Assembly: GCA_964017045.1 (NCBI GenBank)
Contig: OZ024808.1
Span: 29,234,495-29,298,494 of the forward strand
Reading direction: 5' to 3'
DNA: 64,000 nucleotides
Source: Omphiscola glabra
Lineage: Eukaryota > Mollusca > Gastropoda > Lymnaeidae
Position numbers and translations under genes: made by a program
Part shown: one piece after another, positions 1 to 64,000 of the stretch
How the letters are laid out: every line of letters starts with the position of its first letter
Numbering within the stretch: the stretch's first letter is position 1
The notes under the pieces: generated by a model
Told to the model about the DNA's origin: nothing
Database searches by the model: none
Seen by the model: only the letters and a program-made list of their open reading frames with translations

Positions 1-880
1 AATATGCTTTTATTTTAGTGAAAGTTTAAGTAATATTACTATAAATTACAAATGCATTTAAAGTAACAACTAAGGAACTATTTTACGCATTTTATCCAAA
101 TTTAAAAGGCATGGAAAAAAATATATTGTGACCTAAGAATTACATCATAATTACATTTATCGGGAAAACTCAAACATCAGTTGTTAATTGTGCGTTTTTT
201 TGGGTGCGTTGTTAATATTGCGAAATAAAATTATAATTAATTTCTTCTAAATAATCACGCAAATGACGTCATAACGCGAATCGCCTATGTTTGCCAAAAC
301 TCTTAAGTTTATTTGATTTAATAACCGCGCGTTACAAAACTGTTAATGCATTTCCCCCTTCTTAAAGGTAAAAATGATAAATATAATTGATTGCTTTTTA
401 AATTTTTAATAAAATACACAAAAATTTTAGCTTTGTTTAGCAAACATTTCATAAGTTTTTACCTTATTTTAAATGTTAAAGATAAACTTTAAAAAATGTA
501 TAACGCAATAAAAACTTAACCTTTAAATATACTTCTAATAATAAAATGTCGTTTAATTCAATCAGTGCAGCGAAACTCCATAGCCAAATAGCATTCACTA
601 ATGCACTTATCACTCATCCTAATAAGAACAAGTCATATGAAGTGCAAAAAATGAGTGATATCGTATTGATGGGACTGCTATCTGGTGGAAGATTTTATTA
701 ATTTTATTTAAATCTGTGGGGGAGGGGGCGGGTGAGGGGGTTGGCCATTATTCCCCAGGCAGCAGAAGATACGCCTCGGGATAAAGGAATGAATTTGATA
801 AATAGTTACATGCATAGCGGGGGTAGGAAATAGGATATGTACATTTTTACGTGGATGACAATATATTTAAATCTTATGGT
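1..880. repeat. Diverged segmental copy of 57710-58565
   Basis: Long gapped match to 57710-58565 in the same orientation. Shared marks include the TAAATTACAAA start, CATCAGTTGTTA, AATAATCACGCAAATGACG with GTCATA following, and the end (ATACATTTTTAC, then TGGATGACAA). In gene 3 this segment lies in the intron just upstream of the last tail microexon. It therefore suggests that the end of gene 1 lies just beyond the left edge. No coding sequence was recognised. Confidence 0.7.
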
Positions 881-1734
881 ATTACGTTTGTGAAAAAAGA
901 GATGTTACATTTTCTTTTTACAAATAAACATATGTTTACCAGTTAATAAAATTAATTTCTTTAACGAAACGTGAATACATTTACATAAGTAAACCCATGA
1001 ATATCAAAACCCAATAGTTTTACACACTTCAAAATTAAATTTTGAAAAAAGGAGTGAGGTTAATATTTTATTTCAAAAAATTAAAATATATTTTTTGCTT
1101 TTCTATGCGAAAAGTAAAACGGTGTGTATTTTTATGAGATTAACAATGTTTAAAAACGACGCTCAAGCCTGTTATAGACATGAAAAACGGTTGCGAGATT
1201 CTTCTTTAGTTTAAAAAAAACGGGGTAGGGTAGGCGTATAATATATGTCAGATAAATACTTCTCAAAACTTTAATGATGTTAGAAACGTAAATATCATTA
1301 CATAGATACTTCTTTTTAAAGTTAGGAATTGTGATGGAATTGATCGCAAAGGACCTACCTAAATTCTAGTGATATATTTACTTTAGAAATCGTGTGACTT
1401 TATCCTGCAAAATAAATATGTATACAGAAGTACGGGAATAATCTGAAAGTTAATGACCGAATGTGTACATAATGTACAGCGTATCACTCAGAAATGCACA
1501 CTTTAATCTCACTTGGACAATCAATTATGTGTATATATTGCTTTTGGTGTGGCTGCTTCCTTTTTCACAACCAGTCCTCCCCCTACTCAACATGTTTTAT
1601 ATTAATAGGACTGCGGGGGAAAAAGCTGTCAAGCAGCATGCGTGAAGCATGACGGGTTGAACTCGAGTAATTAGGTTGATTTTTTGAGGGGATTATTATG
1701 TTAATCAACAAAGAGCAACGGTTATGGTTTACGA
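881..1734. other. AT-rich stretch with nothing recognised
   Basis: I see no exon with supported splice sites and no repeat family. A short plus-strand frame (1463-1645) contains a hydrophobic run but has no support. Confidence 0.4.
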
Positions 1735-1860
1735 CTCTATGTAGGCCTATTGTTTAAAGGCCGGCAGGAAGGATTGCGGACTGTATGTAGGCCTATTGTT
1801 TAAAGCCCGACATGTATGATTGAGGACTGTATGTAGGCCTATTGTTTTAAGGCCGGCATA
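1735..1860. repeat. About 46-bp tandem repeat, 3 copies
   Basis: Three units begin TGTAGGCCTATTGTTTAAA and differ at several bases. Confidence 0.75.
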
Positions 1861-2124
1861 TATTATAGAAAAGGAGAACTTAACTTTTTTTGGTAAGACT
1901 TGGATCCACAGGGTATTTTCTCAAAATACCCGAACCTGGTGTAATAAACTGACCCCAGTTACTCACTAGTTGACGCTAATGAGTAATTTTTCCAATTACG
2001 AGCATGTGCTATCGTTACTCACGTAAGGAATAACCAATCGATGCTACAGCAACCAGTAATGGGGCCGCTGCTAAGACAGGCGTCCAATCGGTTGAGACAT
2101 CCTTAATGTCTGGAGATTAATTAA

Positions 2125-2400
2125 ACAATACAAAATGTCACCCAAATCAACAAAATCACTCAAATCAATTCAAATCACCAAAATCAATAAAATCACTCAA
2201 ATCAATTCAAATCACCAAAATCAATAAAATCACCAAAATCAATAAAATCACCCAAATCAATAAAATCAATCAAATCAATCAAATCACTCAAATCAATCAA
2301 ATCACTCAAATCAATTCAAATCACCAAAATCAATAAAATCACCCAAACCAATACAATCAACAAAAACATTAAATCAATCAAATCACCTAAATCGATCAAG
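2125..2400. repeat. AAATCA-type irregular simple repeat
   Basis: Runs of AAATCA separated by ACC, ACTC or ATA spacers, so the period varies between 6 and about 24 bp. Confidence 0.75.
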
Positions 2401-2464
2401 TAATTATTAAAACTCGCAACAAAATAAGCTGGTTACTGGGTTTTATATTTAAGACAGCGACTCG

Positions 2465-2565
2465 TCATGTATGAAACAGAGTGTTGCTAGTCAAGTTTGT
2501 ATCTAGGGCAGAGATTCGTATGAAACAGAGTGTTGCTAGTCAAGTTTGTATCTAGGGCAGAGATT
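2465..2565. repeat. Tandem duplication, about 48 bp
   Basis: The segment from TATGAAACAGAGTGTTGC to AGGGCAGAGATTC occurs twice in direct succession. Confidence 0.7.
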
Positions 2566-3242
2566 CTTAACACCTTTCTTTGCTGCCACGCACACCCCCC
2601 CCCCCTCGATTTCAAAACACTTCCTGTGAACTCAGTCACCAAAACACAACACAAATGAGAATTCTACGGTTCTCACACTTCTCATTCGATTCATTGAAAA
2701 AGAACATCCACCTGGAAAAATGATTCGCCATCAATATCCCATCCATAATTGTGCTTGGATAAATTTCAAATAAACATGATTTTTTGAATTTTCCTGCACC
2801 CCATGGTACTGCCTCCCACACCTACTGGAACTGCTTTCCCCACCCATGGCACAACCTCTAAAAACCTCTGGCACTGCCTCCCTCACCCTCTCCCGCACCA
2901 CCAGGTAAACTCTAGTGAGGAACTCCTGATCTACGAGTATTTATTGATGCATCGAAAAAAATTATTTTAGCCTAAAGTGTATAGTTAAATAATTGAAGCT
3001 TGTCTCATTCAGGAAATAAACATTGGAATAACCAACGACCCAATTTTAAAACCTTCAAACGAACTATTTAATAATAATAATAAATAAAAGTATTAAAAGT
3101 TTATCACTTCAATCAATTCATCAACTTATGTTCCATAAAAATGAATGACAAATGTCATGCTATGTAAAACTCTGGCTACCTTTAATTAATTAACTCATTC
3201 AATTTAGTGTTTTAATAATTTTATGCAAATTGTTTTATAACA

Positions 3243-3990
3243 GTCGATGTTTGAATCTGTTCAGCGGCCTAAATTGTCACCGTCGGTGTTTGAATATGTT
3301 CAGCGGCCTAAATTGTCACCGTCGGTGTTTGAATCTGTTCGGCGGCCTAAATTGTCACCGTCGGTGTTTGAATCTGTTCGGCGGCCTAAATTGTCACCGT
3401 CGGTATTTGAATCTGTTCGGCGGCCTAAATTGTCACCGTCGGTGTTTGAATCTGTTCAGCGGCCTAAATTGTCACCGTCGGTGTTTGAATATGTTCAGCG
3501 GCCTAAATTGTCACCGTCGGTGTTTGAATCTGCTCGGCGGCCTAAATTGTCACTGTCGGTGTTTGAATCTGTTCGGCGGCCTAAATTGTCACCGTCGGTA
3601 TTTGAATCTGTTCGGCGTCCTAAATTGTCACCGTCGGTGTTTGAATATGTTCAGCGGCCTAAATTGTCACCGTCGGTGTTTGAATCTGTTCGGCGGCCTA
3701 AATTGTCACCGTCGGTGTTTGAATCTGTTTAGCGGCCTAAATTTTCACCGTCGGTGTTTGAATCTGTTCAGTGGCCTAAATTGTCACCGTCGGTGTTTAA
3801 ATCTGTTTAGCGGCCTAAATTGTCACCGTCGGTGTTTGAATCTATTTAGCGGCCTAAATTGTCACCGTCGGTGTTTGAATCTGTTCAGTTGCCTAAATTG
3901 TCACCGTCGGTGTTTGAATCTGTTCAGCGGCCTAAATTGTCACCGTCGGTGTTTGACTCTGTTCGGCGGCCTAAATTGTCGCCTTCGGTG
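3243..3990. repeat. 39-bp minisatellite, about 19 copies
   Basis: Unit starts TGTTTGAATCTGTTC and ends CACCGTCGG. Because 39 is divisible by 3, long repetitive frames stay open on both strands; the 281-codon plus-strand frame here is not taken as a gene. The array lies between the gene 1 linker 2 exon and the point where its transmembrane exon would be expected. Confidence 0.9.
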
Positions 3991-4138
3991 CGAAAGTTCA
4001 ATGGAAGTAACTTCCATTCATTGTTTAAATTCAAAGAAAGGCGACGACCACTCACACTACCTAGAACTAAGTTAACCACAAAAAACATCAAATTGTTTGC
4101 CAGAGTTGTCCGTTCCAAATTTAACACTAGCTACATAC

Positions 4139-4171
4139 CTTCATCACAGTAGTAGCACGGTGTAGAAGTCT
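4139..4171 (-). CDS. Gene 1 linker microexon 2 with Cys pair (33 nt)
   Basis: 33 nt, phase 1-1, acceptor AAACTCAG and donor GTATGT. It encodes TSTPCYYCDE. The gene 2 counterpart (33255-33302) encodes TSPSCEDCDK, with the two cysteines, the preceding Thr-Ser-Pro and the final acidic-basic residues in register. It is likely a Cys-containing stalk segment. It lies about 150 bp from the edge of a 39-bp minisatellite. Confidence 0.6.
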
Positions 4172-5178
4172 CTGAGTTTTCATAGAAATGGTTTATTAAT
4201 GCCAACAAATGAAATTATCATTTTATATATAAAGCCACCTAACTTTATATTTTATTCATCATATCTCTGGATAACTTTCGTACAGTTAACCATCACCCCA
4301 GTTTTACCAACAACACGGATTACGGTTACATTCGATGTAAGACAGTGGTCACCAGCTACTTCGGTGAAGAAACTTTAAATTGATTGTTAAATATAATACA
4401 CTATATAATTATTTTCCTCTTATAAATACATTTCTTTAACTTAAAATCAATAAGTAGACCATTATTTCATTCAATATTAAAAATTTAAAAACACCTTTTG
4501 AAAAAACACCTTTTGAAAAAACACTTTTGAAAGGCCTGAAACCTCTGTGGGCGTATTCATTACGCAGAAATATGTTAACTATAATAAATATTGGCCTATA
4601 ACTTTATTGTATAATAAATATTTATGATACTCTCTTAATGTCCTCACCTTTTGCCCCGTGGAACATCGTTGTGTTAGCTTCCTCAACACCTTGGTAGCAA
4701 TGCATGGAAAGGTAGCAATACATGGAAAGGTAGCAATACATGGAAAGGTAGCAACGTTTATAAACATGATGCTTATGTTATAATTAAATAAGGCAAACAA
4801 ATCTATTAAACGCTTTACAGGCGAAAGAAATAAACAATATTTTCTCCAAACCAATAAAAATCAAGATTTCTTTAAACCCATAGTTTGATTATAAGACTGG
4901 GTTCATTTTAGCCAGTCTGTATTAAAATAAAATCCCCAGCCCCCACCCTTTAAAAAAAACCCTTTACTCTGTTTTACTCAATAAATCTTTCTTGTGTGTG
5001 TTGGCAAATGTGTATGGACGGTTAGAAAGCACGATTTTTGGGTTGTCTTCTACATCTTTCGTATGGAATGTTTATTTTATTTTAGATTTCTTTTCGTGTT
5101 CTCATCCATAGAAATCCTCGTTCAGATTGATTAAGTAGTCTTTAAAAACATTGCTATGTAGTACAAAGTGGTAATAAC
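4172..5178. other. Gene 1 intron, mostly unremarkable, with an 18-bp repeat at 4689-4755
   Basis: Contains about 3.5 copies of GGTAGCAATACATGGAAA and short homopolymer runs. No coding exon recognised. Confidence 0.5.
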
Positions 5179-5344
5179 CAGGGGCCGGCCCTAACAATGG
5201 CGGGGCCCTATGCGAAACGGATTGCGCGGGTCCCAGTCTAGGTAGGGATAATGATAATAAGTGAAAATTAAAGTTTTGTATTAGAAAATAAAGTGCGGGG
5301 CCCACTGCGGCCGCATAGGTAGCAGTGGCCTAAGGCCGGCCCTG
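5179..5344. mobile_element. hAT-type MITE, 166 bp, intact with TSD
   Basis: Both ends carry inverted CAGGGGCCGGCC / GGCCGGCCCTG. It is flanked on both sides by the identical 8 bp GTAATAAC (5171-5178 and 5345-5352). An 8-bp target duplication and CAGG-type ends are the hallmark of hAT DNA transposons. It has no coding capacity. The interior has GGGGCCC motifs near both ends. A second, degenerate copy is at 9907-10082. Confidence 0.85.
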
Positions 5345-5654
5345 GTAATAACTACAATATTTTGTATTCATCGTGCAGGGTGTAGGCTGTGGGTGGGATG
5401 GAAGTGAAACAAAAATGTCACAAGATTGAAAAGAGAACGGTAAATACAGCAGCCATGTTCACTTAACAAAATAAACAGCTTTAGTTCACATCCACAAAGA
5501 ACAAAAAAATTTGGAAAAAATGATTTGTAACCACAATAAGCTGGGGCTTACTATGTGACTGCCAAGCTAGGATCGGTGGCACCGATCATTCCAGTGGTGT
5601 CATTAAGATAATACACCATCGTCTCATACGATTGGATGCCACTGACATAAACAT

Positions 5655-5657
<3 letters not shown>

Positions 5658-5702
<45 letters not shown>

Positions 5703-5768
5703 TAAACATAGAGGTATATAGACAGAAAGATATGTGATAGATGTATGGATGGATATATATATAGATAT

Positions 5769-5800
<32 letters not shown>

Positions 5801-5852
5801 ATAGATAAATAGATAGATTGATAGATTGATAGATAGATAGATAGATAGATAG
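5658..5852. repeat. (TA)n and (GATA)n microsatellites
   Basis: About 40 bp of TA dinucleotides, then mostly GATA units from 5740. Confidence 0.95.
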
Positions 5853-6269
5853 TATTGAGTAGCTATTGACAATTCATCAAATTTGCTTGCGATGACGATC
5901 TTGGATTGGCAGACTTGAACATTTCTGAACGTGGTTGTAAATCAAAATAGCAAATTATTTCCACAATGTCTCACATTGTTTCGGTAAAACTAGTAATTAA
6001 GATTTTCTTGTTTTTAGTTTTTCTTTCACAATAAATCACATAACTTTAGACAGAAAATGACCCCCCTCCCCCTCCCCCCTCCCCCTTACTTAACTGGTTA
6101 AATGGGTATTGCATAATGTTTGGCTTAACTTTAAATTAAGCAACCCTTAAAAACAGCTTTTAGTACAAACCTTTTATAAAATTTAAATCGAGCGGGGAGA
6201 GGGGGGGTCAAATGTTGACAAAACATGCACTGACGCACTTAAGAATAATCTTAATTAGTGCCACCCCCC

Positions 6270-6660
6270 CCTTTTCACACACACACTTTAAGACTGGCAA
6301 ACGTACATTTTTTTCACGCCCCTGAACTAGATTAATATTTTAATTGACCCATCGGCTTTTTCAGAAAAGAGAAATAAAATATTATGCACCAAACGAACTT
6401 TGTAAAAGAGAATCTCATTTAGCGCAGTTATCGGGAATGTTCCTTCGTAGTTCCCATTGGAAAAAATATGATAATCTGATTTTTTTTGGAGCTGGGGCTG
6501 AAAATTTGAAATAATGTGTCGTCATTGGCAACGAATCTTAATGCCAAGTTTCAGCTCGATAGCTTTACGGGATGTGGGTCGTTTGACCGGCCGAAAACTT
6601 TGCCACCCAGCCAGCCACAAACAAAGGCAAAGTTAATAAAGCGTTTTTTTAAAAACAAAA
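6270..6660 (+). repeat. Dispersed repeat family R1, copy 1
   Basis: Shares a series of landmarks with 9640-10260, 13850-14200 and, inverted, 42880-43085. These are CAACTATTTCAGAAAA-like, ATTATGCACC, CATTTAGCGCAGTTATCGG, GGGGCTGAAAA, GTCATTGGCAACG, TTTCAGCTCGATAG, and an end with AAAGTTAATAAAG. No coding capacity was seen; the element class is unknown. Confidence 0.65.
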
Positions 6661-6817
6661 AAAAACGCTTTATTAACGTCGCTTTTAAAAAAAACAAAAA
6701 CCCAAAAAAACCAAGAAAAGTATATAATTTATACTTTTTTATATTTTTTATATTTTTTTAAAACAAAGTATACATTATAAATAAACAGGATTAATATCGT
6801 TTGGACAAGTTACGTAC

Positions 6818-6841
6818 TTGGTGGATGACTTGGCTCATAAC
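6818..6841 (-). CDS. Gene 1 linker microexon 1 (24 nt)
   Basis: 24 nt, phase 1-1, acceptor TCGAACAG and donor GTACGT. With the split codons it encodes G-YEPSHPP. The counterpart in gene 2 (36018-36041, G-YIQTFDP) has the same length, phase and acceptor ending and lies at a similar distance downstream of exon A. It is probably part of a stalk between the last domain and the membrane. The shortness limits confidence. Confidence 0.55.
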
Positions 6842-7675
6842 CTGTTCGATGAGATGATACAATGTGGTTAGGACTTGAAATTAACAGACATGATCGAAAA
6901 TCTCTTCCTTAGTGTTGCAATATGTCTCCATTTACAGAGAAACACATTCACTTCTTACACCTTAAAGTAACCCCGTGTACCTAACGTCTTCAGAGTAACC
7001 CAGCTACAGCGTGATAATAGGGGTCCATAAATCGATAATAGGGGTCAATAAATCGATAATAGGGTTATGTAAAAATCGAATCGCGTCAACAGTGGCGTCA
7101 CATTAAAACGGGGGTCGTGTGAATGGCTTTGGGATATTAAAATGTAGGATGGTGGTTTATTTTGTTAAAACAAACGGATGTTTGAACATCTTAAGTTTGG
7201 TGATGTACGAAGGGTTAAATTTGAACAAGTTTTTGTGAGGAACATTTGTTATTGTGTGATCCGAGACTTACATTTAGACACTCTTTTGTTTACTGTAACA
7301 GACTGATAATTGATGATTATTTGCAGCGGAGTGAAAGGCACTATTTCGTGTCGGTGTAGTGATGCATAGATATAAATATAGAAAAGGAGGAACTATAACA
7401 GTATAGGAAGAAATGTTACAGTCATGTAGTTACATACAATTTTCATGTTTGAATGAATTTTTAAAAATGTCGGTAGTTATGCATGCCAGGACTGCGTTGT
7501 ATTCGAATTCGATTTATATCGGGTTTCTACTGTATTACTAACGCTCGATCCTGCTGGGTGCTGTCCTAGGCTAGGGTACAGCGCTATATTAAACCACCTT
7601 AATAATAACAATAATATTTCTTGATAAAATTACACCTTCTGATTGTAAGAATATTAAAAAATGTTAAACCGTTAC
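6842..7675. other. Gene 1 intron between exon A and linker 1
   Basis: Only a short triplication around GATAATAGGGGTC (7014-7062) stands out. Confidence 0.4.
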
Positions 7676-7951
7676 CGGTAAAGGAGCAGTTGTAGGAGTT
7701 CGTTCTGTTACACGAATCCACGTATTTAAAGACGTAGGTGACGTTCGAGTTGCCCATGAACAGCTCTCCAGGCAGACAGTGCTGTGTTGTGTTCGTCCAG
7801 ACGTTATCTTTCATCAAGGACAGCACGGCATGCTTCAGGCCGTTTCTGCAAAACTGAATGACATGCATCTTGCCGATGGCAAGCTTTGCCCCGCAGACAG
7901 GCCGAGAAACTAGGTTAACATCTTCAACCGATAAGCTTATGGGATTCTTAA
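7676..7951 (-). CDS. Gene 1 exon A, membrane-proximal Cys-rich Ig-like domain
   Basis: 276 nt, phase 1-1, acceptor TGTCAACAG and donor GTAACG. It encodes about 92 residues: NPISLSVEDVNLVSRPVC, IQFCRNGLKHAV, an NTT sequon with QHC, NVTYVFKYVDSC and SYNCSFTG. The gene 2 copy (36712-36990) shares KPIRLSVDHIDLL, VNFC, LKDAV, NTT, YTFKYIDLC and YTCTFRG. At least four potential N-glycosylation sites point to an extracellular domain. The layout is similar to exon B, so A and B are probably ancient duplicates of one domain. Confidence 0.8.
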
Positions 7952-8645
7952 CTGTTGACATTCAAATATTAAGTATTTAGATTATTGAAAACAAAACTCG
8001 GACAAGATTCTGGAATGAAATAAATTGAGAAAGACATTGACGTCACGTACGAATTCAATCCTGGTTCACTGATTTTTTCTTTAGGATGTGGTCACTCAGC
8101 AATCGGCTTAAAAACCAAACACAAATCTTTGTCTTGAAGGCCAAGTTTCTGTACCACAGATCCCTTTCTGGTATCCCTGCTTGGTTTTCACACCATCACC
8201 TGGCTGCCCATAATAGTGCTTTAATGGGATGTTAGAGGGATGGCATGTTGCAAGCATGGCGAGGACAACGCCAGTGTTGGGTGGGAACATTGTCTAAATG
8301 TTAGACAAGCTGGACAATTACTGTTGGAGATGGCATTTAACTTGGAGATTCTCAGAAATATTGTGCTCCTCTGGAAAAATGTGCTGTTACCTTTCTGTTG
8401 AGGAGGTGGCCTTTTTAATGAGGTGGCCCTTTTGAGGAGGGATACTTTTTGAGAATGTGGCCTTTTTGCGCACTGATTTTTAAAAAAATGCGCAGAAGAC
8501 ACTACTTTGAAAGATTCTGAACTCTTCCTTTATCCTTTGACCTCTGACTTTTACAGCCGACGTCTGCCTTTGAATGGGTGATGGCATGGGTCGAGTAGAT
8601 ATATGTAGAAAAAGCAAATCATTGATGTAAGTCTGAACTTTTGCC

Positions 8646-8874
8646 AGGTTGGCCAGCATTGAAAGCTCTATATGTAAAATTGACTGGTTGGCCAGCATTG
8701 TAAGCTCTATATGTAAAATTGACAGGTTGGCCAGCATTGAAAGCTCTATATGTAAAGTTGACAGGTTGGCCAGCATTGAAAGCTCTATATGTAAAATTGA
8801 CAGGTTGGCCAGCATTGTTAGCTCTATATGTAAAGTTGACAGGTTGGCCAGCATTGTAAGCTCTATATGTAAAG
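8646..8874. repeat. 39-bp minisatellite, 6 copies
   Basis: Unit from GGTTGGCCAGCATTG to TGTAAAATTGACA. Upstream of exon A in gene 1 (intron B-A). Confidence 0.9.
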
Positions 8875-9639
8875 TCTTTATGTATATTTGACCAACTGTC
8901 TGTATAAATTACACATATGTATTTTCAGTTACAATGCTCTTGAGTCAGGAACTAACCTTGCCATTGCCTTATTGTCCACTCATCAAGCCATATAGTCACC
9001 CATCCATTCATTTATCCATTCATCTGTAAAACCATTCGTCCTTCCATCCATCCATCTATCCAAAGGTAGAAAATATACACTTTTCTGACTGAAACAAGAT
9101 ATAAACATGCTCTTCACTTTGAAACATAATACGTCACCATTAAAAAAAATTGTTAATGACTTTGAAATAATGAGAAATAGGTCAAAGTATGCGCCTTGGC
9201 TCAAACATCAAATAACGTGATATTTTATTATTAAAACAGACAGAACGATTTTGCCAAAAAACGTAACATTGTCCATATCTTACAGAAACGTGTATCCTAC
9301 CTGCCTTAGAGCAATCAGAAACTGTGGACAAAATGGTTTGAGTTTACTTCAAGTGTCGCGACCAGGTTAGTGCCAAACCGAATGCCACGTCTTTATTTAT
9401 TCAACCACAAATCTAAATGAAACAAACCCCTAAAATCGAAGTTTTTCGTATTAATCCTTCTTAAAATGTAAAATCTAGAAATTTTGCTAAAAAATTTGAC
9501 AAAAAATTCATTCATGCATTCAAGTAACGCGCTTTATAAAAATACCAATTAGTGCCCCACCCCCCAAAAAAAAAACAACAACCCCCCCCCCCAAAAAAAA
9601 AAAGGAAAAAAAGAAAAAAAACGAGAAAAAAACAACAAA

Positions 9640-10260
9640 AGGCTCCCATAATTTTGTCACTTCCTAGGCTACATTAATATTCTTATGCTCCGCCTGCTTT
9701 TACACCGCAGATTTACTACACCAACTATTTCTGTAAAACAAAAGAAAATATTACGCACCTTACGCACTTTTTTAAGCATCTCATTTAGCTCGGTTATCGA
9801 ACATCTCATTTAGCTCGGTTATCATACATCTCATTTAGCTCGGTTATCGAACATCTCATTTAGCTCGGTTATCATACATTTCTATCGTGAAATCAGTGGC
9901 GCCTTGCCCTTACAATTACGGGGCCCTATGCGAAACGGATTGCGCGGGGCCCAGTCTTAGTAGGGATAAGAATAACAAGTGAAAATTAAGATTTTGTATT
10001 AGAAAATAAATTCGCGCGGGGCCTATGAAAGTGCGGGGCCCACTGCGGCCGCATAGGTTGCATTGGGCTAAAGCCGGCCCTGGCACCTTGTAGCATTAAA
10101 ACTGATTTTTTTTGGGGGGGGGGGGGGGTTGGGTTTAGCTGAAACTCTGATATCATGGATCGTCATCGGCAGAGAGTCTATGTGCCAAATTTCATCTCGA
10201 TAGAATGACGGGTCAAATTGCAATTGAAAAATTTGCCGTAAAAGCTAACACACTAAAAGT
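9640..10260 (+). repeat. R1 copy 2, interrupted by a hAT MITE and a 26-bp tandem repeat
   Basis: The R1 landmarks resume on either side of 9907-10082. Inside, the CATTTAGCTCGGTTATC part is amplified about four times (9775-9880). This gives an order of events: R1 first, then local amplification and hAT insertion. Confidence 0.65.
9907..10082. mobile_element. hAT-type MITE, degenerate copy
   Basis: Same interior as 5179-5344 and the same right end (GCCGGCCCTG), but the left terminal bases are missing. The flanks GCGCCTTG (9899-9906) and GCACCTTG (10083-10090) match at 7 of 8 positions, as expected for an aged target duplication. Confidence 0.7.
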
Positions 10261-10457
10261 AGCGCAGTAAATATAAATGATTTAAAAAAAAAGAATTCTT
10301 CAGTATCACACACATGTTTATACTGCAACGAACTATCAACTTGTCTTGAATATGAAGGGTGAAGGTTTTCTTAGGTAATTTTGAAAAAAAAAAACAGATA
10401 ACAAAACATAACACTGAAATGACAGCCTACAATTATTAGAATGAAATAAGAAAAATT

Positions 10458-10703
10458 GAGGACCCTAGTGCGTAAAGTACATAAGTCACAGGTTTGTCTA
10501 ACAATCTAAACTGTGACCTTCTCTTATCCGATTTAGCCAAGTGTAATGCAGAGATTTAAACACATTCAAATGTGCCCAAGTCCTATAATTAAACAAGACA
10601 AAATATGAAAATGATGAATTTTTATAGACGAAAAGAATATTTGAACTTGACCATCTCAAAATGGGTATTTTGTGAGTTAAGTACTTTTAGCAATGAAATC
10701 TTC
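10458..10703. mobile_element. Inverted-repeat MITE, copy 1
   Basis: Ends are imperfect inverted repeats: the left TTGAGGACCCTAGTGC against the right GCAATGAAATCTTCAA. Its reverse complement matches 23657-23871 along most of its length, including CTGTGACCTTCTCTTATC and GACGAAAAGAA. Superfamily unknown. It lies in the gene 1 intron between exons B and A. Confidence 0.6.
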
Positions 10704-11069
10704 AATTGCGTGTAATTCTGTTCAACCATCTCGATTCGAATTTCATTTAAGCGATTAATCTGTCTGATTCCATTTCTACAAGTTTAGCTTTGTGGGTATC
10801 ATTAATCTTTATTACATAGTAAAATTGTAATTATATCCATTCTACAAATTTGTTTAGAATTATCCACAGCTATTTTTAAACAGAGAATCAATCATCGAGC
10901 CTTATTTTATAGGTTTAATTTAATTTATTTTGAAATAGACTTGCATCACTTGTGTTTAAAAGAAATATAAATATATGATGTATTAATTGAACCATAAAAA
11001 GTTTGGGAAAGACATGAAGCTAAGATGAAGGACCAAGTTAGCGATACGACATGCACAATGAATACTTAC

Positions 11070-11363
11070 TATATATCATACAATTAAATTCTGCAGCTAA
11101 ATGACAGTCAGAATAATGATCCGTGTAATTGAGCTGGATCCTCAACAGTGTATCCTCCTTGACGGTCAGTCTTCTGGTGATGCACTTGGCATGAGCCGTC
11201 TCTGAACGATCAAAGGTGTCAAGACTCATGGACACGGCAGGACTGACCAGTCCCGACACACAAAATGTGAAGTCCTTCCTACCTAGGTTCGGGATGTGCT
11301 GAAATAAGCAGTTGGGCAGTACGTTCTCACCGCCGTTGATCTGGAAGGTTGCTGTTTTGGCAC
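11070..11363 (-). CDS. Gene 1 exon B, Cys-rich Ig-like domain
   Basis: 294 nt, symmetric phase 1-1, acceptor GGTCCAG and strong donor GTAAGT. It encodes about 97 residues: FQINGGENVLPNC near the start, FTFC at about residue 36, a conserved PAVSMSLD, then KCITRRLTVKED, LNYTDHYSDC (an N-glycosylation sequon) and FNCMIY at the end. The copy at 39559-39849 aligns along its whole length (FKINGEL, FRLC, PSVSMSFD, NCITRTLAIKEN, LNYSDNYENC, YTCNIY). The symmetric phase and the closing Y/F-x-C suggest an Ig-like fold; this is inference. Confidence 0.8.
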
Positions 11364-11461
11364 CTGGACCGAAAATGAAATTAGGCTTAGGTAAAAAAAA
11401 AACAACCCGACATGTTCATATTAAACAAAAAAATTATTCTTGGAGAAAATCAGTTTATGAA

Positions 11462-11999
11462 TGCTGAGGCTGACTGATTATATAATTTTATGAATGCTGA
11501 GGCTGACTGATTATATAATTTTATGAATGCTGAGGCTGACTGATTATATAATTTTATGAATGCTGAGGCTGACGGAACATATAATTTTATGAATGCTGAG
11601 GCTGACTGATTATATAATTTTATGAATGCTGAGGCTGACTGATTATATAATTTTATGAATGCTGAGGCTGACTGATTAGAAAATGTTATGAATGATGAGG
11701 CTGACTGATTATAGAATTTTATGAATCATGAGGCTGACTGATTATAGAGTTTTATGAATGCCGAGGCTGATTGATTAGAGAATTTTATGAATGCCGAGGC
11801 TGACTGATTATATAATTTATGAATGATGAGGCTTACTGATTATAGAATTTTATGAATGATGAGGCTGACTGATTATAGAATTTTATGAATGCCGAGGCTG
11901 ACTGATTATAGAATTTTATGAATGATGAGGCTGACTGATTATAGAATTTTATGAATGATGAGGCTGACTGATTATAGAATTTTATGAATGCTAAGGCGG
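11462..11999. repeat. 33-bp minisatellite, about 16 copies
   Basis: Unit from TGAATGCTGAGGCTGAC to the run ATAATTTTA. It starts about 100 bp upstream of exon B of gene 1. Confidence 0.9.
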
Positions 12000-12616
12000 A
12001 TTATTTGATAAATTTGTTTAAAGTGAAATTCATAGAAGAATGAATAAATAGATTTTTATTTAGAATGAATGCGATAAATTTTCTTTTTTATGAAAAAAAA
12101 TATCCTTGAAGAACTTTTATAATCTCTGCTGTGTTAATAAAATAATTTTTGAAACGATTTTTCTGTCAAAACTTTGATAAAGGAAACGAAAAGTATGAGT
12201 TGCATAACTGATCAGCAAAATATTTTCGATATTTCCAAGAGTTCCTCAAGATTTGGCCCAACTATGTAGTTGTCAAAGAAAGTGCTTTCACCAATGCAAA
12301 AAAAAAAATTAACGTAAAAATTTTAATTTCACTGTAATCTGATTAGTCGTACATTGAAAGAAAATATCTTATTTTAAAACGGTAGAAATAAGAAAACTAG
12401 ATGGCCGTCTAATAGTTCGATCATTTTCATCATAAAATCTTTTTTAACAACCCAGTTACTTCTAAATTCTGTTTATTTGTCCAGGCCAGGGGCGTCTGCC
12501 ACACTCTGTGTTTACTCCCCTGGTCCATGCCAAGCGAGTATCCATGCACATATTTTTATAAAAAGCCGAGAGTCGATTTTGATGATACATTAAAACAAAA
12601 CGGGGAAAACTATTCG

Positions 12617-13075
12617 CCTGACAAGACATACATAGTGCGCCGACATATGGGTGAACATAGACAAGACATACATAGTGCGCCGACAGATGGGTGAAAATAG
12701 ACAAGACATACATAGTGCGCCGACATATGGGTGAACATAGACAAGACATACATAGTGCGCCGACAGATGGGTGAAAATAGACAAGACATACACAGTGCGC
12801 CGACATATGGGTGAACATAGACAAGACATACATAGTGCGCCGACAGATGGGTGAAAATAGACAAGACATACATAGTGCGCCAACAGATGGGTGAACATAG
12901 ACAAGACATACATAGTGCGCCGACAGATGGGTGAAAATAGACAATACATACATAGTGCGCCGACAAATGGGTGAAAATAGACAAGAATTGCAAAGTGCGC
13001 CGACAAATGTGTGAAAATAGACAAGACATACATAATGTGCCGAAAGATGGGTGAAAATAGACAAGATTTACATAA
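12617..13075. repeat. 40-bp minisatellite, about 11 copies
   Basis: Unit starts ACAAGACATACATAGTGCGC. Units alternate between ...ATATGG...AACATAG and ...AGATGG...AAAATAG types, giving an 80-bp higher-order period. Right after it (13120-13165) is a GATGAAGGCCCTAAGCCG motif on the minus strand that resembles Penelope-like tails. Confidence 0.9.
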
Positions 13076-13295
13076 TGAGATATAAGAACAAGGTATGCTA
13101 AACTTGAATTCATAGATAGGAAGAAAGATTTTGACGTTTCGGCTTAGGGCCTTCATCAGGAAACAAGACACAAAGAAGTATGGCAAGTATCAGATCACAG
13201 TAAATTTTTTTTAGTTATTTCCATTTTGTTGCCGGAAATAGTGAAAAAATGCTTTTGCTTTGAAATAAGTTTTATCAATAATTCTATTTTACTCT

Positions 13296-13535
13296 CATCT
13301 TACCATAAATGACAGCTGATTGGAACTTACCATAAATGACAGGTGATTGGAACTTACCATAAATGACAGGTGATTGGAACTTACCATAAATGACAGGTGA
13401 TTGGAACTTACCATGACAGGTGATTGGAACTTACCATAAATGACAGGTGATTGGAACTTACCATAAATGACAGGTGATTGGAACTTACCATAAATGACAG
13501 GTGATTGGAACTTACCATAAATGACAGGTGATTGG
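13296..13535 (-). repeat. 27-bp minisatellite of splice donors, 9 units
   Basis: On the minus strand each unit ends CATTTATG|GTAAG, identical to the exon C donor of gene 1. Intron-start positions would be 13515, 13488, 13461, 13434, 13411, 13384, 13357, 13330 and 13303. Spacing is 27 except for one 23-bp unit between 13434 and 13411. The first four donors keep the reading frame and would add 9 residues (KFQSPVIYG) per step; those beyond shift it. Confidence 0.9.
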
Positions 13536-13732
13536 AATTCTTGGTAGACGTATCGCGGAGTCTGGTCCTGATGACCGAAATGCCAGACAGCTCGAAAAAT
13601 GACCCCGCTGTACTTTGTGATGGCCAGAACATCGAAGACGTGACATTTGACATTCGGCTTGTTAGCGGTGCAGTAGCAAATGTAATGTTGAACAGCCGCA
13701 CACAGACTTGACCTACAGACTGAACAATTAAC
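13516..13732 (-). CDS. Gene 1 exon C, second half of N-terminal Cys-rich domain
   Basis: 217 nt, phase 0 to phase 1. The acceptor is a good polypyrimidine tract ending TTGCAG, and the donor is GTAAGT. It encodes CSVC, then YICYCTANKPNVKCHVFDV, then FRAVWHF, and ends SPVIYG. The gene 2 copy (42597-42798) has CNIC, YVCYC, P, LKCHIYSV and FRVRWNF at the same places. Another frame is also open across the exon, but only this one matches the paralogue and the expected phase. The last 19 exon bases plus the donor are the unit of a 27-bp tandem array (13296-13535), so nine donors lie in a row. Confidence 0.8.
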
Positions 13733-13849
13733 CTGCAACATAGCGAAGAAGCAAGATGATTTCATACTTAATTGAACAACCCGTCAAAGCAAACTTGTTC
13801 GTATAAACCCTTTAGATGCTTTTTATAATATGTTGTTTTATGTGAATAT

Positions 13850-14200
13850 TCTAATGACCCACCCGCTCTTACATACTGCAGATTTATTTTACCAACTATT
13901 TCAGAAAAACAAAAGAAAATATTACGCACCAAAACATTGCGATATTTAAAAAAAAAACGAAGCTCATTTAGCGCAAGTTATCGGGAATTTACGTTCATGA
14001 AATCGGTGGAATCATATTTCCTTCATCCTTCTCTCAAAAAACTGACTTTTGGGAGGGTGGGGCTGAAAACTTGATAGAGCGTGTTGTCATGGGCAAAGTT
14101 TCAGCTCGGTAGGTTGACGGATAGTGGGTCAATTAGCAGTCCGACGATTTTGTCAGCCCGCCACGAACAAATGCGAAGTTAGTATAAAAGATTTAAAAAG
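13850..14200 (+). repeat. Dispersed repeat R1, copy 3
   Basis: Contains ATTACGCACC, CATTTAGCGCAAGTTATCGG, GGGGCTGAAAAC, GTTTCAGCTCGG and GAACAAATGCGAAGTTA in the R1 order. Confidence 0.65.
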
Positions 14201-14329
14201 TAGCAGACTATGATTCTTTCTTTAAATTAAAAAAAAATTAATAAAAAAATTAATTACATTTTCTTAAGGAGTTCCAGAAGTAATGTTCTTTTACAAGTTG
14301 CCTGAAAAATGAAAGATTAAAAATGATCG

Positions 14330-15238
14330 AGTCTCTTATTAACGTAGACACTGTGCTGCGGCAGCGTCCTCGAGGAGACTTGGGGGCGTCCACATGGGGT
14401 TTTGCCTCTTCGTGGCGTGGCAGACTAGTAGGGGGGACTTGTCCACCCGAAGCTAAAAACCCCGGCCAAACGCATGACTCCCAACGCAACGGGGGCTGCC
14501 ACTAACATGATTACTAGTTGCTGTTAATGGATATGAGGCTTGGGTGGCCCTCAAAACCCATGCCGATGATTTTAGCTACGCGGCCGTGAGAAAGCCGCTC
14601 CTAGGCAACCGTTTCGTCCCGCCACTACCAACGTCCCGACCGAAAGACTCCCTGGGCGGTGGGGAGTGGTAACGCAACACCAACCCCCCGGAGTGGAAGC
14701 AAAGCCGTCCTGACCCACAGAGAGTGGACTGCGGACCCTTTAAACGCAGCGTCCTCGGTCGACCGGGCCTCCACTAGGTCAAGGGGGAGGTTTCCCGGCG
14801 CCCTCCCGCACGGACTGGAGTCGGGTTAAGTCCTTCAGTGCTCTGGACTGTGTGGGGGGGGGGCGCCGGGGGGCATTAAGAGCTCACGCTCGACGGCCCA
14901 CCGACTCCATCTCTTATGCGACATTAACGTAGACACGTGCTTGAGCTCAAGCCAAAGTTTGCTTATTGTGTGGGCCCCCCGCCCCACCCACACCAAGCAC
15001 CTCTAAAAAAATAGAAAAGTATCGATACTTGAACCCTTTAAAAAAAAAAAGTATTGTTTTATTTGACTCTAGTGACGTCAGCTGGTCGTCGGTTGGACTA
15101 CTTTTTAATGGGACAGGAAGTCGTGCCCGCTGGCGTAGAAAAGGAGGAACGGAAGTGGCGGTTCCCCCGGGCGGAACTAACCGTAGCCACGCCAACGGTC
15201 ATTCATCAATGGCCCGTGGTGATTTGGGTTGCCTAAGA
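14330..15238. mobile_element. GC-rich block, probably part of an unidentified mobile element
   Basis: Roughly 600 bp (14340-14940) are strongly GC-rich in an AT-rich intron, with blocks such as CTCGAGGAGACTTGGGGGCG and GTTTCGTCCCGCCACTACC. The phrase TTAACGTAGACAC occurs at both ends (14338 and 14925). The frames seen are short and broken. It resembles an untranslated end of a retroelement, but I cannot assign it. Confidence 0.35.
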
Positions 15239-15239
15239 T

Positions 15240-17525
15240 AAAAGATCTTTCGATCTGATGTTGCCTAAGATAAAAGATCTTTCTATCAGATTTGGGTTGC
15301 CTAAGATAAAAAATCTTTCTATCATATTTGGGTTGCCTAAGATAAAAGATCTTTTTACCTGATCTGGGTTGCTTAAGATAAAAGATCTTTCTATCTGATT
15401 TGGGTTGCCTAAGATAAAAAATCTTCCGATCTGATTTGTGTTGCCTAAGATAAAAGATATTTCTATCAGATTTGGGTTGCCTAAGATAAAATATCTTTCT
15501 ATCTGATATGGGTTGCCTAAGATAAAAGATCTTGCGATCTGATCTAGGTTGCCTAAGATAAAAGATCTTTCTATCTTATTTGGGTTGCCTAAGATAAAAG
15601 ATCTTTCTATCTTTTTTGGGTCGCCTAAGATAAAAGTTCTTTTATCTTATTTGGGTTGCCTAAGATAAAAGATATTTCTATCTTATTTGGGTTTCCTAAG
15701 ATAAAAGATCTTTCGATCTGATCTGGGTTGCCTAAGATAAAAGATCTTTCTATCTTATTTGGGTTGCCTAAGATAAAAGATCTTTCTATCTTTTTTGGGT
15801 CGCCTAAGATAAAAGATCTTTCTATCTGATTTGGGTTGCCTAAGATAAAAGATCTTCCGATCTGATTTGTGTTGCCTAAGATAAAAGATATTTCTATCAG
15901 ATTTGGGTTGCCTAACATAAAAGATCTTTCTATCTGATCTGGGTTGCCTAAAATAAAAGATCTTTCTATCTTATTTGGGTTGCCTAAGATAAAAGATCTT
16001 TCTATCTTTTTTGGGTCGCCTAAGATAAAAGTTCTTTTATCTTATTTGGGTTGCCTAAGATAAAAGATATTTCTATCTTATTTGGGTTGCCTAAGATAAA
16101 AGATCTTTCTATCTGATTTGGGTTGCCTAAGATAAAAGATCTTCCGATCTGATTTGTGTTGCCTAAGATAAAAGATATTTCTATCAGATTTGGGTTGCCT
16201 AACATAAAAGATCTTTCGATCTGATCTGGGTTGCCTAAGATAAAAGATCTTTCTATCTTATTTGGGTTGCCTAAGATAAAAGATCTTTCTATCTTTTTTG
16301 GGTCGCCTAAGATAAAAGTTCTTTTATCTTATTTGGGTTGCCTAAGATAAAAGATATTTCTATCTTATTTGGGTTGCCTAAGATAAAAGATCTTTCTATC
16401 TGATTTGGGTTGCCTAAGATAAAAGATCTTCCGATCTGATTTGTGTTGCCTAAGATAAAAGATATTTCTATCAGATTTGGGTTGCCTAACATAAAAGATC
16501 TTTCGATCTGATCTGGGTTGCCTAAGATAAAAGATCTTTCTATCTTATTTGGGTTGCCTAAGATAAAAGATCTTTCTATCTTTTTTGGGTCGCCTAAGAT
16601 AAAAGTTCTTTTATCTTATTTGGGTTGCCTAAGATAAAAGATATTTCTATCTTATTTGGGTTGCCTAAGATAAAAGATCTTTCTATCTGATCTGGGTTGC
16701 CTAAGATAAAAGATCTTTCGATCTGATCTGGGTTGCCTAAGATAAAAGATCTTTCTATCTTATTTGGGTTGCCTAAGATAAAAGATCTTTCTATCTTTTT
16801 TGTGTCGCCTAAGATAAAAGATCTTTTATCTTATTTGGGTTGCCTAAGATAAAATATCTTTCTATCTTATTTGGGTTGCCTACAGACAAAAGATATTTCT
16901 ATCTTATTTGGGTTGCCTACAAACAAAAGATATTTCTATCTTATTTGGGTTGCCTACAAACAAAAGATATTTCTATCTTATTTGGGTTGCCTACAAACAA
17001 AAGATATTTCTATCTTATTTGGGTTGCCTACAAACAAAAGATATTTCTATCTTATTTGGGTTGCCTACAAACAAAAGATATTTCTATCTTATTTGGGTTG
17101 CCTAAGATAAAATATCTTTCTATCTTATTTGGGTTGCCTACAAACAAAAGATATTTCTATCTTATTTGTGTCGCCTAAGATAAAAGATCTTTCTATCTTA
17201 TTTGGGTTGCCTACAGACAAAAGATATTTCTATCTTATTTGGGTTGCCTAAGATAAAAGATCTTTCTATCTTATTTGGGTTGCCTACAGACAAAAGATAT
17301 TTCTATCTTATTTGGGTTGCCTAAGATAAAAGATCTTTCTATCTGATCTGGGTTGCCTAAGATAAAAGATCTTTCGATCTGATCTGGGTTGCCTAAGATA
17401 AAAGATCTTTCTATCTTATTTGGGTTGCCTAAGATAAAAGATCTTTTATCTTATTTGGGTTGCCTAAGATAAAAGATCTTTCTATCTTATTTGGGTTGCC
17501 TACAGACAAAAAATCTTTCTAACAC
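15240..17525. repeat. 36-bp minisatellite, about 63 copies, 287-bp higher-order period
   Basis: Unit starts GGGTTGCCTAAGATAAAAG and contains the hairpin-forming AGATAAAAGATCTTT. Between about 15630 and 16800 blocks recur every 287 bp (eight units, one shortened), with near-identical blocks at 16020 and 16307. From 16860 a variant with CTACAAACAAAAG spreads. It fills most of the gene 1 intron between D and C. Confidence 0.95.
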
Positions 17526-17738
17526 ATAAGGGCTTCTTATCAAAAAGTTTTAAAGCTTTTCATTAACTTAGCATCGTGTTATTTCCCTTGCAATCAACAG
17601 TGTTATGGAAGCGTTCAATCTTCAATCATATCGAAAAGAAACAAATGAATGCCAGTGTTAACTTGAGAAGGGTTTATATACGTTTCGCCGGTAAAAATGT
17701 TACTTAAACTACGTTTAAAATGTCTAGTGACATCTCAC

Positions 17739-17932
17739 CACTTGATCCCAATTCGAATCTCGATTTTTCTTCAACTGCATACCGAAGCAAAAGTCCCAGG
17801 TCTCCTGTTGGAAGGAATGGTGACAGCACACTGACAGAGTCAGCTTGTCCTCATTTTCTATCAGTCCATTCTTACAGTACTTTGATTTTGACAATAATTT
17901 GACCTCAATACGTTCCCCGTCTCCAAACACAC
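17739..17932 (-). CDS. Gene 1 exon D, first half of N-terminal Cys-rich domain
   Basis: 194 nt, phase 1 at the 5' end and phase 0 at the 3' end, with donor GTGAGA. It encodes about 64 residues with KYCKNGLIENED, then C-C, then WDFCF. The same spacing is seen in the gene 2 copy at 44709-44899 (KYCQVGLVAGED, later EFCM). The acceptor (ACAACAG) is the first unit of a 47-bp minisatellite that repeats the acceptor and the first exon bases about ten more times upstream. The domain is completed by exon C, so the pair D plus C forms one phase 1-1 unit. No named family is recognised. Confidence 0.75.
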
Positions 17933-18430
17933 CTGTTGTCAAGACAACTGACGGAGTGTATAAAGTACATCAGTTACACCTGTTGTCACGAGAACAGATG
18001 CAGGGTATAAAGTACATCAAACACACCTGTTGTCACGACAACAGACGCAGGGTATAAAGTACATCAATCACACCTGTTGTCACGACAACAGACGGAATGT
18101 AAAAAGTACATCAGTTACACATGTTGTCACGAGAACAGACGCAGGGTATAAAGTACATCAATTACACCTGTTATCACCAAAACAAACGCATGGTATAAAG
18201 TACATCAATTACACCTGTTGACACCAAAACAGACGCAGGGTTTAAAGTACATCAATTACACCTGTTGTCACAAGAACAGACGCAGGGTTTAAAGTACATC
18301 AATCACACCTGTTGTCACAAGAACAGAGGCAGGGTTTAAAGTACATCAATTACACCTGTTGTCACAAGAACAGACGCAGGGTTTAAAGTACATCAATTAC
18401 ACTTGTTGTCACAAGAACAGACGCTTTTAT
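17930..18430 (-). repeat. 47-bp minisatellite repeating a splice acceptor, about 10.5 copies
   Basis: On the minus strand most units contain GTCxTGACAACAG|GTGT or a close variant, which is the acceptor and first bases of gene 1 exon D. Acceptor-like sites recur at 47-bp steps from 17932 to about 18400. Using an upstream one would add a unit with an in-frame stop, so only the exon-proximal site is productive. Confidence 0.85.
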
Positions 18431-18639
18431 CAAGTACTTTGGATTTACTCCGTTCTACGATGAAATTGAAAAGACATAAAGTAAAGTGATACTGACCCAG
18501 ATACATTCAGACTTATCAACTATCTAAAGTTAATGGTGACTTTAACAACTATCTAAAGTTAATGGTAACTTTAACAACTAGCGCTCGGACGATTCAGCTG
18601 TTTGATATAATCACCCGCCATTTTAAAGATTTGATTACC

Positions 18640-19090
18640 CAGATACGACACTCATAGACACGACACTCATAGAAACGACACTCATAGACACGGCACTCAT
18701 AGACACGACACTCACGGACACGACACTCACGGACAAGACACTCATAGACACGACACTCAGACACGACTGTAACAGACACGACACTCACAGACACCACACA
18801 CACAAACACGACTCTCACAGACACGGCATTCACATACACGACTCTCATGGACACGACGCTCACAGACACGACATTCACAGACTCGACATTCACAGACACG
18901 ACATTCACAGACACGACATTCACAGACTCGACATCCACAGACACGACATTCACAGAGTCGACATTCACAGACACGACGCTCACAGACACGGTGCTCACAG
19001 ACACGACGCTCACAGACACGACGCTCACAGACACGACGCTCACAGACACGACGCTCACAGACACGACATTCACAGACACCACGATCGCAG
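18640..19090. repeat. 15-bp repeat, ACGACGCTCACAGAC type
   Basis: Units vary between GCTCACAGACACGAC and ATTCACAGACACGAC. Both strands are open over long stretches because 15 is divisible by 3. Not a gene. Confidence 0.9.
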
Positions 19091-19129
19091 GGTCAGTTTT
19101 CCTTTTCCAAAAGTATTTGCTGTAGTTAG

Positions 19130-19385
19130 ATGTCTCGCTTCCCCCACTGCCTTTCCCCAACCTCTGCACATAGTTTCCCACATTTCCATTCCTCAACCTT
19201 TCCGCATACAGTTTGTCCCAATTCCAGGACCCACCGTGTCCACATAGTTCCCCCACTGTCATTCCCCTACGTATCCACATACAGTTTGTCCCACTTCCAG
19301 GACCCACCGTGTCTACATAGTTCCCCCACTGCCATTCCCCCACGTATCCACATACAGTTTGTCCCACTTCCAGGACCCACTATAT
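19130..19385. repeat. About 73-bp tandem repeat, 3.5 copies
   Basis: Units contain CATACAGTTTGTCCCA and CCAGGACCCACCGTGT. Confidence 0.8.
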
Positions 19386-19649
19386 ACCTTACCTTCTCAA
19401 CACAGCATCTGACTAAGAAAACATGGAGTAGTAGACGCTACCTGAGTGCGGCGTCTTACCGTCTGCTTTTTGGAAACAGAGAGAGAGGAGAGATAGAGAG
19501 AAGAGTAAGAAAGAAGGAAGAATTGAGTTAGTGAGAGACACAGAGAATGAGTACAGAGAGAGACGCATTATGAGAAAAAAAGAGGGAGGTAGCGAGAGAC
19601 TGTTGACCGGTAATAAAAAGGGCAGTGGGGTTAAAAAATCATAAGTTAC

Positions 19650-19719
19650 CTTGAAATAAGAATAAAGTGCACCATATTTGACACAGTGCATATTTCATTG
19701 TTGAATCGGTCATCATCAT
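19650..19719 (-). CDS. Gene 1 exon 1, start codon and signal peptide
   Basis: Starts at ATG (19719) with two further in-frame ATGs, and encodes 23 residues with a hydrophobic C-terminal half (IWCTLFLFQ). It ends in phase 1 at a GTAACT donor. The last coding base joins GT of exon D to make Gly. The paralogous exon at 47136-47205 has the same length, same phase and the same ending (FQ/LQ then G or D). About 25 nt directly upstream are also conserved between the two genes, which is why this exon is preferred over the Ser/Leu-rich reading frame at 19460-19568. Confidence 0.65.
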
Positions 19720-20004
19720 GACCTTTGAACTACTTCTTACAATCAGCTCTGAAGACGAATTAATCATTTATTTTCTAATGAATTTCTGTAAGCAGTGCCT
19801 TAGAATTATAGAATTTAAACAACACACTTCATATATACATTTTATGAATAAGTGAAATCCAGTAAAATATGTTAAGAGAAAGATATTTAATTATTTAAAA
19901 TGTATTCCACTCGATGAAACTAGGACGATAGAAATGTAATTCATATTGAAACTAAAAGTAAGTCAGTAATATCATCACTTTTCATTTACCCCTTTCTGTC
20001 AAAA
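19720..20004. promoter_or_regulatory. Region upstream of gene 1 start
   Basis: The first 25 bases or so match the same position upstream of gene 2 (CTTTGAACTACTTCTTAC against CTTTCAACTATTTGTTAC on the plus strand). No TATA box or initiator could be called with confidence. Confidence 0.3.
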
Positions 20005-20385
20005 GATGTTCAACAATCATGTATCTGTCATTGTCAAAACATGTCAGCAATCATGTATCTGTCATTGTCAAAACATGTCAGCAATCATGTATCTGTCCCT
20101 GTCAAAACATGTCAACAATCATGTATCTGTCATTGTCAAAACATGTCAACAATCATGTATCTGTCCTTGTCAAAACATGTCAGCAATCATGTATCTGTCC
20201 CTGTCAAAACATGTCAGCAATCATGTATCTGTCCCTGTCAAAACATGTCAGCAATCATGTATTTGTCCCTGTCAAAACATGTCAGCAATCATGTATCTGT
20301 CCCTGTCAATACATGTCAGCAATCATGTATCTGTCCCTGTCAAAACATGTCAGCAATCATGTATCCCTCTCTGTCAATAGATGTC
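20005..20385. repeat. 34-bp minisatellite, about 11 copies
   Basis: Unit from ATGTATCTGTCCCTGTC to ATGTCAGCAATC. It is followed by diverged half-units to about 20500. It lies between genes 1 and 2. Confidence 0.9.
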
Positions 20386-21229
20386 CAAACACATTTGTCT
20401 CTCTTTGTCAACAGATGTCCTTCTTCATTTATCTAACCCTGTCAACAGATGTCCTACTGCATTTGTCTCTCTCTGTCAACAGATGTCCTAATTCATTTGC
20501 TATACTTACTTGTAATAATATTCACTGTGATTGTAATATCATTCACTATGATTGTAATTATATTCACTAGGGTTGTAGTGATATTCACTATGATTTGTAT
20601 TATAGTCACTATATTATATTGATTATAGTAATTTCATTATGAATGTAATAATAATCACTTTGATTGTTGTTCATAATTAATTCACTAATTGTTTGGACGC
20701 CATCTTGGTAATAAAAATGATGGAATGTTCCCGCACTTTTTAGAAAGCATAGATTCTATTGACGTCCTGCATACCATTAATGGCAATACATTTATTTACA
20801 TTTGTCTTGAGTAGATTCTGCTACAAAACCTAGTTAATAAACGCAATAATTTATTTGTCTTTTGACTTACTAAACATAATACAAGCAGTCGGTGAAAATG
20901 GCTTCACAATAATTATAACAATTTTGAGTAGTTTATTTTATCGGGAAAACCCTGTACATTTTTGGAAATGTGCGCGCCTTTGTAATATTCAAAACTGGTT
21001 TCTTGTTGACTAATTTTTTTTTTCCAAAGTACACACCCATATTCATTCGGGCTCCGAAAAAAGTTTCTCTAGAGAAAGATCTTCACCTGCCAGGTGTGAT
21101 GTTGAAGTTGAGCAGTTGGTCAAACAAGAAGGGACTGCATTCACAATCAGGAAAAGAAAAGAGGAATGGTTGGTGCCTTTCCCGACAGCCAGTAGGATGC
21201 CCAACAATGAACTAGATGGTACTTAAGTC

Positions 21230-21640
21230 ACATTTTTGTACTTCACCGGCTCTCTAAACAAATATTCTATGGTGAACTCACGACAGGCAAGCGCTCCCAT
21301 GGAGGTAAAAAAAAAACGTTACAAAGACTCACTGAAAGTGCCACTAAAGGCCTTCAGCATCAACACTACTAAATGGGAGCAGACCACTCAGGACAGAGTC
21401 AGGTGGACATCAGCGGTCAAGATAGGGGCTATTTCTTATGAAGCCTGTAGGATGGCCACCATTGAGACACGCAGGCAAGCCCGAAAGAACATTATTAAAT
21501 CCACGACTGCACCAACTATCCCCTGCCCGCGGTGCCACAGATTATTCCGAGCACGTATAGGATTGGCAAGCCACCTTCAAACCCACCGTAACCCACCACC
21601 CTCTAACCGGATGACTGGATGGTCCTAGTCGTTTTGACGG
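21230..21640 (+). pseudogene. LINE ORF2 3' end fragment
   Basis: Encodes the C-terminal end of a non-LTR reverse transcriptase protein: LYGELTTGKRSHGG in one frame, then KKRYKDSLKVPLKAFSIN, WEQTTQDRVRWTSAV, ACRMATIETRRQARK, and a closing C2H2 finger, CPRCHRLFRARIGLASH with LQTH. This layout is common to Jockey-like LINE proteins. A frame break occurs at the GGAGGTAAAAA run near 21300. Catalytic parts are missing. Confidence 0.75.
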
Positions 21641-21929
21641 ACGAACAACAACGAGATGGTTTGGCCAACTGGTCTGAATTCATGTCGACCAGCATGCATT
21701 GCAAGCTTATAATAGCAGGAATTCAGACCAGTTGGCCGAATGAAGACCACAGCGTCATTGCAAGCAGATCTCACACCGGGCGGTTAACCCCCAACTATTG
21801 CTCAGACCATGTGTGAGGCAAGCCTCACTTTCGAACTGATATACACGATTGTTGACAAAATTACCAAGTCAATAAAATGGAATCCAAAACACACTTTCCT
21901 ATGAAACGATTAAATGTATCAAATGAAAA

Positions 21930-22295
21930 TCTCCAGTCCGAATGCATCTATCACAAAAGATTGTTTAACATTGCTGTCAGAATGCATCTATCACAACATA
22001 TTGTTTAACATCGCTGTCAGAATGCATCTATCACAATGTTTAACATCGCTGTCCGAATGCATCTATCACAGAAGATTGTTTAACATCGCTGTCAGAATGC
22101 ATCTATCACAACAGAAAGTTTAACATCACTGTCAGAATGCATCTATCACAACAGATTGTTTAACATCGCTGTCCGAATGCATCTATCACAACAGATTGTT
22201 TAACATCACTGTCAGAATGCATCTATCACAACAGATTGTTTAACATCGCTGTCCGAATGCATCTATCACAACAGAAAGTTTAACATCACTGTCAG
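21930..22295. repeat. 40-bp minisatellite, about 9 copies
   Basis: Unit from TCCGAATGCATCTATCAC to TTTAACATCGCTG. Confidence 0.9.
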
Positions 22296-23656
22296 TTTCA
22301 GGTTTTATTTGTAAGCTAAATATATATATATAATGTTACATCATAAAGTCATCTTAAACCCAGCCCCCCCCCCCCCCCCGTGTCATACAAATGTCACACT
22401 GTTTTTTGCCCTTTCCCCACTCCGGAACATGACCTACTCTATGAACGGCCCTTTTGTTCATCATATCTTAAAAACAAAGAGCGATTTTTTAAAACGAAAT
22501 TATAATGAGACAAAAATGTCGAAATATTTCAATTTGAATATTTAAAAAGAAATAGATAACTCAAAGATGAATTATTTTGATATTAAGATCTTGATTATCG
22601 AAACATCAGAAAACTAGAATTTCTTACTTGATTCAAAATCACATTTTTATTCAAACTTTTAAAATGCACATGCTAATAAATAAAATGATTTGTGAAATAA
22701 AAAAAATTCATTTGGTGAAACGAAAATGTTAATTGCATTTGGAAATTAAAAAAAAAAATATAAAAAAAATAATAATAAATAAATATATATATATATATAG
22801 GCCTACCTGTATATATGCACCCACTAGGTTTTTAAAAGGGTCCTTAAAGCCCACTAGCCACATAAATCCCTACTGCGTCATGTTAGCGATACATTTCACA
22901 GTAAACAACATCAATATTATCTAACAATTAAAGAATATTATTTAATTAGCTTGCACGTACTTAAAGATCAGACTGCCTGTAAAATGATTGGAAGAGATAC
23001 TTGAATATTATACAGCCATTAAAACTGTTTAAATCATATTCAGTCATGATATTATTCAAGTCGTTTTCAGCCAGTACTATGCAAGTGTTTGTCAATTTAA
23101 ATCCTAGATTAATGCTATAGTTGTCGAAATAGTTATTTTATCCTATCCATGCACCATAGTTGATTCTGTAGATGAAAACATACAATAAATATACATGTTT
23201 AAAATTCAACTAAAGCTTTACGAAATAATCATAAAAAGAAATTGGACACTAGAAATAATTCTAATTTGTCAGGATTAAAACTAGTAGAAGTAACATTGTT
23301 ACAATTGAAAGACGATTAAATACATAAAAGTTTAATTTCTCGATTTTTTCCTCAGATTTCTCAGAAAAGATTCTTCTTGTTTTTGGTGAATATAATTATT
23401 TTATTTCTGTTTCATTATTTAAAATATTTAACAGTTTTAGATTTATATTGAAACATTAGATTTTTAAAAATATCCAGACACCCTCCCTCCCACATCGCCA
23501 TCTGCCCTTTTCTTATCATTTTTGGATCATTGACCAACATTAGTTCTAAACACCCGCGACAGTGAAGCTAAATTAAAGGTAATTCATTTCTCTTTTAAAT
23601 TTAATTAAATAAGAAATGAAAAGGTAAAATATACTTTTAAAAAAACAAGGTAGAAA
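22296..23656. other. AT-rich stretch, candidate site of the gene 2 last exon
   Basis: No clear coding sequence. On the minus strand an acceptor at about 23578 (TTTAATTTAG) would give a short frame ending in a stop (SLSRVFRTNVGQ). A second acceptor 25 bp on (GTGTTTAG) would give a longer one. Neither has a convincing partner in gene 3. Confidence 0.25.
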
Positions 23657-23871
23657 TAATGAAGACCTTAGTGCTAAAAGTATTTAAATCACAAAATACA
23701 CATTTTGAGATAATAAAGTTCAAATGTTCTTTTCGTCTATAAAATGTGATCATTTTTATATTGTGTTAAAATTTTGGCAGTACACTTGGCTAAACCAGAT
23801 AAGAAAAGGTCACAGTTTAGAATGAGGTGTACAAAAATGTGACTTAAGTACTTTTGGCACTAGGTCTTCAA
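23657..23871. mobile_element. Inverted-repeat MITE, copy 2
   Basis: Ends GAAGACCTTAGTGC and GGCACTAGGTCTTC are inverted repeats, extended inward by AAAAGTATTTAAATCACA and its partner TGTGACTTAAGTACTTTT. It is in the opposite orientation to 10458-10703. Its right end is about 12 bp from the splice donor of the gene 2 tail microexon 5. Confidence 0.7.
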
Positions 23872-23882
23872 TTTCAACTTAC

Positions 23883-23921
23883 TTCCATCATCAGACGGCA
23901 GATAAGATTCCGATGTAATCT
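23883..23921 (-). CDS. Gene 2 tail microexon 5 (39 nt)
   Basis: 39 nt, phase 1-1, acceptor TGTATGTAG and donor GTAAGT. It encodes ITSESYLPSDDG, rich in Ser and Asp. The gene 3 copy at 57430-57468 encodes MTTESTMFSDDE at identical length. An inverted-repeat MITE ends about 12 bp past the donor. The following exon with the stop codon is unresolved. Confidence 0.6.
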
Positions 23922-24211
23922 CTACATACAATGAACAGGAAAGGATAGAAATTAGGCAAACTTATTTTTAACTTACTTGCTACTTTTCTTTGGGGAGTAA
24001 AACTAAGTTATTTTAATTTATAGACGTTTCGTCAGTTTGAAATTGTAAAATTTGTCTGGCCAGTTCGCTCGCATTAATTCAGATAACTTTTAATCTTTTT
24101 ACAATTTTAATTTGACAATTATGCCAGGCGCGCGTCATTATTTGTGACAGAAAAAATTGAAATATATATTGTAAACTCTAAAAAATTTTTTTTTAAATTA
24201 AAGATGATTAC

Positions 24212-24238
24212 CTGAAGATTGGACATCTGATATTTCAG
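24212..24238 (-). CDS. Gene 2 tail microexon 4 (27 nt)
   Basis: 27 nt, phase 1-1, acceptor ATATTTTAG and donor GTAATC. It encodes EISDVQSS. The gene 3 version at 61230-61262 is two codons longer (QITGYDYDTS) and carries two tyrosines that are missing here. Confidence 0.6.
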
Positions 24239-24602
24239 CTAAAATATAAAAGAAATGAAAGAAATAATTAAAAAAACATATCTGTGATAATGATAAATCA
24301 ACGTTTTTTAATTTCATGGCAATATAAATGTTGAAGGTTGTAGATATTACTACGAAATAAATATTTTATTTATTTTCCTAATTAGGAGACGCAGACTTGT
24401 TAGACATACTCGATAATCAAAATTTAAAAATAAAATAGTTATTTCGATTACAATATCAAATTGGCCATATATTTTTAAGAAACTAAGGAGAAAAATGATA
24501 GGAGGGATTACTTCAATGGTTTGGGAGAGAAATTATTCTTATCTAAATGAAAAGTAATGTTTTCAAAAAATATAATTTTATAAGTTTATAAATAATACTT
24601 AC

Positions 24603-24632
24603 ACGTTCGCTCTGAATTGATTTTGGTGTTGG
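24603..24632 (-). CDS. Gene 2 tail microexon 3 (30 nt)
   Basis: 30 nt, phase 1-1, acceptor CATTTTTAG and donor GTAAGT. It encodes NTKINSERT. The gene 3 counterpart at 61792-61818 encodes DAKYSEKT with the same acceptor and donor contexts. Two independent copies of such a short exon, each followed by a matching next exon, make a chance match unlikely. Confidence 0.6.
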
Positions 24633-24689
24633 CTAAAAATGTGATAAGTACAGGAAAGATAATTACTAGCACCTAAAATCAACAATGAC

Positions 24690-25035
24690 ATATAATAAAT
24701 AGACTGTGACCTATGACATCTAATAATTGTCTTGTAACCTATGACATCTAATAAATAGACTGTGACCAATGACATCTAATAATTGTCTTGTAACCTATGA
24801 CATCTAATAAATAGAGTGTGACCAATGACCTCTAATAATTGTCTTGTAACCTATGACATCTAATAAATAGACTGTGACCAATGACATCTAATAATTGTCT
24901 TGTAACCTATGACATCTAATAAATAGACTGTGACCTATGACATCTAATAATTGTCTTGTAACCTATGACATCTAATAAATAGACTGTAACCTATGACATC
25001 TAATAAATAGACTGTGACCTATGACATCTAATAAA
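24690..25035. repeat. 28-bp minisatellite with 56-bp dimers
   Basis: CTATGACATCTAATAA is followed alternately by ATAGACTGTGAC and TTGTCTTGTAAC. About 12 half-units. Confidence 0.9.
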
Positions 25036-25129
25036 TACGTGGTTAGCAATGGCGCAGTCAGATCGCGCGATTCTGTTATGTGTCTATTTTGATGACATTG
25101 AGTGAGCGATAATGTTTTTTTTTCTCTTT

Positions 25130-25175
25130 AGTTTTAGGAGCCAGAATAATCAATTCATTGATCGGTGGTCCTCAA
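25130..25175 (-). repeat. Dispersed repeat R2 fragment, inverted
   Basis: GGAGCCAGAATAATCAATTC followed by ATTGATCG is the reverse complement of the core of the R2 copies at 47433 and 60890. Confidence 0.5.
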
Positions 25176-25487
25176 AATATAGAAGAAGAAGATCATCCCA
25201 CGATTTGTCTCAGCCTCGTATGACCGTCACGATGTGTCGGAAAAAATCAAGGTTGATGATATGGAGTGTGTGAAATGAAAGTAGTGTTCAGTAGACAGTG
25301 GCGAGTGCTGTTGATAGAGTTTGGGATTTTAGATATTTGTAGGGAGTGAACATTGCTCTGGATGTAGGAGTTAGAGTGGGCTTTTAGGTGGATATAATAA
25401 TTTGTTGAATCTTATACATTTTCAACCTACATGCGTAAAAAAAATTAAAAACATGAATATGAACTGTCTCCCTGCTTTGTGTTATTT

Positions 25488-25683
25488 CAGTGATTCTCAA
25501 CCTTCCTAATGCAGCGACCCAATAATAGAGTACCTCATACTGCGGCGACCCCCAACCACAAAATTGTTTTCGTTGCTACTTCATAACTGTTAGTATATCT
25601 GTTTTCTGATGGTCTTAGGCGACCCCTGGGAAAAGGGCATTCGACCCCCAAAGGGGTCGCGACCCACAGGTTGAGAACTGCTG
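25488..25683. mobile_element. SPIN-like hAT non-autonomous element, 196 bp, with TSD
   Basis: Left end CAGTGATTCTCAACCTTCC, right end GGTTGAGAACTGCTG, flanked by identical 8-bp TGTTATTT (25480-25487 and 25684-25691). Internal phrases AATGCAGCGACCC, GTTGCTACTTCATAACTG, GATGGTCTTAGGCGACCCC and AAAGGGGTCGCGACCCAC agree with what I know of the SPIN family of hAT transposons. It has no coding capacity. Intact ends and a perfect duplication suggest a fairly recent insertion. It lies in a gene 2 intron. Confidence 0.85.
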
Positions 25684-25764
25684 TGTTATTTGATTATTAC
25701 AACACATCAGCTCTGCAAAGCTGGAAGGAAAGAAGTTTTGACTCGAATATGTTATGTGGTTATA

Positions 25765-26480
25765 ACGCTAATCATATCTGTCACATTTGTCGCTCTGCAT
25801 ACACCGCTATCCGTCAGATCAGCTCCATCCGTCACGGTTAGTACAACAAAAACAGTAGTCTATGATGCTCTTGTTCTCTCTCGTCTTGACTATTGCAAAT
25901 TTCGTCTGTCAGGTTCACCGAAACACTTCTTAGAAAAACTACAAAAGGTTCAAAAATCAGCTGCTAGACTAGTTCTAAAGGCAAAAAAACCGTGATCACG
26001 TCACACCACTACTTCATTTACTTCATCGGCTCCCTTTTCAAGCACGGATTGACTACAAACTCTCTGTTCTCTGCCACAATTTTTTCTCGAGTCCTGTCTT
26101 TCCTATCGAACCGAACTTATCTCTGTCTATTCACCCCTTCCATAGCTTCGCTCCTCCGCAGACGCGCGTATTCTTTCTGTCCACGAGACAAAAACATACG
26201 GTGAAAGATCTTTCTCTGACTGTGCCCCCCAAACAATGGAATTCTCTTCCACTACACATCCGCAATATACCGACCATCACAGCCTTCAAAACTGCCCTTA
26301 AATCACATCTCTTTAAACTCTACTATCCTTACTGATTCCCCACTCTGACCGATAAATGATGCTGCTATTCATCTAACTGTATCCTGGTATATTTCCAGTA
26401 TTGCCATTGGATCAAATATATTAGAACGAATTGGGCCACTATTTCCCATATAAAACAAAATAAAGCTCAAGTACAGGCTA
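25765..26480 (+). pseudogene. CR1-like LINE reverse transcriptase, 3' fragment
   Basis: Broken frames encode AYTPLSVRSAPSVTVSTTKT, LVLSRLDYCKFRLSG, FLEKLQKVQKSAARLVLKA, then LHRLPFQARIDYKLSVLC and the end WNSLPLHIRNIPTITAFK with TALKSHLF. The same protein is encoded on the minus strand at 34490-35437. It starts 80 bp after the SPIN-like element. Confidence 0.8.
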
Positions 26481-26894
26481 CTCTCAAGACGAAAATTGCA
26501 TTCGTCATCTTCACGTGCTTGGGGCAGCCAGTTATTTGTAGAAGTTTGTCATGAAAAGTAAGGAAAAAAACACTAAATAAAAACAGTTAAAAAACAATAT
26601 TAAAACCCACTCAGAAACACTCAAAAGAACACTCAAAAGAAAAAAAAAGAAAGCATAAACAAAAACAGCAACAACCGTGGTTGGCTGCTTATATTGCATA
26701 AGATAAAATAGTTATTTGTCGATTACCGCTTCTTATGTATTGAAGTTATTATATATTGTGTGTGATGTCACAGACAGTACAACTTTAGTTATGGCCAAAA
26801 AAGGAATGTCTTGTTTTGAAATTCATAAAAATAACTCACTGGAAAGTTGTGGAACGGAAAAAATTTAATGAAACGAAATCCAGACAAAACTTAC

Positions 26895-26927
26895 AACGGG
26901 TCGGTAAAGTGGACTTGATGACAGGAC
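26895..26927 (-). CDS. Gene 2 tail microexon 2 (33 nt)
   Basis: 33 nt, phase 1-1, acceptor CTGTTTAG and donor GTAAGT. It encodes PVIKSTLPTR. No copy was seen in the gene 3 part of the window, where the equivalent would lie above 61818. A second acceptor-like site at about 27013 would open a 26-nt or longer piece that does not keep the phase. Confidence 0.45.
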
Positions 26928-27429
26928 CTAAACAGTAAGATTCAAACAAATGACATGGTTAATGACATGTATGACATTTATTAACCTTTTCATCTGTTGA
27001 ATCGGGAAATGCTGAAAAATAAACAATTTAATGGAATGTTGTATTCGAAAACAATTTAGCTTCTAAAGATTGATCTAACACAATTTCCATACAATTTGGA
27101 GTTCATGACACGCGGAGCCTTCTTGCCACACACTAAGGCTTTACTTGACAGTATGGACAGATAGGTGACGAGGTATTTGGTAAATAGATCGAACTAAATT
27201 ATTAGAAATTTAATGAGAATCGACGGCCTATGCTGTTTATTGCATAGAAAAAAATGTAAATTTTTGAAGCCATATTAGCTACTGTAAAATTGTAAAAAAA
27301 GTTACTAACCCCCATATTGCTATTGTGTTTATAACAAAATATATGATACTTGTAAAAAGGGAAAACCAAAACGATAAAGATAACGAAAGAATGTAGCAAT
27401 TTATTTTAGGTTATTTCGATGTTTTTTTT

Positions 27430-28475
27430 GTGTCCCAATGCGATGATGGTGTAGACTTCAGAATGTGATGATGGTGTAGACTTCAGAATGTGATGATGGT
27501 GTAGACTTCAGAATGTGATGATGGTGTAGACTTCAGTATGTGATGATGGTGTAGACTTCAGAATGTGATGATGGTGTAGACTTCAGAATGTGATGATGGT
27601 GTAGACTTCAGAATGTGACGATGGTGTAGACTTCAGAATGTGATGATGGTGTAGACTTCAGAATGTGATGATGGTGTAGACTTCAGTATGTGATGATGGT
27701 GTAGACTTCAGTATGTGATGATGGTGTAGACTTCAGAATGTGATGATGGTGTAGACTTCAGAATGTTATGATGGTGTAGACTTCAGAATGCGATGATGGT
27801 GTAGACTTCAGAATGTTATGATGGTGTAGACTTCAGAATGTGATAATGGTGTAGACTTCAGAATGTGATGATGGTGTAGACTTCAGAATGTGATGATGGT
27901 GTAGACTTCAGAATGTGATGATGGTGTAGACTTCAGAATGTGATGATGGTGTAGACTCCACAATGTGACGATGGTAAGGACGTCATAATGTGGCGATGGT
28001 GTAGACATCACAATGTGGCGATGGTGTAGACGTCATAATGTGGCGATGGTGTAGACGTCACAATATGACGATGGTGTAGACGTCACAATGTGGCGATGGT
28101 GTAGACATCACAATGTTGCGACAGTTTTTTGTGACATCCGTCCGTCACAATATGATGATGGCGTAGACGTCACGATGTGACGATGGTGTAGACTTCAGAA
28201 TGTGATGATGGTGTAGACTTCAGAATGTGACGATGGTGTAGACGTCATAATGTGACGATGGTGTAGGCGTCATAATGTGGCGATGGTGTAGAAGTCACAA
28301 TATGACGATGGTGTAGACGTCACAATGTGACCATGGTGTAGACGTCACAATGTGGCGATGGTGTAGACGTTACAATATGACGATGTTGTAGACGTCACAA
28401 TGGGACGATGGTGTAGACTTCAGGATGTGATTATGGTATAGAAGTCACAACGGTACGATGGTGTAGACCACGCAG
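27430..28475. repeat. 25-bp minisatellite, about 42 copies
   Basis: Unit GAATGTGATGATGGTGTAGA followed by CTTCA. The left half (27430-27950) is nearly uniform. The right half is a diverged subfamily with GACGTCA in place of GACTTCA and GGCGATGG variants. Confidence 0.95.
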
Positions 28476-28529
28476 GATCAAATTCACAAGGCTAGAGATG
28501 TTTCTTATGTAGGGTAAGTTGGTTCACTA

Positions 28530-28645
28530 GACAGTAAAGTACATCTGTCCGCGCATCCATGTGAACCCAAGTAAAGTACATCTGTCCGCGCATCCAGGTA
28601 AACCCAAGTAAAGTACATCTGTCCGCACATCCAGGTAAACCCAAT
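28530..28645. repeat. 37-bp tandem repeat, 3 copies
   Basis: AAGTACATCTGTCCGCGCAT and neighbours repeated three times. Confidence 0.85.
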
Positions 28646-28669
28646 GAAAACCTCGTGTTGATAGTAACG

Positions 28670-28815
28670 CTTGACACTAGCAGCGTCGCAGGAATTGCCG
28701 GCATTTTCATTGTGTCAATGTGATTCAGCCTTCGGGACTCCATCTCCGGATTTTTCAGTTTTCCTTTTCTTGGATGCGTCGTTATGTAAAGTTAAGGAGT
28801 CCCATTCACAATTAA
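28670..28815 (-). mobile_element. tRNA-derived SINE, 3' part, inverted copy
   Basis: The reverse complement matches the 3' half of the SINE at 41925-42175: GGAGATGGAGTCCCGAA, then ATTGACACAATGAAAATGCC-like and CCTGCGACGC. The tRNA-like head is missing. Confidence 0.65.
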
Positions 28816-29816
28816 GACAGGAAAAGGCCAGGTGTTGTATTGTCATTATAGCAATTACCATATTTGTCCTACATCCAATCCTAGAGCAGACTCATGGGTG
28901 AAAATTATTATTATTAATTTTTTAAATTGTTGTTCGGCCTTCGCATGCAAATATGACCAAGACTATATTCAAGCGGGAGCACGCAGGTGGCTTGCCAGTC
29001 CAGTTTGTGCCTGGAAAGCTTTCACGCACGTTGTTTTAGGGTTTGAGTCGCTTCTTCTTTTCCTTGAGCTTATTGGGGAATGAGCGGTGCGCTAATTCGC
29101 TGAGGATTGTACTTCGACAATAAGTCTCCCACACCAATTTGCACAGTCCATGGATTTGAGTGAAGCTTGTAGACAGTTGTTGATGAGGTTTATTTTTTCA
29201 GCCAACAAGCTGAACGTCTCCAACTAATCGTTTAGGATGTATACAGTCTGAAATTCAAACAACATGCCCTGCCAACCTGGCCTGTCCCTTATGTAGGAGC
29301 GTGTGGATGCTGATAAAATCAGCCCGTTGTAGACATCTGTAACAGGGATTCAGTCCTGCCATCCTATGTAAGAAGTTTACTTGGGCGGTGTAAGTGGAGT
29401 TGGTTAAGCCGTCTACAGTGTATGCTATACACTGTTCACATCTGGCTTGGAAATATGATAGACGTTAATACGATTGCAACATATTTTTGCAGCCTAATTG
29501 CAATACTGATACCCCTTCGCTCCCAAAAAAACTCTTTAAGGGTCTTCAAAATGCAACTTTTGTTTTGGAAATCTGAATATTGATCTCATCATCTATTGTT
29601 ACTGACTGGAGAGGGTGCTGCCCAAATATGTAAATTGTTCCACTGCTTGAATATTCTATCCCTTCAATGATATGCTACGTTCTTTGTACGCCTTTCCTGG
29701 TTTTAGGCTGATGCAAGATCTCTGTTTTTAATTGATGACGAGGAAGTAGTGGTCGTTTAGCTAAAGATATGATATTCTCGTTACGCCAATTGCAGGAGAA
29801 GTGTCGTGAATAGCAT

Positions 29817-30760
29817 ATGCCTCTTTACATTCCGTTCATAGATCTGAAGAAGGCTTTCGACTTGGTAAGCCATTGGCCTGTTCAATGTCTTGCTTACAAT
29901 CGGTTGTCCCCCCCCCACAAACTGCTCACAATCATTACACCATTTCACGAAAAAATGCACAGCACAGTATCCTTCAATGGCTCGGTCTCTGAGCCATTCA
30001 CAGTCAGCAGCGGGGTAAAACAAGGTTGTGTACTGGCATCAACGCTCTTCTCCATTTTCTTCTCAATGCCTCTTCAGTTTGCCTTCAGGGACTGTGAAGA
30101 CGTAGTGTACATCCATACCAGATCTGATGGTTCGCTGTTCAATATCGCTCGCCTTTCAGAAAAAGTTAAGGCTAAAATGTGCTACTTCTTGAACTGCTGT
30201 TTGCTGACGATGTCGCCTTTGCCTTAACATTACCCATAGAAGAAGGTCCTCAGCAGTTAGTTAATCGTCTCTCTCATGCATTTTGAGACCATTAGTCTAC
30301 AGAAACAAATGTCATTATGCAAGAAGCGATGTGCCCTCAAAATGTGACTATTGAGGTCCATAATCTGTCGCTAGTTGATAAGTTCAAATACCTTATAATA
30401 TCCAAAATCTCTAGGTCGCATTCCAAAAGATCTGCTATGTTGAGAGATTGCAGAAAAGGCAAGACTTATTGTACCGGTCGCACCTGCGATTTGAGAACGT
30501 TTGCCAAAGGAACACGAGGGAAGCCAACATAGAAATCAACGAAGTGGACATCATCGCAGAGCCCCGTTCAAGCTGGCGAACAGCAATGTGTGAAGGTGTC
30601 AAATAGGCAGAAGAAGTGTGAAACAAACTCACTGCTACAAAGGAGAGCGCATCACGGTAGGCCAAATTTACCCGGGAGTCATTGTTCTAAAGCAAAAAGT
30701 TCAGCCGCGACTTTAAGTCCAGGATCAGCCTCGTAACCCTATGGGTGAGTTGTCCATAGC
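29817..30760 (+). pseudogene. Non-LTR reverse transcriptase remnant
   Basis: Contains the RT motifs FIDLKKAFDLVSH (29838), VSSGVKQGCVLASTLFSIFF (30000-30065) and, after a +1 frame change, ELLFADDVAFA (30191-30223) with the catalytic DD pair. Further broken frames continue to about 30760. Stops and shifts show it is dead. Jockey/I-type LINE is likely. Confidence 0.75.
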
Positions 30761-31257
30761 TACGCCAACGTCTCGCGAATACGGAAAGGGGCCAACTATT
30801 ATTTACACTGTCCCTGAAGAAGTTTTTAAAAAAAAACAAAACACTTGAATATTCTCAAAGTTTAACACGTTACACCAAAGTGACCACTTGGGTTAGGCCA
30901 CGTGACATCAGGTTGTTGGGGGAATCGTCTGCTGAATTGCATCAAGCTCAGATGCCAGGTCAGAATAAGGTAAATGACAAAATGGCCATGCATTAAAAAA
31001 AAAAGAATGAATGAATAAAGAAATGAAGGAGAAAATGAAGTGATGAAGAACTGTATGCGGTGTATAGACTGAATGATTTAGTAATTTTTTGTTGCTGATC
31101 TTCAAAAACGTTTTAATTTTTTTTTTAAATATATTTTTATTTAATTTTTTTTGTTACCTTTCTTCCGAAAATACTTTTTAAATGTTTCTGGAAAAAAAAT
31201 AAAGAAACAATGTATTAACCTAAATCTTGTTAAAAAAATAAACGAAAGATATCTTAC

Positions 31258-31311
31258 TTCCTTTCTGGTCCCTTGTCAGAAGAGTATGGCTCGTGATGAA
31301 TACTCGGTTGT
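31258..31311 (-). CDS. Gene 2 tail microexon 1 (54 nt)
   Basis: 54 nt, phase 1-1, acceptor tract ending GACCCCTAG and donor GTAAGA. It encodes NRVFITSHTLLTRDQKG, a polar, basic segment consistent with a cytoplasmic juxtamembrane position. The frame is open further upstream through a hydrophobic stretch (LVIIVIVALL), but that part lies before the acceptor and has no start codon, so it is taken as intron. Confidence 0.5.
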
Positions 31312-31833
31312 CTAGGGGTCGACAAGCAGCAGAGTGCGACAATAACGCTACTATGACGATTATTACGAGATCTCTGATTCTCTTACTCGTAAACTTAATC
31401 AATCTATTAAGTCCGAGGCATGACACAATACGTCCATTGGGTAATGCTCTTTATTATCAGAAGTACAGATCGTAATGCATGAAATATCAACTCCAAAGTC
31501 CGGAGGTACACAGCAATCATTCGTTCACAATAGCTCTGTCAGACTCGGCCACACACCGTTCGTTCGTGAATAGTAACTCTCTCGAACATAATACTCTCTC
31601 TCTACATGAACAGTTAACCCCCCCCCCCCCCACACACACTTTTATCCCTTAAACATCTCACAAGTCATTCACCCATCCGTGACATGACAATCGTTCATCT
31701 CGCTCACATACCTCATTTCCCCCCAAATCAACCCACACACTCTCTCACTGATTCCATGACCTTGACAGATATCTTGGATACATTTTTCATGAAGACTCAT
31801 TTGAATTATTGCTACTGTAGTGAGAGAGTCATG

Positions 31834-32080
31834 TAAACCTTACTCTCAAAGTCGGCTTGCTTAAATGACTTAATGCTTTAAATGGAGACACACTTTTTAC
31901 AGTATTTATAAATAGATGTAAACCTTACTCTCAAAGTCGGCTTGCTTAAATGACTTAATGCTTTAAATGGAGACACACTTTTTACAGTATTTATAAATAG
32001 ATGTAAATCTTACTCTCAAAGTCAGCTGGCTTAAATGACTTATTTCTTTAAATGCAGACTCACGTATGCAGTCTCTATGA
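31834..32080 (-). repeat. 85-bp tandem repeat, 3 copies, each with a possible 12-nt microexon
   Basis: Each unit on the minus strand contains an AG, then CCGACTTTGAGA or CTGACTTTGAGA, then GTAAGG or GTAAGA. Read as phase 1-1 exons these would add D-F-E plus split codons directly after the transmembrane exon. The acceptors (TTTAAGCAAG, TTTAAGCCAG) are weak. Confidence 0.8.
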
Positions 32081-32103
32081 ATAGATGTTCACATTGAACT
32101 TAC

Positions 32104-32190
32104 GTAAAAAACAAATGGTCGATCCGATAACGATGAGTAACGTGATCATCCAAATGAATGGGGTCCATTTAGAATACATATCTTGAATGT
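32104..32190 (-). CDS. Gene 2 transmembrane exon
   Basis: 87 nt, phase 1-1, acceptor ACACAG and donor GTAAGT. It encodes IQDMYSK followed by a continuous hydrophobic run, WTPFIWMITLLIVIGST, closing with ICFL. That is about 21 apolar residues, the length of one membrane pass. It lies between the Cys-rich ectodomain exons and the polar tail microexons, giving a type I topology with the signal exon. Three 85-bp units with a possible 12-nt microexon start directly downstream. Confidence 0.65.
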
Positions 32191-32355
32191 CTGTGTATTA
32201 GACAATGAAGTCAGGAGTTTATTATTACAGAAATAGTTTTAAGAATATCAGCAATGAATCCACATATTAAAGATGCTTAACTGGCGAAGGGAAGTGTCAC
32301 GGGATGCCTTGACGCATCTGAATTCAGAAAACTTCAGACATGTAGAAGAACTTAC

Positions 32356-32388
32356 TGCACCTTGAAATGAGAGTTAGAGGTAGTACAG
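32356..32388 (-). CDS. Possible gene 2 linker microexon 3 (33 nt)
   Basis: 33 nt, phase 1-1, good donor GTAAGT but a weak acceptor (GATCTAAG). It would encode VLPLTLISRC just outside the membrane. No counterpart was found in gene 1. It may be a chance match, or an alternatively used exon. Confidence 0.3.
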
Positions 32389-32974
32389 CTTAGATCAAGA
32401 GCATATTTTTTTTTTTTGATTCCCCAAATTAGTTACCTATTAGCCGCAACTGGGTACGCCTCTATGTTAACTAATTACATCCAGTATGTTAACTTAGTAC
32501 ACCCTCTATACACTAATATTTAAAAAAAATAAAATAAAATAATTTTATGAAGACATGAATTTATAAAATTGATACTTATCACTATCACAATATTAACACA
32601 GTAACACATACTATTGTTACAATAGTAATACAGCAATACATACCATTGTCACAATAGTAACAAGGGGTGGTTATCTCTGAATATAATTCGAAAAAAAAAT
32701 GTTGAAAAAAATTAGACTATAAATTTGATGTGATGAATCATAACAATATTAAGTAAAATCTGTTTGGTGTCCACAATGTGTGGTGTCAAATATGTTTGTT
32801 GTCAAATGTGTGTGGCGTCAAATATGTTTGGTATCAAATAGATTTAGTTCATATATTTGTGTTTTCAAATATGTTTGATGTCAAATATTTTGGTATCAGA
32901 TATCTTTGTACCAAATATAAAAACGGTAATAATGGGGGAGACTGCAATCAGGTTAGCACAATAAGAAATTAGTA

Positions 32975-33250
32975 AAACACAGTAAGGTTAAACCTGATAA
33001 AAGGAACGCAACAAAACAACGAACGTGTTGGCAGGAAGCCTTCATCAGTGAACAAACAGAAAAACGAATCAAATTAAAAAATGTATCAAATGTAGCACTT
33101 AGCTTAGAAGTAGTGTCCACGAGAGCAGCAAAAGATTAGTGACAGAAAGTAAGTGGGAGAAAGGTTAAATAGGGAAGAGGGAAAGAAAAGAGGAGAAGTA
33201 AATCTACTGCGATAGGTCGTGACGTGGAGGGGCGGAGTCCATTTTTTTAC
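32975..33250 (-). mobile_element. Penelope-like element, 3' tail fragment
   Basis: Matches 62375-62650 over most of its length, including AACGTGTTGGCAGGAAGCC, GAAAGAAAAGAGGAGAAGTA and ACTGCGAT. It has no coding part. It stops just before the gene 2 linker 2 donor. Confidence 0.6.
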
Positions 33251-33254
33251 ACAC

Positions 33255-33302
33255 CTTTGTCACAATCTTCACAGCTTGGACTTGTGTTTTTCCGTAGAAT
33301 AT
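33255..33302 (-). CDS. Gene 2 linker microexon 2 with Cys pair (48 nt)
   Basis: 48 nt, phase 1-1, acceptor CTTGTTTTCCAG and donor GTGTGT. It encodes ILRKNTSPSCEDCDK with one sequon (NTS). The C-terminal part matches gene 1 linker 2. A Penelope-like 3' tail ends only about 5-15 bp beyond the donor (to about 33250), so the insertion stopped just short of the splice site. Confidence 0.6.
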
Positions 33303-33599
33303 CTGGAAAACAAGTTTTAAACCATTTTAAAATCATTACATCATAAACCCAGCACTTAAAACCAACTAACCAGCCAACAAAATTATATTATTTACCCACA
33401 TATAAACCTTCTCTCCTACCTACGACGCACATCATCGACACATTTTCTTTTCATGATATGTAGACGTGGACAAAAAACTAATCTAGAAGATGTATTTCTG
33501 TATTCACAGAAAGAGTCATATGATAGATGTCATAGTCAGAAAGAGTCATATGATAGATGTCATTGACAGAACAAGTTGCTGGATAAACATAGTTATAAA

Positions 33600-34090
33600 A
33601 CGATAACGCCACATAGCATGGACACTATCCATGCTGTCAGTATCCCATTGGTCCAGATAGAGTGGATACTATCCATGCTGTCAGTATCCCATTGGTCCAG
33701 ATAGAGTGGACACTATCCATGCTGTCAGTATCCCATTGGTCCAGATAGAGTGGACACTATCCATGCTGTTAGTATCACATTGGTCCAGATAGAGTGGACA
33801 ATATCCATGCTGTCAGTATCCCATTGGTCCAGATAGAGTTGACACTATCCATGCTGTCAGTATCCCATTGGTCCAGATAGAGTGGACACTATCCATGCTG
33901 TCAGTATCCCATTGGTCCAGATAGAGTGGACACTATCCAAGCTGTCAGTATCACATTGGTCCAGATAGTTTGGACACTATCCATGCTGTCAGTATCACAT
34001 TGGTTCAGATAGAGTGGACACTATCCATGCTGTCAGTATCACATTGTTCCAGATAGAGTGGACACTATCCATGCTGTCAGTATCACACTC
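33600..34090. repeat. 44-bp minisatellite, about 11 copies
   Basis: Unit starts TGGACACTATCCATGCTGTC and ends GGTCCAGATAGAG. Confidence 0.95.
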
Positions 34091-34489
34091 TTATAATATC
34101 TAATCTCACTCCCACTACACAATCAAGAGAAGCTGAAAACAAAAACAACCTAAAAACCTAAAAGTCAGATTGTTGAGAACAGCAGGCTTAAGAAAACTTG
34201 AAGTGAGAAAGGTCATAATGACACGCATACAAACACACACATAAATTATATATAATCAAAATGCTTTTCGATAAGCTTGAATTTATTATCTCTAAATTCA
34301 TTTAAAATGTACTTTAAATTTTAAAAAAAAAATCTACTTTCAAAATTGAAATTATATCTAAATCAGAAATAAAGTGTTCATATTCAGGACTAGTGATACA
34401 AACATGCTCCATAAAGTTTTAAGGTTAAAGTCATGACGGTGATATTGAGCTAAGTTAATATTAAATGATAATTGTTAGTTACAACAAAA

Positions 34490-35850
34490 TTATTAGTAGT
34501 AGTTTTATTTAGCGCGGTACCCCGCTTAGGGCTGGGCTCACCACGATGTACGTACAATTTAACAAACATAATCATGAACTTAAAAATGAGCATACATTAA
34601 TTAAAAAAACCAAAATAAATGTGTGTTCGCTCCAACAATTCCATAACTATTTACGTGGCAAGGCATGGACGGCACCCAGCAGCATCGTTTATCGCTCAGA
34701 GGGGGAATCAGTCAGGATAGTAGAAATAAAGAGACGTGTTTTGAGTGCAGTTTTGAAGGATGTGATGGTGGGTATATTGCGGATGTGTAGCGGAGGAGAA
34801 TTCCATTTGGGGAACAGAAAGAGAAAGATCTTTCACCGTATTTTTTTGTGCGAGTCTTTGGGACATAAAAAATACGCGCGTCTGCGTAGGAGCGAAGCTG
34901 TCGAAGGGGTGAATAGGCAGAGAAATGTTCGGTTAGATAGGAAGGGCAGGAATTCGAGAAAAACGTTGTGGCACAGAACAGGGAGTTTGTAGTCAATCAG
35001 TGCTTGTACAGGGAGCCAATGAAGTGAATAAAGTAGTGGTGTGATGTGATCTCTGCCTTTAAAACTAGCCTAGCTGCTGAGTTTTGAACCTTTTGTAATT
35101 TTTCTAAGAATTGTTTTGTTGAACACGACAGAAGGGAGTTGAAATAGTCAAGACAAGAGAGAACAAGAGCATAGACTAGGGTTTTTGTTGCACTAACTGT
35201 GAGGTAGTGGCGGAAGTAGCTGATCTGACGGATAGCGGTGTATGCAGAGCGATAAATGTGAGAGATATGATTATCAAAAGACAAATTGTTAGACAGAAAA
35301 TAACCAAGATTCCTAGTGGATGATGTAAAATGTATGTCTGAGTTACCTACTTGAAATGAGGTGGGGAGAGCTGAGTTGAAGGATGATTTGTGATCGTGAA
35401 TAAGAAGTGCTTCCGTTTTGTCATCGTTAAGTTTCAATTAGCTGAGTGTCATTCATGACATGACATTAACAATGCTCTCTCGCAAAGTCGAGACAGCGTA
35501 ATCGACAAGAGATGGATCGGTATGCTTGTATAGCAGCGTGTCATACGTCAATGACTGGCTCTCCACCGCATGCCTCACGAGGAAGAGGAGTAGTGGCCTG
35601 GTATACATTGTGAATAGAACCGGGACCAAAACGGACCCCTGTGGCACACCGTACACCAAGACAGCACTGCCGGAGAGACAGCTATCGATAGCGACCACCT
35701 ACTTTCTATTGGAGAGGTAGGACCTAAACCAAGCCAAAACTGAACCAGAATTTCCACATCAATTTTCAAGGGTTTTGTAAAGAGTTTCATGGTCAACAGT
35801 GTCAAAGACCGCAATGAGGTCTAAGAAGATCAGCTTGGGGAGCTGACCGT
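34490..35850 (-). pseudogene. CR1-like LINE remnant
   Basis: Minus-strand order: FLDLIAVFDTVDHETL (about 35800), YGVPQGSVLVPVLFTMYTRP (about 35620), KLNDDKTEALLI (about 35430), AYTAIRQISYFRHYL, FLEKLQKVQNSAARLVLKA (about 35080), and the end RNIPTITSFKTAL. The 3' end shows TACTACTAATAATT. The YADD region has decayed (LTYDTLLYKH), and stops and frameshifts are present. It is inserted in a gene 2 intron. Confidence 0.85.
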
Positions 35851-36017
35851 GCAGACCTAACATTTCGGCCGGCAAGGGTGGCGTGCCGGTCATCAAAAAT
35901 AAACCGGTTCGAATTAATTGATTAAAAGCAAAATGAACTCATTTAAATAAAAAATCCAATAAGAATTTTTTAATTAAATTTTTTTTTTTTTTTAAATACA
36001 ATAATGAATGCATTTAC

Positions 36018-36041
36018 CTGGATCAAAGGTCTGTATGTAAC
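36018..36041 (-). CDS. Gene 2 linker microexon 1 (24 nt)
   Basis: 24 nt, phase 1-1, acceptor TTGAACAG and donor GTAAAT. It encodes G-YIQTFDP and matches the 24-nt exon of gene 1 at 6818-6841 in length, phase and first codons. Confidence 0.55.
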
Positions 36042-36134
36042 CTGTTCAATAAATAGATAAGAGTTTCAAACAAAATGGTAACCAACCTTGTTCCTCATTC
36101 AATAAATCAATAGTTATTTTTTTAAAAAGCTTAG

Positions 36135-36495
36135 AAATGAACAAGAAAACCCAGAAATGAACAAGAAAACCCAGAAATTAACAAGGAAACCCAGAAATCA
36201 ACAAGGAAACCCAGAAATCAACAAGAAATCCCAAAAATCAACAAGAAAACATAGAAATCGACACGAAAAACTCCGAAACCAACCAGGAAACCCAGAAATC
36301 AACAAGGAAACCCAGAAATCAAAAAGGAAACCCAGAAATCAACTAGAAAACCCATAAATCAACAAAAAAAACCTAGAAATCAACACGAAAAATCCAGAAA
36401 TCAACTAGAAAACCCAGAAATCAACAAGAAAACCTAGAAATCAACACGAAAAACCCAGAAATCAACAAGGAAACCCATAAACCAATAAGGAAATG
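36135..36495. repeat. 20-bp minisatellite, about 17 copies
   Basis: Unit AACAAGAAAACCCAGAAATC and variants; lies about 100 bp upstream of the gene 2 linker 1 exon. Confidence 0.9.
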
Positions 36496-36711
36496 ATTTT
36501 TAGCTTCGAATCAGACGGATTATATAATCTGAGATTTCATTAATTAAAAATCAATTTCCGTAGTTTAAAATGTTAAATAGGTTGTGTCGTTGGAATGCAT
36601 TATTTTTATCTGAAAATGTCCAGGCAGTTTAAAATTTAGGAATTCTTCACTTAATGTCACTTTGGGGAGCACTGCTATAAAATCCCAGAATGCAACATTC
36701 GATATCCTCAC

Positions 36712-36990
36712 CACGAAAAGTACACGTGTACGCTCGGCTCCTGTCGCACAGATCGATATATTTGAAGGTGTAGATGACACTCTTGGTGTCGACGACCAGG
36801 CTGACCGACAGGCAGGCTTGCTTCGTCGTGTTGACCAGAACGTTGTTTATCATGACCAGCAACACCGCGTCCTTCAGTTGTTGCCTGCAGAAGTTAACCG
36901 TGCGCTCCTTGTGAATCGCCAGCCTTATGTCGCATACGGAATGAGCCAGCAGGTCGATATGGTCAACGGATAAACGGATTGGCTTCTCAA
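36712..36990 (-). CDS. Gene 2 exon A, membrane-proximal Cys-rich Ig-like domain
   Basis: 279 nt, phase 1-1, acceptor TTTTCGACAG and donor GTGAGG, about 93 residues. It has IRLSVDHIDLL, VCDIRLAI, VNFCRQQLKDAVLLV, NTTKQAC, YTFKYIDLC and YTCTFRG. Compared with gene 1 it keeps one of the potential glycosylation sites (NTT). The exon is unusually GC-rich and codon-like against its AT-rich surroundings, which supports it as real coding sequence. Confidence 0.8.
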
Positions 36991-37662
36991 CTGTCGAAAA
37001 TGTAATTGTAAAAAAAAAATTGGTTTTAGCTTGTGAAAAAAAAAATGTCACTAGATAGATTATATTTCGTCAAATATCTTTTAAAACCATTATATATGTT
37101 TGTATCTTTATACATTAAATATATATATATATATATATTAAATATGATTTTTAAAGCATAGATTCAGTTTGTAATTTTTGTCATGTTTACCGCTCTACGT
37201 ACACCTTTAATCGTATGAACATAACATTTTTATTTTTTTGTAAATGCGCTCTCTATAAAAAGTTTCTTAAGGTTTGGCGCAGCATCGGACCGGGTCTTAC
37301 AACGATAAGATATTTGTCAATATTTATAATCATCTCTTACGTATAATGTTTAAAAATAAATAAATTATGTTCTACTAAATGCACTCCTCGTGAAATTATG
37401 AATTGCATATTTCTGAAAATAGTTACTTAACTGGAAAATAATCTTGTGATATTTATATATTTAAAAAAATAAAAAATAAAGGTTTCCTATTCTGTTATTT
37501 ATTAATCAGAAAGATGAGTTGAGTGTTTAAATTACATTTTAAAGTGTTCAAATAACTTTTGAAAGTGTTCACATAATGTTTCTAAGCGTTTGAATAACAT
37601 TTTAAGTCCTCAAATAACATTGTTTAATGTTTAAATGATATTTCAAAAACGTTTTAAAGTGC

Positions 37663-37960
37663 TTAAATAACATTGAGAAGTGTTGAAATAGCATCGTTAA
37701 GTGTTGAAATAACATCGTTAAGTGTGGAAATAACATCGTTAAGTGTGGAAATAACATCGTTAAGTGTGGAAATAACATCGTTAAGTGTGGAAATAACATC
37801 GTTAAGTGTTGAAATAACATCGTTAAGTGTGGAAATAACATCGTTAAGTGTGGAAATAACATCTTTAAATTGTTGAAATAACATCGTTAAGTGTTAAAAT
37901 AACATCGTTAAGTGTTGAAATAACATCGTTAAATGTTGAAATAACATCTTTAAAGTGTTC
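37663..37960. repeat. 21-bp minisatellite, about 13 copies
   Basis: Unit GTTAAGTGTGGAAATAACAT plus C. All frames stay open because 21 is divisible by 3. No gene. Confidence 0.95.
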
Positions 37961-38269
37961 AAATGGCATTTTTAAAAATTGAACAACACTAACAGTGTAC
38001 TAGTAATTTTGATAGCAAATTTGAAATCCTATCCATCTTACCAGTACTTTCGCAGTCATAAACTGTTTTAGGGTAGAAATTAAAGTGTGTGTGTGGGGGG
38101 TGGGGATAAATACATTTTAACTTTACTTAAAAAAGCATAAAAAATAGAAAATACAGTATTGGAAAAATTTACTTCACAAAATGCAACATTTACGTCAGCA
38201 AAATACAAAATTTACTTCAAAATATACAACATTTACTTCAATTAAACACAACATGGCCAGGAATATTCA

Positions 38270-38556
38270 CTAGTTAAACGGGAAACTGCTATAGAGACCA
38301 TATCACTAATGATCAAGTGAAAGAAAGGATTCGTCAAGCAACTGGGCATTACGATGACCTCCTGGTGTCTGTAAAAAAGCGCAAACTTGAATGGAAGAAG
38401 AAGAGGAAGACAGAGAAAAAGATGGGAAAACAACATCAAAGAATGAACGGGATTAAAACTAGGCGATGCTATGCATAGGGTAGGAGAACGAGAGGAATGG
38501 AGAAGAATAGTTTTTATGTCATCTGTGGCGCCCCAAAGGTCAAAGGACTACGGGAC

Positions 38557-38594
<38 letters not shown>

Positions 38595-38600
38595 GGGAAA
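38270..38600 (+). pseudogene. LINE ORF 3' end with (GAT)n tail
   Basis: Encodes ISNDQVKERIRQATGHYDDL, LVSVKKRKLEWKKKRK, ENNIKE-like and CGAPKVKGLRDMMMM: the C-terminal end and TGATGATG tail typical of an animal LINE family. Catalytic domains are absent. Confidence 0.7.
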
Positions 38601-39129
38601 CTTAAAGGTGGAGGTACCATTAAAAAAAAGTAGCAAAAAATAAATAAAAGCTCTGTCAACGGGGTTTCGAAAAAGCCAGTGAGTGTGAAAACAGAAAACA
38701 CAGTAGAAACGAATCAATGACATGAACAATTGTGCCAGCAGTTTCATCGTTCAGATGACAAAATGAACCACTGAGCGGCCACCGCTCGTCAGATCAAAAT
38801 TTTCTTTCAGAACAAAATTCATCACAGGAAAAGAAATCTGCTGTATATGTTGATCCCAACAATTTTGAACGTCTTAGTAGATTCTTTTAATTCAATTTAT
38901 ATTTTAATACAGAGAGCTCTGACATAATGGAGGGCAATGTAAACAAAGCTTTGACATGCTCACTGGTCAATTTCTCTGAGGGTTAGAGAGTAGAAAGTGG
39001 GAAAAGGCAGAAAGGTTAGTAGATGTGCGCGCATGTGGGGTTTATTTGGTTGTGGCTGATGCGTACAGGTGAGGGGTTGTTGTGGTTAGTGCAGTGGGTA
39101 AAGGGCGTATGTGATGGCGACGAGGGCAG

Positions 39130-39285
39130 GTGATAACGAAGAGGGTAGTTGATGACGAAGAAGTAATGATCGATGACGAAGAGGGAATGATGGATGACGA
39201 AGAGGGAATGATGGGTGACGAAGAGGGAATGATGGATGACGAAGAGGGAATGATGGATGACGAAGATGGAATGATGGAGGACTGG
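39130..39285. repeat. 21-bp repeat, about 6 copies
   Basis: GACGAAGAGGGAATGATGGA units. Confidence 0.9.
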
Positions 39286-39359
39286 TACAAGTCACCAAGT
39301 ATGAAATTAAATTCAATTCATGTATGAAACAAATCAAAGATTCAATAATTGTCAAATGA

Positions 39360-39535
39360 TGTTCTATGTAAAATAATGTACTATCTCAAAAGATGTACTA
39401 TATCAAATGATGTACTCTGTCAAATGATGTATTATGTCAATGTGTACTACGTCAAATGATGCACTATGTCAAATGTTGCACTATGTCATATGATGTACTG
39501 TGTTATTTGATGTACTATGTCAAATGATGTAGTTA
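39360..39535. repeat. 17-bp repeat, about 10 copies
   Basis: AAATGATGTACTATGTC units, ending 24 bp before the exon B coding end of gene 2. Confidence 0.85.
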
Positions 39536-39558
39536 TTCAAATTATAATGAATACTTAC

Positions 39559-39849
39559 CGTAGATATTACAGGTATATTCCCGAAAATAATTACAATTTT
39601 CGTAATTGTCGCTGTAATTGAGAACCATTTTGATGTGAGTGTTTTCTTTGATCGCGAGTGTTCGCGTGATACAATTGGATTGCTCAGTTTCCAAAGGCTT
39701 TGTGGCATCAAACGACATCGAGACCGAAGGAGCAAGGAACCCTTGAGTACATAGCCGAAACGTCTTTGTTCCCAGCTTGTAGTAGTGCTTTGAACAGTTC
39801 GTCAGTGGAATCAGTTCACCATTGATCTTAAAGGATTGCGATCTCGGGG
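39559..39849 (-). CDS. Gene 2 exon B, Cys-rich Ig-like domain
   Basis: 291 nt, phase 1-1, acceptor CTCGTAG and donor GTAAGT, about 96 residues. It carries FKINGELIPLTNC, FRLCTQGF, PSVSMSFD, NCITRTLAIKEN, VLNYSDNYENC and YTCNIYG. The match to gene 1 exon B is strong in the second half and weak between residues 20 and 35. Divergence in that loop would be a natural place to test for diversifying selection. Confidence 0.8.
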
Positions 39850-39899
39850 CTACGAGATTTAGCGAATGAAGGTGCATTTTATACTATACAGTCATTTTT

Positions 39900-40690
39900 A
39901 CAGGTTTATATTACAGTTAATATTACAGGTCTGTTGTGCAGATAATATTGCAGGAGTAATACTATACAGTTAATCTTACAGGTATATTATACAGTCATAA
40001 ATGCAGGTATAGGAAACTGTCAATATTACAGGTATATTATACAGTCATAAATGCAGGTATATGAAACTGTCAATATTACAGGTATATTATACAGTCATAA
40101 ATGCAGGTATATGAAACTGTCAATATTACAGGTATATTATACAGTCATAAATGCAGGTATATGAAACTGTCAATATTACAGGTATATTATACAGTCATAA
40201 ATGCAGGTATATGAAACTGTCAATATTACAGGTATATTATACAGTCATAAATGCAGGTATATGAAACTGTCAATATTACAGGTATATTATACGGTTTATA
40301 TTAAAGATTTGAAAACACATCTATTTCGCAAACACCTGCTGGGGTGATGTTGTCTACCATCTTGGTTCCAGCTGGCTATTATCTCCTAGATGTATATTGG
40401 CTTGTGTTGTCTATGGTTGCAAGGGGATGTAATACTTTGAATGGATATGCTCGTATGTAGTCTTTTTAATGTTGCGTTTTGTATTTGAATGTGGTGAAAT
40501 ATAGATTGTTTCATTTCTCTTTTAATGGGGTTGACTTTGTACCGCGCTTCGAGCCTTTGGGGATGAAGCGTGATTTTCAAATAAACTTTATTATTACTAT
40601 TATTATACGACACATTTAATATTGCAGGTATATTGTTCAGTTATTATTACATGTATTTTACACAGGCAATATTACAGGTATGTAATAGAG
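39900..40690. repeat. 48-bp minisatellite split by a LINE fragment
   Basis: Units with ATATTACAGGTATATTATAC, then CAGTCATAAATGCAGG occupy 39930-40290 and resume at 40615-40690. The interruption is a LINE 3' end. Confidence 0.85.
40300..40620 (+). mobile_element. LINE 3' end inserted in a minisatellite
   Basis: Starts near GATTTGAAAACACATCTATT (LKTHLFRKHL), then a stop and a 3' UTR with CGCGCTTCGAGCC and AATAAACTTTATTATTACTA. An ATT-rich tail of this kind is usual for CR1-like LINEs. Confidence 0.65.
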
Positions 40691-40749
40691 ATTGCGCTAA
40701 AATTTCAATAATGAAAACTCCGTATGGGTGTATTCAATTATGATAAACT

Positions 40750-40890
40750 TTCCTCCATCTAGAGAACTATCTCCAGCCGTCGAGAGAACTATCTCCAGCC
40801 GTCCAGGGAACTATCTCCAGCCGCCGAGAGAACTATCTCCAGCCGTCGAGAGAACTATCTCCAGCCGCCGAGAGAACTATCTCAAGCAAC
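40750..40890. repeat. 22-bp repeat, about 6 copies
   Basis: GAGAGAACTATCTCCAGCCG units. Confidence 0.9.
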
Positions 40891-41509
40891 ATTTGCCCAA
40901 CATATCTTATTTTTTCACTAATGGGAACACAAAGCCGCTGGATCTCTCCATCGTTGACACACGCCCGTACGTGCTCAAATGATCCGGAGCTTCAATACCG
41001 GCTACTTCAGCGGTCACTTTATTGACTGTACGGGGAAAAGATGTCTTCGTAAAATAAAACTCATTTAAGAACTAGTTTCGAACTCGTTAAAGAGACGTCA
41101 TTGAAATTTTTCTTCGGTGCCTAATCAAAGCTAAGGCCTTGTCTTTAAGCTCGTCCGTGTTAGGAAATAGACATGTTGCTGTAAAGACTAAAAGTATGTT
41201 CGTTAGAACTGCATAGATGTGTAAGTGAAAGTGAGAAATGGCATTTCTAAAACGCATTTAATTAACTTCTATCCCGGGATATCCTGGACTCCAGAGATTT
41301 TCTGTGATCTAGATCTCCTAGATCCTGGGATGAGCGTGTCTTTTGTCCCATTTTACCGATACTAGCAAACTTGTTACTACAGTGAGTGGTATTATCATTC
41401 GTAAATGAATCGACCTCTAGAGCAGTGTAAAGTAGTTACTCTGACAGAGTGTGACACACCGGCAGGACTTCATTTACAAAGCATCAGGGGAAGTTTACCA
41501 TAAGGAATG

Positions 41510-41760
41510 ATGCCCATAGGTACATGTGCTCAAAAAGGGCAGGTGACCCTAGGAATAGGTACTCACAAGGGCAGGTGACCATAAAGACAGGTACTGACAA
41601 GGACAGGTGACCATAAGAACAGGTACTCACAAGGGCAGGTGACCATAGGGACAGGTACTCCCAAGGGCAGGTACCCACAAGAGCACGTGACCCTAAGGAC
41701 AGCGACAGGTGTCCATAAGAAAAGTTACCCATAGGGACAGCTGCCCACAAGGACAGGTGC
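41510..41760. repeat. Irregular repeat based on GGACAGGTGACCATA
   Basis: Units of 16-34 bp mixing ACAGGTACTCACAAGGGC and AGGTGACCATAAGGAC. Confidence 0.8.
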
Positions 41761-41924
41761 GCTGGTGTAGTGATGTTATCAAGACAGGTAGCTCCGTACT
41801 ACGGTAAAGGGTGTAATGGGAGTAAATACCTTACTGGGGTAAGTAGTACTATGGTTGAATGTTACCAACTAAGAGAAAAATGTTTGCTATAGCTCACCAT
41901 TTGAGGTGATTTTATATATAAATT

Positions 41925-42175
41925 AGGGTGCTGTGTGGCCGAGTGGTCTAAACTGAGCAAATCTCAAGTTGATAGTCTGGAGTTCAGTCCAGTCAAGCAT
42001 AAACATCACCAGCACCCCGGGTGGATGGGACCCGTTAACCTTGGACGGCAACCACTCTAAGAGAAGGCAACTCTGAATTCAAACCCGGAGATGGAGTCCC
42101 GAAAGGCGGATAACATTGATACAATGAAACATTCCGACAACTCCTGCGACGCCACTGGTGCCAAGCTGTATCATC
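41925..42175 (+). mobile_element. tRNA-derived SINE, near full length
   Basis: The head reads like a tRNA gene with an A box (TGGCCGAGTGGTCTAA) and a B box-like GGAGTTCAGTCCAG about 45 bp on, as in tRNA-Ser or tRNA-Leu derived SINEs. It is followed by a unique body (CCCGGGTGGATGGGACCC, GGAGATGGAGTCCCGAAAGG, ACTCCTGCGACGCCAC). It is not a functional tRNA: no cloverleaf can be completed. In the gene 2 intron between C and B. Confidence 0.7.
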
Positions 42176-42419
42176 CACATGATGTTCCCTTGGGGTAATC
42201 CAGCGGCGTGGAGAGAGGCGATTTGCTGTTGGGAACCAGCTTATAATACTAGAAAAATAATCCTTGTCCTGCAAACTCCACAGCATCGTCACCTTGTGAC
42301 GGACGGATGCCAACAAAAAATATATAAATTAATCCATTATGAATTACATAACAATTTCCGTATGTTATAGTTTTTAATGGCTTATTAATTTTGTTCCAAT
42401 ATCGGTACATAATCGCAAA

Positions 42420-42535
42420 ATATGGGATACACTTGGAAGCAATTGGAAAGGAAAGCACAGGACCAGGATGAGTGGAAAATTCTTGTGGACGGCCTATGTC
42501 CCAGACGGGGTAAAAAGGCATAAGAAGAAGAGACA
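42420..42535 (+). pseudogene. Short LINE 3' fragment
   Basis: Encodes AQDQDEWKILVDGLCPRRGK-like residues and then a stop, resembling the extreme C-terminus of an animal LINE protein. It lies 60 bp past the exon C donor of gene 2. Confidence 0.5.
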
Positions 42536-42596
42536 TAATCGCAGTCCCATTTTGACCACGTGGAAGAATGCTTAACTGGTATTCAACGATACTTAC

Positions 42597-42798
42597 GAAA
42601 AATTCTCGTCGACTTGTAATCTGCGTAGTAAATCTCCGAGTCGAAGTTCCAACGTACTCTAAAAGTAACTTCACTGTACAGGACTCTGGCTACGACGGAG
42701 TAAATATGGCACTTGAGTCGAGGCGTAACAGAACTGCAGTAGCAGACGTAGGGTTGATTAAGTTGACAATCACTTCCTCTGCAGATGTTACAGTCTGG
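42597..42798 (-). CDS. Gene 2 exon C, second half of N-terminal Cys-rich domain
   Basis: 202 nt, phase 0 to phase 1, acceptor TTTATCTCACAG and donor GTAAGT. It encodes CNICRGSDC, YVCYCSS, LKCHIYSVVARV, VTFRVRWNF and a C-terminal YKSTRIF. It has the same cysteine pattern as gene 1 exon C, but the end differs: the SPVIYG tail that seeds the minisatellite in gene 1 is absent here. Confidence 0.8.
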
Positions 42799-42879
42799 CT
42801 GTGAGATAAAGAAAAATGGTGCAAGTCATTTTCCGTTAACCGTCTTAATAATTAAACTTTCTACTAAACGCAATCTTTA

Positions 42880-43085
42880 CGCAGCATTTTATTTTAAACT
42901 TCGCCCTCTTACGTGACTGGATTGGTTGGCGGAATGGGAAAATTTCTCGGACGAATAATTGACCCACTTCCCGTTAAACTATCGAGATGAAACATGGCAC
43001 ATAGACTCGTTGCCGATGACAATACATTCGAATCCAATTTTGAGCCCCAGCACCCCAAAATCGGTTATTCTTATTTTTCAAGGGG
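42880..43085 (-). repeat. Dispersed repeat R1, copy 4, inverted
   Basis: The reverse complement shows GGGGCTCAAAATTGG, GTCATCGGCAACGAGTC, TTTCATCTCGATAG and GGGCGAAGTTTAAAA in the R1 order. Confidence 0.65.
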
Positions 43086-43499
43086 AAGATAAAGGACGTA
43101 TGAGTTCGCAACATACAAAACCCAGATAACATTATGAGTTCACACCCATACAAAACCCAGATAACATTATGAGTTCACAACATACAAAACCCAGATAACT
43201 TCGCTAAAGGGGTTCTTTAAATCTCTCCGCTGTGGAGCAACAATTCTGTCTTTCATCGCCGTGTGTGTGTGACCGACAAATATAAACCATGTACAATGCA
43301 AAATCTTTATTTATAAATATGTTTTTTTAAATTTAAAACAAAAGCCTTCCCAATATAATGCCCAGTGCCACCTTTGATAGTCCAATCAACCCGTAAAATT
43401 AGCCAAGCTTTTCAGTGCCACCCTGGACAGATTTAAGAACCACTGGTTTAGAACGTTGTCACACAGTTCATCATTATGTTTTAAAAAAATAAACAAGAG

Positions 43500-44020
43500 T
43501 TCAGTGGCCCCTCCCATCAGTGGTTCTTCCCATCAGTGGCCCTTCCCATCAGTGGCCCTTCCCAACAGTGGCCTAACCATCAGTGGCCCTAACTATCAGT
43601 GGCCCTTTCCATCAGTTGTCATTCCCATCAGTGGCCATTCCCATCAGTGGCCCTTCCCATCAGTGGCCCTTCCCATCAGATGCCTTTCCCATCAGTGACC
43701 CTTCCCATCAGATGCCATTCCCATCAGATGCCATTCCCATCAGTGGCCCTTCCCATCAGATGCCATTCCCAACAGTGACCCTTCCCATCGATGCCATTCC
43801 CATCAGATGCCATTCCCATCAGATGCCATTCCCATCAGTGGCCCTTCCCATCAGATACCATTCCCATCAGTGGCCCTTCCCATCAGATGCCATTCCAATC
43901 AGTGGCCCTTCCCATCAGATGCCATTCCCATCAGTGGCCCTTCCCATCGGATGCCATTCCCATCAGTGGCCATTCCCATCAGATGCCATTCCCATCAGTG
44001 GCCCTTCCCATCAGTGTAAA
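43500..44020. repeat. 17-bp minisatellite, about 30 copies
   Basis: Two alternating units, CCCTTCCCATCAGTGGC and CCATTCCCATCAGATGC. Confidence 0.95.
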
Positions 44021-44169
44021 ATTTTTAATTCTGAAACTACCTGTAGGCCGGGGTGGGGGATGGGGGGCACTTATTTGGGGTGTATTCTGTAAAGTTGTTT
44101 TTGTTAATTAAGAATCGCACCCCAGTCGTTAAAAACTGTAGCTACTCCCCTGCCTGTTTTTGATCACAA

Positions 44170-44605
44170 GTTAACAGTGATATTGACAGTGACATTGACA
44201 GTGACATTGACAGTGATATTGACAGTGATATTGACAGTGATATTGACAGTGATATTGACAGTGATATTTACAGTGATATTGACAGTGATATTGACAGTGA
44301 TATTGACAGTGATATTGACAGTGATATTGACAGTGATATTGACAGTGATATTGACGGTGATATTGATAGTAATATTGACAGTGATATTGACAGTGATTTT
44401 GACAGTGATATTGACAGTGATATTGACAGTGATATTGACAGTGATATTGACAGTGATATTGACGGTGATATTGATAGTAATATTGACAGTGATATTGACA
44501 GTGATTTTGACAGTGATATTGACAGTGATATTGACGGTGATATTGATAGTAATATTGACAGTGATATTGACAGTGATTTTGACAGTGATATTGACAGCTA
44601 TATTT
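44170..44605. repeat. 12-bp repeat AGTGATATTGAC, about 36 copies
   Basis: Near-perfect dodecamers, with a few GGTGATATTGATAGTAAT variants recurring in blocks. It lies about 100 bp past the exon D donor of gene 2. Confidence 0.95.
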
Positions 44606-44708
44606 TCAGTTAAGCAGCAAAACAAAAATAATTTAAAAAATAAATTAATGTAACACAAAATAAAAAAAAAATTAAAATAAAATACATATAATTCACATGA
44701 TTGCTCAC

Positions 44709-44899
44709 AATAGAATGCCATATTTCCTGTGTAGCATTTGCATAATACAGCTCCATGCAAAATTCGCTTGGCTCATGGTAAGATGGATAATTGATGCACA
44801 TTTGAAGGATGAACTGGTCTTCCCCTGCCACCAGTCCCACTTGGCAGTATTTAGGCACATACTTTGGCGAAAATGTCACAGAATTATTTCCGATGACAT
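44709..44899 (-). CDS. Gene 2 exon D, first half of N-terminal Cys-rich domain
   Basis: 191 nt, phase 1 to phase 0, with donor GTGAGC at the position homologous to the gene 1 donor GTGAGA. It encodes KYCQVGLVAGEDQFILQMC, then SEFCMELYYANATQ (one sequon) and ends IWHSI. The acceptor side (a T-rich tract ending TTCACAAAG) could also be read as hydrophobic coding sequence, but the match to gene 1 begins right after this AG. The exon pairs with C to make one symmetric domain. Confidence 0.75.
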
Positions 44900-45539
44900 C
44901 TTTGTGAATCAAAGTAAGAAACATGAAAAATGAAAACAACACAGAAGAAATTTTGAATTAAGGATCAATCAGACGAAGCTTTTCAGTTTGTGAACCGACA
45001 AAATTTTAAATTTAATACATTAAGCACTGTTTACTTTACTCATGTATGTCCACTGAAAGATTGTTGTCAATTAAGTTGAAATTCTAATAGACGAAAATTT
45101 GACAAATGCATAAGGAAAAAATGATCACAAATTTTTTTTATTACCAACCTTATGAGACATTTGAATCAATTTAAAGTAATAAATTGTTAGACACTTTGTT
45201 TCATTTAGTTGGGGTTGTTATGAATTATAACTAAATTGACTGCTAAAATATTCTTAACTATTCCACAAAAACACTGTCACCACATACCCCCCATTCTGTC
45301 ACTCCATAACACTTTCTCTGTCACCACTTACCAATACGTCTGTCACCACCTAACACTACGGGACCTCACCAGTAAGGCTTGCGGGACCTCACCAGTAAGG
45401 CTTACGCCACCTTACCAGTAAAACCTACGGGAGCTGACCATTAAGGTGCACGAGACCTTACCAGTAAGGTGAACTGGACATCAAGTCGAAGTGCAAATAA
45501 ATAAGGTAAAAAATAAGAAGAAACAAAAAAACCAGGTCT

Positions 45540-46080
45540 ATGGATGCCTAACCTGGCAAGCCTAACTTGGTACTCCTAATTTGGTATGCCTAACTTGGTA
45601 TGCCTAACTATGTATGCCTAACTTGGTATAACTAACTTGGTATGCCTAATTTGGTATGCCTAATTTGGTATGCCTAACATGGTATGCCTAACTAGGTGCG
45701 CCTATCTTGGTGTGCCTAACTTGGTATGCCTTACTTGGTATGCCTAACTTGTTATGCCTAACTTGGTATGCCTAACTTAGTATGCCTAACTTGGTATGCC
45801 TAAAGTGGTATGCCTAGATTAAACCCATTAATTGTTATACCTTAATTGGTTTATCTAAATAGGTACCCACTAGTTGTTATGCTTTAATTGATCTGCCTAA
45901 GTTGGTATGCCTAAATTGGTACGGCTAAATGGGTACGGCTAAATGGGTACGGCTAAATGGGTACGGCTAAATGGGTACGGCTAAATTGGTACGGCTAAAT
46001 GGGTACGGCTAAATGGGTACGGCTAAATGGGTACGCATAAATTGGTATGCCTTTATTGATACCTAATTTGGTACGCCTAA
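45540..46080. repeat. 14-bp repeat, about 38 copies
   Basis: TATGCCTAACTTGG units, switching to TACGGCTAAATGGG near 45920-46030. Confidence 0.9.
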
Positions 46081-46084
46081 ATTT

Positions 46085-47045
46085 CCACTGTCATCGTCAC
46101 TGCAAACAGCTCTTGCTCTCTACTCAAGTGTAGCTCTTACCCTGTCATCGTCACTGCAAACAGATCTTGCTTTCTACTCAAGTGTAGCTCCTACCCTGTC
46201 ATCGTCACTGCAAACAGATCTTGCTCTCTACTCAAGTGTAGCTCCTACCCTGTAATCGTCACTGCAAACAGCTCTTGCTCTCTACTCAAGTGTAGCTCTT
46301 ACCCTGTCATCGTCACTGCAAACAGCTCTTGCTCTCTACTCAAGTGTAGCTCTTACCCTGTCATCGTCGCTGCAAACAGCTCTTGCTCTCTACTCAAGTG
46401 TAGCTCTTACCCTGTCATCGTCACTGCAAACAGCTCTTGCTCTCTACTCAAGTGTAGCTCTTACCCTGTCATCGTCACTGCAAACAGCTCTTGCTCTCTA
46501 CTCAAGTTTAGCTCTTACCCTGTCATCGTCGCTGCAAACAGCTCTTGCTCTCTACTCAAGTGTAGCTCTTACCCTGTCATCGTCACTGAAAACAGATCTT
46601 GCTCTCTACTCAAGTTTAGCTCTTACCCTTTCATCGTCGCTGCAAACAGCTCTTGCTCTCTACTCAAGTTTAGCTCTTACCCTGTCATCGTCACTGCAAA
46701 CAGCTCTTGCTCTCTACTCAAGTTTAGCTCTTACCCTGTCATCGTCGCTGCAAACAGCTCTTGGTCTCTACTCAAGTTTAGCTCTTACCCTGTCATCGTC
46801 GCTGCAAACAGCTCTTGCTCTCTACTCAAGTTTAGCTCTTACCCTGTCATCGTCGCTGCAAACAGCTCTTGCTCTCTACTCAAGTTTAGCTCTTACCCTG
46901 TCATCGTCACTGCAAACAGCTCTTGCTCTCTACTCAAGTGTAGCTCTTACCCTGTCATCGTCGCTGCAAACAGCTCTTGCTCTCTACTCAAGTGTAGCTC
47001 TTACCATGTCATCGTCACTGCAAACAGCTCTTGCTCTCTACTCCA
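46085..47045. repeat. 53-bp minisatellite, about 18 copies
   Basis: Unit starts CCTGTCATCGTCACTGCAAA and ends GTAGCTCTTA. It lies in intron 1 of gene 2. Each minus-strand unit contains CAGGGTAAGAGC, which resembles a donor but yields no usable exon. Confidence 0.95.
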
Positions 47046-47135
47046 GATAAAAATAGACCCCGTGGGGGGCTGATAAAAATAGACAAATGTAGCAGTTTGT
47101 GATGCTAAATAGAGAAAATGATTATAAGAAATTAC

Positions 47136-47205
47136 CTTGCAAAGAAAATAACTTTGATAGCAAAATTCTCCACAGGACGTATCTGTATTTTGAATAGACC
47201 GCCAT
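47136..47205 (-). CDS. Gene 2 exon 1, start codon and signal peptide
   Basis: Starts at an ATG in a favourable context (AAGATGG, 47205) and encodes 23 residues with a central hydrophobic stretch (YVLWRILLSKLFSLQ). Donor GTAATT, phase 1. It aligns with the gene 1 exon, and the 5' flanking bases (AGTT-AAAGGTCA in both) are conserved. The hydrophobic core is interrupted by a Lys, so signal-peptide function should be predicted formally. It sits about 90 bp from the 53-bp minisatellite in intron 1. Confidence 0.6.
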
Positions 47206-47432
47206 CTTGACCTTTCAACTATTTGTTACGGTACATAGACCTGTGATCGACAATGTCATATTTCAGTTCAGCTTCTATTGCGAAATCGATACTCGAAACT
47301 GCTTAGCTTTTTGAAAATCTCAAACACTCTTCTAATTTCTGTTCATAGTTTCATTGTATCTTTTTTGTCGTTACGTAGCTAAAACACTGTAACAATCCAA
47401 ATAGTTTCTTCTTTGTATCTTCTATATTTCTA

Positions 47433-47580
47433 GGGCCCACGATCAATGTATTGATCATTATGGCTCCTATGTTTCAGAGGGGTTCGCGATGTAACTGTGC
47501 AGGGTGTTGAAAAGGTTGTTCCACTGGTTGCAAGGGTTGCTCAGCGATGGTTCCAGGAAAGAGGGGGGTTGGAGGGCCTG
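47433..47580 (+). repeat. Dispersed repeat R2, copy 1
   Basis: GGGCCCACGATCAATG, TTGATCATTATGGCTCC, GGGTTCGCGATGTAACTG and CTCAGCGATGGT are shared with 60890-61030. The core ATCAATGxATTGAT is palindromic. Class unknown. Confidence 0.65.
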
Positions 47581-48094
47581 AGGCAATGTGCGACAATATG
47601 TCAAGAGTCGTCATGTATAGGTTGGAGTTTGCTCTCTGACTTCAATCAGCTTCCAACTCCATGAGCCATGAGCCATGAGCCATGTTCTATCTTTTACTTC
47701 TTCTGAAGTAGCTACTTGTTTTGTTCTCTTTCAGATTTGACTCAATCTTTTTTATTTAATGAACCCGAAACCAACCTCCTTACATCACCCCTACCCACCT
47801 AAAATCCCTTCCCACTACATTTTTTTTTTCATTTTTAAATTGTTAATCACATTTTTAGCGCCACTTGTTACTTCACTATAATTAAAAGTGTCGTTGCATT
47901 GGGATGTTTGAGAATCACTGCTCTAACGCACATGACGAATTATTTTTTAAAAAAAAACGCGTGTACAGTGGCGTAAGAAGGGGCAGCCCCCCCCCCCACT
48001 CACAACCTAACAGTTTCTATTTTTAAAAAAATATTTTATCTTTGCGCCTCCTCAAAGGACTTATGAGGCGGATCCTGGAGTCGCAGAGGCGGCT

Positions 48095-48245
48095 GCACAA
48101 CTCAGGCTGCACCACTCAGGCTGCACCACTCAGGCTGCACCACTCAGGCTGCACAACTCAGGCTGCACCACTCAGGTTGCACCACTCAGGCTGCACCACT
48201 CAGGCTGCACCACTCAGGCTGCATCACTCAGGCTGCACCACTCGC
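48095..48245. repeat. 14-bp repeat CAGGCTGCACCACT, 11 copies
   Basis: Near-perfect tetradecamers. Confidence 0.95.
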
Positions 48246-48309
48246 AGGGGAAACTACTTGAATGCTGTTGTTGTTTTTTTTTGGGGGGGTGGGGCTTCCG
48301 CATGATAGA

Positions 48310-48660
48310 TAAGAATAAAACTATACAGAATGTAAGGTGCACCATTTACAATACACTATACAGAATGTAAGGTGCACCATTTACTATACACTATACAGAA
48401 TGTAAGGTGCACCATTTACTATACACTATACAGAATGTAAGGTGCACCATTTACTATACAGTATACATAATGTAAGGTGCACCATTTACAATACACTATA
48501 CAGAATTTAAGGTGCACCATTTACTATACACTATACAGAATGTAAGGTGCACCATTTACTATACACTATACAGAATGTAAGGTGCACCATTTAATATACA
48601 CTATACATAATGTAAGGTGCACCATTTACTATACACTATACAGAATGTAATGTGCACCAT
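48310..48660. repeat. 35-bp minisatellite, about 10 copies
   Basis: CTATACAGAATGTAAGGTGC followed by ACCATTTACTATACA. Confidence 0.95.
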
Positions 48661-49495
48661 TTACGAAGAGTTTTACCTAAATTAAAACTATTTAAAATAT
48701 TTTACTCACAAAGTTTGTACAACTCCTTGATCAATTTTACTTTGAATACAAGTTTTAACAAGACTAATATGAAACGAAGCAAGCGAAACTTTGTTAATTT
48801 ACAAACAACACGATGTCAAGCTACTTATCACATAATGGTATGAAGCTACTTAGCCAATTATGGTATTTTTTTAATCATAGGACCTACCAAACATAATGTA
48901 TTAGGATGCCAAAAGAATCATTATCTGAAGCACTATCCAGCAAGAAATCGGTCATTGGTAAAACCCGATCTCGCTGTGGAAATGTGCATATCTTGGTAAC
49001 TTCTTAAGGATTATGTTAAGAATTATAAATGCTACAGCGTGACTCGGGACAAGGTGTCATTATTACTCTACCTAGAAATGAAGCACTCTGCTTAACAAGC
49101 AAACTTTGTGTGTTTGTGTGTGTGTGGGGAGGGGGGAGAAAGAAAAACTCTTGTTTCCTGGGAAAAGTTTAGGTAATCCTAAAATACAGTCTGTACGATG
49201 AAGAAAGAAAGGATCGTGTTTCCAGTGTTGACAAAAAGAAATAAAAACATCCTGACCGGGTTAAAAAAAACATTGATGTCAGTTTAAAAAAATATATATT
49301 TCTCTTAACTTCACTAGCTATTCAAAAGAATAAACGGGCCAAGAAGCCCACTTGAAAAAGAATTTTAGTCCAGAGATTTTAGCTAGTTAAAAAAGCAACT
49401 TCACAATGAAAGAACAAGAGATAGCAATGATAGACTAAGGAAAAACAGTGATGTCATTTGGCTTGCCAGAGTTCTTTCCTTTGCAGCCAATGACA
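48661..49495. other. Intergenic, nothing recognised
   Basis: AT-rich sequence with poly-A and a GT-rich run; no supported coding exon. Confidence 0.4.
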
Positions 49496-50324
49496 GGGTG
49501 GCATTACGGTCATCTGATATGTTTACCGTAGATACAATGGCTGACACTAAAGGAAAACCTTTAAAAACAACGAAAAAAAAAAGATTATTTGTAGAAAGAG
49601 TGAGAAAAAGATACTTTCTAGTTATGCAGGGGGAGTTTTTTTGTCAGTGTGCTTGCCTTAAATCCTTCCAGCACACGACAAGCCATGAGCGAAATTCACC
49701 ATGTCCCATTTGAACAGCGTCCCCAAAATGTACCAACGCGATAGCATGATTGCCACGTTCATTCAACATGAACATGTGGTACACATACCCCAGGAGGTAT
49801 GCCGTGACCGCTTGGAGGGACTCAATAAGTACATTGATGATGGCAGAGAATGGAAAAAAGTTTTTTTTCTGGTTCATCCGTTCATTTACATATGCGAAGA
49901 TCATCAATAATTGATATTTACTGCTTTCGATGGACACTGTATAATCAAAATGTTAGGATAGAAGTATAATCTTTGTTTCTCTATCTTTTGTGTGGTGCAG
50001 GAACGTTTTTATTGACAATTTCAATGTCGAATTTAGCTATTCAATAAAGGACACCTGCTCTACCTGTTTCAAACTGAATATACATTTGCAGGAAAGAAAC
50101 ACAGACGAGAGGAGTTTGATAGGATTGGGCACGAACAGAATTGCCCCCCCCCCCAATTTTTTCCCTAGAAAAGCCCAGGTCTTTTACTACATAATAAGTA
50201 TCGGTAAAAATAGCGTTGAAAGTTATCCAACACAAGCGGCCAAGACGTTTGACTTGTAGAAGAATCTGAGTGGCCATAGAATTTCAAGGCAACTGACTTT
50301 CTTCAATTTGAACATTCACACTCT

Positions 50325-50785
50325 GACTAATAGTGAGGTATATTTGGACTGACTAAGGGTGAGGTATATTTGGACTGACTAATGGTGAGGTATATTTGGA
50401 CTGACTAATGGTGATGTATATTTGGACTGACTAATGGTGATATATATTTGTACTGACTTATGGTGAGGTATATTTGGACTGACTAATAGTGAGGTATAAT
50501 TGGATTGACTACTGGTGAGATATATTTGGACTGACTAATGGTGAGGTATATTTGGACTGACTAATGGTGAGGTATATTTGGACTGACTAATGGTGATATA
50601 TATTTGTACTGACTTATGGGCAGGTATATTTGGACTGACTAATAGTGAGGTATAATTGGATTGACTAATAGTGAGGTATATTTGGAGTGACTAATGGTGA
50701 GGTATATTTGGACTAACTAATGGTGATATATATTTGTACTGACTTATGGTCAGGTATATTTGGACTGACTAATGGTGAGGTATTT
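50325..50785. repeat. 26-bp minisatellite, about 17 copies
   Basis: CTAATGGTGAGGTATATTTG followed by GACTGA. It lies inside the broken transposase-like ORF. Confidence 0.95.
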
Positions 50786-51259
50786 GGTACTGCTACCATG
50801 AGACCTTGGTATAGAAAGGAGTTGAGGATTTTTCTCCTGTACTGTATCACTTCTGTTGTAATATTCCTCCATCAAAAGTGTCAAGCATGGAGTTGTTTTG
50901 CGATACCTTTGCCAGTCAAAATAAAATGTATGATAATGCTAAGGTTTTTACACCATATGGTGCGTGACAAAATACGTTTTGATTTATGTCGAAATTTATT
51001 TCCCATCCATGGTCACATTTACATGGAATGTGACCATGTAACGACTTGCAAAAACATAAAGGAGAGATCTTGAGATTTCAGATGACTGGGTGAAAGTCTT
51101 CAGAGAAGCTCTCCGAAAATCCACTCCATTCTGTGTTTTAATAAGGCAAGGAGATCAGTTCGTCATGATGTCAGAAATGCTCAAACCATTGTACAAAACT
51201 ACATGCACAATAAAAACACGAAGTTTGAGGAGGGTTATCTACACAGAGAAACGCCCGAG

Positions 51260-51415
51260 GATGATGCTGTACCACCACAGTTGGCACGGTCAGCTTTCTT
51301 CACCCACCGAGGATTATGCTGTACCACCACAGTTGACACGGTCAGCTTTCTTCACCCACCGAGGATTATGCTGTACCACCACAGTTGGCACGGTCAGCTT
51401 TCTTCAGCCATTCTG
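51260..51415. repeat. 52-bp tandem repeat, 3 copies
   Basis: Units contain GCTGTACCACCACAGTTG and GTCAGCTTTCTTCACCCACC. Confidence 0.9.
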
Positions 51416-51619
51416 GTAAGACATGTGGTGAAAAAAGACATCAGCAACGCATTCAGACAACATGCAACATCTGCATTCTACAGCCGAGCAAAGGTTAATG
51501 TCTTGCCGGGTTTTAAAACGATTCTATTCTCCGGTGGCGCCCAGCTTCTTCGACGAGCTGCACGCTGCTGAGACCGTACGAAACTCGGACAATGAATAAG
51601 AAGCAACACCGAGCACCAC

Positions 51620-52260
51620 ATGCTGAAAGAAGGACAGAAATGACAGATACATAAACACTGATATAGAGGACAGATACATGAAGGATGAAACAGATGGAAG
51701 ATGCATAAGCAATGACTTAGCTGACAGATACTTAAACAATGACAGAGATCACAGTTACATAAAAATGCCAGAGATTACAGATACATAAACACTGATATAG
51801 ATGACAGATACACGAACGATGACAGATACATTAACAATGACAGAGATGACAGATACTTAAACAATGACAGAGATGACAGGTACATAAACAATGACAGAGA
51901 TGACAGATACAGAAACATTGACAGAGATGACAGGTACATAAACAATGACAGAGATGACGATACATAAACAATGACAGAGAGGACAGATACATAAACAATG
52001 ACAAAGATGACAGATACATAAACAATGACAGAGATGACAGATACATAAACAATGACAGAGATGACAGATACATAAACAATGACAGAGATGACAGATACAT
52101 AAACAATGACAGAGATGACAGATACATAAACACCGACAAGGATGACAGATATGACATATACATAAACAATGACAGGGATGACATATACATAAACAATGAT
52201 AAAGATGACGGATACATAAACAATAACAGAGATGACAGATACATAAACACTGACAGAGGT
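51620..52260. repeat. 27-bp minisatellite, about 23 copies
   Basis: GATGACAGATACATAAACAA followed by TGACAGA. Both strands are open for over 130 codons; not a gene. Confidence 0.95.
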
Positions 52261-52779
52261 TCATGTTCGTTCTGCTTTATATAACTAAAATAAAATACAA
52301 AACACAAAAAAAAAAACGGCTAACTTCACATGTCCTACGGTAAAATGGGAAAAACCAGTGATGGAATTTTTATGTCATTTTTGTCATTACTTTTTGAAAT
52401 ATTTTTTTTATATTGTCATGCTACTTTTTTGAAAAAGCTAATTCACAACTCCGGCACTGATTACATGTGGCTATTATGGTTGCTGACCAAAATATAGACA
52501 TCACGTCTTATTTGCCTGAGAAGTCTTCAAACTTTTCTGCTATTAGTTCTCAAACTGTGAACACATGACATCGCTGATTGTTTCAGTGAGCCTGTGGCCT
52601 GCTTCCAAAATTGGCGGAGAGGGATACAAAAAAGGTTAGCTTCCAACGCTGACGCTCAGCGACATGAGAGAGTGAAAATAATTGAAACAAAGAACTAACA
52701 TCGGAAGTGCCTCGTAGCAAACCTGCCTGATGTCGAAAATAATTTCACAATATTCATTGGACATCTGAAGGTTAGATTG

Positions 52780-52925
52780 GTCGCAGCATTCTCGATAAAT
52801 GTCTTCTAAATTAGACAATTATTCCAAAAGTCACCATTGTTCATAAATGTCTTCTAAATTAGACAGTTATTCCAAAAGGCATCATGCTTCATAACTGCCT
52901 TCTAAATTAGACAAGTATTCCAAAA
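52780..52925. repeat. About 48-bp tandem repeat, 3 copies
   Basis: ATGTCTTCTAAATTAGACAA and ATTCCAAAAG repeated. Confidence 0.85.
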
Positions 52926-52929
52926 GTAG

Positions 52930-53970
52930 TTGTTTAAAAATATTAAAACTCATCATATTAGATGAAGTTGACAATGAAAACTGCTCACGCCAGGGATACA
53001 ACTTTACTTCAAATGAAGACATCATGGTTGACATAAAAAACAGTAGATCTTAACGGCATAAGTCAATAACACTGTAGTCAAGTTTTTAGACCTTGTCCCT
53101 TTCAGTAGCAAATGATATTTCCCGTTTCCTACGTTTCTTTAGCCAGAAATATAAATAAAACTTTAAGGACAATGGAAGAAAACGGATCAGAAAAAAAAAA
53201 TAATACTTAATTTGTTAAATAAAAAACAAACAGTTTGTCCATTCATGTGTTTTGTCTCTTAATTTCATCACAAATAGTTTTTTTTTTTTAAATACCATTT
53301 GAAATATAAACATATTAAGACAATCATTTGAAATTTAAACATATTAAGACAATCTTGATTTTTATGATAAATGAAATTGTGAATTAAAATACCGTTGGTA
53401 CAAATCTTAACTGATCATATGTAAGCGAGACGAAATTTTTTAAAAGTCTAAAATTTAATTCTTTTAATGAAAAAAAAAATACAAGTGTTAAATTCATTAA
53501 ATCAGAAAATCTTCCAAAAATTTAAACAGCCCAAGCAATGATCAACAAATATTAATAGACAAATTTGCTCTGTAAGTTATTTTCCCCTTTACATATACGA
53601 AGAGAGAGAGTAAAACCAAAGTTTTTAAAATATGTATTTTCCCCTTGTGTCTTCACATTGGTGGGGAAATCACTATTAAAAATAGAAAATAACCGTACTC
53701 TCAAAATTGTTTTGATGCAAAGATTTCAGTTCGTATTTCTCGAAACTCTTCTTACGAATGAGCAAACATGTTTAAAAAAAATGAATCTTGTCTTAAATAA
53801 GTCGCAAAAAAAAAAAAAAAAAACGACAACAAGGTAATCATTTTAGAATTATGATTAATTTTAAACAGTTTTCTTCTCTACGCACTTAACCTTAGGGGAA
53901 ATACACAACTATCCACTGATAGACAACCGGTGGGACTAGCAACAGACATTTTTTCAATCGTTTACTCTCC
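52930..53970. other. Intergenic, nothing recognised
   Basis: Very AT-rich with long A and T runs. Confidence 0.4.
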
Positions 53971-53979
53971 AACAAATAA

Positions 53980-54960
53980 AAAGTAACAAAAATAATACTT
54001 TCGGAGTTAGGAAGTAGGTGAAACAAGGTACTGGAAAACCTGAAAAAAAAGACGAAATAAAACAAAGAACTTTACTGCAAGATGCCTTCGTCGGCAAAAA
54101 AAAAAAAAAAAAAAAAACCACCAACAACAAAAAACCTAGGAGACACATATAAACTGAGAACTTAACGGCAATGTGGTTAATCAAGAGGACATGATAAGGA
54201 ATGTGGTAGACTAGTAATAGGAAAGAAGGATAATATAGTCAAAGAGTGGGGGGGAGGACGGGGGTAAATGTAAGTCGACGGCGATGGGTTGTACAAATGA
54301 GGGAGCGAAGAAACGATTCAATAAGTGAAGGAGAACAAGGTCCCAGTGTGTTTTGGTTTGTTTTGTAAGTTGACCCTGGCGGCCGTGCTGTTGCATGAAA
54401 CAATGGAAGTGACAGCCACATCGCTAGGACCCTTGTGGTCACGTCTATTGACATGTTTTTAGATAGGATAGGACATTGTTCAGCTCGCGTAGTATTTCGA
54501 AGGTGCTTAGTCCGTCTGTTTAAGAGACGCCGACCCGTCTCGCCCAGATAACGCAAATGCCAGCGGGTACAAGTAATGGCTGTTAACGTTTTGGCTTACA
54601 CAACCGTTCCTTACCTGGAAACTAACCTTAGGTTAGGAATTACGTTGAATCTGGATGGCAAAAGAGCAAGGCTCGCAACGGATGTGTCAAACATAGCTTG
54701 GTCCTAAAATGGAATGGGGGCAGCACGGTGGTGGCTTCGAACAAGGCGAACCCGTAGGTTCTCATCTCTTTTGAACACAATGAAATGCGAGTTTGAGAAA
54801 TTGTGGAGGGTTTTAAGGTTCGCAAGGAAAACTGCACGGGTTTTAAAGACTTCCTGTGGGCTAAGACTGAGATTGTGGGGATGATACATAAGAATAAGTT
54901 TGACATTTTTAACCCAATGAAGGAGTGATGAAAGCACTGTTTCCGGTTTAAAAATGTCAT
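53980..54960 (-). pseudogene. Penelope-like element, RT end and GIY-YIG endonuclease remnant
   Basis: Minus strand encodes NFSNSHFIVFKRDENLRVRL with VRS following (about 54790), then YLGETGRRLLNRRTKHLR (about 54520), the signature of the GIY-YIG domain at the C-terminus of Penelope-like elements. A 3' tail follows (CGACGAAGGCATCTTGCAGT). Frames are broken. Confidence 0.75.
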
Positions 54961-55244
54961 TCGTATTCTTTACAAACCTCTTTGCCTTAAGAAGAGATAA
55001 GAAACTAAAGGATCTTCAGATGAACTGAACATCTTCGAAATATTTCACAAGATAAGCAAACACTTCAATAGAAGTGACCACAAGTGCACCAGGCATTTGA
55101 CTATTACCGCTATTGATTCCTATACCAACACGCCCGACAAGATGAACTAAGGTAACAAGCCAATACGCAATAATGGGACCTTGACACCGCATGATACAAA
55201 TACACATCTTCTAATTCACTTATTAAATTTTTTCTCCAACCATT

Positions 55245-55520
55245 CTCTTTTTTTTTTTTTACAACCAATCACCGTCGACTTATTTTTCCTGTCTTCCTTC
55301 CCCCTTTGCAAATTGTATTCTCCTTCCTGCAAACAGTTTACCACATTCCCCTTGCTGTCCTCCCGGATACTACATTGCAGTTAAGACTTTATTTCTAAGT
55401 GTGTGTCAGTCTTTGTCTGTTCGCTGAAGAAGGCATATTGCCAATACGTTCGTTGTTTTGTGGCGTCCTCTTTTTCAGGTTTTCCAATACCTTGTTTCAC
55501 ATATTACCTTCTACCTCCCC
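55245..55520 (+). mobile_element. Penelope-like 3' tail, opposite orientation
   Basis: Matches the reverse complement of 53990-54290: ATCACCGTCGACTTA, CTGAAGAAGGCATATTGCC and CAGGTTTTCCAATACC with TTGTTTCAC. Together the two tails enclose the coding remnant as an inverted pair. Confidence 0.7.
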
Positions 55521-56224
55521 AGTTTGCGGTCTCCCCCCCCTCCCCCAATATTTACATTGGACTGAAGCAAGTTGTATATAAAAAAAAACAACCTACTAGT
55601 ACTAGTTAAATAAAATCATGGAATCATGGGTCCTTAAGAAGTGTTAACTGACCTCGCATGTCAGCCTCAAAATTTAAGTATTTTTCTAACTTAGATATTT
55701 TAAAGGATAGAAATAAGAGGTAAAGGGATTATCCCTAATTGACATGCAATAAATGGGACGGAACACAGCGCTACAGCTGATACCACGGAAACCCATGGCA
55801 ACGGAAACAGCCTCGTTTATTCAAGAGCTTGCAAACAATCATTAATATCTTTTGAGCAGCTTCATGTTTTAACCGTGTCACAGTCTGGGCCGAGCTCAAG
55901 TCTTGAACGCGTCCTTGGCGTAAAGGCTGAGAAGCGTCCTTGTTAAGTGGTTCTAGGATTTCTCGTGAGCTTATCCAACCACATTGGGTTCTGCAGAGCA
56001 AAACATGGATTCGTACACGAATCACGAAATTAAACAAAGTTATGGATAAATAACAAGCGATTTCAGAGATTAGGTGATTGGAAGAATTTAAAGCCATTTT
56101 AGTCGATGGTTGAGACTTTTGATTTAAAGTTTATTTTAGAAATTTTTACGTTGTTAATATTAATTAATTTATTTTAAATAGTAAAAATCACTACATGCAT
56201 TTTAAGCCAAATTTGCAAGAATAA
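55521..56224. other. Intergenic, one open frame without support
   Basis: A 108-codon minus-strand frame (55771-56097) has mixed composition but no family signature. An acceptor CTGCTCTGCAG-like site at about 56000 could be the last exon of gene 3, giving a very short coding end. Confidence 0.25.
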
Positions 56225-56530
56225 CGTTATCATCTTATAAAGTAAATTTCTTATAAAGTGAGCATATTATTAGTGGGCGATATTATAAAGTTATCATCTT
56301 ATAAAGACATCATATTATAAAGTTAACATCCTATAATGTTATCATCTAATAAAGCTAAAAATCGTATAAAGTTATCATCTTATAAAGATATCCTATTATA
56401 CATTTATCATGTTATAAAGTTACCATCTTAAAAAGTTATCATATTATAAAGGAATCTTCAGATAAAAGATATCATCTTATAAAGTTGCCATCTAATGAAG
56501 ATTTTATTCTGTAAAGTTATCATCTTTATG
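56225..56530. repeat. Irregular 16-bp repeat
   Basis: TTATAAAGTTATCATC units with drift. Confidence 0.85.
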
Positions 56531-56689
56531 CACATGGTTATCTAGTTGATACTTATATCATTTTAACATAGTGCAATGATAAGTCAAGATTCTTAATTTA
56601 AAGCAAAACAATTCCACTCAAATAAGAGAATTGTTGGTGGAAATAAAATTAAATTGATACATTCCTTCTTCTTCCTATAATTATCAGTT

Positions 56690-57050
56690 TGGAGCTTATC
56701 TCTTTAGGAAACTGTAGCTAAGAACTTACACTTACAGTTTGGAGCTTATCTCTTTAGGAAGCTGTAGCTAACAACTTACACTTACAGTTTGGAGCTTATC
56801 TCTTTAGGAAACTGAAGCTAAGAACTTACACTTACAGTTTGGAGCTTATCTCTTTAGGAAATTGTAGCTAAGAACTTATACTTACAGTTTGGAGCTTATA
56901 TCTTTAGGAAACTGTAGCTAAGAACTTACACTTACAGTTTGGAGCTTATCTCTTTAGGAAACTGTAGCTAAGAACTTATACTTACAGTTTGGAGCTTATC
57001 TCTTTAGGAAACTGTAGCTAAGAACTTACACATACAGTTTGAGGCTTCTA
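56690..57050 (-). repeat. 50-bp minisatellite with doubled splice-donor motif, 7 copies
   Basis: Each minus-strand unit contains CTCCAAACTGTAAGTGTAAG. At the upstream end (57055-57075) a strong acceptor tract ending TTTTTGTAG is followed by AAGCCTCAAACT and GTATGT, a possible 12-nt phase 1-1 exon of gene 3. Confidence 0.85.
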
Positions 57051-57429
57051 CAAAAACGAAAAACAACCCTGTCTTTTAGTAACATTGCTTCCCCCCCCCC
57101 CACCTTTTTTCCCTTCAGTTTTTGAAAACATAGTTTAATACAATATGACCAGAGTCTAAACTATGTTACAGTACTAACATCCCTCCCCTTTCCGCACTGG
57201 ATGTCCGATTAAATTCACTGAGCAAATATGTCATAACTCGCATTAATAAAGGTTAGTCCAACTAAAAAAGTACTCATTTTGCAACAATAAGGTTTTTCAT
57301 AATTTTATTTATATCGGGATTTTTAAAGAAAAAATTAAATGAAAAAAACATTAAGACAAAAAAAAAAAGAAAGGAACAAAAAAATAAAAAAAAAAAAAAA
57401 TTAAATAAAATTATTTAATTCTAACTTAC

Positions 57430-57468
57430 TCTCGTCGTCAGAAAACATGGTAGATTCAGTGGTCATCT
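57430..57468 (-). CDS. Gene 3 tail microexon 5 (39 nt)
   Basis: 39 nt, phase 1-1, acceptor TGTACATAG and donor GTAAGT. It encodes MTTESTMFSDDE. Counterpart of 23883-23921. The next downstream region (56690-57050) is a 50-bp array whose units contain GTAAGTGTAAGT. Confidence 0.6.
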
Positions 57469-57709
57469 CTATGTACAGAATATATTAATTATGTCATTTC
57501 TATATATAGAATAGATTCAATTATGTCATTTCTATTTATAGAGTACATTCAATTATGTAATTGCAATATATACAAGAATGAGCTATGCTGACATAACGCT
57601 AAAAAAACAAAAATATTTTGATACGTTCGGACTCTTAAAGATAATCGTAAATATTTTTTATTATTTAACGAAAATCGAAAAGATTTACATGCGCAAAAAA
57701 ATATTATAT

Positions 57710-58565
57710 TTCCGCTTTTATTTTAACAAAATTTTAAGTATTATTATTATAAATTACAAATACATTTAAAGAAACAACTAAAGAACTAGACAGCATTTTA
57801 TATCAGTTTGAAAGTTATGAAAAAAAAATTAAATAAATAAATATGATTCAAAGAATTACACATTTTTTCGGGAAAACCTAAGCATCAGTTGTTATTAGTG
57901 CGTTCTTTAGTGTGTTGTCAATAATGCGAAAAAAAATTAAATTTATTCGTTCTAAATAATCACGCAAATGACGTCATAGTGCGAATTGCCTATTTAGCCA
58001 AAGCTAAAAGTTCTCTGATTTAATAAAAGAGCGTGACAAAACTGATGATGTACATTCCCCTTCTTATAAGTAAAATTAATAAATAGCATTGATTGCTTTT
58101 TAAAATGCTAAACTTAAATACAAATTAAGTTTTGTATTTTTATCATTTTATAAGTTTTTACTTTTTATTCATTCCATAAATAAACTTTTTATGAAATTTA
58201 TAAAGTAGTAAAAACTGTACATTTAAAAATAATTTTAATAAGAATTTAAGAATATGCCGTTTAATTAAATTGGTGCAACAAAACTACGTAGCCATATAGC
58301 ATTTTTAATTCACGCATCAAATGCAAAAACCTTCTTGCGTTAGTGGATGATTTATTTATTTTTTTAAAACTATGTTGTTGTTTTTTTGTTTTTTTTTTTT
58401 TGGGGGGGGGGGGTGTATTAATACGATAGATTTATTTTGCCCAATGCAGATCAAGATTAGCCTCAGAATGAATTTGATAAATAATTAACATTCCTCGATA
58501 CATATATATCGGGGTTAGGAAATTTGAGTTTATACATTTTTACTTGGATGACAAGATCTTTCAAT
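57710..58565. repeat. Diverged segmental copy of 1-880
   Basis: See the entry at the left edge. Here it lies in the last known intron of gene 3. Confidence 0.7.
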
Positions 58566-58569
58566 CCAA

Positions 58570-58930
58570 TGACATAGATAGATAAATAGATATATGCTAG
58601 ATAGATAGACAGACAGACAGAGAGGCAGAGAGACAGAGAGAGAGACAGACAGAATGACAGATAGACGGACAGAGAGACAGACAGAGAGACATACAGAGAG
58701 ACAGAAGGAGAGACAGAGAGACAGACAGAGACAGAGGACAAACAGAGAGACAGACAGAATGACAGAGAGACATACATAGAGACAGACAGAGAGACAGACA
58801 AACAGACGGAAAGACAAAGAGACAGACAGAGAGGCAGACAGAGAGGAAGACAAAGAGACAGACAGAGATACCGACAGACAGAGAGACAGACAGGACGACA
58901 GAGAGAGAGAGAGACAGACAGACAGATCAT
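58570..58930. repeat. (GACA/GAGA)n simple repeat
   Basis: AGACAGACAGAGAGACAGAC-type sequence. The minus strand is open as a Ser/Leu/Cys-rich frame without biological support. Confidence 0.95.
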
Positions 58931-58959
58931 CCTTGAATAGTTGCGAAAAAGTTATATTT

Positions 58960-59753
58960 ATTCGGTAAACAATATTTATTCATATATAAAAATTAATGTA
59001 GGTATGTGTGTCCCGTATGTGCTTCTATACAATTTCTCCAAAAGAGTTGACAATTTTGTGAATTGTTGTACACACGCCCGAACATTTTTCTGAATCATTA
59101 CACACATTTTACAATATTCCGTTTTGGGACCAGGGCCCTAAATTTCCCCCCCCCCCAACCCTTTTATGAGTTAAATATAATTTCCGTATGCGTTCCTATA
59201 CCATTCATCCGATTGCGATAAAACTTTGGTAAGTTGTTGTGCGCAGCAAAGGTTTCTGTTTAGATTATCCATTTTGAAAAATTCCTTTTGGGACCGGGAG
59301 CCATAAATAATTTTTTCCTTATATGAGCTGAACAAATATAATTTCAATCAATGCTCTTGCATGGGTGGATAGAAATCAATCAAATACAAGCGACATTTCA
59401 GTTTGTTTGTGACGTAAGTACAACCATTTTATAATTTTGCGTTTGGGGCCAGGGGCCTTATTTTAAAAATAATAAATATTTGAGCTATATAAATATAATT
59501 TAAATCAGAGCTACTGCATGGCTGGATCAATGGCTACAATTGGGTGGACTAAATTTTGAAAAATCCATGCTTCTCACGTGGACAGCTATATGTTGTCTGC
59601 TCACGCGTCGAAAAAACTTCTAATTTATTTGTGTACGCACTAGATGGAAAAAACAATAAATATTTTCTATTTAAAAATTACTTTAAAACTTAATTAAAAC
59701 ACAAACACTTTTTTCATTGAGGGGCATTGCAACGCATGCCGGGTTCTCGCTAG
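58960..59753 (+). mobile_element. Helitron-like non-autonomous element
   Basis: Contains CCGTATGCGTTCCTATACC, ATCCGATTGCGATAAAACTT, repeated GGGACC-GGG blocks, and the 3' end GCATGCCGGGTTCTCGCTAG followed by T. A CTAG terminus and this style of repetitive body are typical of animal Helitrons. The 5' end is not located and the 3' hairpin is weak. Confidence 0.5.
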
Positions 59754-60074
59754 TCTATATATATATAATATATTCAACTATTGCATTTCTTTATATAGAA
59801 TACATTCAATTATGTCATTTCTATATATATATAATACATTTAATTATGTCATGTCTATATATAGAATAGATTCAGTTATGTCATGTAACCGGGTAACAGA
59901 AACCCTTTCTTAGACCTACCAGGTTTCCAAAAACCTTTTCTTACGACTAACAGGTAGCAGAAACACTTTCTTAGAACAACCCGGTAACAGATATCATTTT
60001 TTTTAGAATTACCAGGTAACAGAAACATTTTCTTAGAGGAATGAGTTGGTAGACAGGGGCTTAGCGACAGTAGG

Positions 60075-60575
60075 AATGAATATTATTTGTGGATACATCA
60101 GAAATAAGAGTATTTGTGGATACATCAGAAATAAGACTATTTGTGAATACATCAGAAATAAGACTATTTGTGGATACATCAGAAATAAGACTATTTGTGG
60201 ATACATCAGAAATAAGACTATTTGTGGATACATCAGAAATAAGACTATTTGTGGATACATCAGAAATAAGACTATTTGTGGATACATCAGAAATAAGACT
60301 ATTTGTGGATACATCAGAAATAAGACTATTTGTGGATACATCAGAAATAAGACTATTTGTGGATACATCAGAAATAAGACTATTTGTGGATACATCAGAA
60401 ATAAGACTATTTGTGGATACATCAGAAATAAGACTATTTGTGGATACATCAGAAATAAGACTATTTGTGGATACATCAGAAATAAGACTATTTGTGGATA
60501 CATCAGAAATAAGACTATTTGTGGATACATCAGAAATAAGACTATTTGTGGATACATCAGAAATAAGAGTATGCG
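60075..60575. repeat. 27-bp minisatellite, about 18 nearly identical copies
   Basis: GATACATCAGAAATAAGACT plus ATTTGTG. It is the most uniform array in the window; all four long frames across it are repeat artefacts. Confidence 0.98.
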
Positions 60576-60889
60576 GAGTGGTAAAATAAAAATACATAAT
60601 AAAACAGAAAAAAAATTAAAGAATAATTCACAGTAAACGGAAGATTGTAACAAACAAGTGCTTCATAATTGTTACATCTCACAGTAAACGTAATATTGTA
60701 ACAAACATGGGTACATAATAGTAACATTTCACAGGAGATGAAACATATGTGTTCCATCAATTCCAATAAACCATTAGCCCCATCCCCACCTACACTTTTT
60801 CCTTACCGCAGTTAGCTTTTTCTATTTTATGGTCTATCCCTTATTCAATTAAAGTTTGTTATTATACATTTTCTTCTTCTATTTTTACA

Positions 60890-61030
60890 GGGCCCACGAT
60901 CAATGAATTGATCATTCTGGCTCCTGTGTTTCCTAATGGGTTCACGATGTAACTATGCATTGTTTTGAAAGGGATACTTCACTGCTTGCAAAGGCCACTC
61001 AGCAATGGTATTATGAACTGCTGGTTGGAT
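60890..61030 (+). repeat. Dispersed repeat R2, copy 2
   Basis: GGGCCCACGATCAATGAATT, GATCATTCTGGCTCC, GGGTTCACGATGTAACT and CTCAGCAATGGT match 47433-47580. It lies in a gene 3 intron. Confidence 0.65.
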
Positions 61031-61229
61031 ACATAAATGTATACACATTGTTAAAATCAATTAACTGAAGAAATCACACCCCCAACCCCCTTAATTTTCC
61101 CCGTATTGAAGCACTCGAGTATTTCCAAGTCGTTTATGAAAAAAAAAAAAAAAATAAATAAAATAAAATAAAAAAATTAAATTAAATTAAAAAAATAGTA
61201 AATCTGACATGTCCAATCAATACAATTAC

Positions 61230-61262
61230 CTGATGTGTCATAGTCATAGCCAGTTATTTGAG
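61230..61262 (-). CDS. Gene 3 tail microexon 4 (33 nt)
   Basis: 33 nt, phase 1-1, acceptor ATTTTCAAG and donor GTAATT. It encodes QITGYDYDTS. Counterpart of 24212-24238. The Y-D-Y-D motif could be a phosphorylation site, but it does not fit the usual ITIM or ITAM spacing. Confidence 0.55.
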
Positions 61263-61791
61263 CTTGAAAATAAAAGGTCAAAAATAATATCTATTATTTA
61301 ATGTTTAAAGAAATTATTCCATTAATTGGGAAACTTAATGGGGTATATTGGAATGTAGTGCGTCTACAGTTTTTGTGACAATGTGCTTTCATAAAACATG
61401 CAGGACTCTTTGTGACGACATTGGCAAGCATAAAACATGGCACAGTAAAGAGGGATATTATTACTTTAAAGCAAATTAAAAGTAATTAGTAAAACATCGC
61501 CTTAATCCCTACACGTTCTTTGCGCCGCTAAAATACTACATGAAAAGAGTAAATAATGTTACTCATGCATTCATGAAACATGCAGGGATCTTTTTGTGAC
61601 GACATGCATCCATGAAATCGACCATTTTGAAAGGAATACTTATATTAACTTGATTTTTATAGAATGGGAACTTTGATTGTCGGAAACAGTTAGATGGATT
61701 ATTTCAAAATTCATGTTTGTAATTAATTCATTTTGATGTATAATTATGAATGAAATAAGTTCAGAATTTAAACTGTATAAAAGCTACTTAC

Positions 61792-61818
61792 ATGTTTTCT
61801 CTGAATATTTGGCGTCAG
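61792..61818 (-). CDS. Gene 3 tail microexon 3 (27 nt)
   Basis: 27 nt, phase 1-1, acceptor TTTTTCAG and donor GTAAGT. It encodes DAKYSEKT. Counterpart of 24603-24632 in gene 2, one codon shorter. Confidence 0.55.
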
Positions 61819-62369
61819 CTGAAAAACAAAGCTATAGAAGATTACGGATGTGTACAAAATAAGGCTTTACACGTTGTAACAATCTTCATTATTGGGAATG
61901 ATGATTGTACTTGAGAAACTGGATACATCTGCTTAGCTTACTTATTTAATTAATTACCACGATTTAAGTTCCTTCACTAATAGAAGACAGATGAGATTTT
62001 GCCACACTATATTTATTCACAACTTGACATAATCCACAATAATAATAAAATCTCCGATATAGGAGAAAGATAATACTTTGTCTTAATACCTCACACAAGC
62101 TACCACTATAATATTATACAAGATGACACATAATTAAATTCTGGAAGAGCCAAACACAAATCTCCATACTGTTTTATATCTAACCGTTCTATCTCTTCTG
62201 TCCTTGACATTCATCCTCACTTCCGGTACATATTAATTTACTAAAACAATATGTTAACCAAGATAAAATAATTTGACCCGTTACACACGTGTTGCAGGTT
62301 TTCTTTTGCTTATATAAAAGAAAATATATTGTTAGCCAGGGTTAAACTGCAATCTATCCACGAGAAAGG

Positions 62370-63200
62370 AAATGAGTGAAACAAAGTATAGAAAACCCTG
62401 GGGAAAAAAAAAGGAAATTAAATAAAACCGCGAACGTGTCGGGAAGAAGCCTTCGTCAGCGAACAAACAAAATTAAAAACAAAATACAATAACAATAACA
62501 TTTGGCTGAAATGTAGTATCTGAGAGGGCAATAAGAGAGTTGTGACAGAAAATAAGTAGGCGAGAGATAAATTTAGGCTGAAAGGGAAAGAAAAGAGGAG
62601 AAGTAAGTCCACTGCGATTGTTTGTGACCAGGAGGGGAGGAGCAACGTTTAAACCGCGAATGAGACCGTGACATTCATGCCATGGGGCGTTAAGGTTCCA
62701 TAAGTCTGGATTTTTTATTTTTTTTAAAAACACACTCGTGTGCTTGTGCAGGTCACGATCGCATTGATATTAACATCCGCATTCCCCTTGTGGTCGCGTC
62801 TATAGAAATGTTTAAAGACACCTTAACTTGTGTAATATTACGGAGGAATTCAGTACATCTGTCAGAGCGTCGGCGCCCCGTCTCATCCAGATACGACGCC
62901 TGGCAGTGGATGCAAACAATGGCGTAGATAATATCGCGGCTAGGTCAAAGGAAACTGTACATTATCTGAAAGTTGCTATTAGGAAAGGCCAGCCCCTCCC
63001 ACCTTGGGACCAAGTCACGAGGACGCAGGCGTTGCAACACTTGCACTTTCGTCGTCCAGACTTAACACAGGCCCTTCCTTTTCCCTAAAGGAAATTTTTA
63101 AATGTCCGGCGGTAGCATTACGGTGGCCAGGGTCATTAAACAAGTGAATTCACTCCGGTTGGAAGTCCTATTAAATTCTTCTGATAAATCACAAATTTCC
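62370..63200 (-). pseudogene. Penelope-like element remnant
   Basis: Minus strand encodes GRRKCKCCNAC (about 63050), then DETGRRRSDRCTEFLRNITQ (about 62860), the linker and GIY-YIG parts of a Penelope-like element, and a 3' tail with GACGAAGGCTTCTTCCCGAC. It is related to but distinct from 53980-54960. Frames are broken. Confidence 0.7.
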
Positions 63201-64000
63201 TCTTCGATATATTTGAACACATTTATTTTTTTTACCAAATCTAAAGAGATTATTTTTCAATTGAAGATTGCGATTCTTTCCTAAAACTAGTACTACAAAA
63301 ATGTAGTTAGCATGATAATAGAAATACTAGTTGACGGAAAGCCATCTACTGGACTCACTTCTCTTTCAAAAACAAGAAAATAATAATTTAAAAAAGAATA
63401 GTTCAAATAGATGGGGGCAGTCTGTTTTTTTCTTCTCCAATATTAAAAAGATGAAAGCTGTTTGAAATTTAAAAAATATTGGCTAAGTATTTGGGGGAAA
63501 AAACTGTTTGACAAAAGTAGCACATTTAAAGAAAAGACAAACGCTTTCGATTTAATAATAAGTGATGAGATGTGCGCTATATGATTGCAACCGTTAAATT
63601 CTTAAATTTTGTTGAAATAAATTTGTTTTGGAAGTTTTCATTTTATCAAGTACATGAAATCAAGTACACTTAAAATGATGCTAATAAATCTATTTTTAAG
63701 CATGGTATCATTCAAATTATTATGTATGTCACGGTCAGATCACGTGTTTACCTTTTATGTGTATGTTATGATGACAGTAAGAGAGCGCTCGTGGTATTGC
63801 CTGTATTTGCCACGAGTTGTCTCAGGCATGTGTGACCGTCTTGGTGGAGGGGGGGGGGACCCCAGGGTAAAAAGTGAGTGTTGTGAGTTGGGGAAAAATG
63901 AGAGTGGTGAACGAAGGTGAACTATTTTTTGTTATCACGAGTGCACGGTCTGTGAGGGTATAAGAGAGAGAGTTTTTATTATTGACGAGTGGATTCGACC
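63201..64000. other. Right edge, nothing recognised
   Basis: AT-rich, with a G-run near 63847. The gene 3 transmembrane exon was looked for here and not found. Confidence 0.4.

What the first reader, a model, noticed from the sequence alone, without database searches (positions are those of the whole stretch)
4139..61818. Head-to-tail array of paralogous, apparently undescribed transmembrane receptor genes
Seen directly: two full sets of exons in the same order (signal, D, C, B, A, linker 1, linker 2), with matching splice phases, cysteine patterns and local motifs, plus tail microexons of a third copy. Inference: a tandemly expanded family of type I membrane proteins with three Cys-rich Ig-like units. 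Polymorphic clusters of single-pass membrane proteins are known from snail resistance loci, so a recognition role is plausible, but there is no direct evidence here.
Basis: partly seen in the sequence, partly recalled or inferred. Interest (0 to 1): 0.88.

Follow-up and report, generated by a model that had tools for sequence, protein, structure and literature searches.

The report
Tandem array of undescribed surface receptors
Six neighbouring animal genes, probably from a snail, encode related single-pass cell-surface receptors of an unnamed family; they look like recognition receptors, but what they bind is unknown.

Summary
On the minus strand the window carries two paralogous genes (G1, G2) and the 3' end of a third (G3). 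The window's own assembly (C16) shows six head-to-tail copies over about 241 kb. Exons D, C, B, A, stalk microexons and one transmembrane exon come in the same order and phases in all six; a signal exon is solid in five and tentative in G2. With the exons chosen, G3-G6 join into frames of 459-460 aa ending in a stop. Added here: G1's transmembrane exon at 2023-2109.
Exon A is predicted to be an Ig domain and B is its homologue. The N-terminal D+C unit (nine invariant cysteines) has no demonstrated fold, so 'three Ig-like units' is two plus one unknown. Pfam, NCBIfam and PDB sequence searches find nothing convincing. At least 32 loci carry A/B-like exons; the nearest listed fibrinogen match is 0.63 Mb away, so these are not FREPs.
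Best reading: birth-and-death-evolving recognition receptors, in kind like the snail PTC1/PTC2 clusters. Membership there, expression, polymorphism and ligand were not testable.

The parts
19650..19719 (-). G1 signal-peptide exon (MMMTDSTMKYALCQIWCTLFLFQ, phase-1 donor)
   Evidence: related to MVDD.RW..LGMIWF exons upstream of D in G3-G6
17739..17932 (-). G1 exon D (first half of N-terminal Cys-rich domain)
   Evidence: paralogous to D of G2-G6; phases 1-0
13516..13732 (-). G1 exon C (second half of N-terminal domain); donor lies in a 27-bp tandem repeat
11070..11363 (-). G1 exon B (Ig-like domain)
7676..7951 (-). G1 exon A (Ig-like domain)
   Evidence: homologue of the modelled exon A of G2
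6818..6841 (-). G1 stalk microexon La (GYEPSHPP)
   Evidence: 24-nt counterparts in all six copies, similarity weak in G3-G6
4139..4171 (-). G1 stalk microexon Lc (ETSTPCYYCDE)
   Evidence: 33-nt homologues in all six copies
2023..2109 (-).
   Evidence: same length, phase and W-T-P start as G2's TM exon
47136..47205 (-). G2 signal-peptide exon, tentative
   Evidence: weak similarity to the G1 signal exon, score 27 vs control 23
44709..44899 (-). G2 exon D
42597..42798 (-). G2 exon C
39559..39849 (-). G2 exon B (Ig-like domain)
36712..36990 (-). G2 exon A (Ig-like domain)
36018..36041 (-). G2 stalk microexon La (GYIQTFDP)
33255..33302 (-). G2 stalk microexon Lb (DILRKNTSPSCEDCDK)
   Evidence: counterparts ..PNTTCF.CD[KN] in G4-G6, and PNTTCFDGEK (second Cys absent) in G3
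32644..32676 (-). G2 stalk microexon Lc (EITTPCYYCDN)
   Evidence: all six copies
32104..32190 (-). G2 transmembrane exon, 87 nt
26895..26927 (-). G2 cytoplasmic microexon Cyt2 (GPVIKSTLPTR)
   Evidence: position and similarity to GRVDQSEMPSR-type exons of G4-G6
61792..61818 (-). G3 (third copy) cytoplasmic microexon ADAKYSEKT
   Evidence: ADAKFSEKT in G4; not found in G5 or G6
61230..61262 (-). G3 cytoplasmic microexon AQITGYDYDTS
   Evidence: present in G4, G5, G6
55971..55990 (-). G3 terminal exon, coding part to stop (EPNVVG*); a stretch conserved with G4-G6 follows
   Evidence: acceptor conserved in G3-G6

Best explanation
A six-gene head-to-tail array of single-pass cell-surface receptors, part of a larger family with at least 32 loci in this genome. 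Shown by sequence: signal peptide (tentative in G2); N-terminal unit with nine conserved cysteines (exons D+C); two homologous Ig-like domains (B, A), each with five invariant cysteines; a stalk of microexons with a CxxC motif (TTPCY.CD or STPCYYCD) in all six copies; one membrane helix; and in the four complete copies a K/R-rich CFWKK stretch after the helix and a short cytoplasmic tail with a GYxYD tyrosine motif. Inferred: the stalk cysteines couple two chains into a dimer; the membrane-distal unit binds a non-self or cell-surface ligand; the tail relays the signal through tyrosines or an adaptor; tandem duplication followed by fast change of the distal unit (birth-and-death evolution) supplies variety. 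Most likely role: innate immune or allogeneic recognition, in kind like the snail PTC clusters.
Against: No transcript, protein, ligand, expression or population data. The omega difference between distal and proximal units is not significant in 5 of 6 pairs (one-sided bootstrap 0.04 to 0.27); dS is also higher distally in 5 of 6, the pairs are not independent, and the bootstrap interval of omega in A reaches 1 in 4 of 6, so neither positive selection distally nor constraint in A is firmly shown. Three of five AF2 models of A were poor (pLDDT 56, 56, 44). D and C exons were not detected at the five distant loci (10 kb each read). Cytoplasmic exons other than Cyt2 were not found in G2, and none in G1. 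No ITIM or ITAM was recognised by eye. The same anatomy would suit an adhesion, gamete or developmental receptor.
Confidence: 0.6

Rival explanations
1. The array is real but serves cell adhesion, neural wiring or reproductive recognition, not immunity. The Ig units bind partner receptors on other cells and the family expanded for cell-type or mate diversity.
For: The nearest folds of exon A are adhesion and immune receptors alike (MAdCAM-1, NCAM, PECAM-1, neuroplastin, SYG-2).
Against: Recent tandem duplication (G5/G6 96% identical over D-C-B-A), larger protein distances in the distal unit and 32 scattered loci with low similarity fit recognition under conflict better than conserved adhesion; not decisive.
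Confidence: 0.27
2. The genes are membrane relatives of the FREP/CREP (VIgL) family: the Ig units are FREP IgSF domains that lost the lectin part.
For: FREPs combine one or two divergent Ig domains with a fibrinogen domain in snails (PMC7588048, passages read); this genome has 74 listed fibrinogen-C matches, 45 of them on C14.
Against: The nearest listed fibrinogen-C match to any of 32 family loci is 0.63 Mb away (the 11 listed matches on the contigs concerned were all compared); the A exon is followed by stalk and TM exons instead. Sequence homology of the Ig units to FREP IgSF could not be tested.
Confidence: 0.08
3. Decaying or non-functional copies without a protein product.
For: No transcripts examined; Cyt3 not found in G5/G6, Lb not found in G1, most tail exons not found in G1 and G2.
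Against: 29 of 29 core exons searched for gave stop-free models with splice sites and phases kept (the G4 B start was corrected; G4's TM exon was found); four frames of 459-460 aa to a stop; omega point values in A 0.27-0.57, though the interval reaches 1 in 4 of 6 pairs.
Confidence: 0.04

Closest known systems
PTC2 (Polymorphic Transmembrane Cluster 2) TM1 genes, Biomphalaria glabrata
   Same: Cluster of single-pass membrane proteins of 166-530 codons, membrane helix away from the N-terminus, no recognised domain, many homologous to each other (PMC7494358 passages; PMC11426442 passages and section 17)
   Different: No PTC2 sequence was available here, so homology is untested; polymorphism and resistance association are unknown for this array
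GRC/PTC1 grctm genes, B. glabrata
   Same: Seven clustered single-pass proteins with a large, beta-rich extracellular part (PMC4361660, passages read)
   Different: Most have fibronectin III domains, not all are similar in sequence, and all have over 50 residues on both sides of the helix; here two Ig-like domains, CxxC stalk, one common architecture and a tail of about 45 residues in G3
Ig-only TM1 genes in Biomphalaria sudanica LG16 and LG5 clusters
   Same: Clusters of single-pass proteins with Ig as the only key domain shown (PMC10875847, Fig. 9 legend and passages read)
   Different: Those were annotated as Ig in that paper; the exons here are not recognised by Pfam
FREPs (fibrinogen-related proteins)
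   Same: Divergent Ig-like domains expanded in snails
   Different: FREPs are secreted with a C-terminal fibrinogen domain; no listed fibrinogen-C match lies within 0.6 Mb of these loci
Vertebrate leukocyte Ig receptors (LILR, Siglec; the CD28-type cysteine hinge is recalled)
   Same: Single-pass Ig receptors; the A exon fold matches LILR and Siglec-10 chains; clustering in vertebrates is recalled
   Different: No sequence similarity; no ITIM/ITAM seen by eye

Membership tests
Immunoglobulin superfamily (fold) | Ig beta-sandwich fold, exon A | tested here: met
Immunoglobulin superfamily (fold) | Ig fold, exon B | tested here: inconclusive
Immunoglobulin superfamily (fold) | Ig fold, exons D+C | tested here: inconclusive
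FREP / VIgL | C-terminal fibrinogen (or lectin) domain in the same gene | tested here: not met
   Nearest listed fibrinogen-C match to any of 32 loci is 0.63 Mb away; stalk and TM follow A. Lectin domains were not searched genome-wide
FREP / VIgL | IgSF1/IgSF2-type sequence | not testable with these tools
   the published profiles are not held
PTC1/PTC2-type polymorphic TM1 cluster | cluster of single-pass membrane genes with large extracellular part | tested here: met
   six copies, one TM exon each found
PTC1/PTC2-type polymorphic TM1 cluster | extreme allelic polymorphism | not testable with these tools
   one unnamed assembly only
PTC1/PTC2-type polymorphic TM1 cluster | sequence homology or synteny to GRC/PTC2 genes | not testable with these tools
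   no PTC sequences held; species of the window not named

The most novel reading that the evidence does not exclude
A large lineage-specific receptor system: at least 32 loci of CxxC-stalked Ig receptors with a fast-changing N-terminal unit of unknown fold, serving as the hidden common family behind snail resistance clusters such as PTC2, and giving germline-encoded recognition diversity by tandem birth-and-death.
Probability: 0.25. Interest if true: 0.82.

Novelty: new member of a known kind. Interest (0 to 1): 0.6.

Why it matters
Snail resistance to schistosomes maps to clusters of single-pass membrane genes, few of which contain recognised domains (PMC7494358, PMC11426442). A family with full exon anatomy, a predicted Ig fold, a diagnostic stalk motif and a first genome inventory makes a direct test possible: whether those clusters belong to one Ig receptor family, and whether its distal domain is under diversifying selection.

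Tried and rejected
FREP membership: rejected on gene anatomy. Genome-wide repeat: rejected. Search of about 5.8 billion proteins: none of 722 candidates reached E 0.1 and none of 1712 reached E 1. A control with the window's LINE fragment found 95 of 116 candidates, mostly from short environmental contigs and with bacterial names where any was given, so the database holds few animal genomes, if any, and the absence says little about other snails. Pfam and NCBIfam: only hits below the curated cut-offs for the receptor (105 scanned five of the six genes, G5 left out as near-identical to G6). PDB by sequence: no relative. Foldseek gave no E below 0.001 for A or B (RhoGDI at the top). Rfam at gathering threshold and tRNA scans of the window: none. 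Positive selection: not shown. Scans for signal exons gave no clear answer until the flanking copies were read. Distant members were not fully counted: further genome searches stayed unanswered.

Papers: passages found by terms in PMC7494358, PMC10875847, PMC12297450, PMC11426442, PMC7588048, PMC4361660, and section 17 of PMC11426442 in full; listings only for all others. That this family is not in print rests on searches alone, whose terms could miss an unnamed family.
Full report
CHECK OF THE OBSERVATION. The window is C16:29234495-29298494 of a 744.8-Mb assembly in 37 contigs. After masking tandem repeats, 1660 stop-to-stop ORFs compared with each other pair four minus-strand exons in order: A 36650-37069 with 7602-7961, B 39545-39877 with 11041-11415, C 42586-42825 with 13538-13783, D 44682-44957 with 17727-17927; E 2e-26 to 5e-7. 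Exact borders have AG and GT, and phases agree: D 1-0, C 0-1, the rest 1-1. The two proteins are 39% identical.

THE ARRAY. A genome search with exon A of G2 gave 19 matches, 6 of them in a row on the minus strand of C16; exon B gave 26, again 6 in the array. I fetched the next 200 kb. Together with the window, five of six genes show TM, A, B, C, D in order by tblastn; G4's TM exon and the linkers were found by a targeted scan. Each of the 29 core exons then searched for gave a stop-free model with splice sites in the shared phases (the G4 B start was corrected). Signal exons MVDD.RW...LGMIWF were found for G3-G6 and a relative for G1; G2's is tentative. Cytoplasmic microexons (GINKKCFWKK type in G3-G6; GRVDQSEMP type in G2-G6; ADAKYSEKT in G3 and G4; AQATGYEYDSS type in G3-G6) and a terminal exon with a conserved acceptor in G3-G6 complete the genes. 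In G2 only the second tail exon was found, in G1 none. Joined by these choices, G3, G4, G5 and G6 read 459, 460, 459 and 460 aa to a stop.

FAMILY. Hits of A and B merge, within 15 kb, into 32 loci: 18 on C18, 6 on C12, 6 on C16, 1 each on C7 and C15; a lower bound. Seven of the 18 C18 loci have both exons, all seven with B upstream of A on the same strand; the other 11 were hit by B alone. Of the 26 loci outside the array I read five, 10 kb each, chosen for their A hits. Two (C18, C12) also hold a B-like exon. Downstream of A, four of five have a T[TS]P?.?C..C microexon and three a TM-like exon; one C18 locus is filled with tandem repeats there and has neither. The motif, framed, occurs in 0 of 263 candidates upstream of A, 0 of 829 on the opposite strands, 0 of 2657 on the plus strand of the array, and 13 of 2345 (nested variants counted) on its minus strand. 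D and C could not be detected at the five loci. Of 74 listed fibrinogen-C matches 45 lie on C14; on the five contigs with family loci there are 11, and the nearest to a locus is 0.63 Mb away.

EVOLUTION. Protein identity of D-C-B-A: G5-G6 96%, G4-G5 and G4-G6 66%, G3 against G4-G6 58-61%, pairs with G1 or G2 33-41%. Over the six pairs among G3-G6, D+C has higher dN than A in every pair (bootstrap fraction of the contrary 0 to 0.004). Omega is 0.62-0.99 in D+C, 0.51-1.12 in B and 0.27-0.57 in A; the difference D+C against A is significant at 0.05 in one pair of six; dS is also higher in D+C in five of six; the interval for A reaches 1 in four of six. This shows faster protein change in D+C and suggests constraint in A; it does not show positive selection.

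MECHANISM. Shown: anatomy, and the topology expected from it. Inferred: dimerisation through stalk cysteines, ligand binding by the distal unit, signalling through tail tyrosines, recognition role. The nearest kind in print are snail clusters of single-pass membrane genes tied to schistosome resistance (PMC4361660, PMC7494358, PMC11426442) and Ig-only TM1 clusters in B. sudanica (PMC10875847). Like PTC2 genes, these are within 166-530 codons with no known domain, but I held no PTC sequence, so membership is open.

LIMITS. No transcripts, no second genome, species unnamed; gastropod origin is inferred. Genome searches were often unanswered, so the inventory is partial.

Noticed in passing
13303-13515: The 3' end of exon C of G1 and its splice donor sit in a 27-bp tandem repeat, giving nine consecutive GTAAG donors; use of the second to fourth instead of the first would keep the frame and add 9, 18 or 27 aa (FQSPVIYGK units), a possible source of length variants.
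   Followed up: partly
1-64000: Tandem repeats cover 30.6% of the window and 36.4% of the 264 kb of window plus flank, many distinct minisatellites between the exons.
   Followed up: partly
29814-30227: Reverse-transcriptase fragment on the plus strand (RVT_1 E 2.5e-7); a pair of LINE-like pieces lies inverted at 25675-26335 (+) and 34692-35437 (-).
   Followed up: partly
G000 C14 13.9-26.2 Mb: 44 of the 74 listed fibrinogen-C matches cluster here, many as split exons, perhaps a FREP-type cluster.
   Followed up: no
G000 C18 14.4-26.2 Mb: Eighteen of the 32 family loci are on C18, the main site of the family found so far.
   Followed up: partly
L033 219-524 (+): ORF upstream of the B-like exon with a C.C pattern that looks like exon C by eye but is not among the matches of the exon C profile.
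   Followed up: partly
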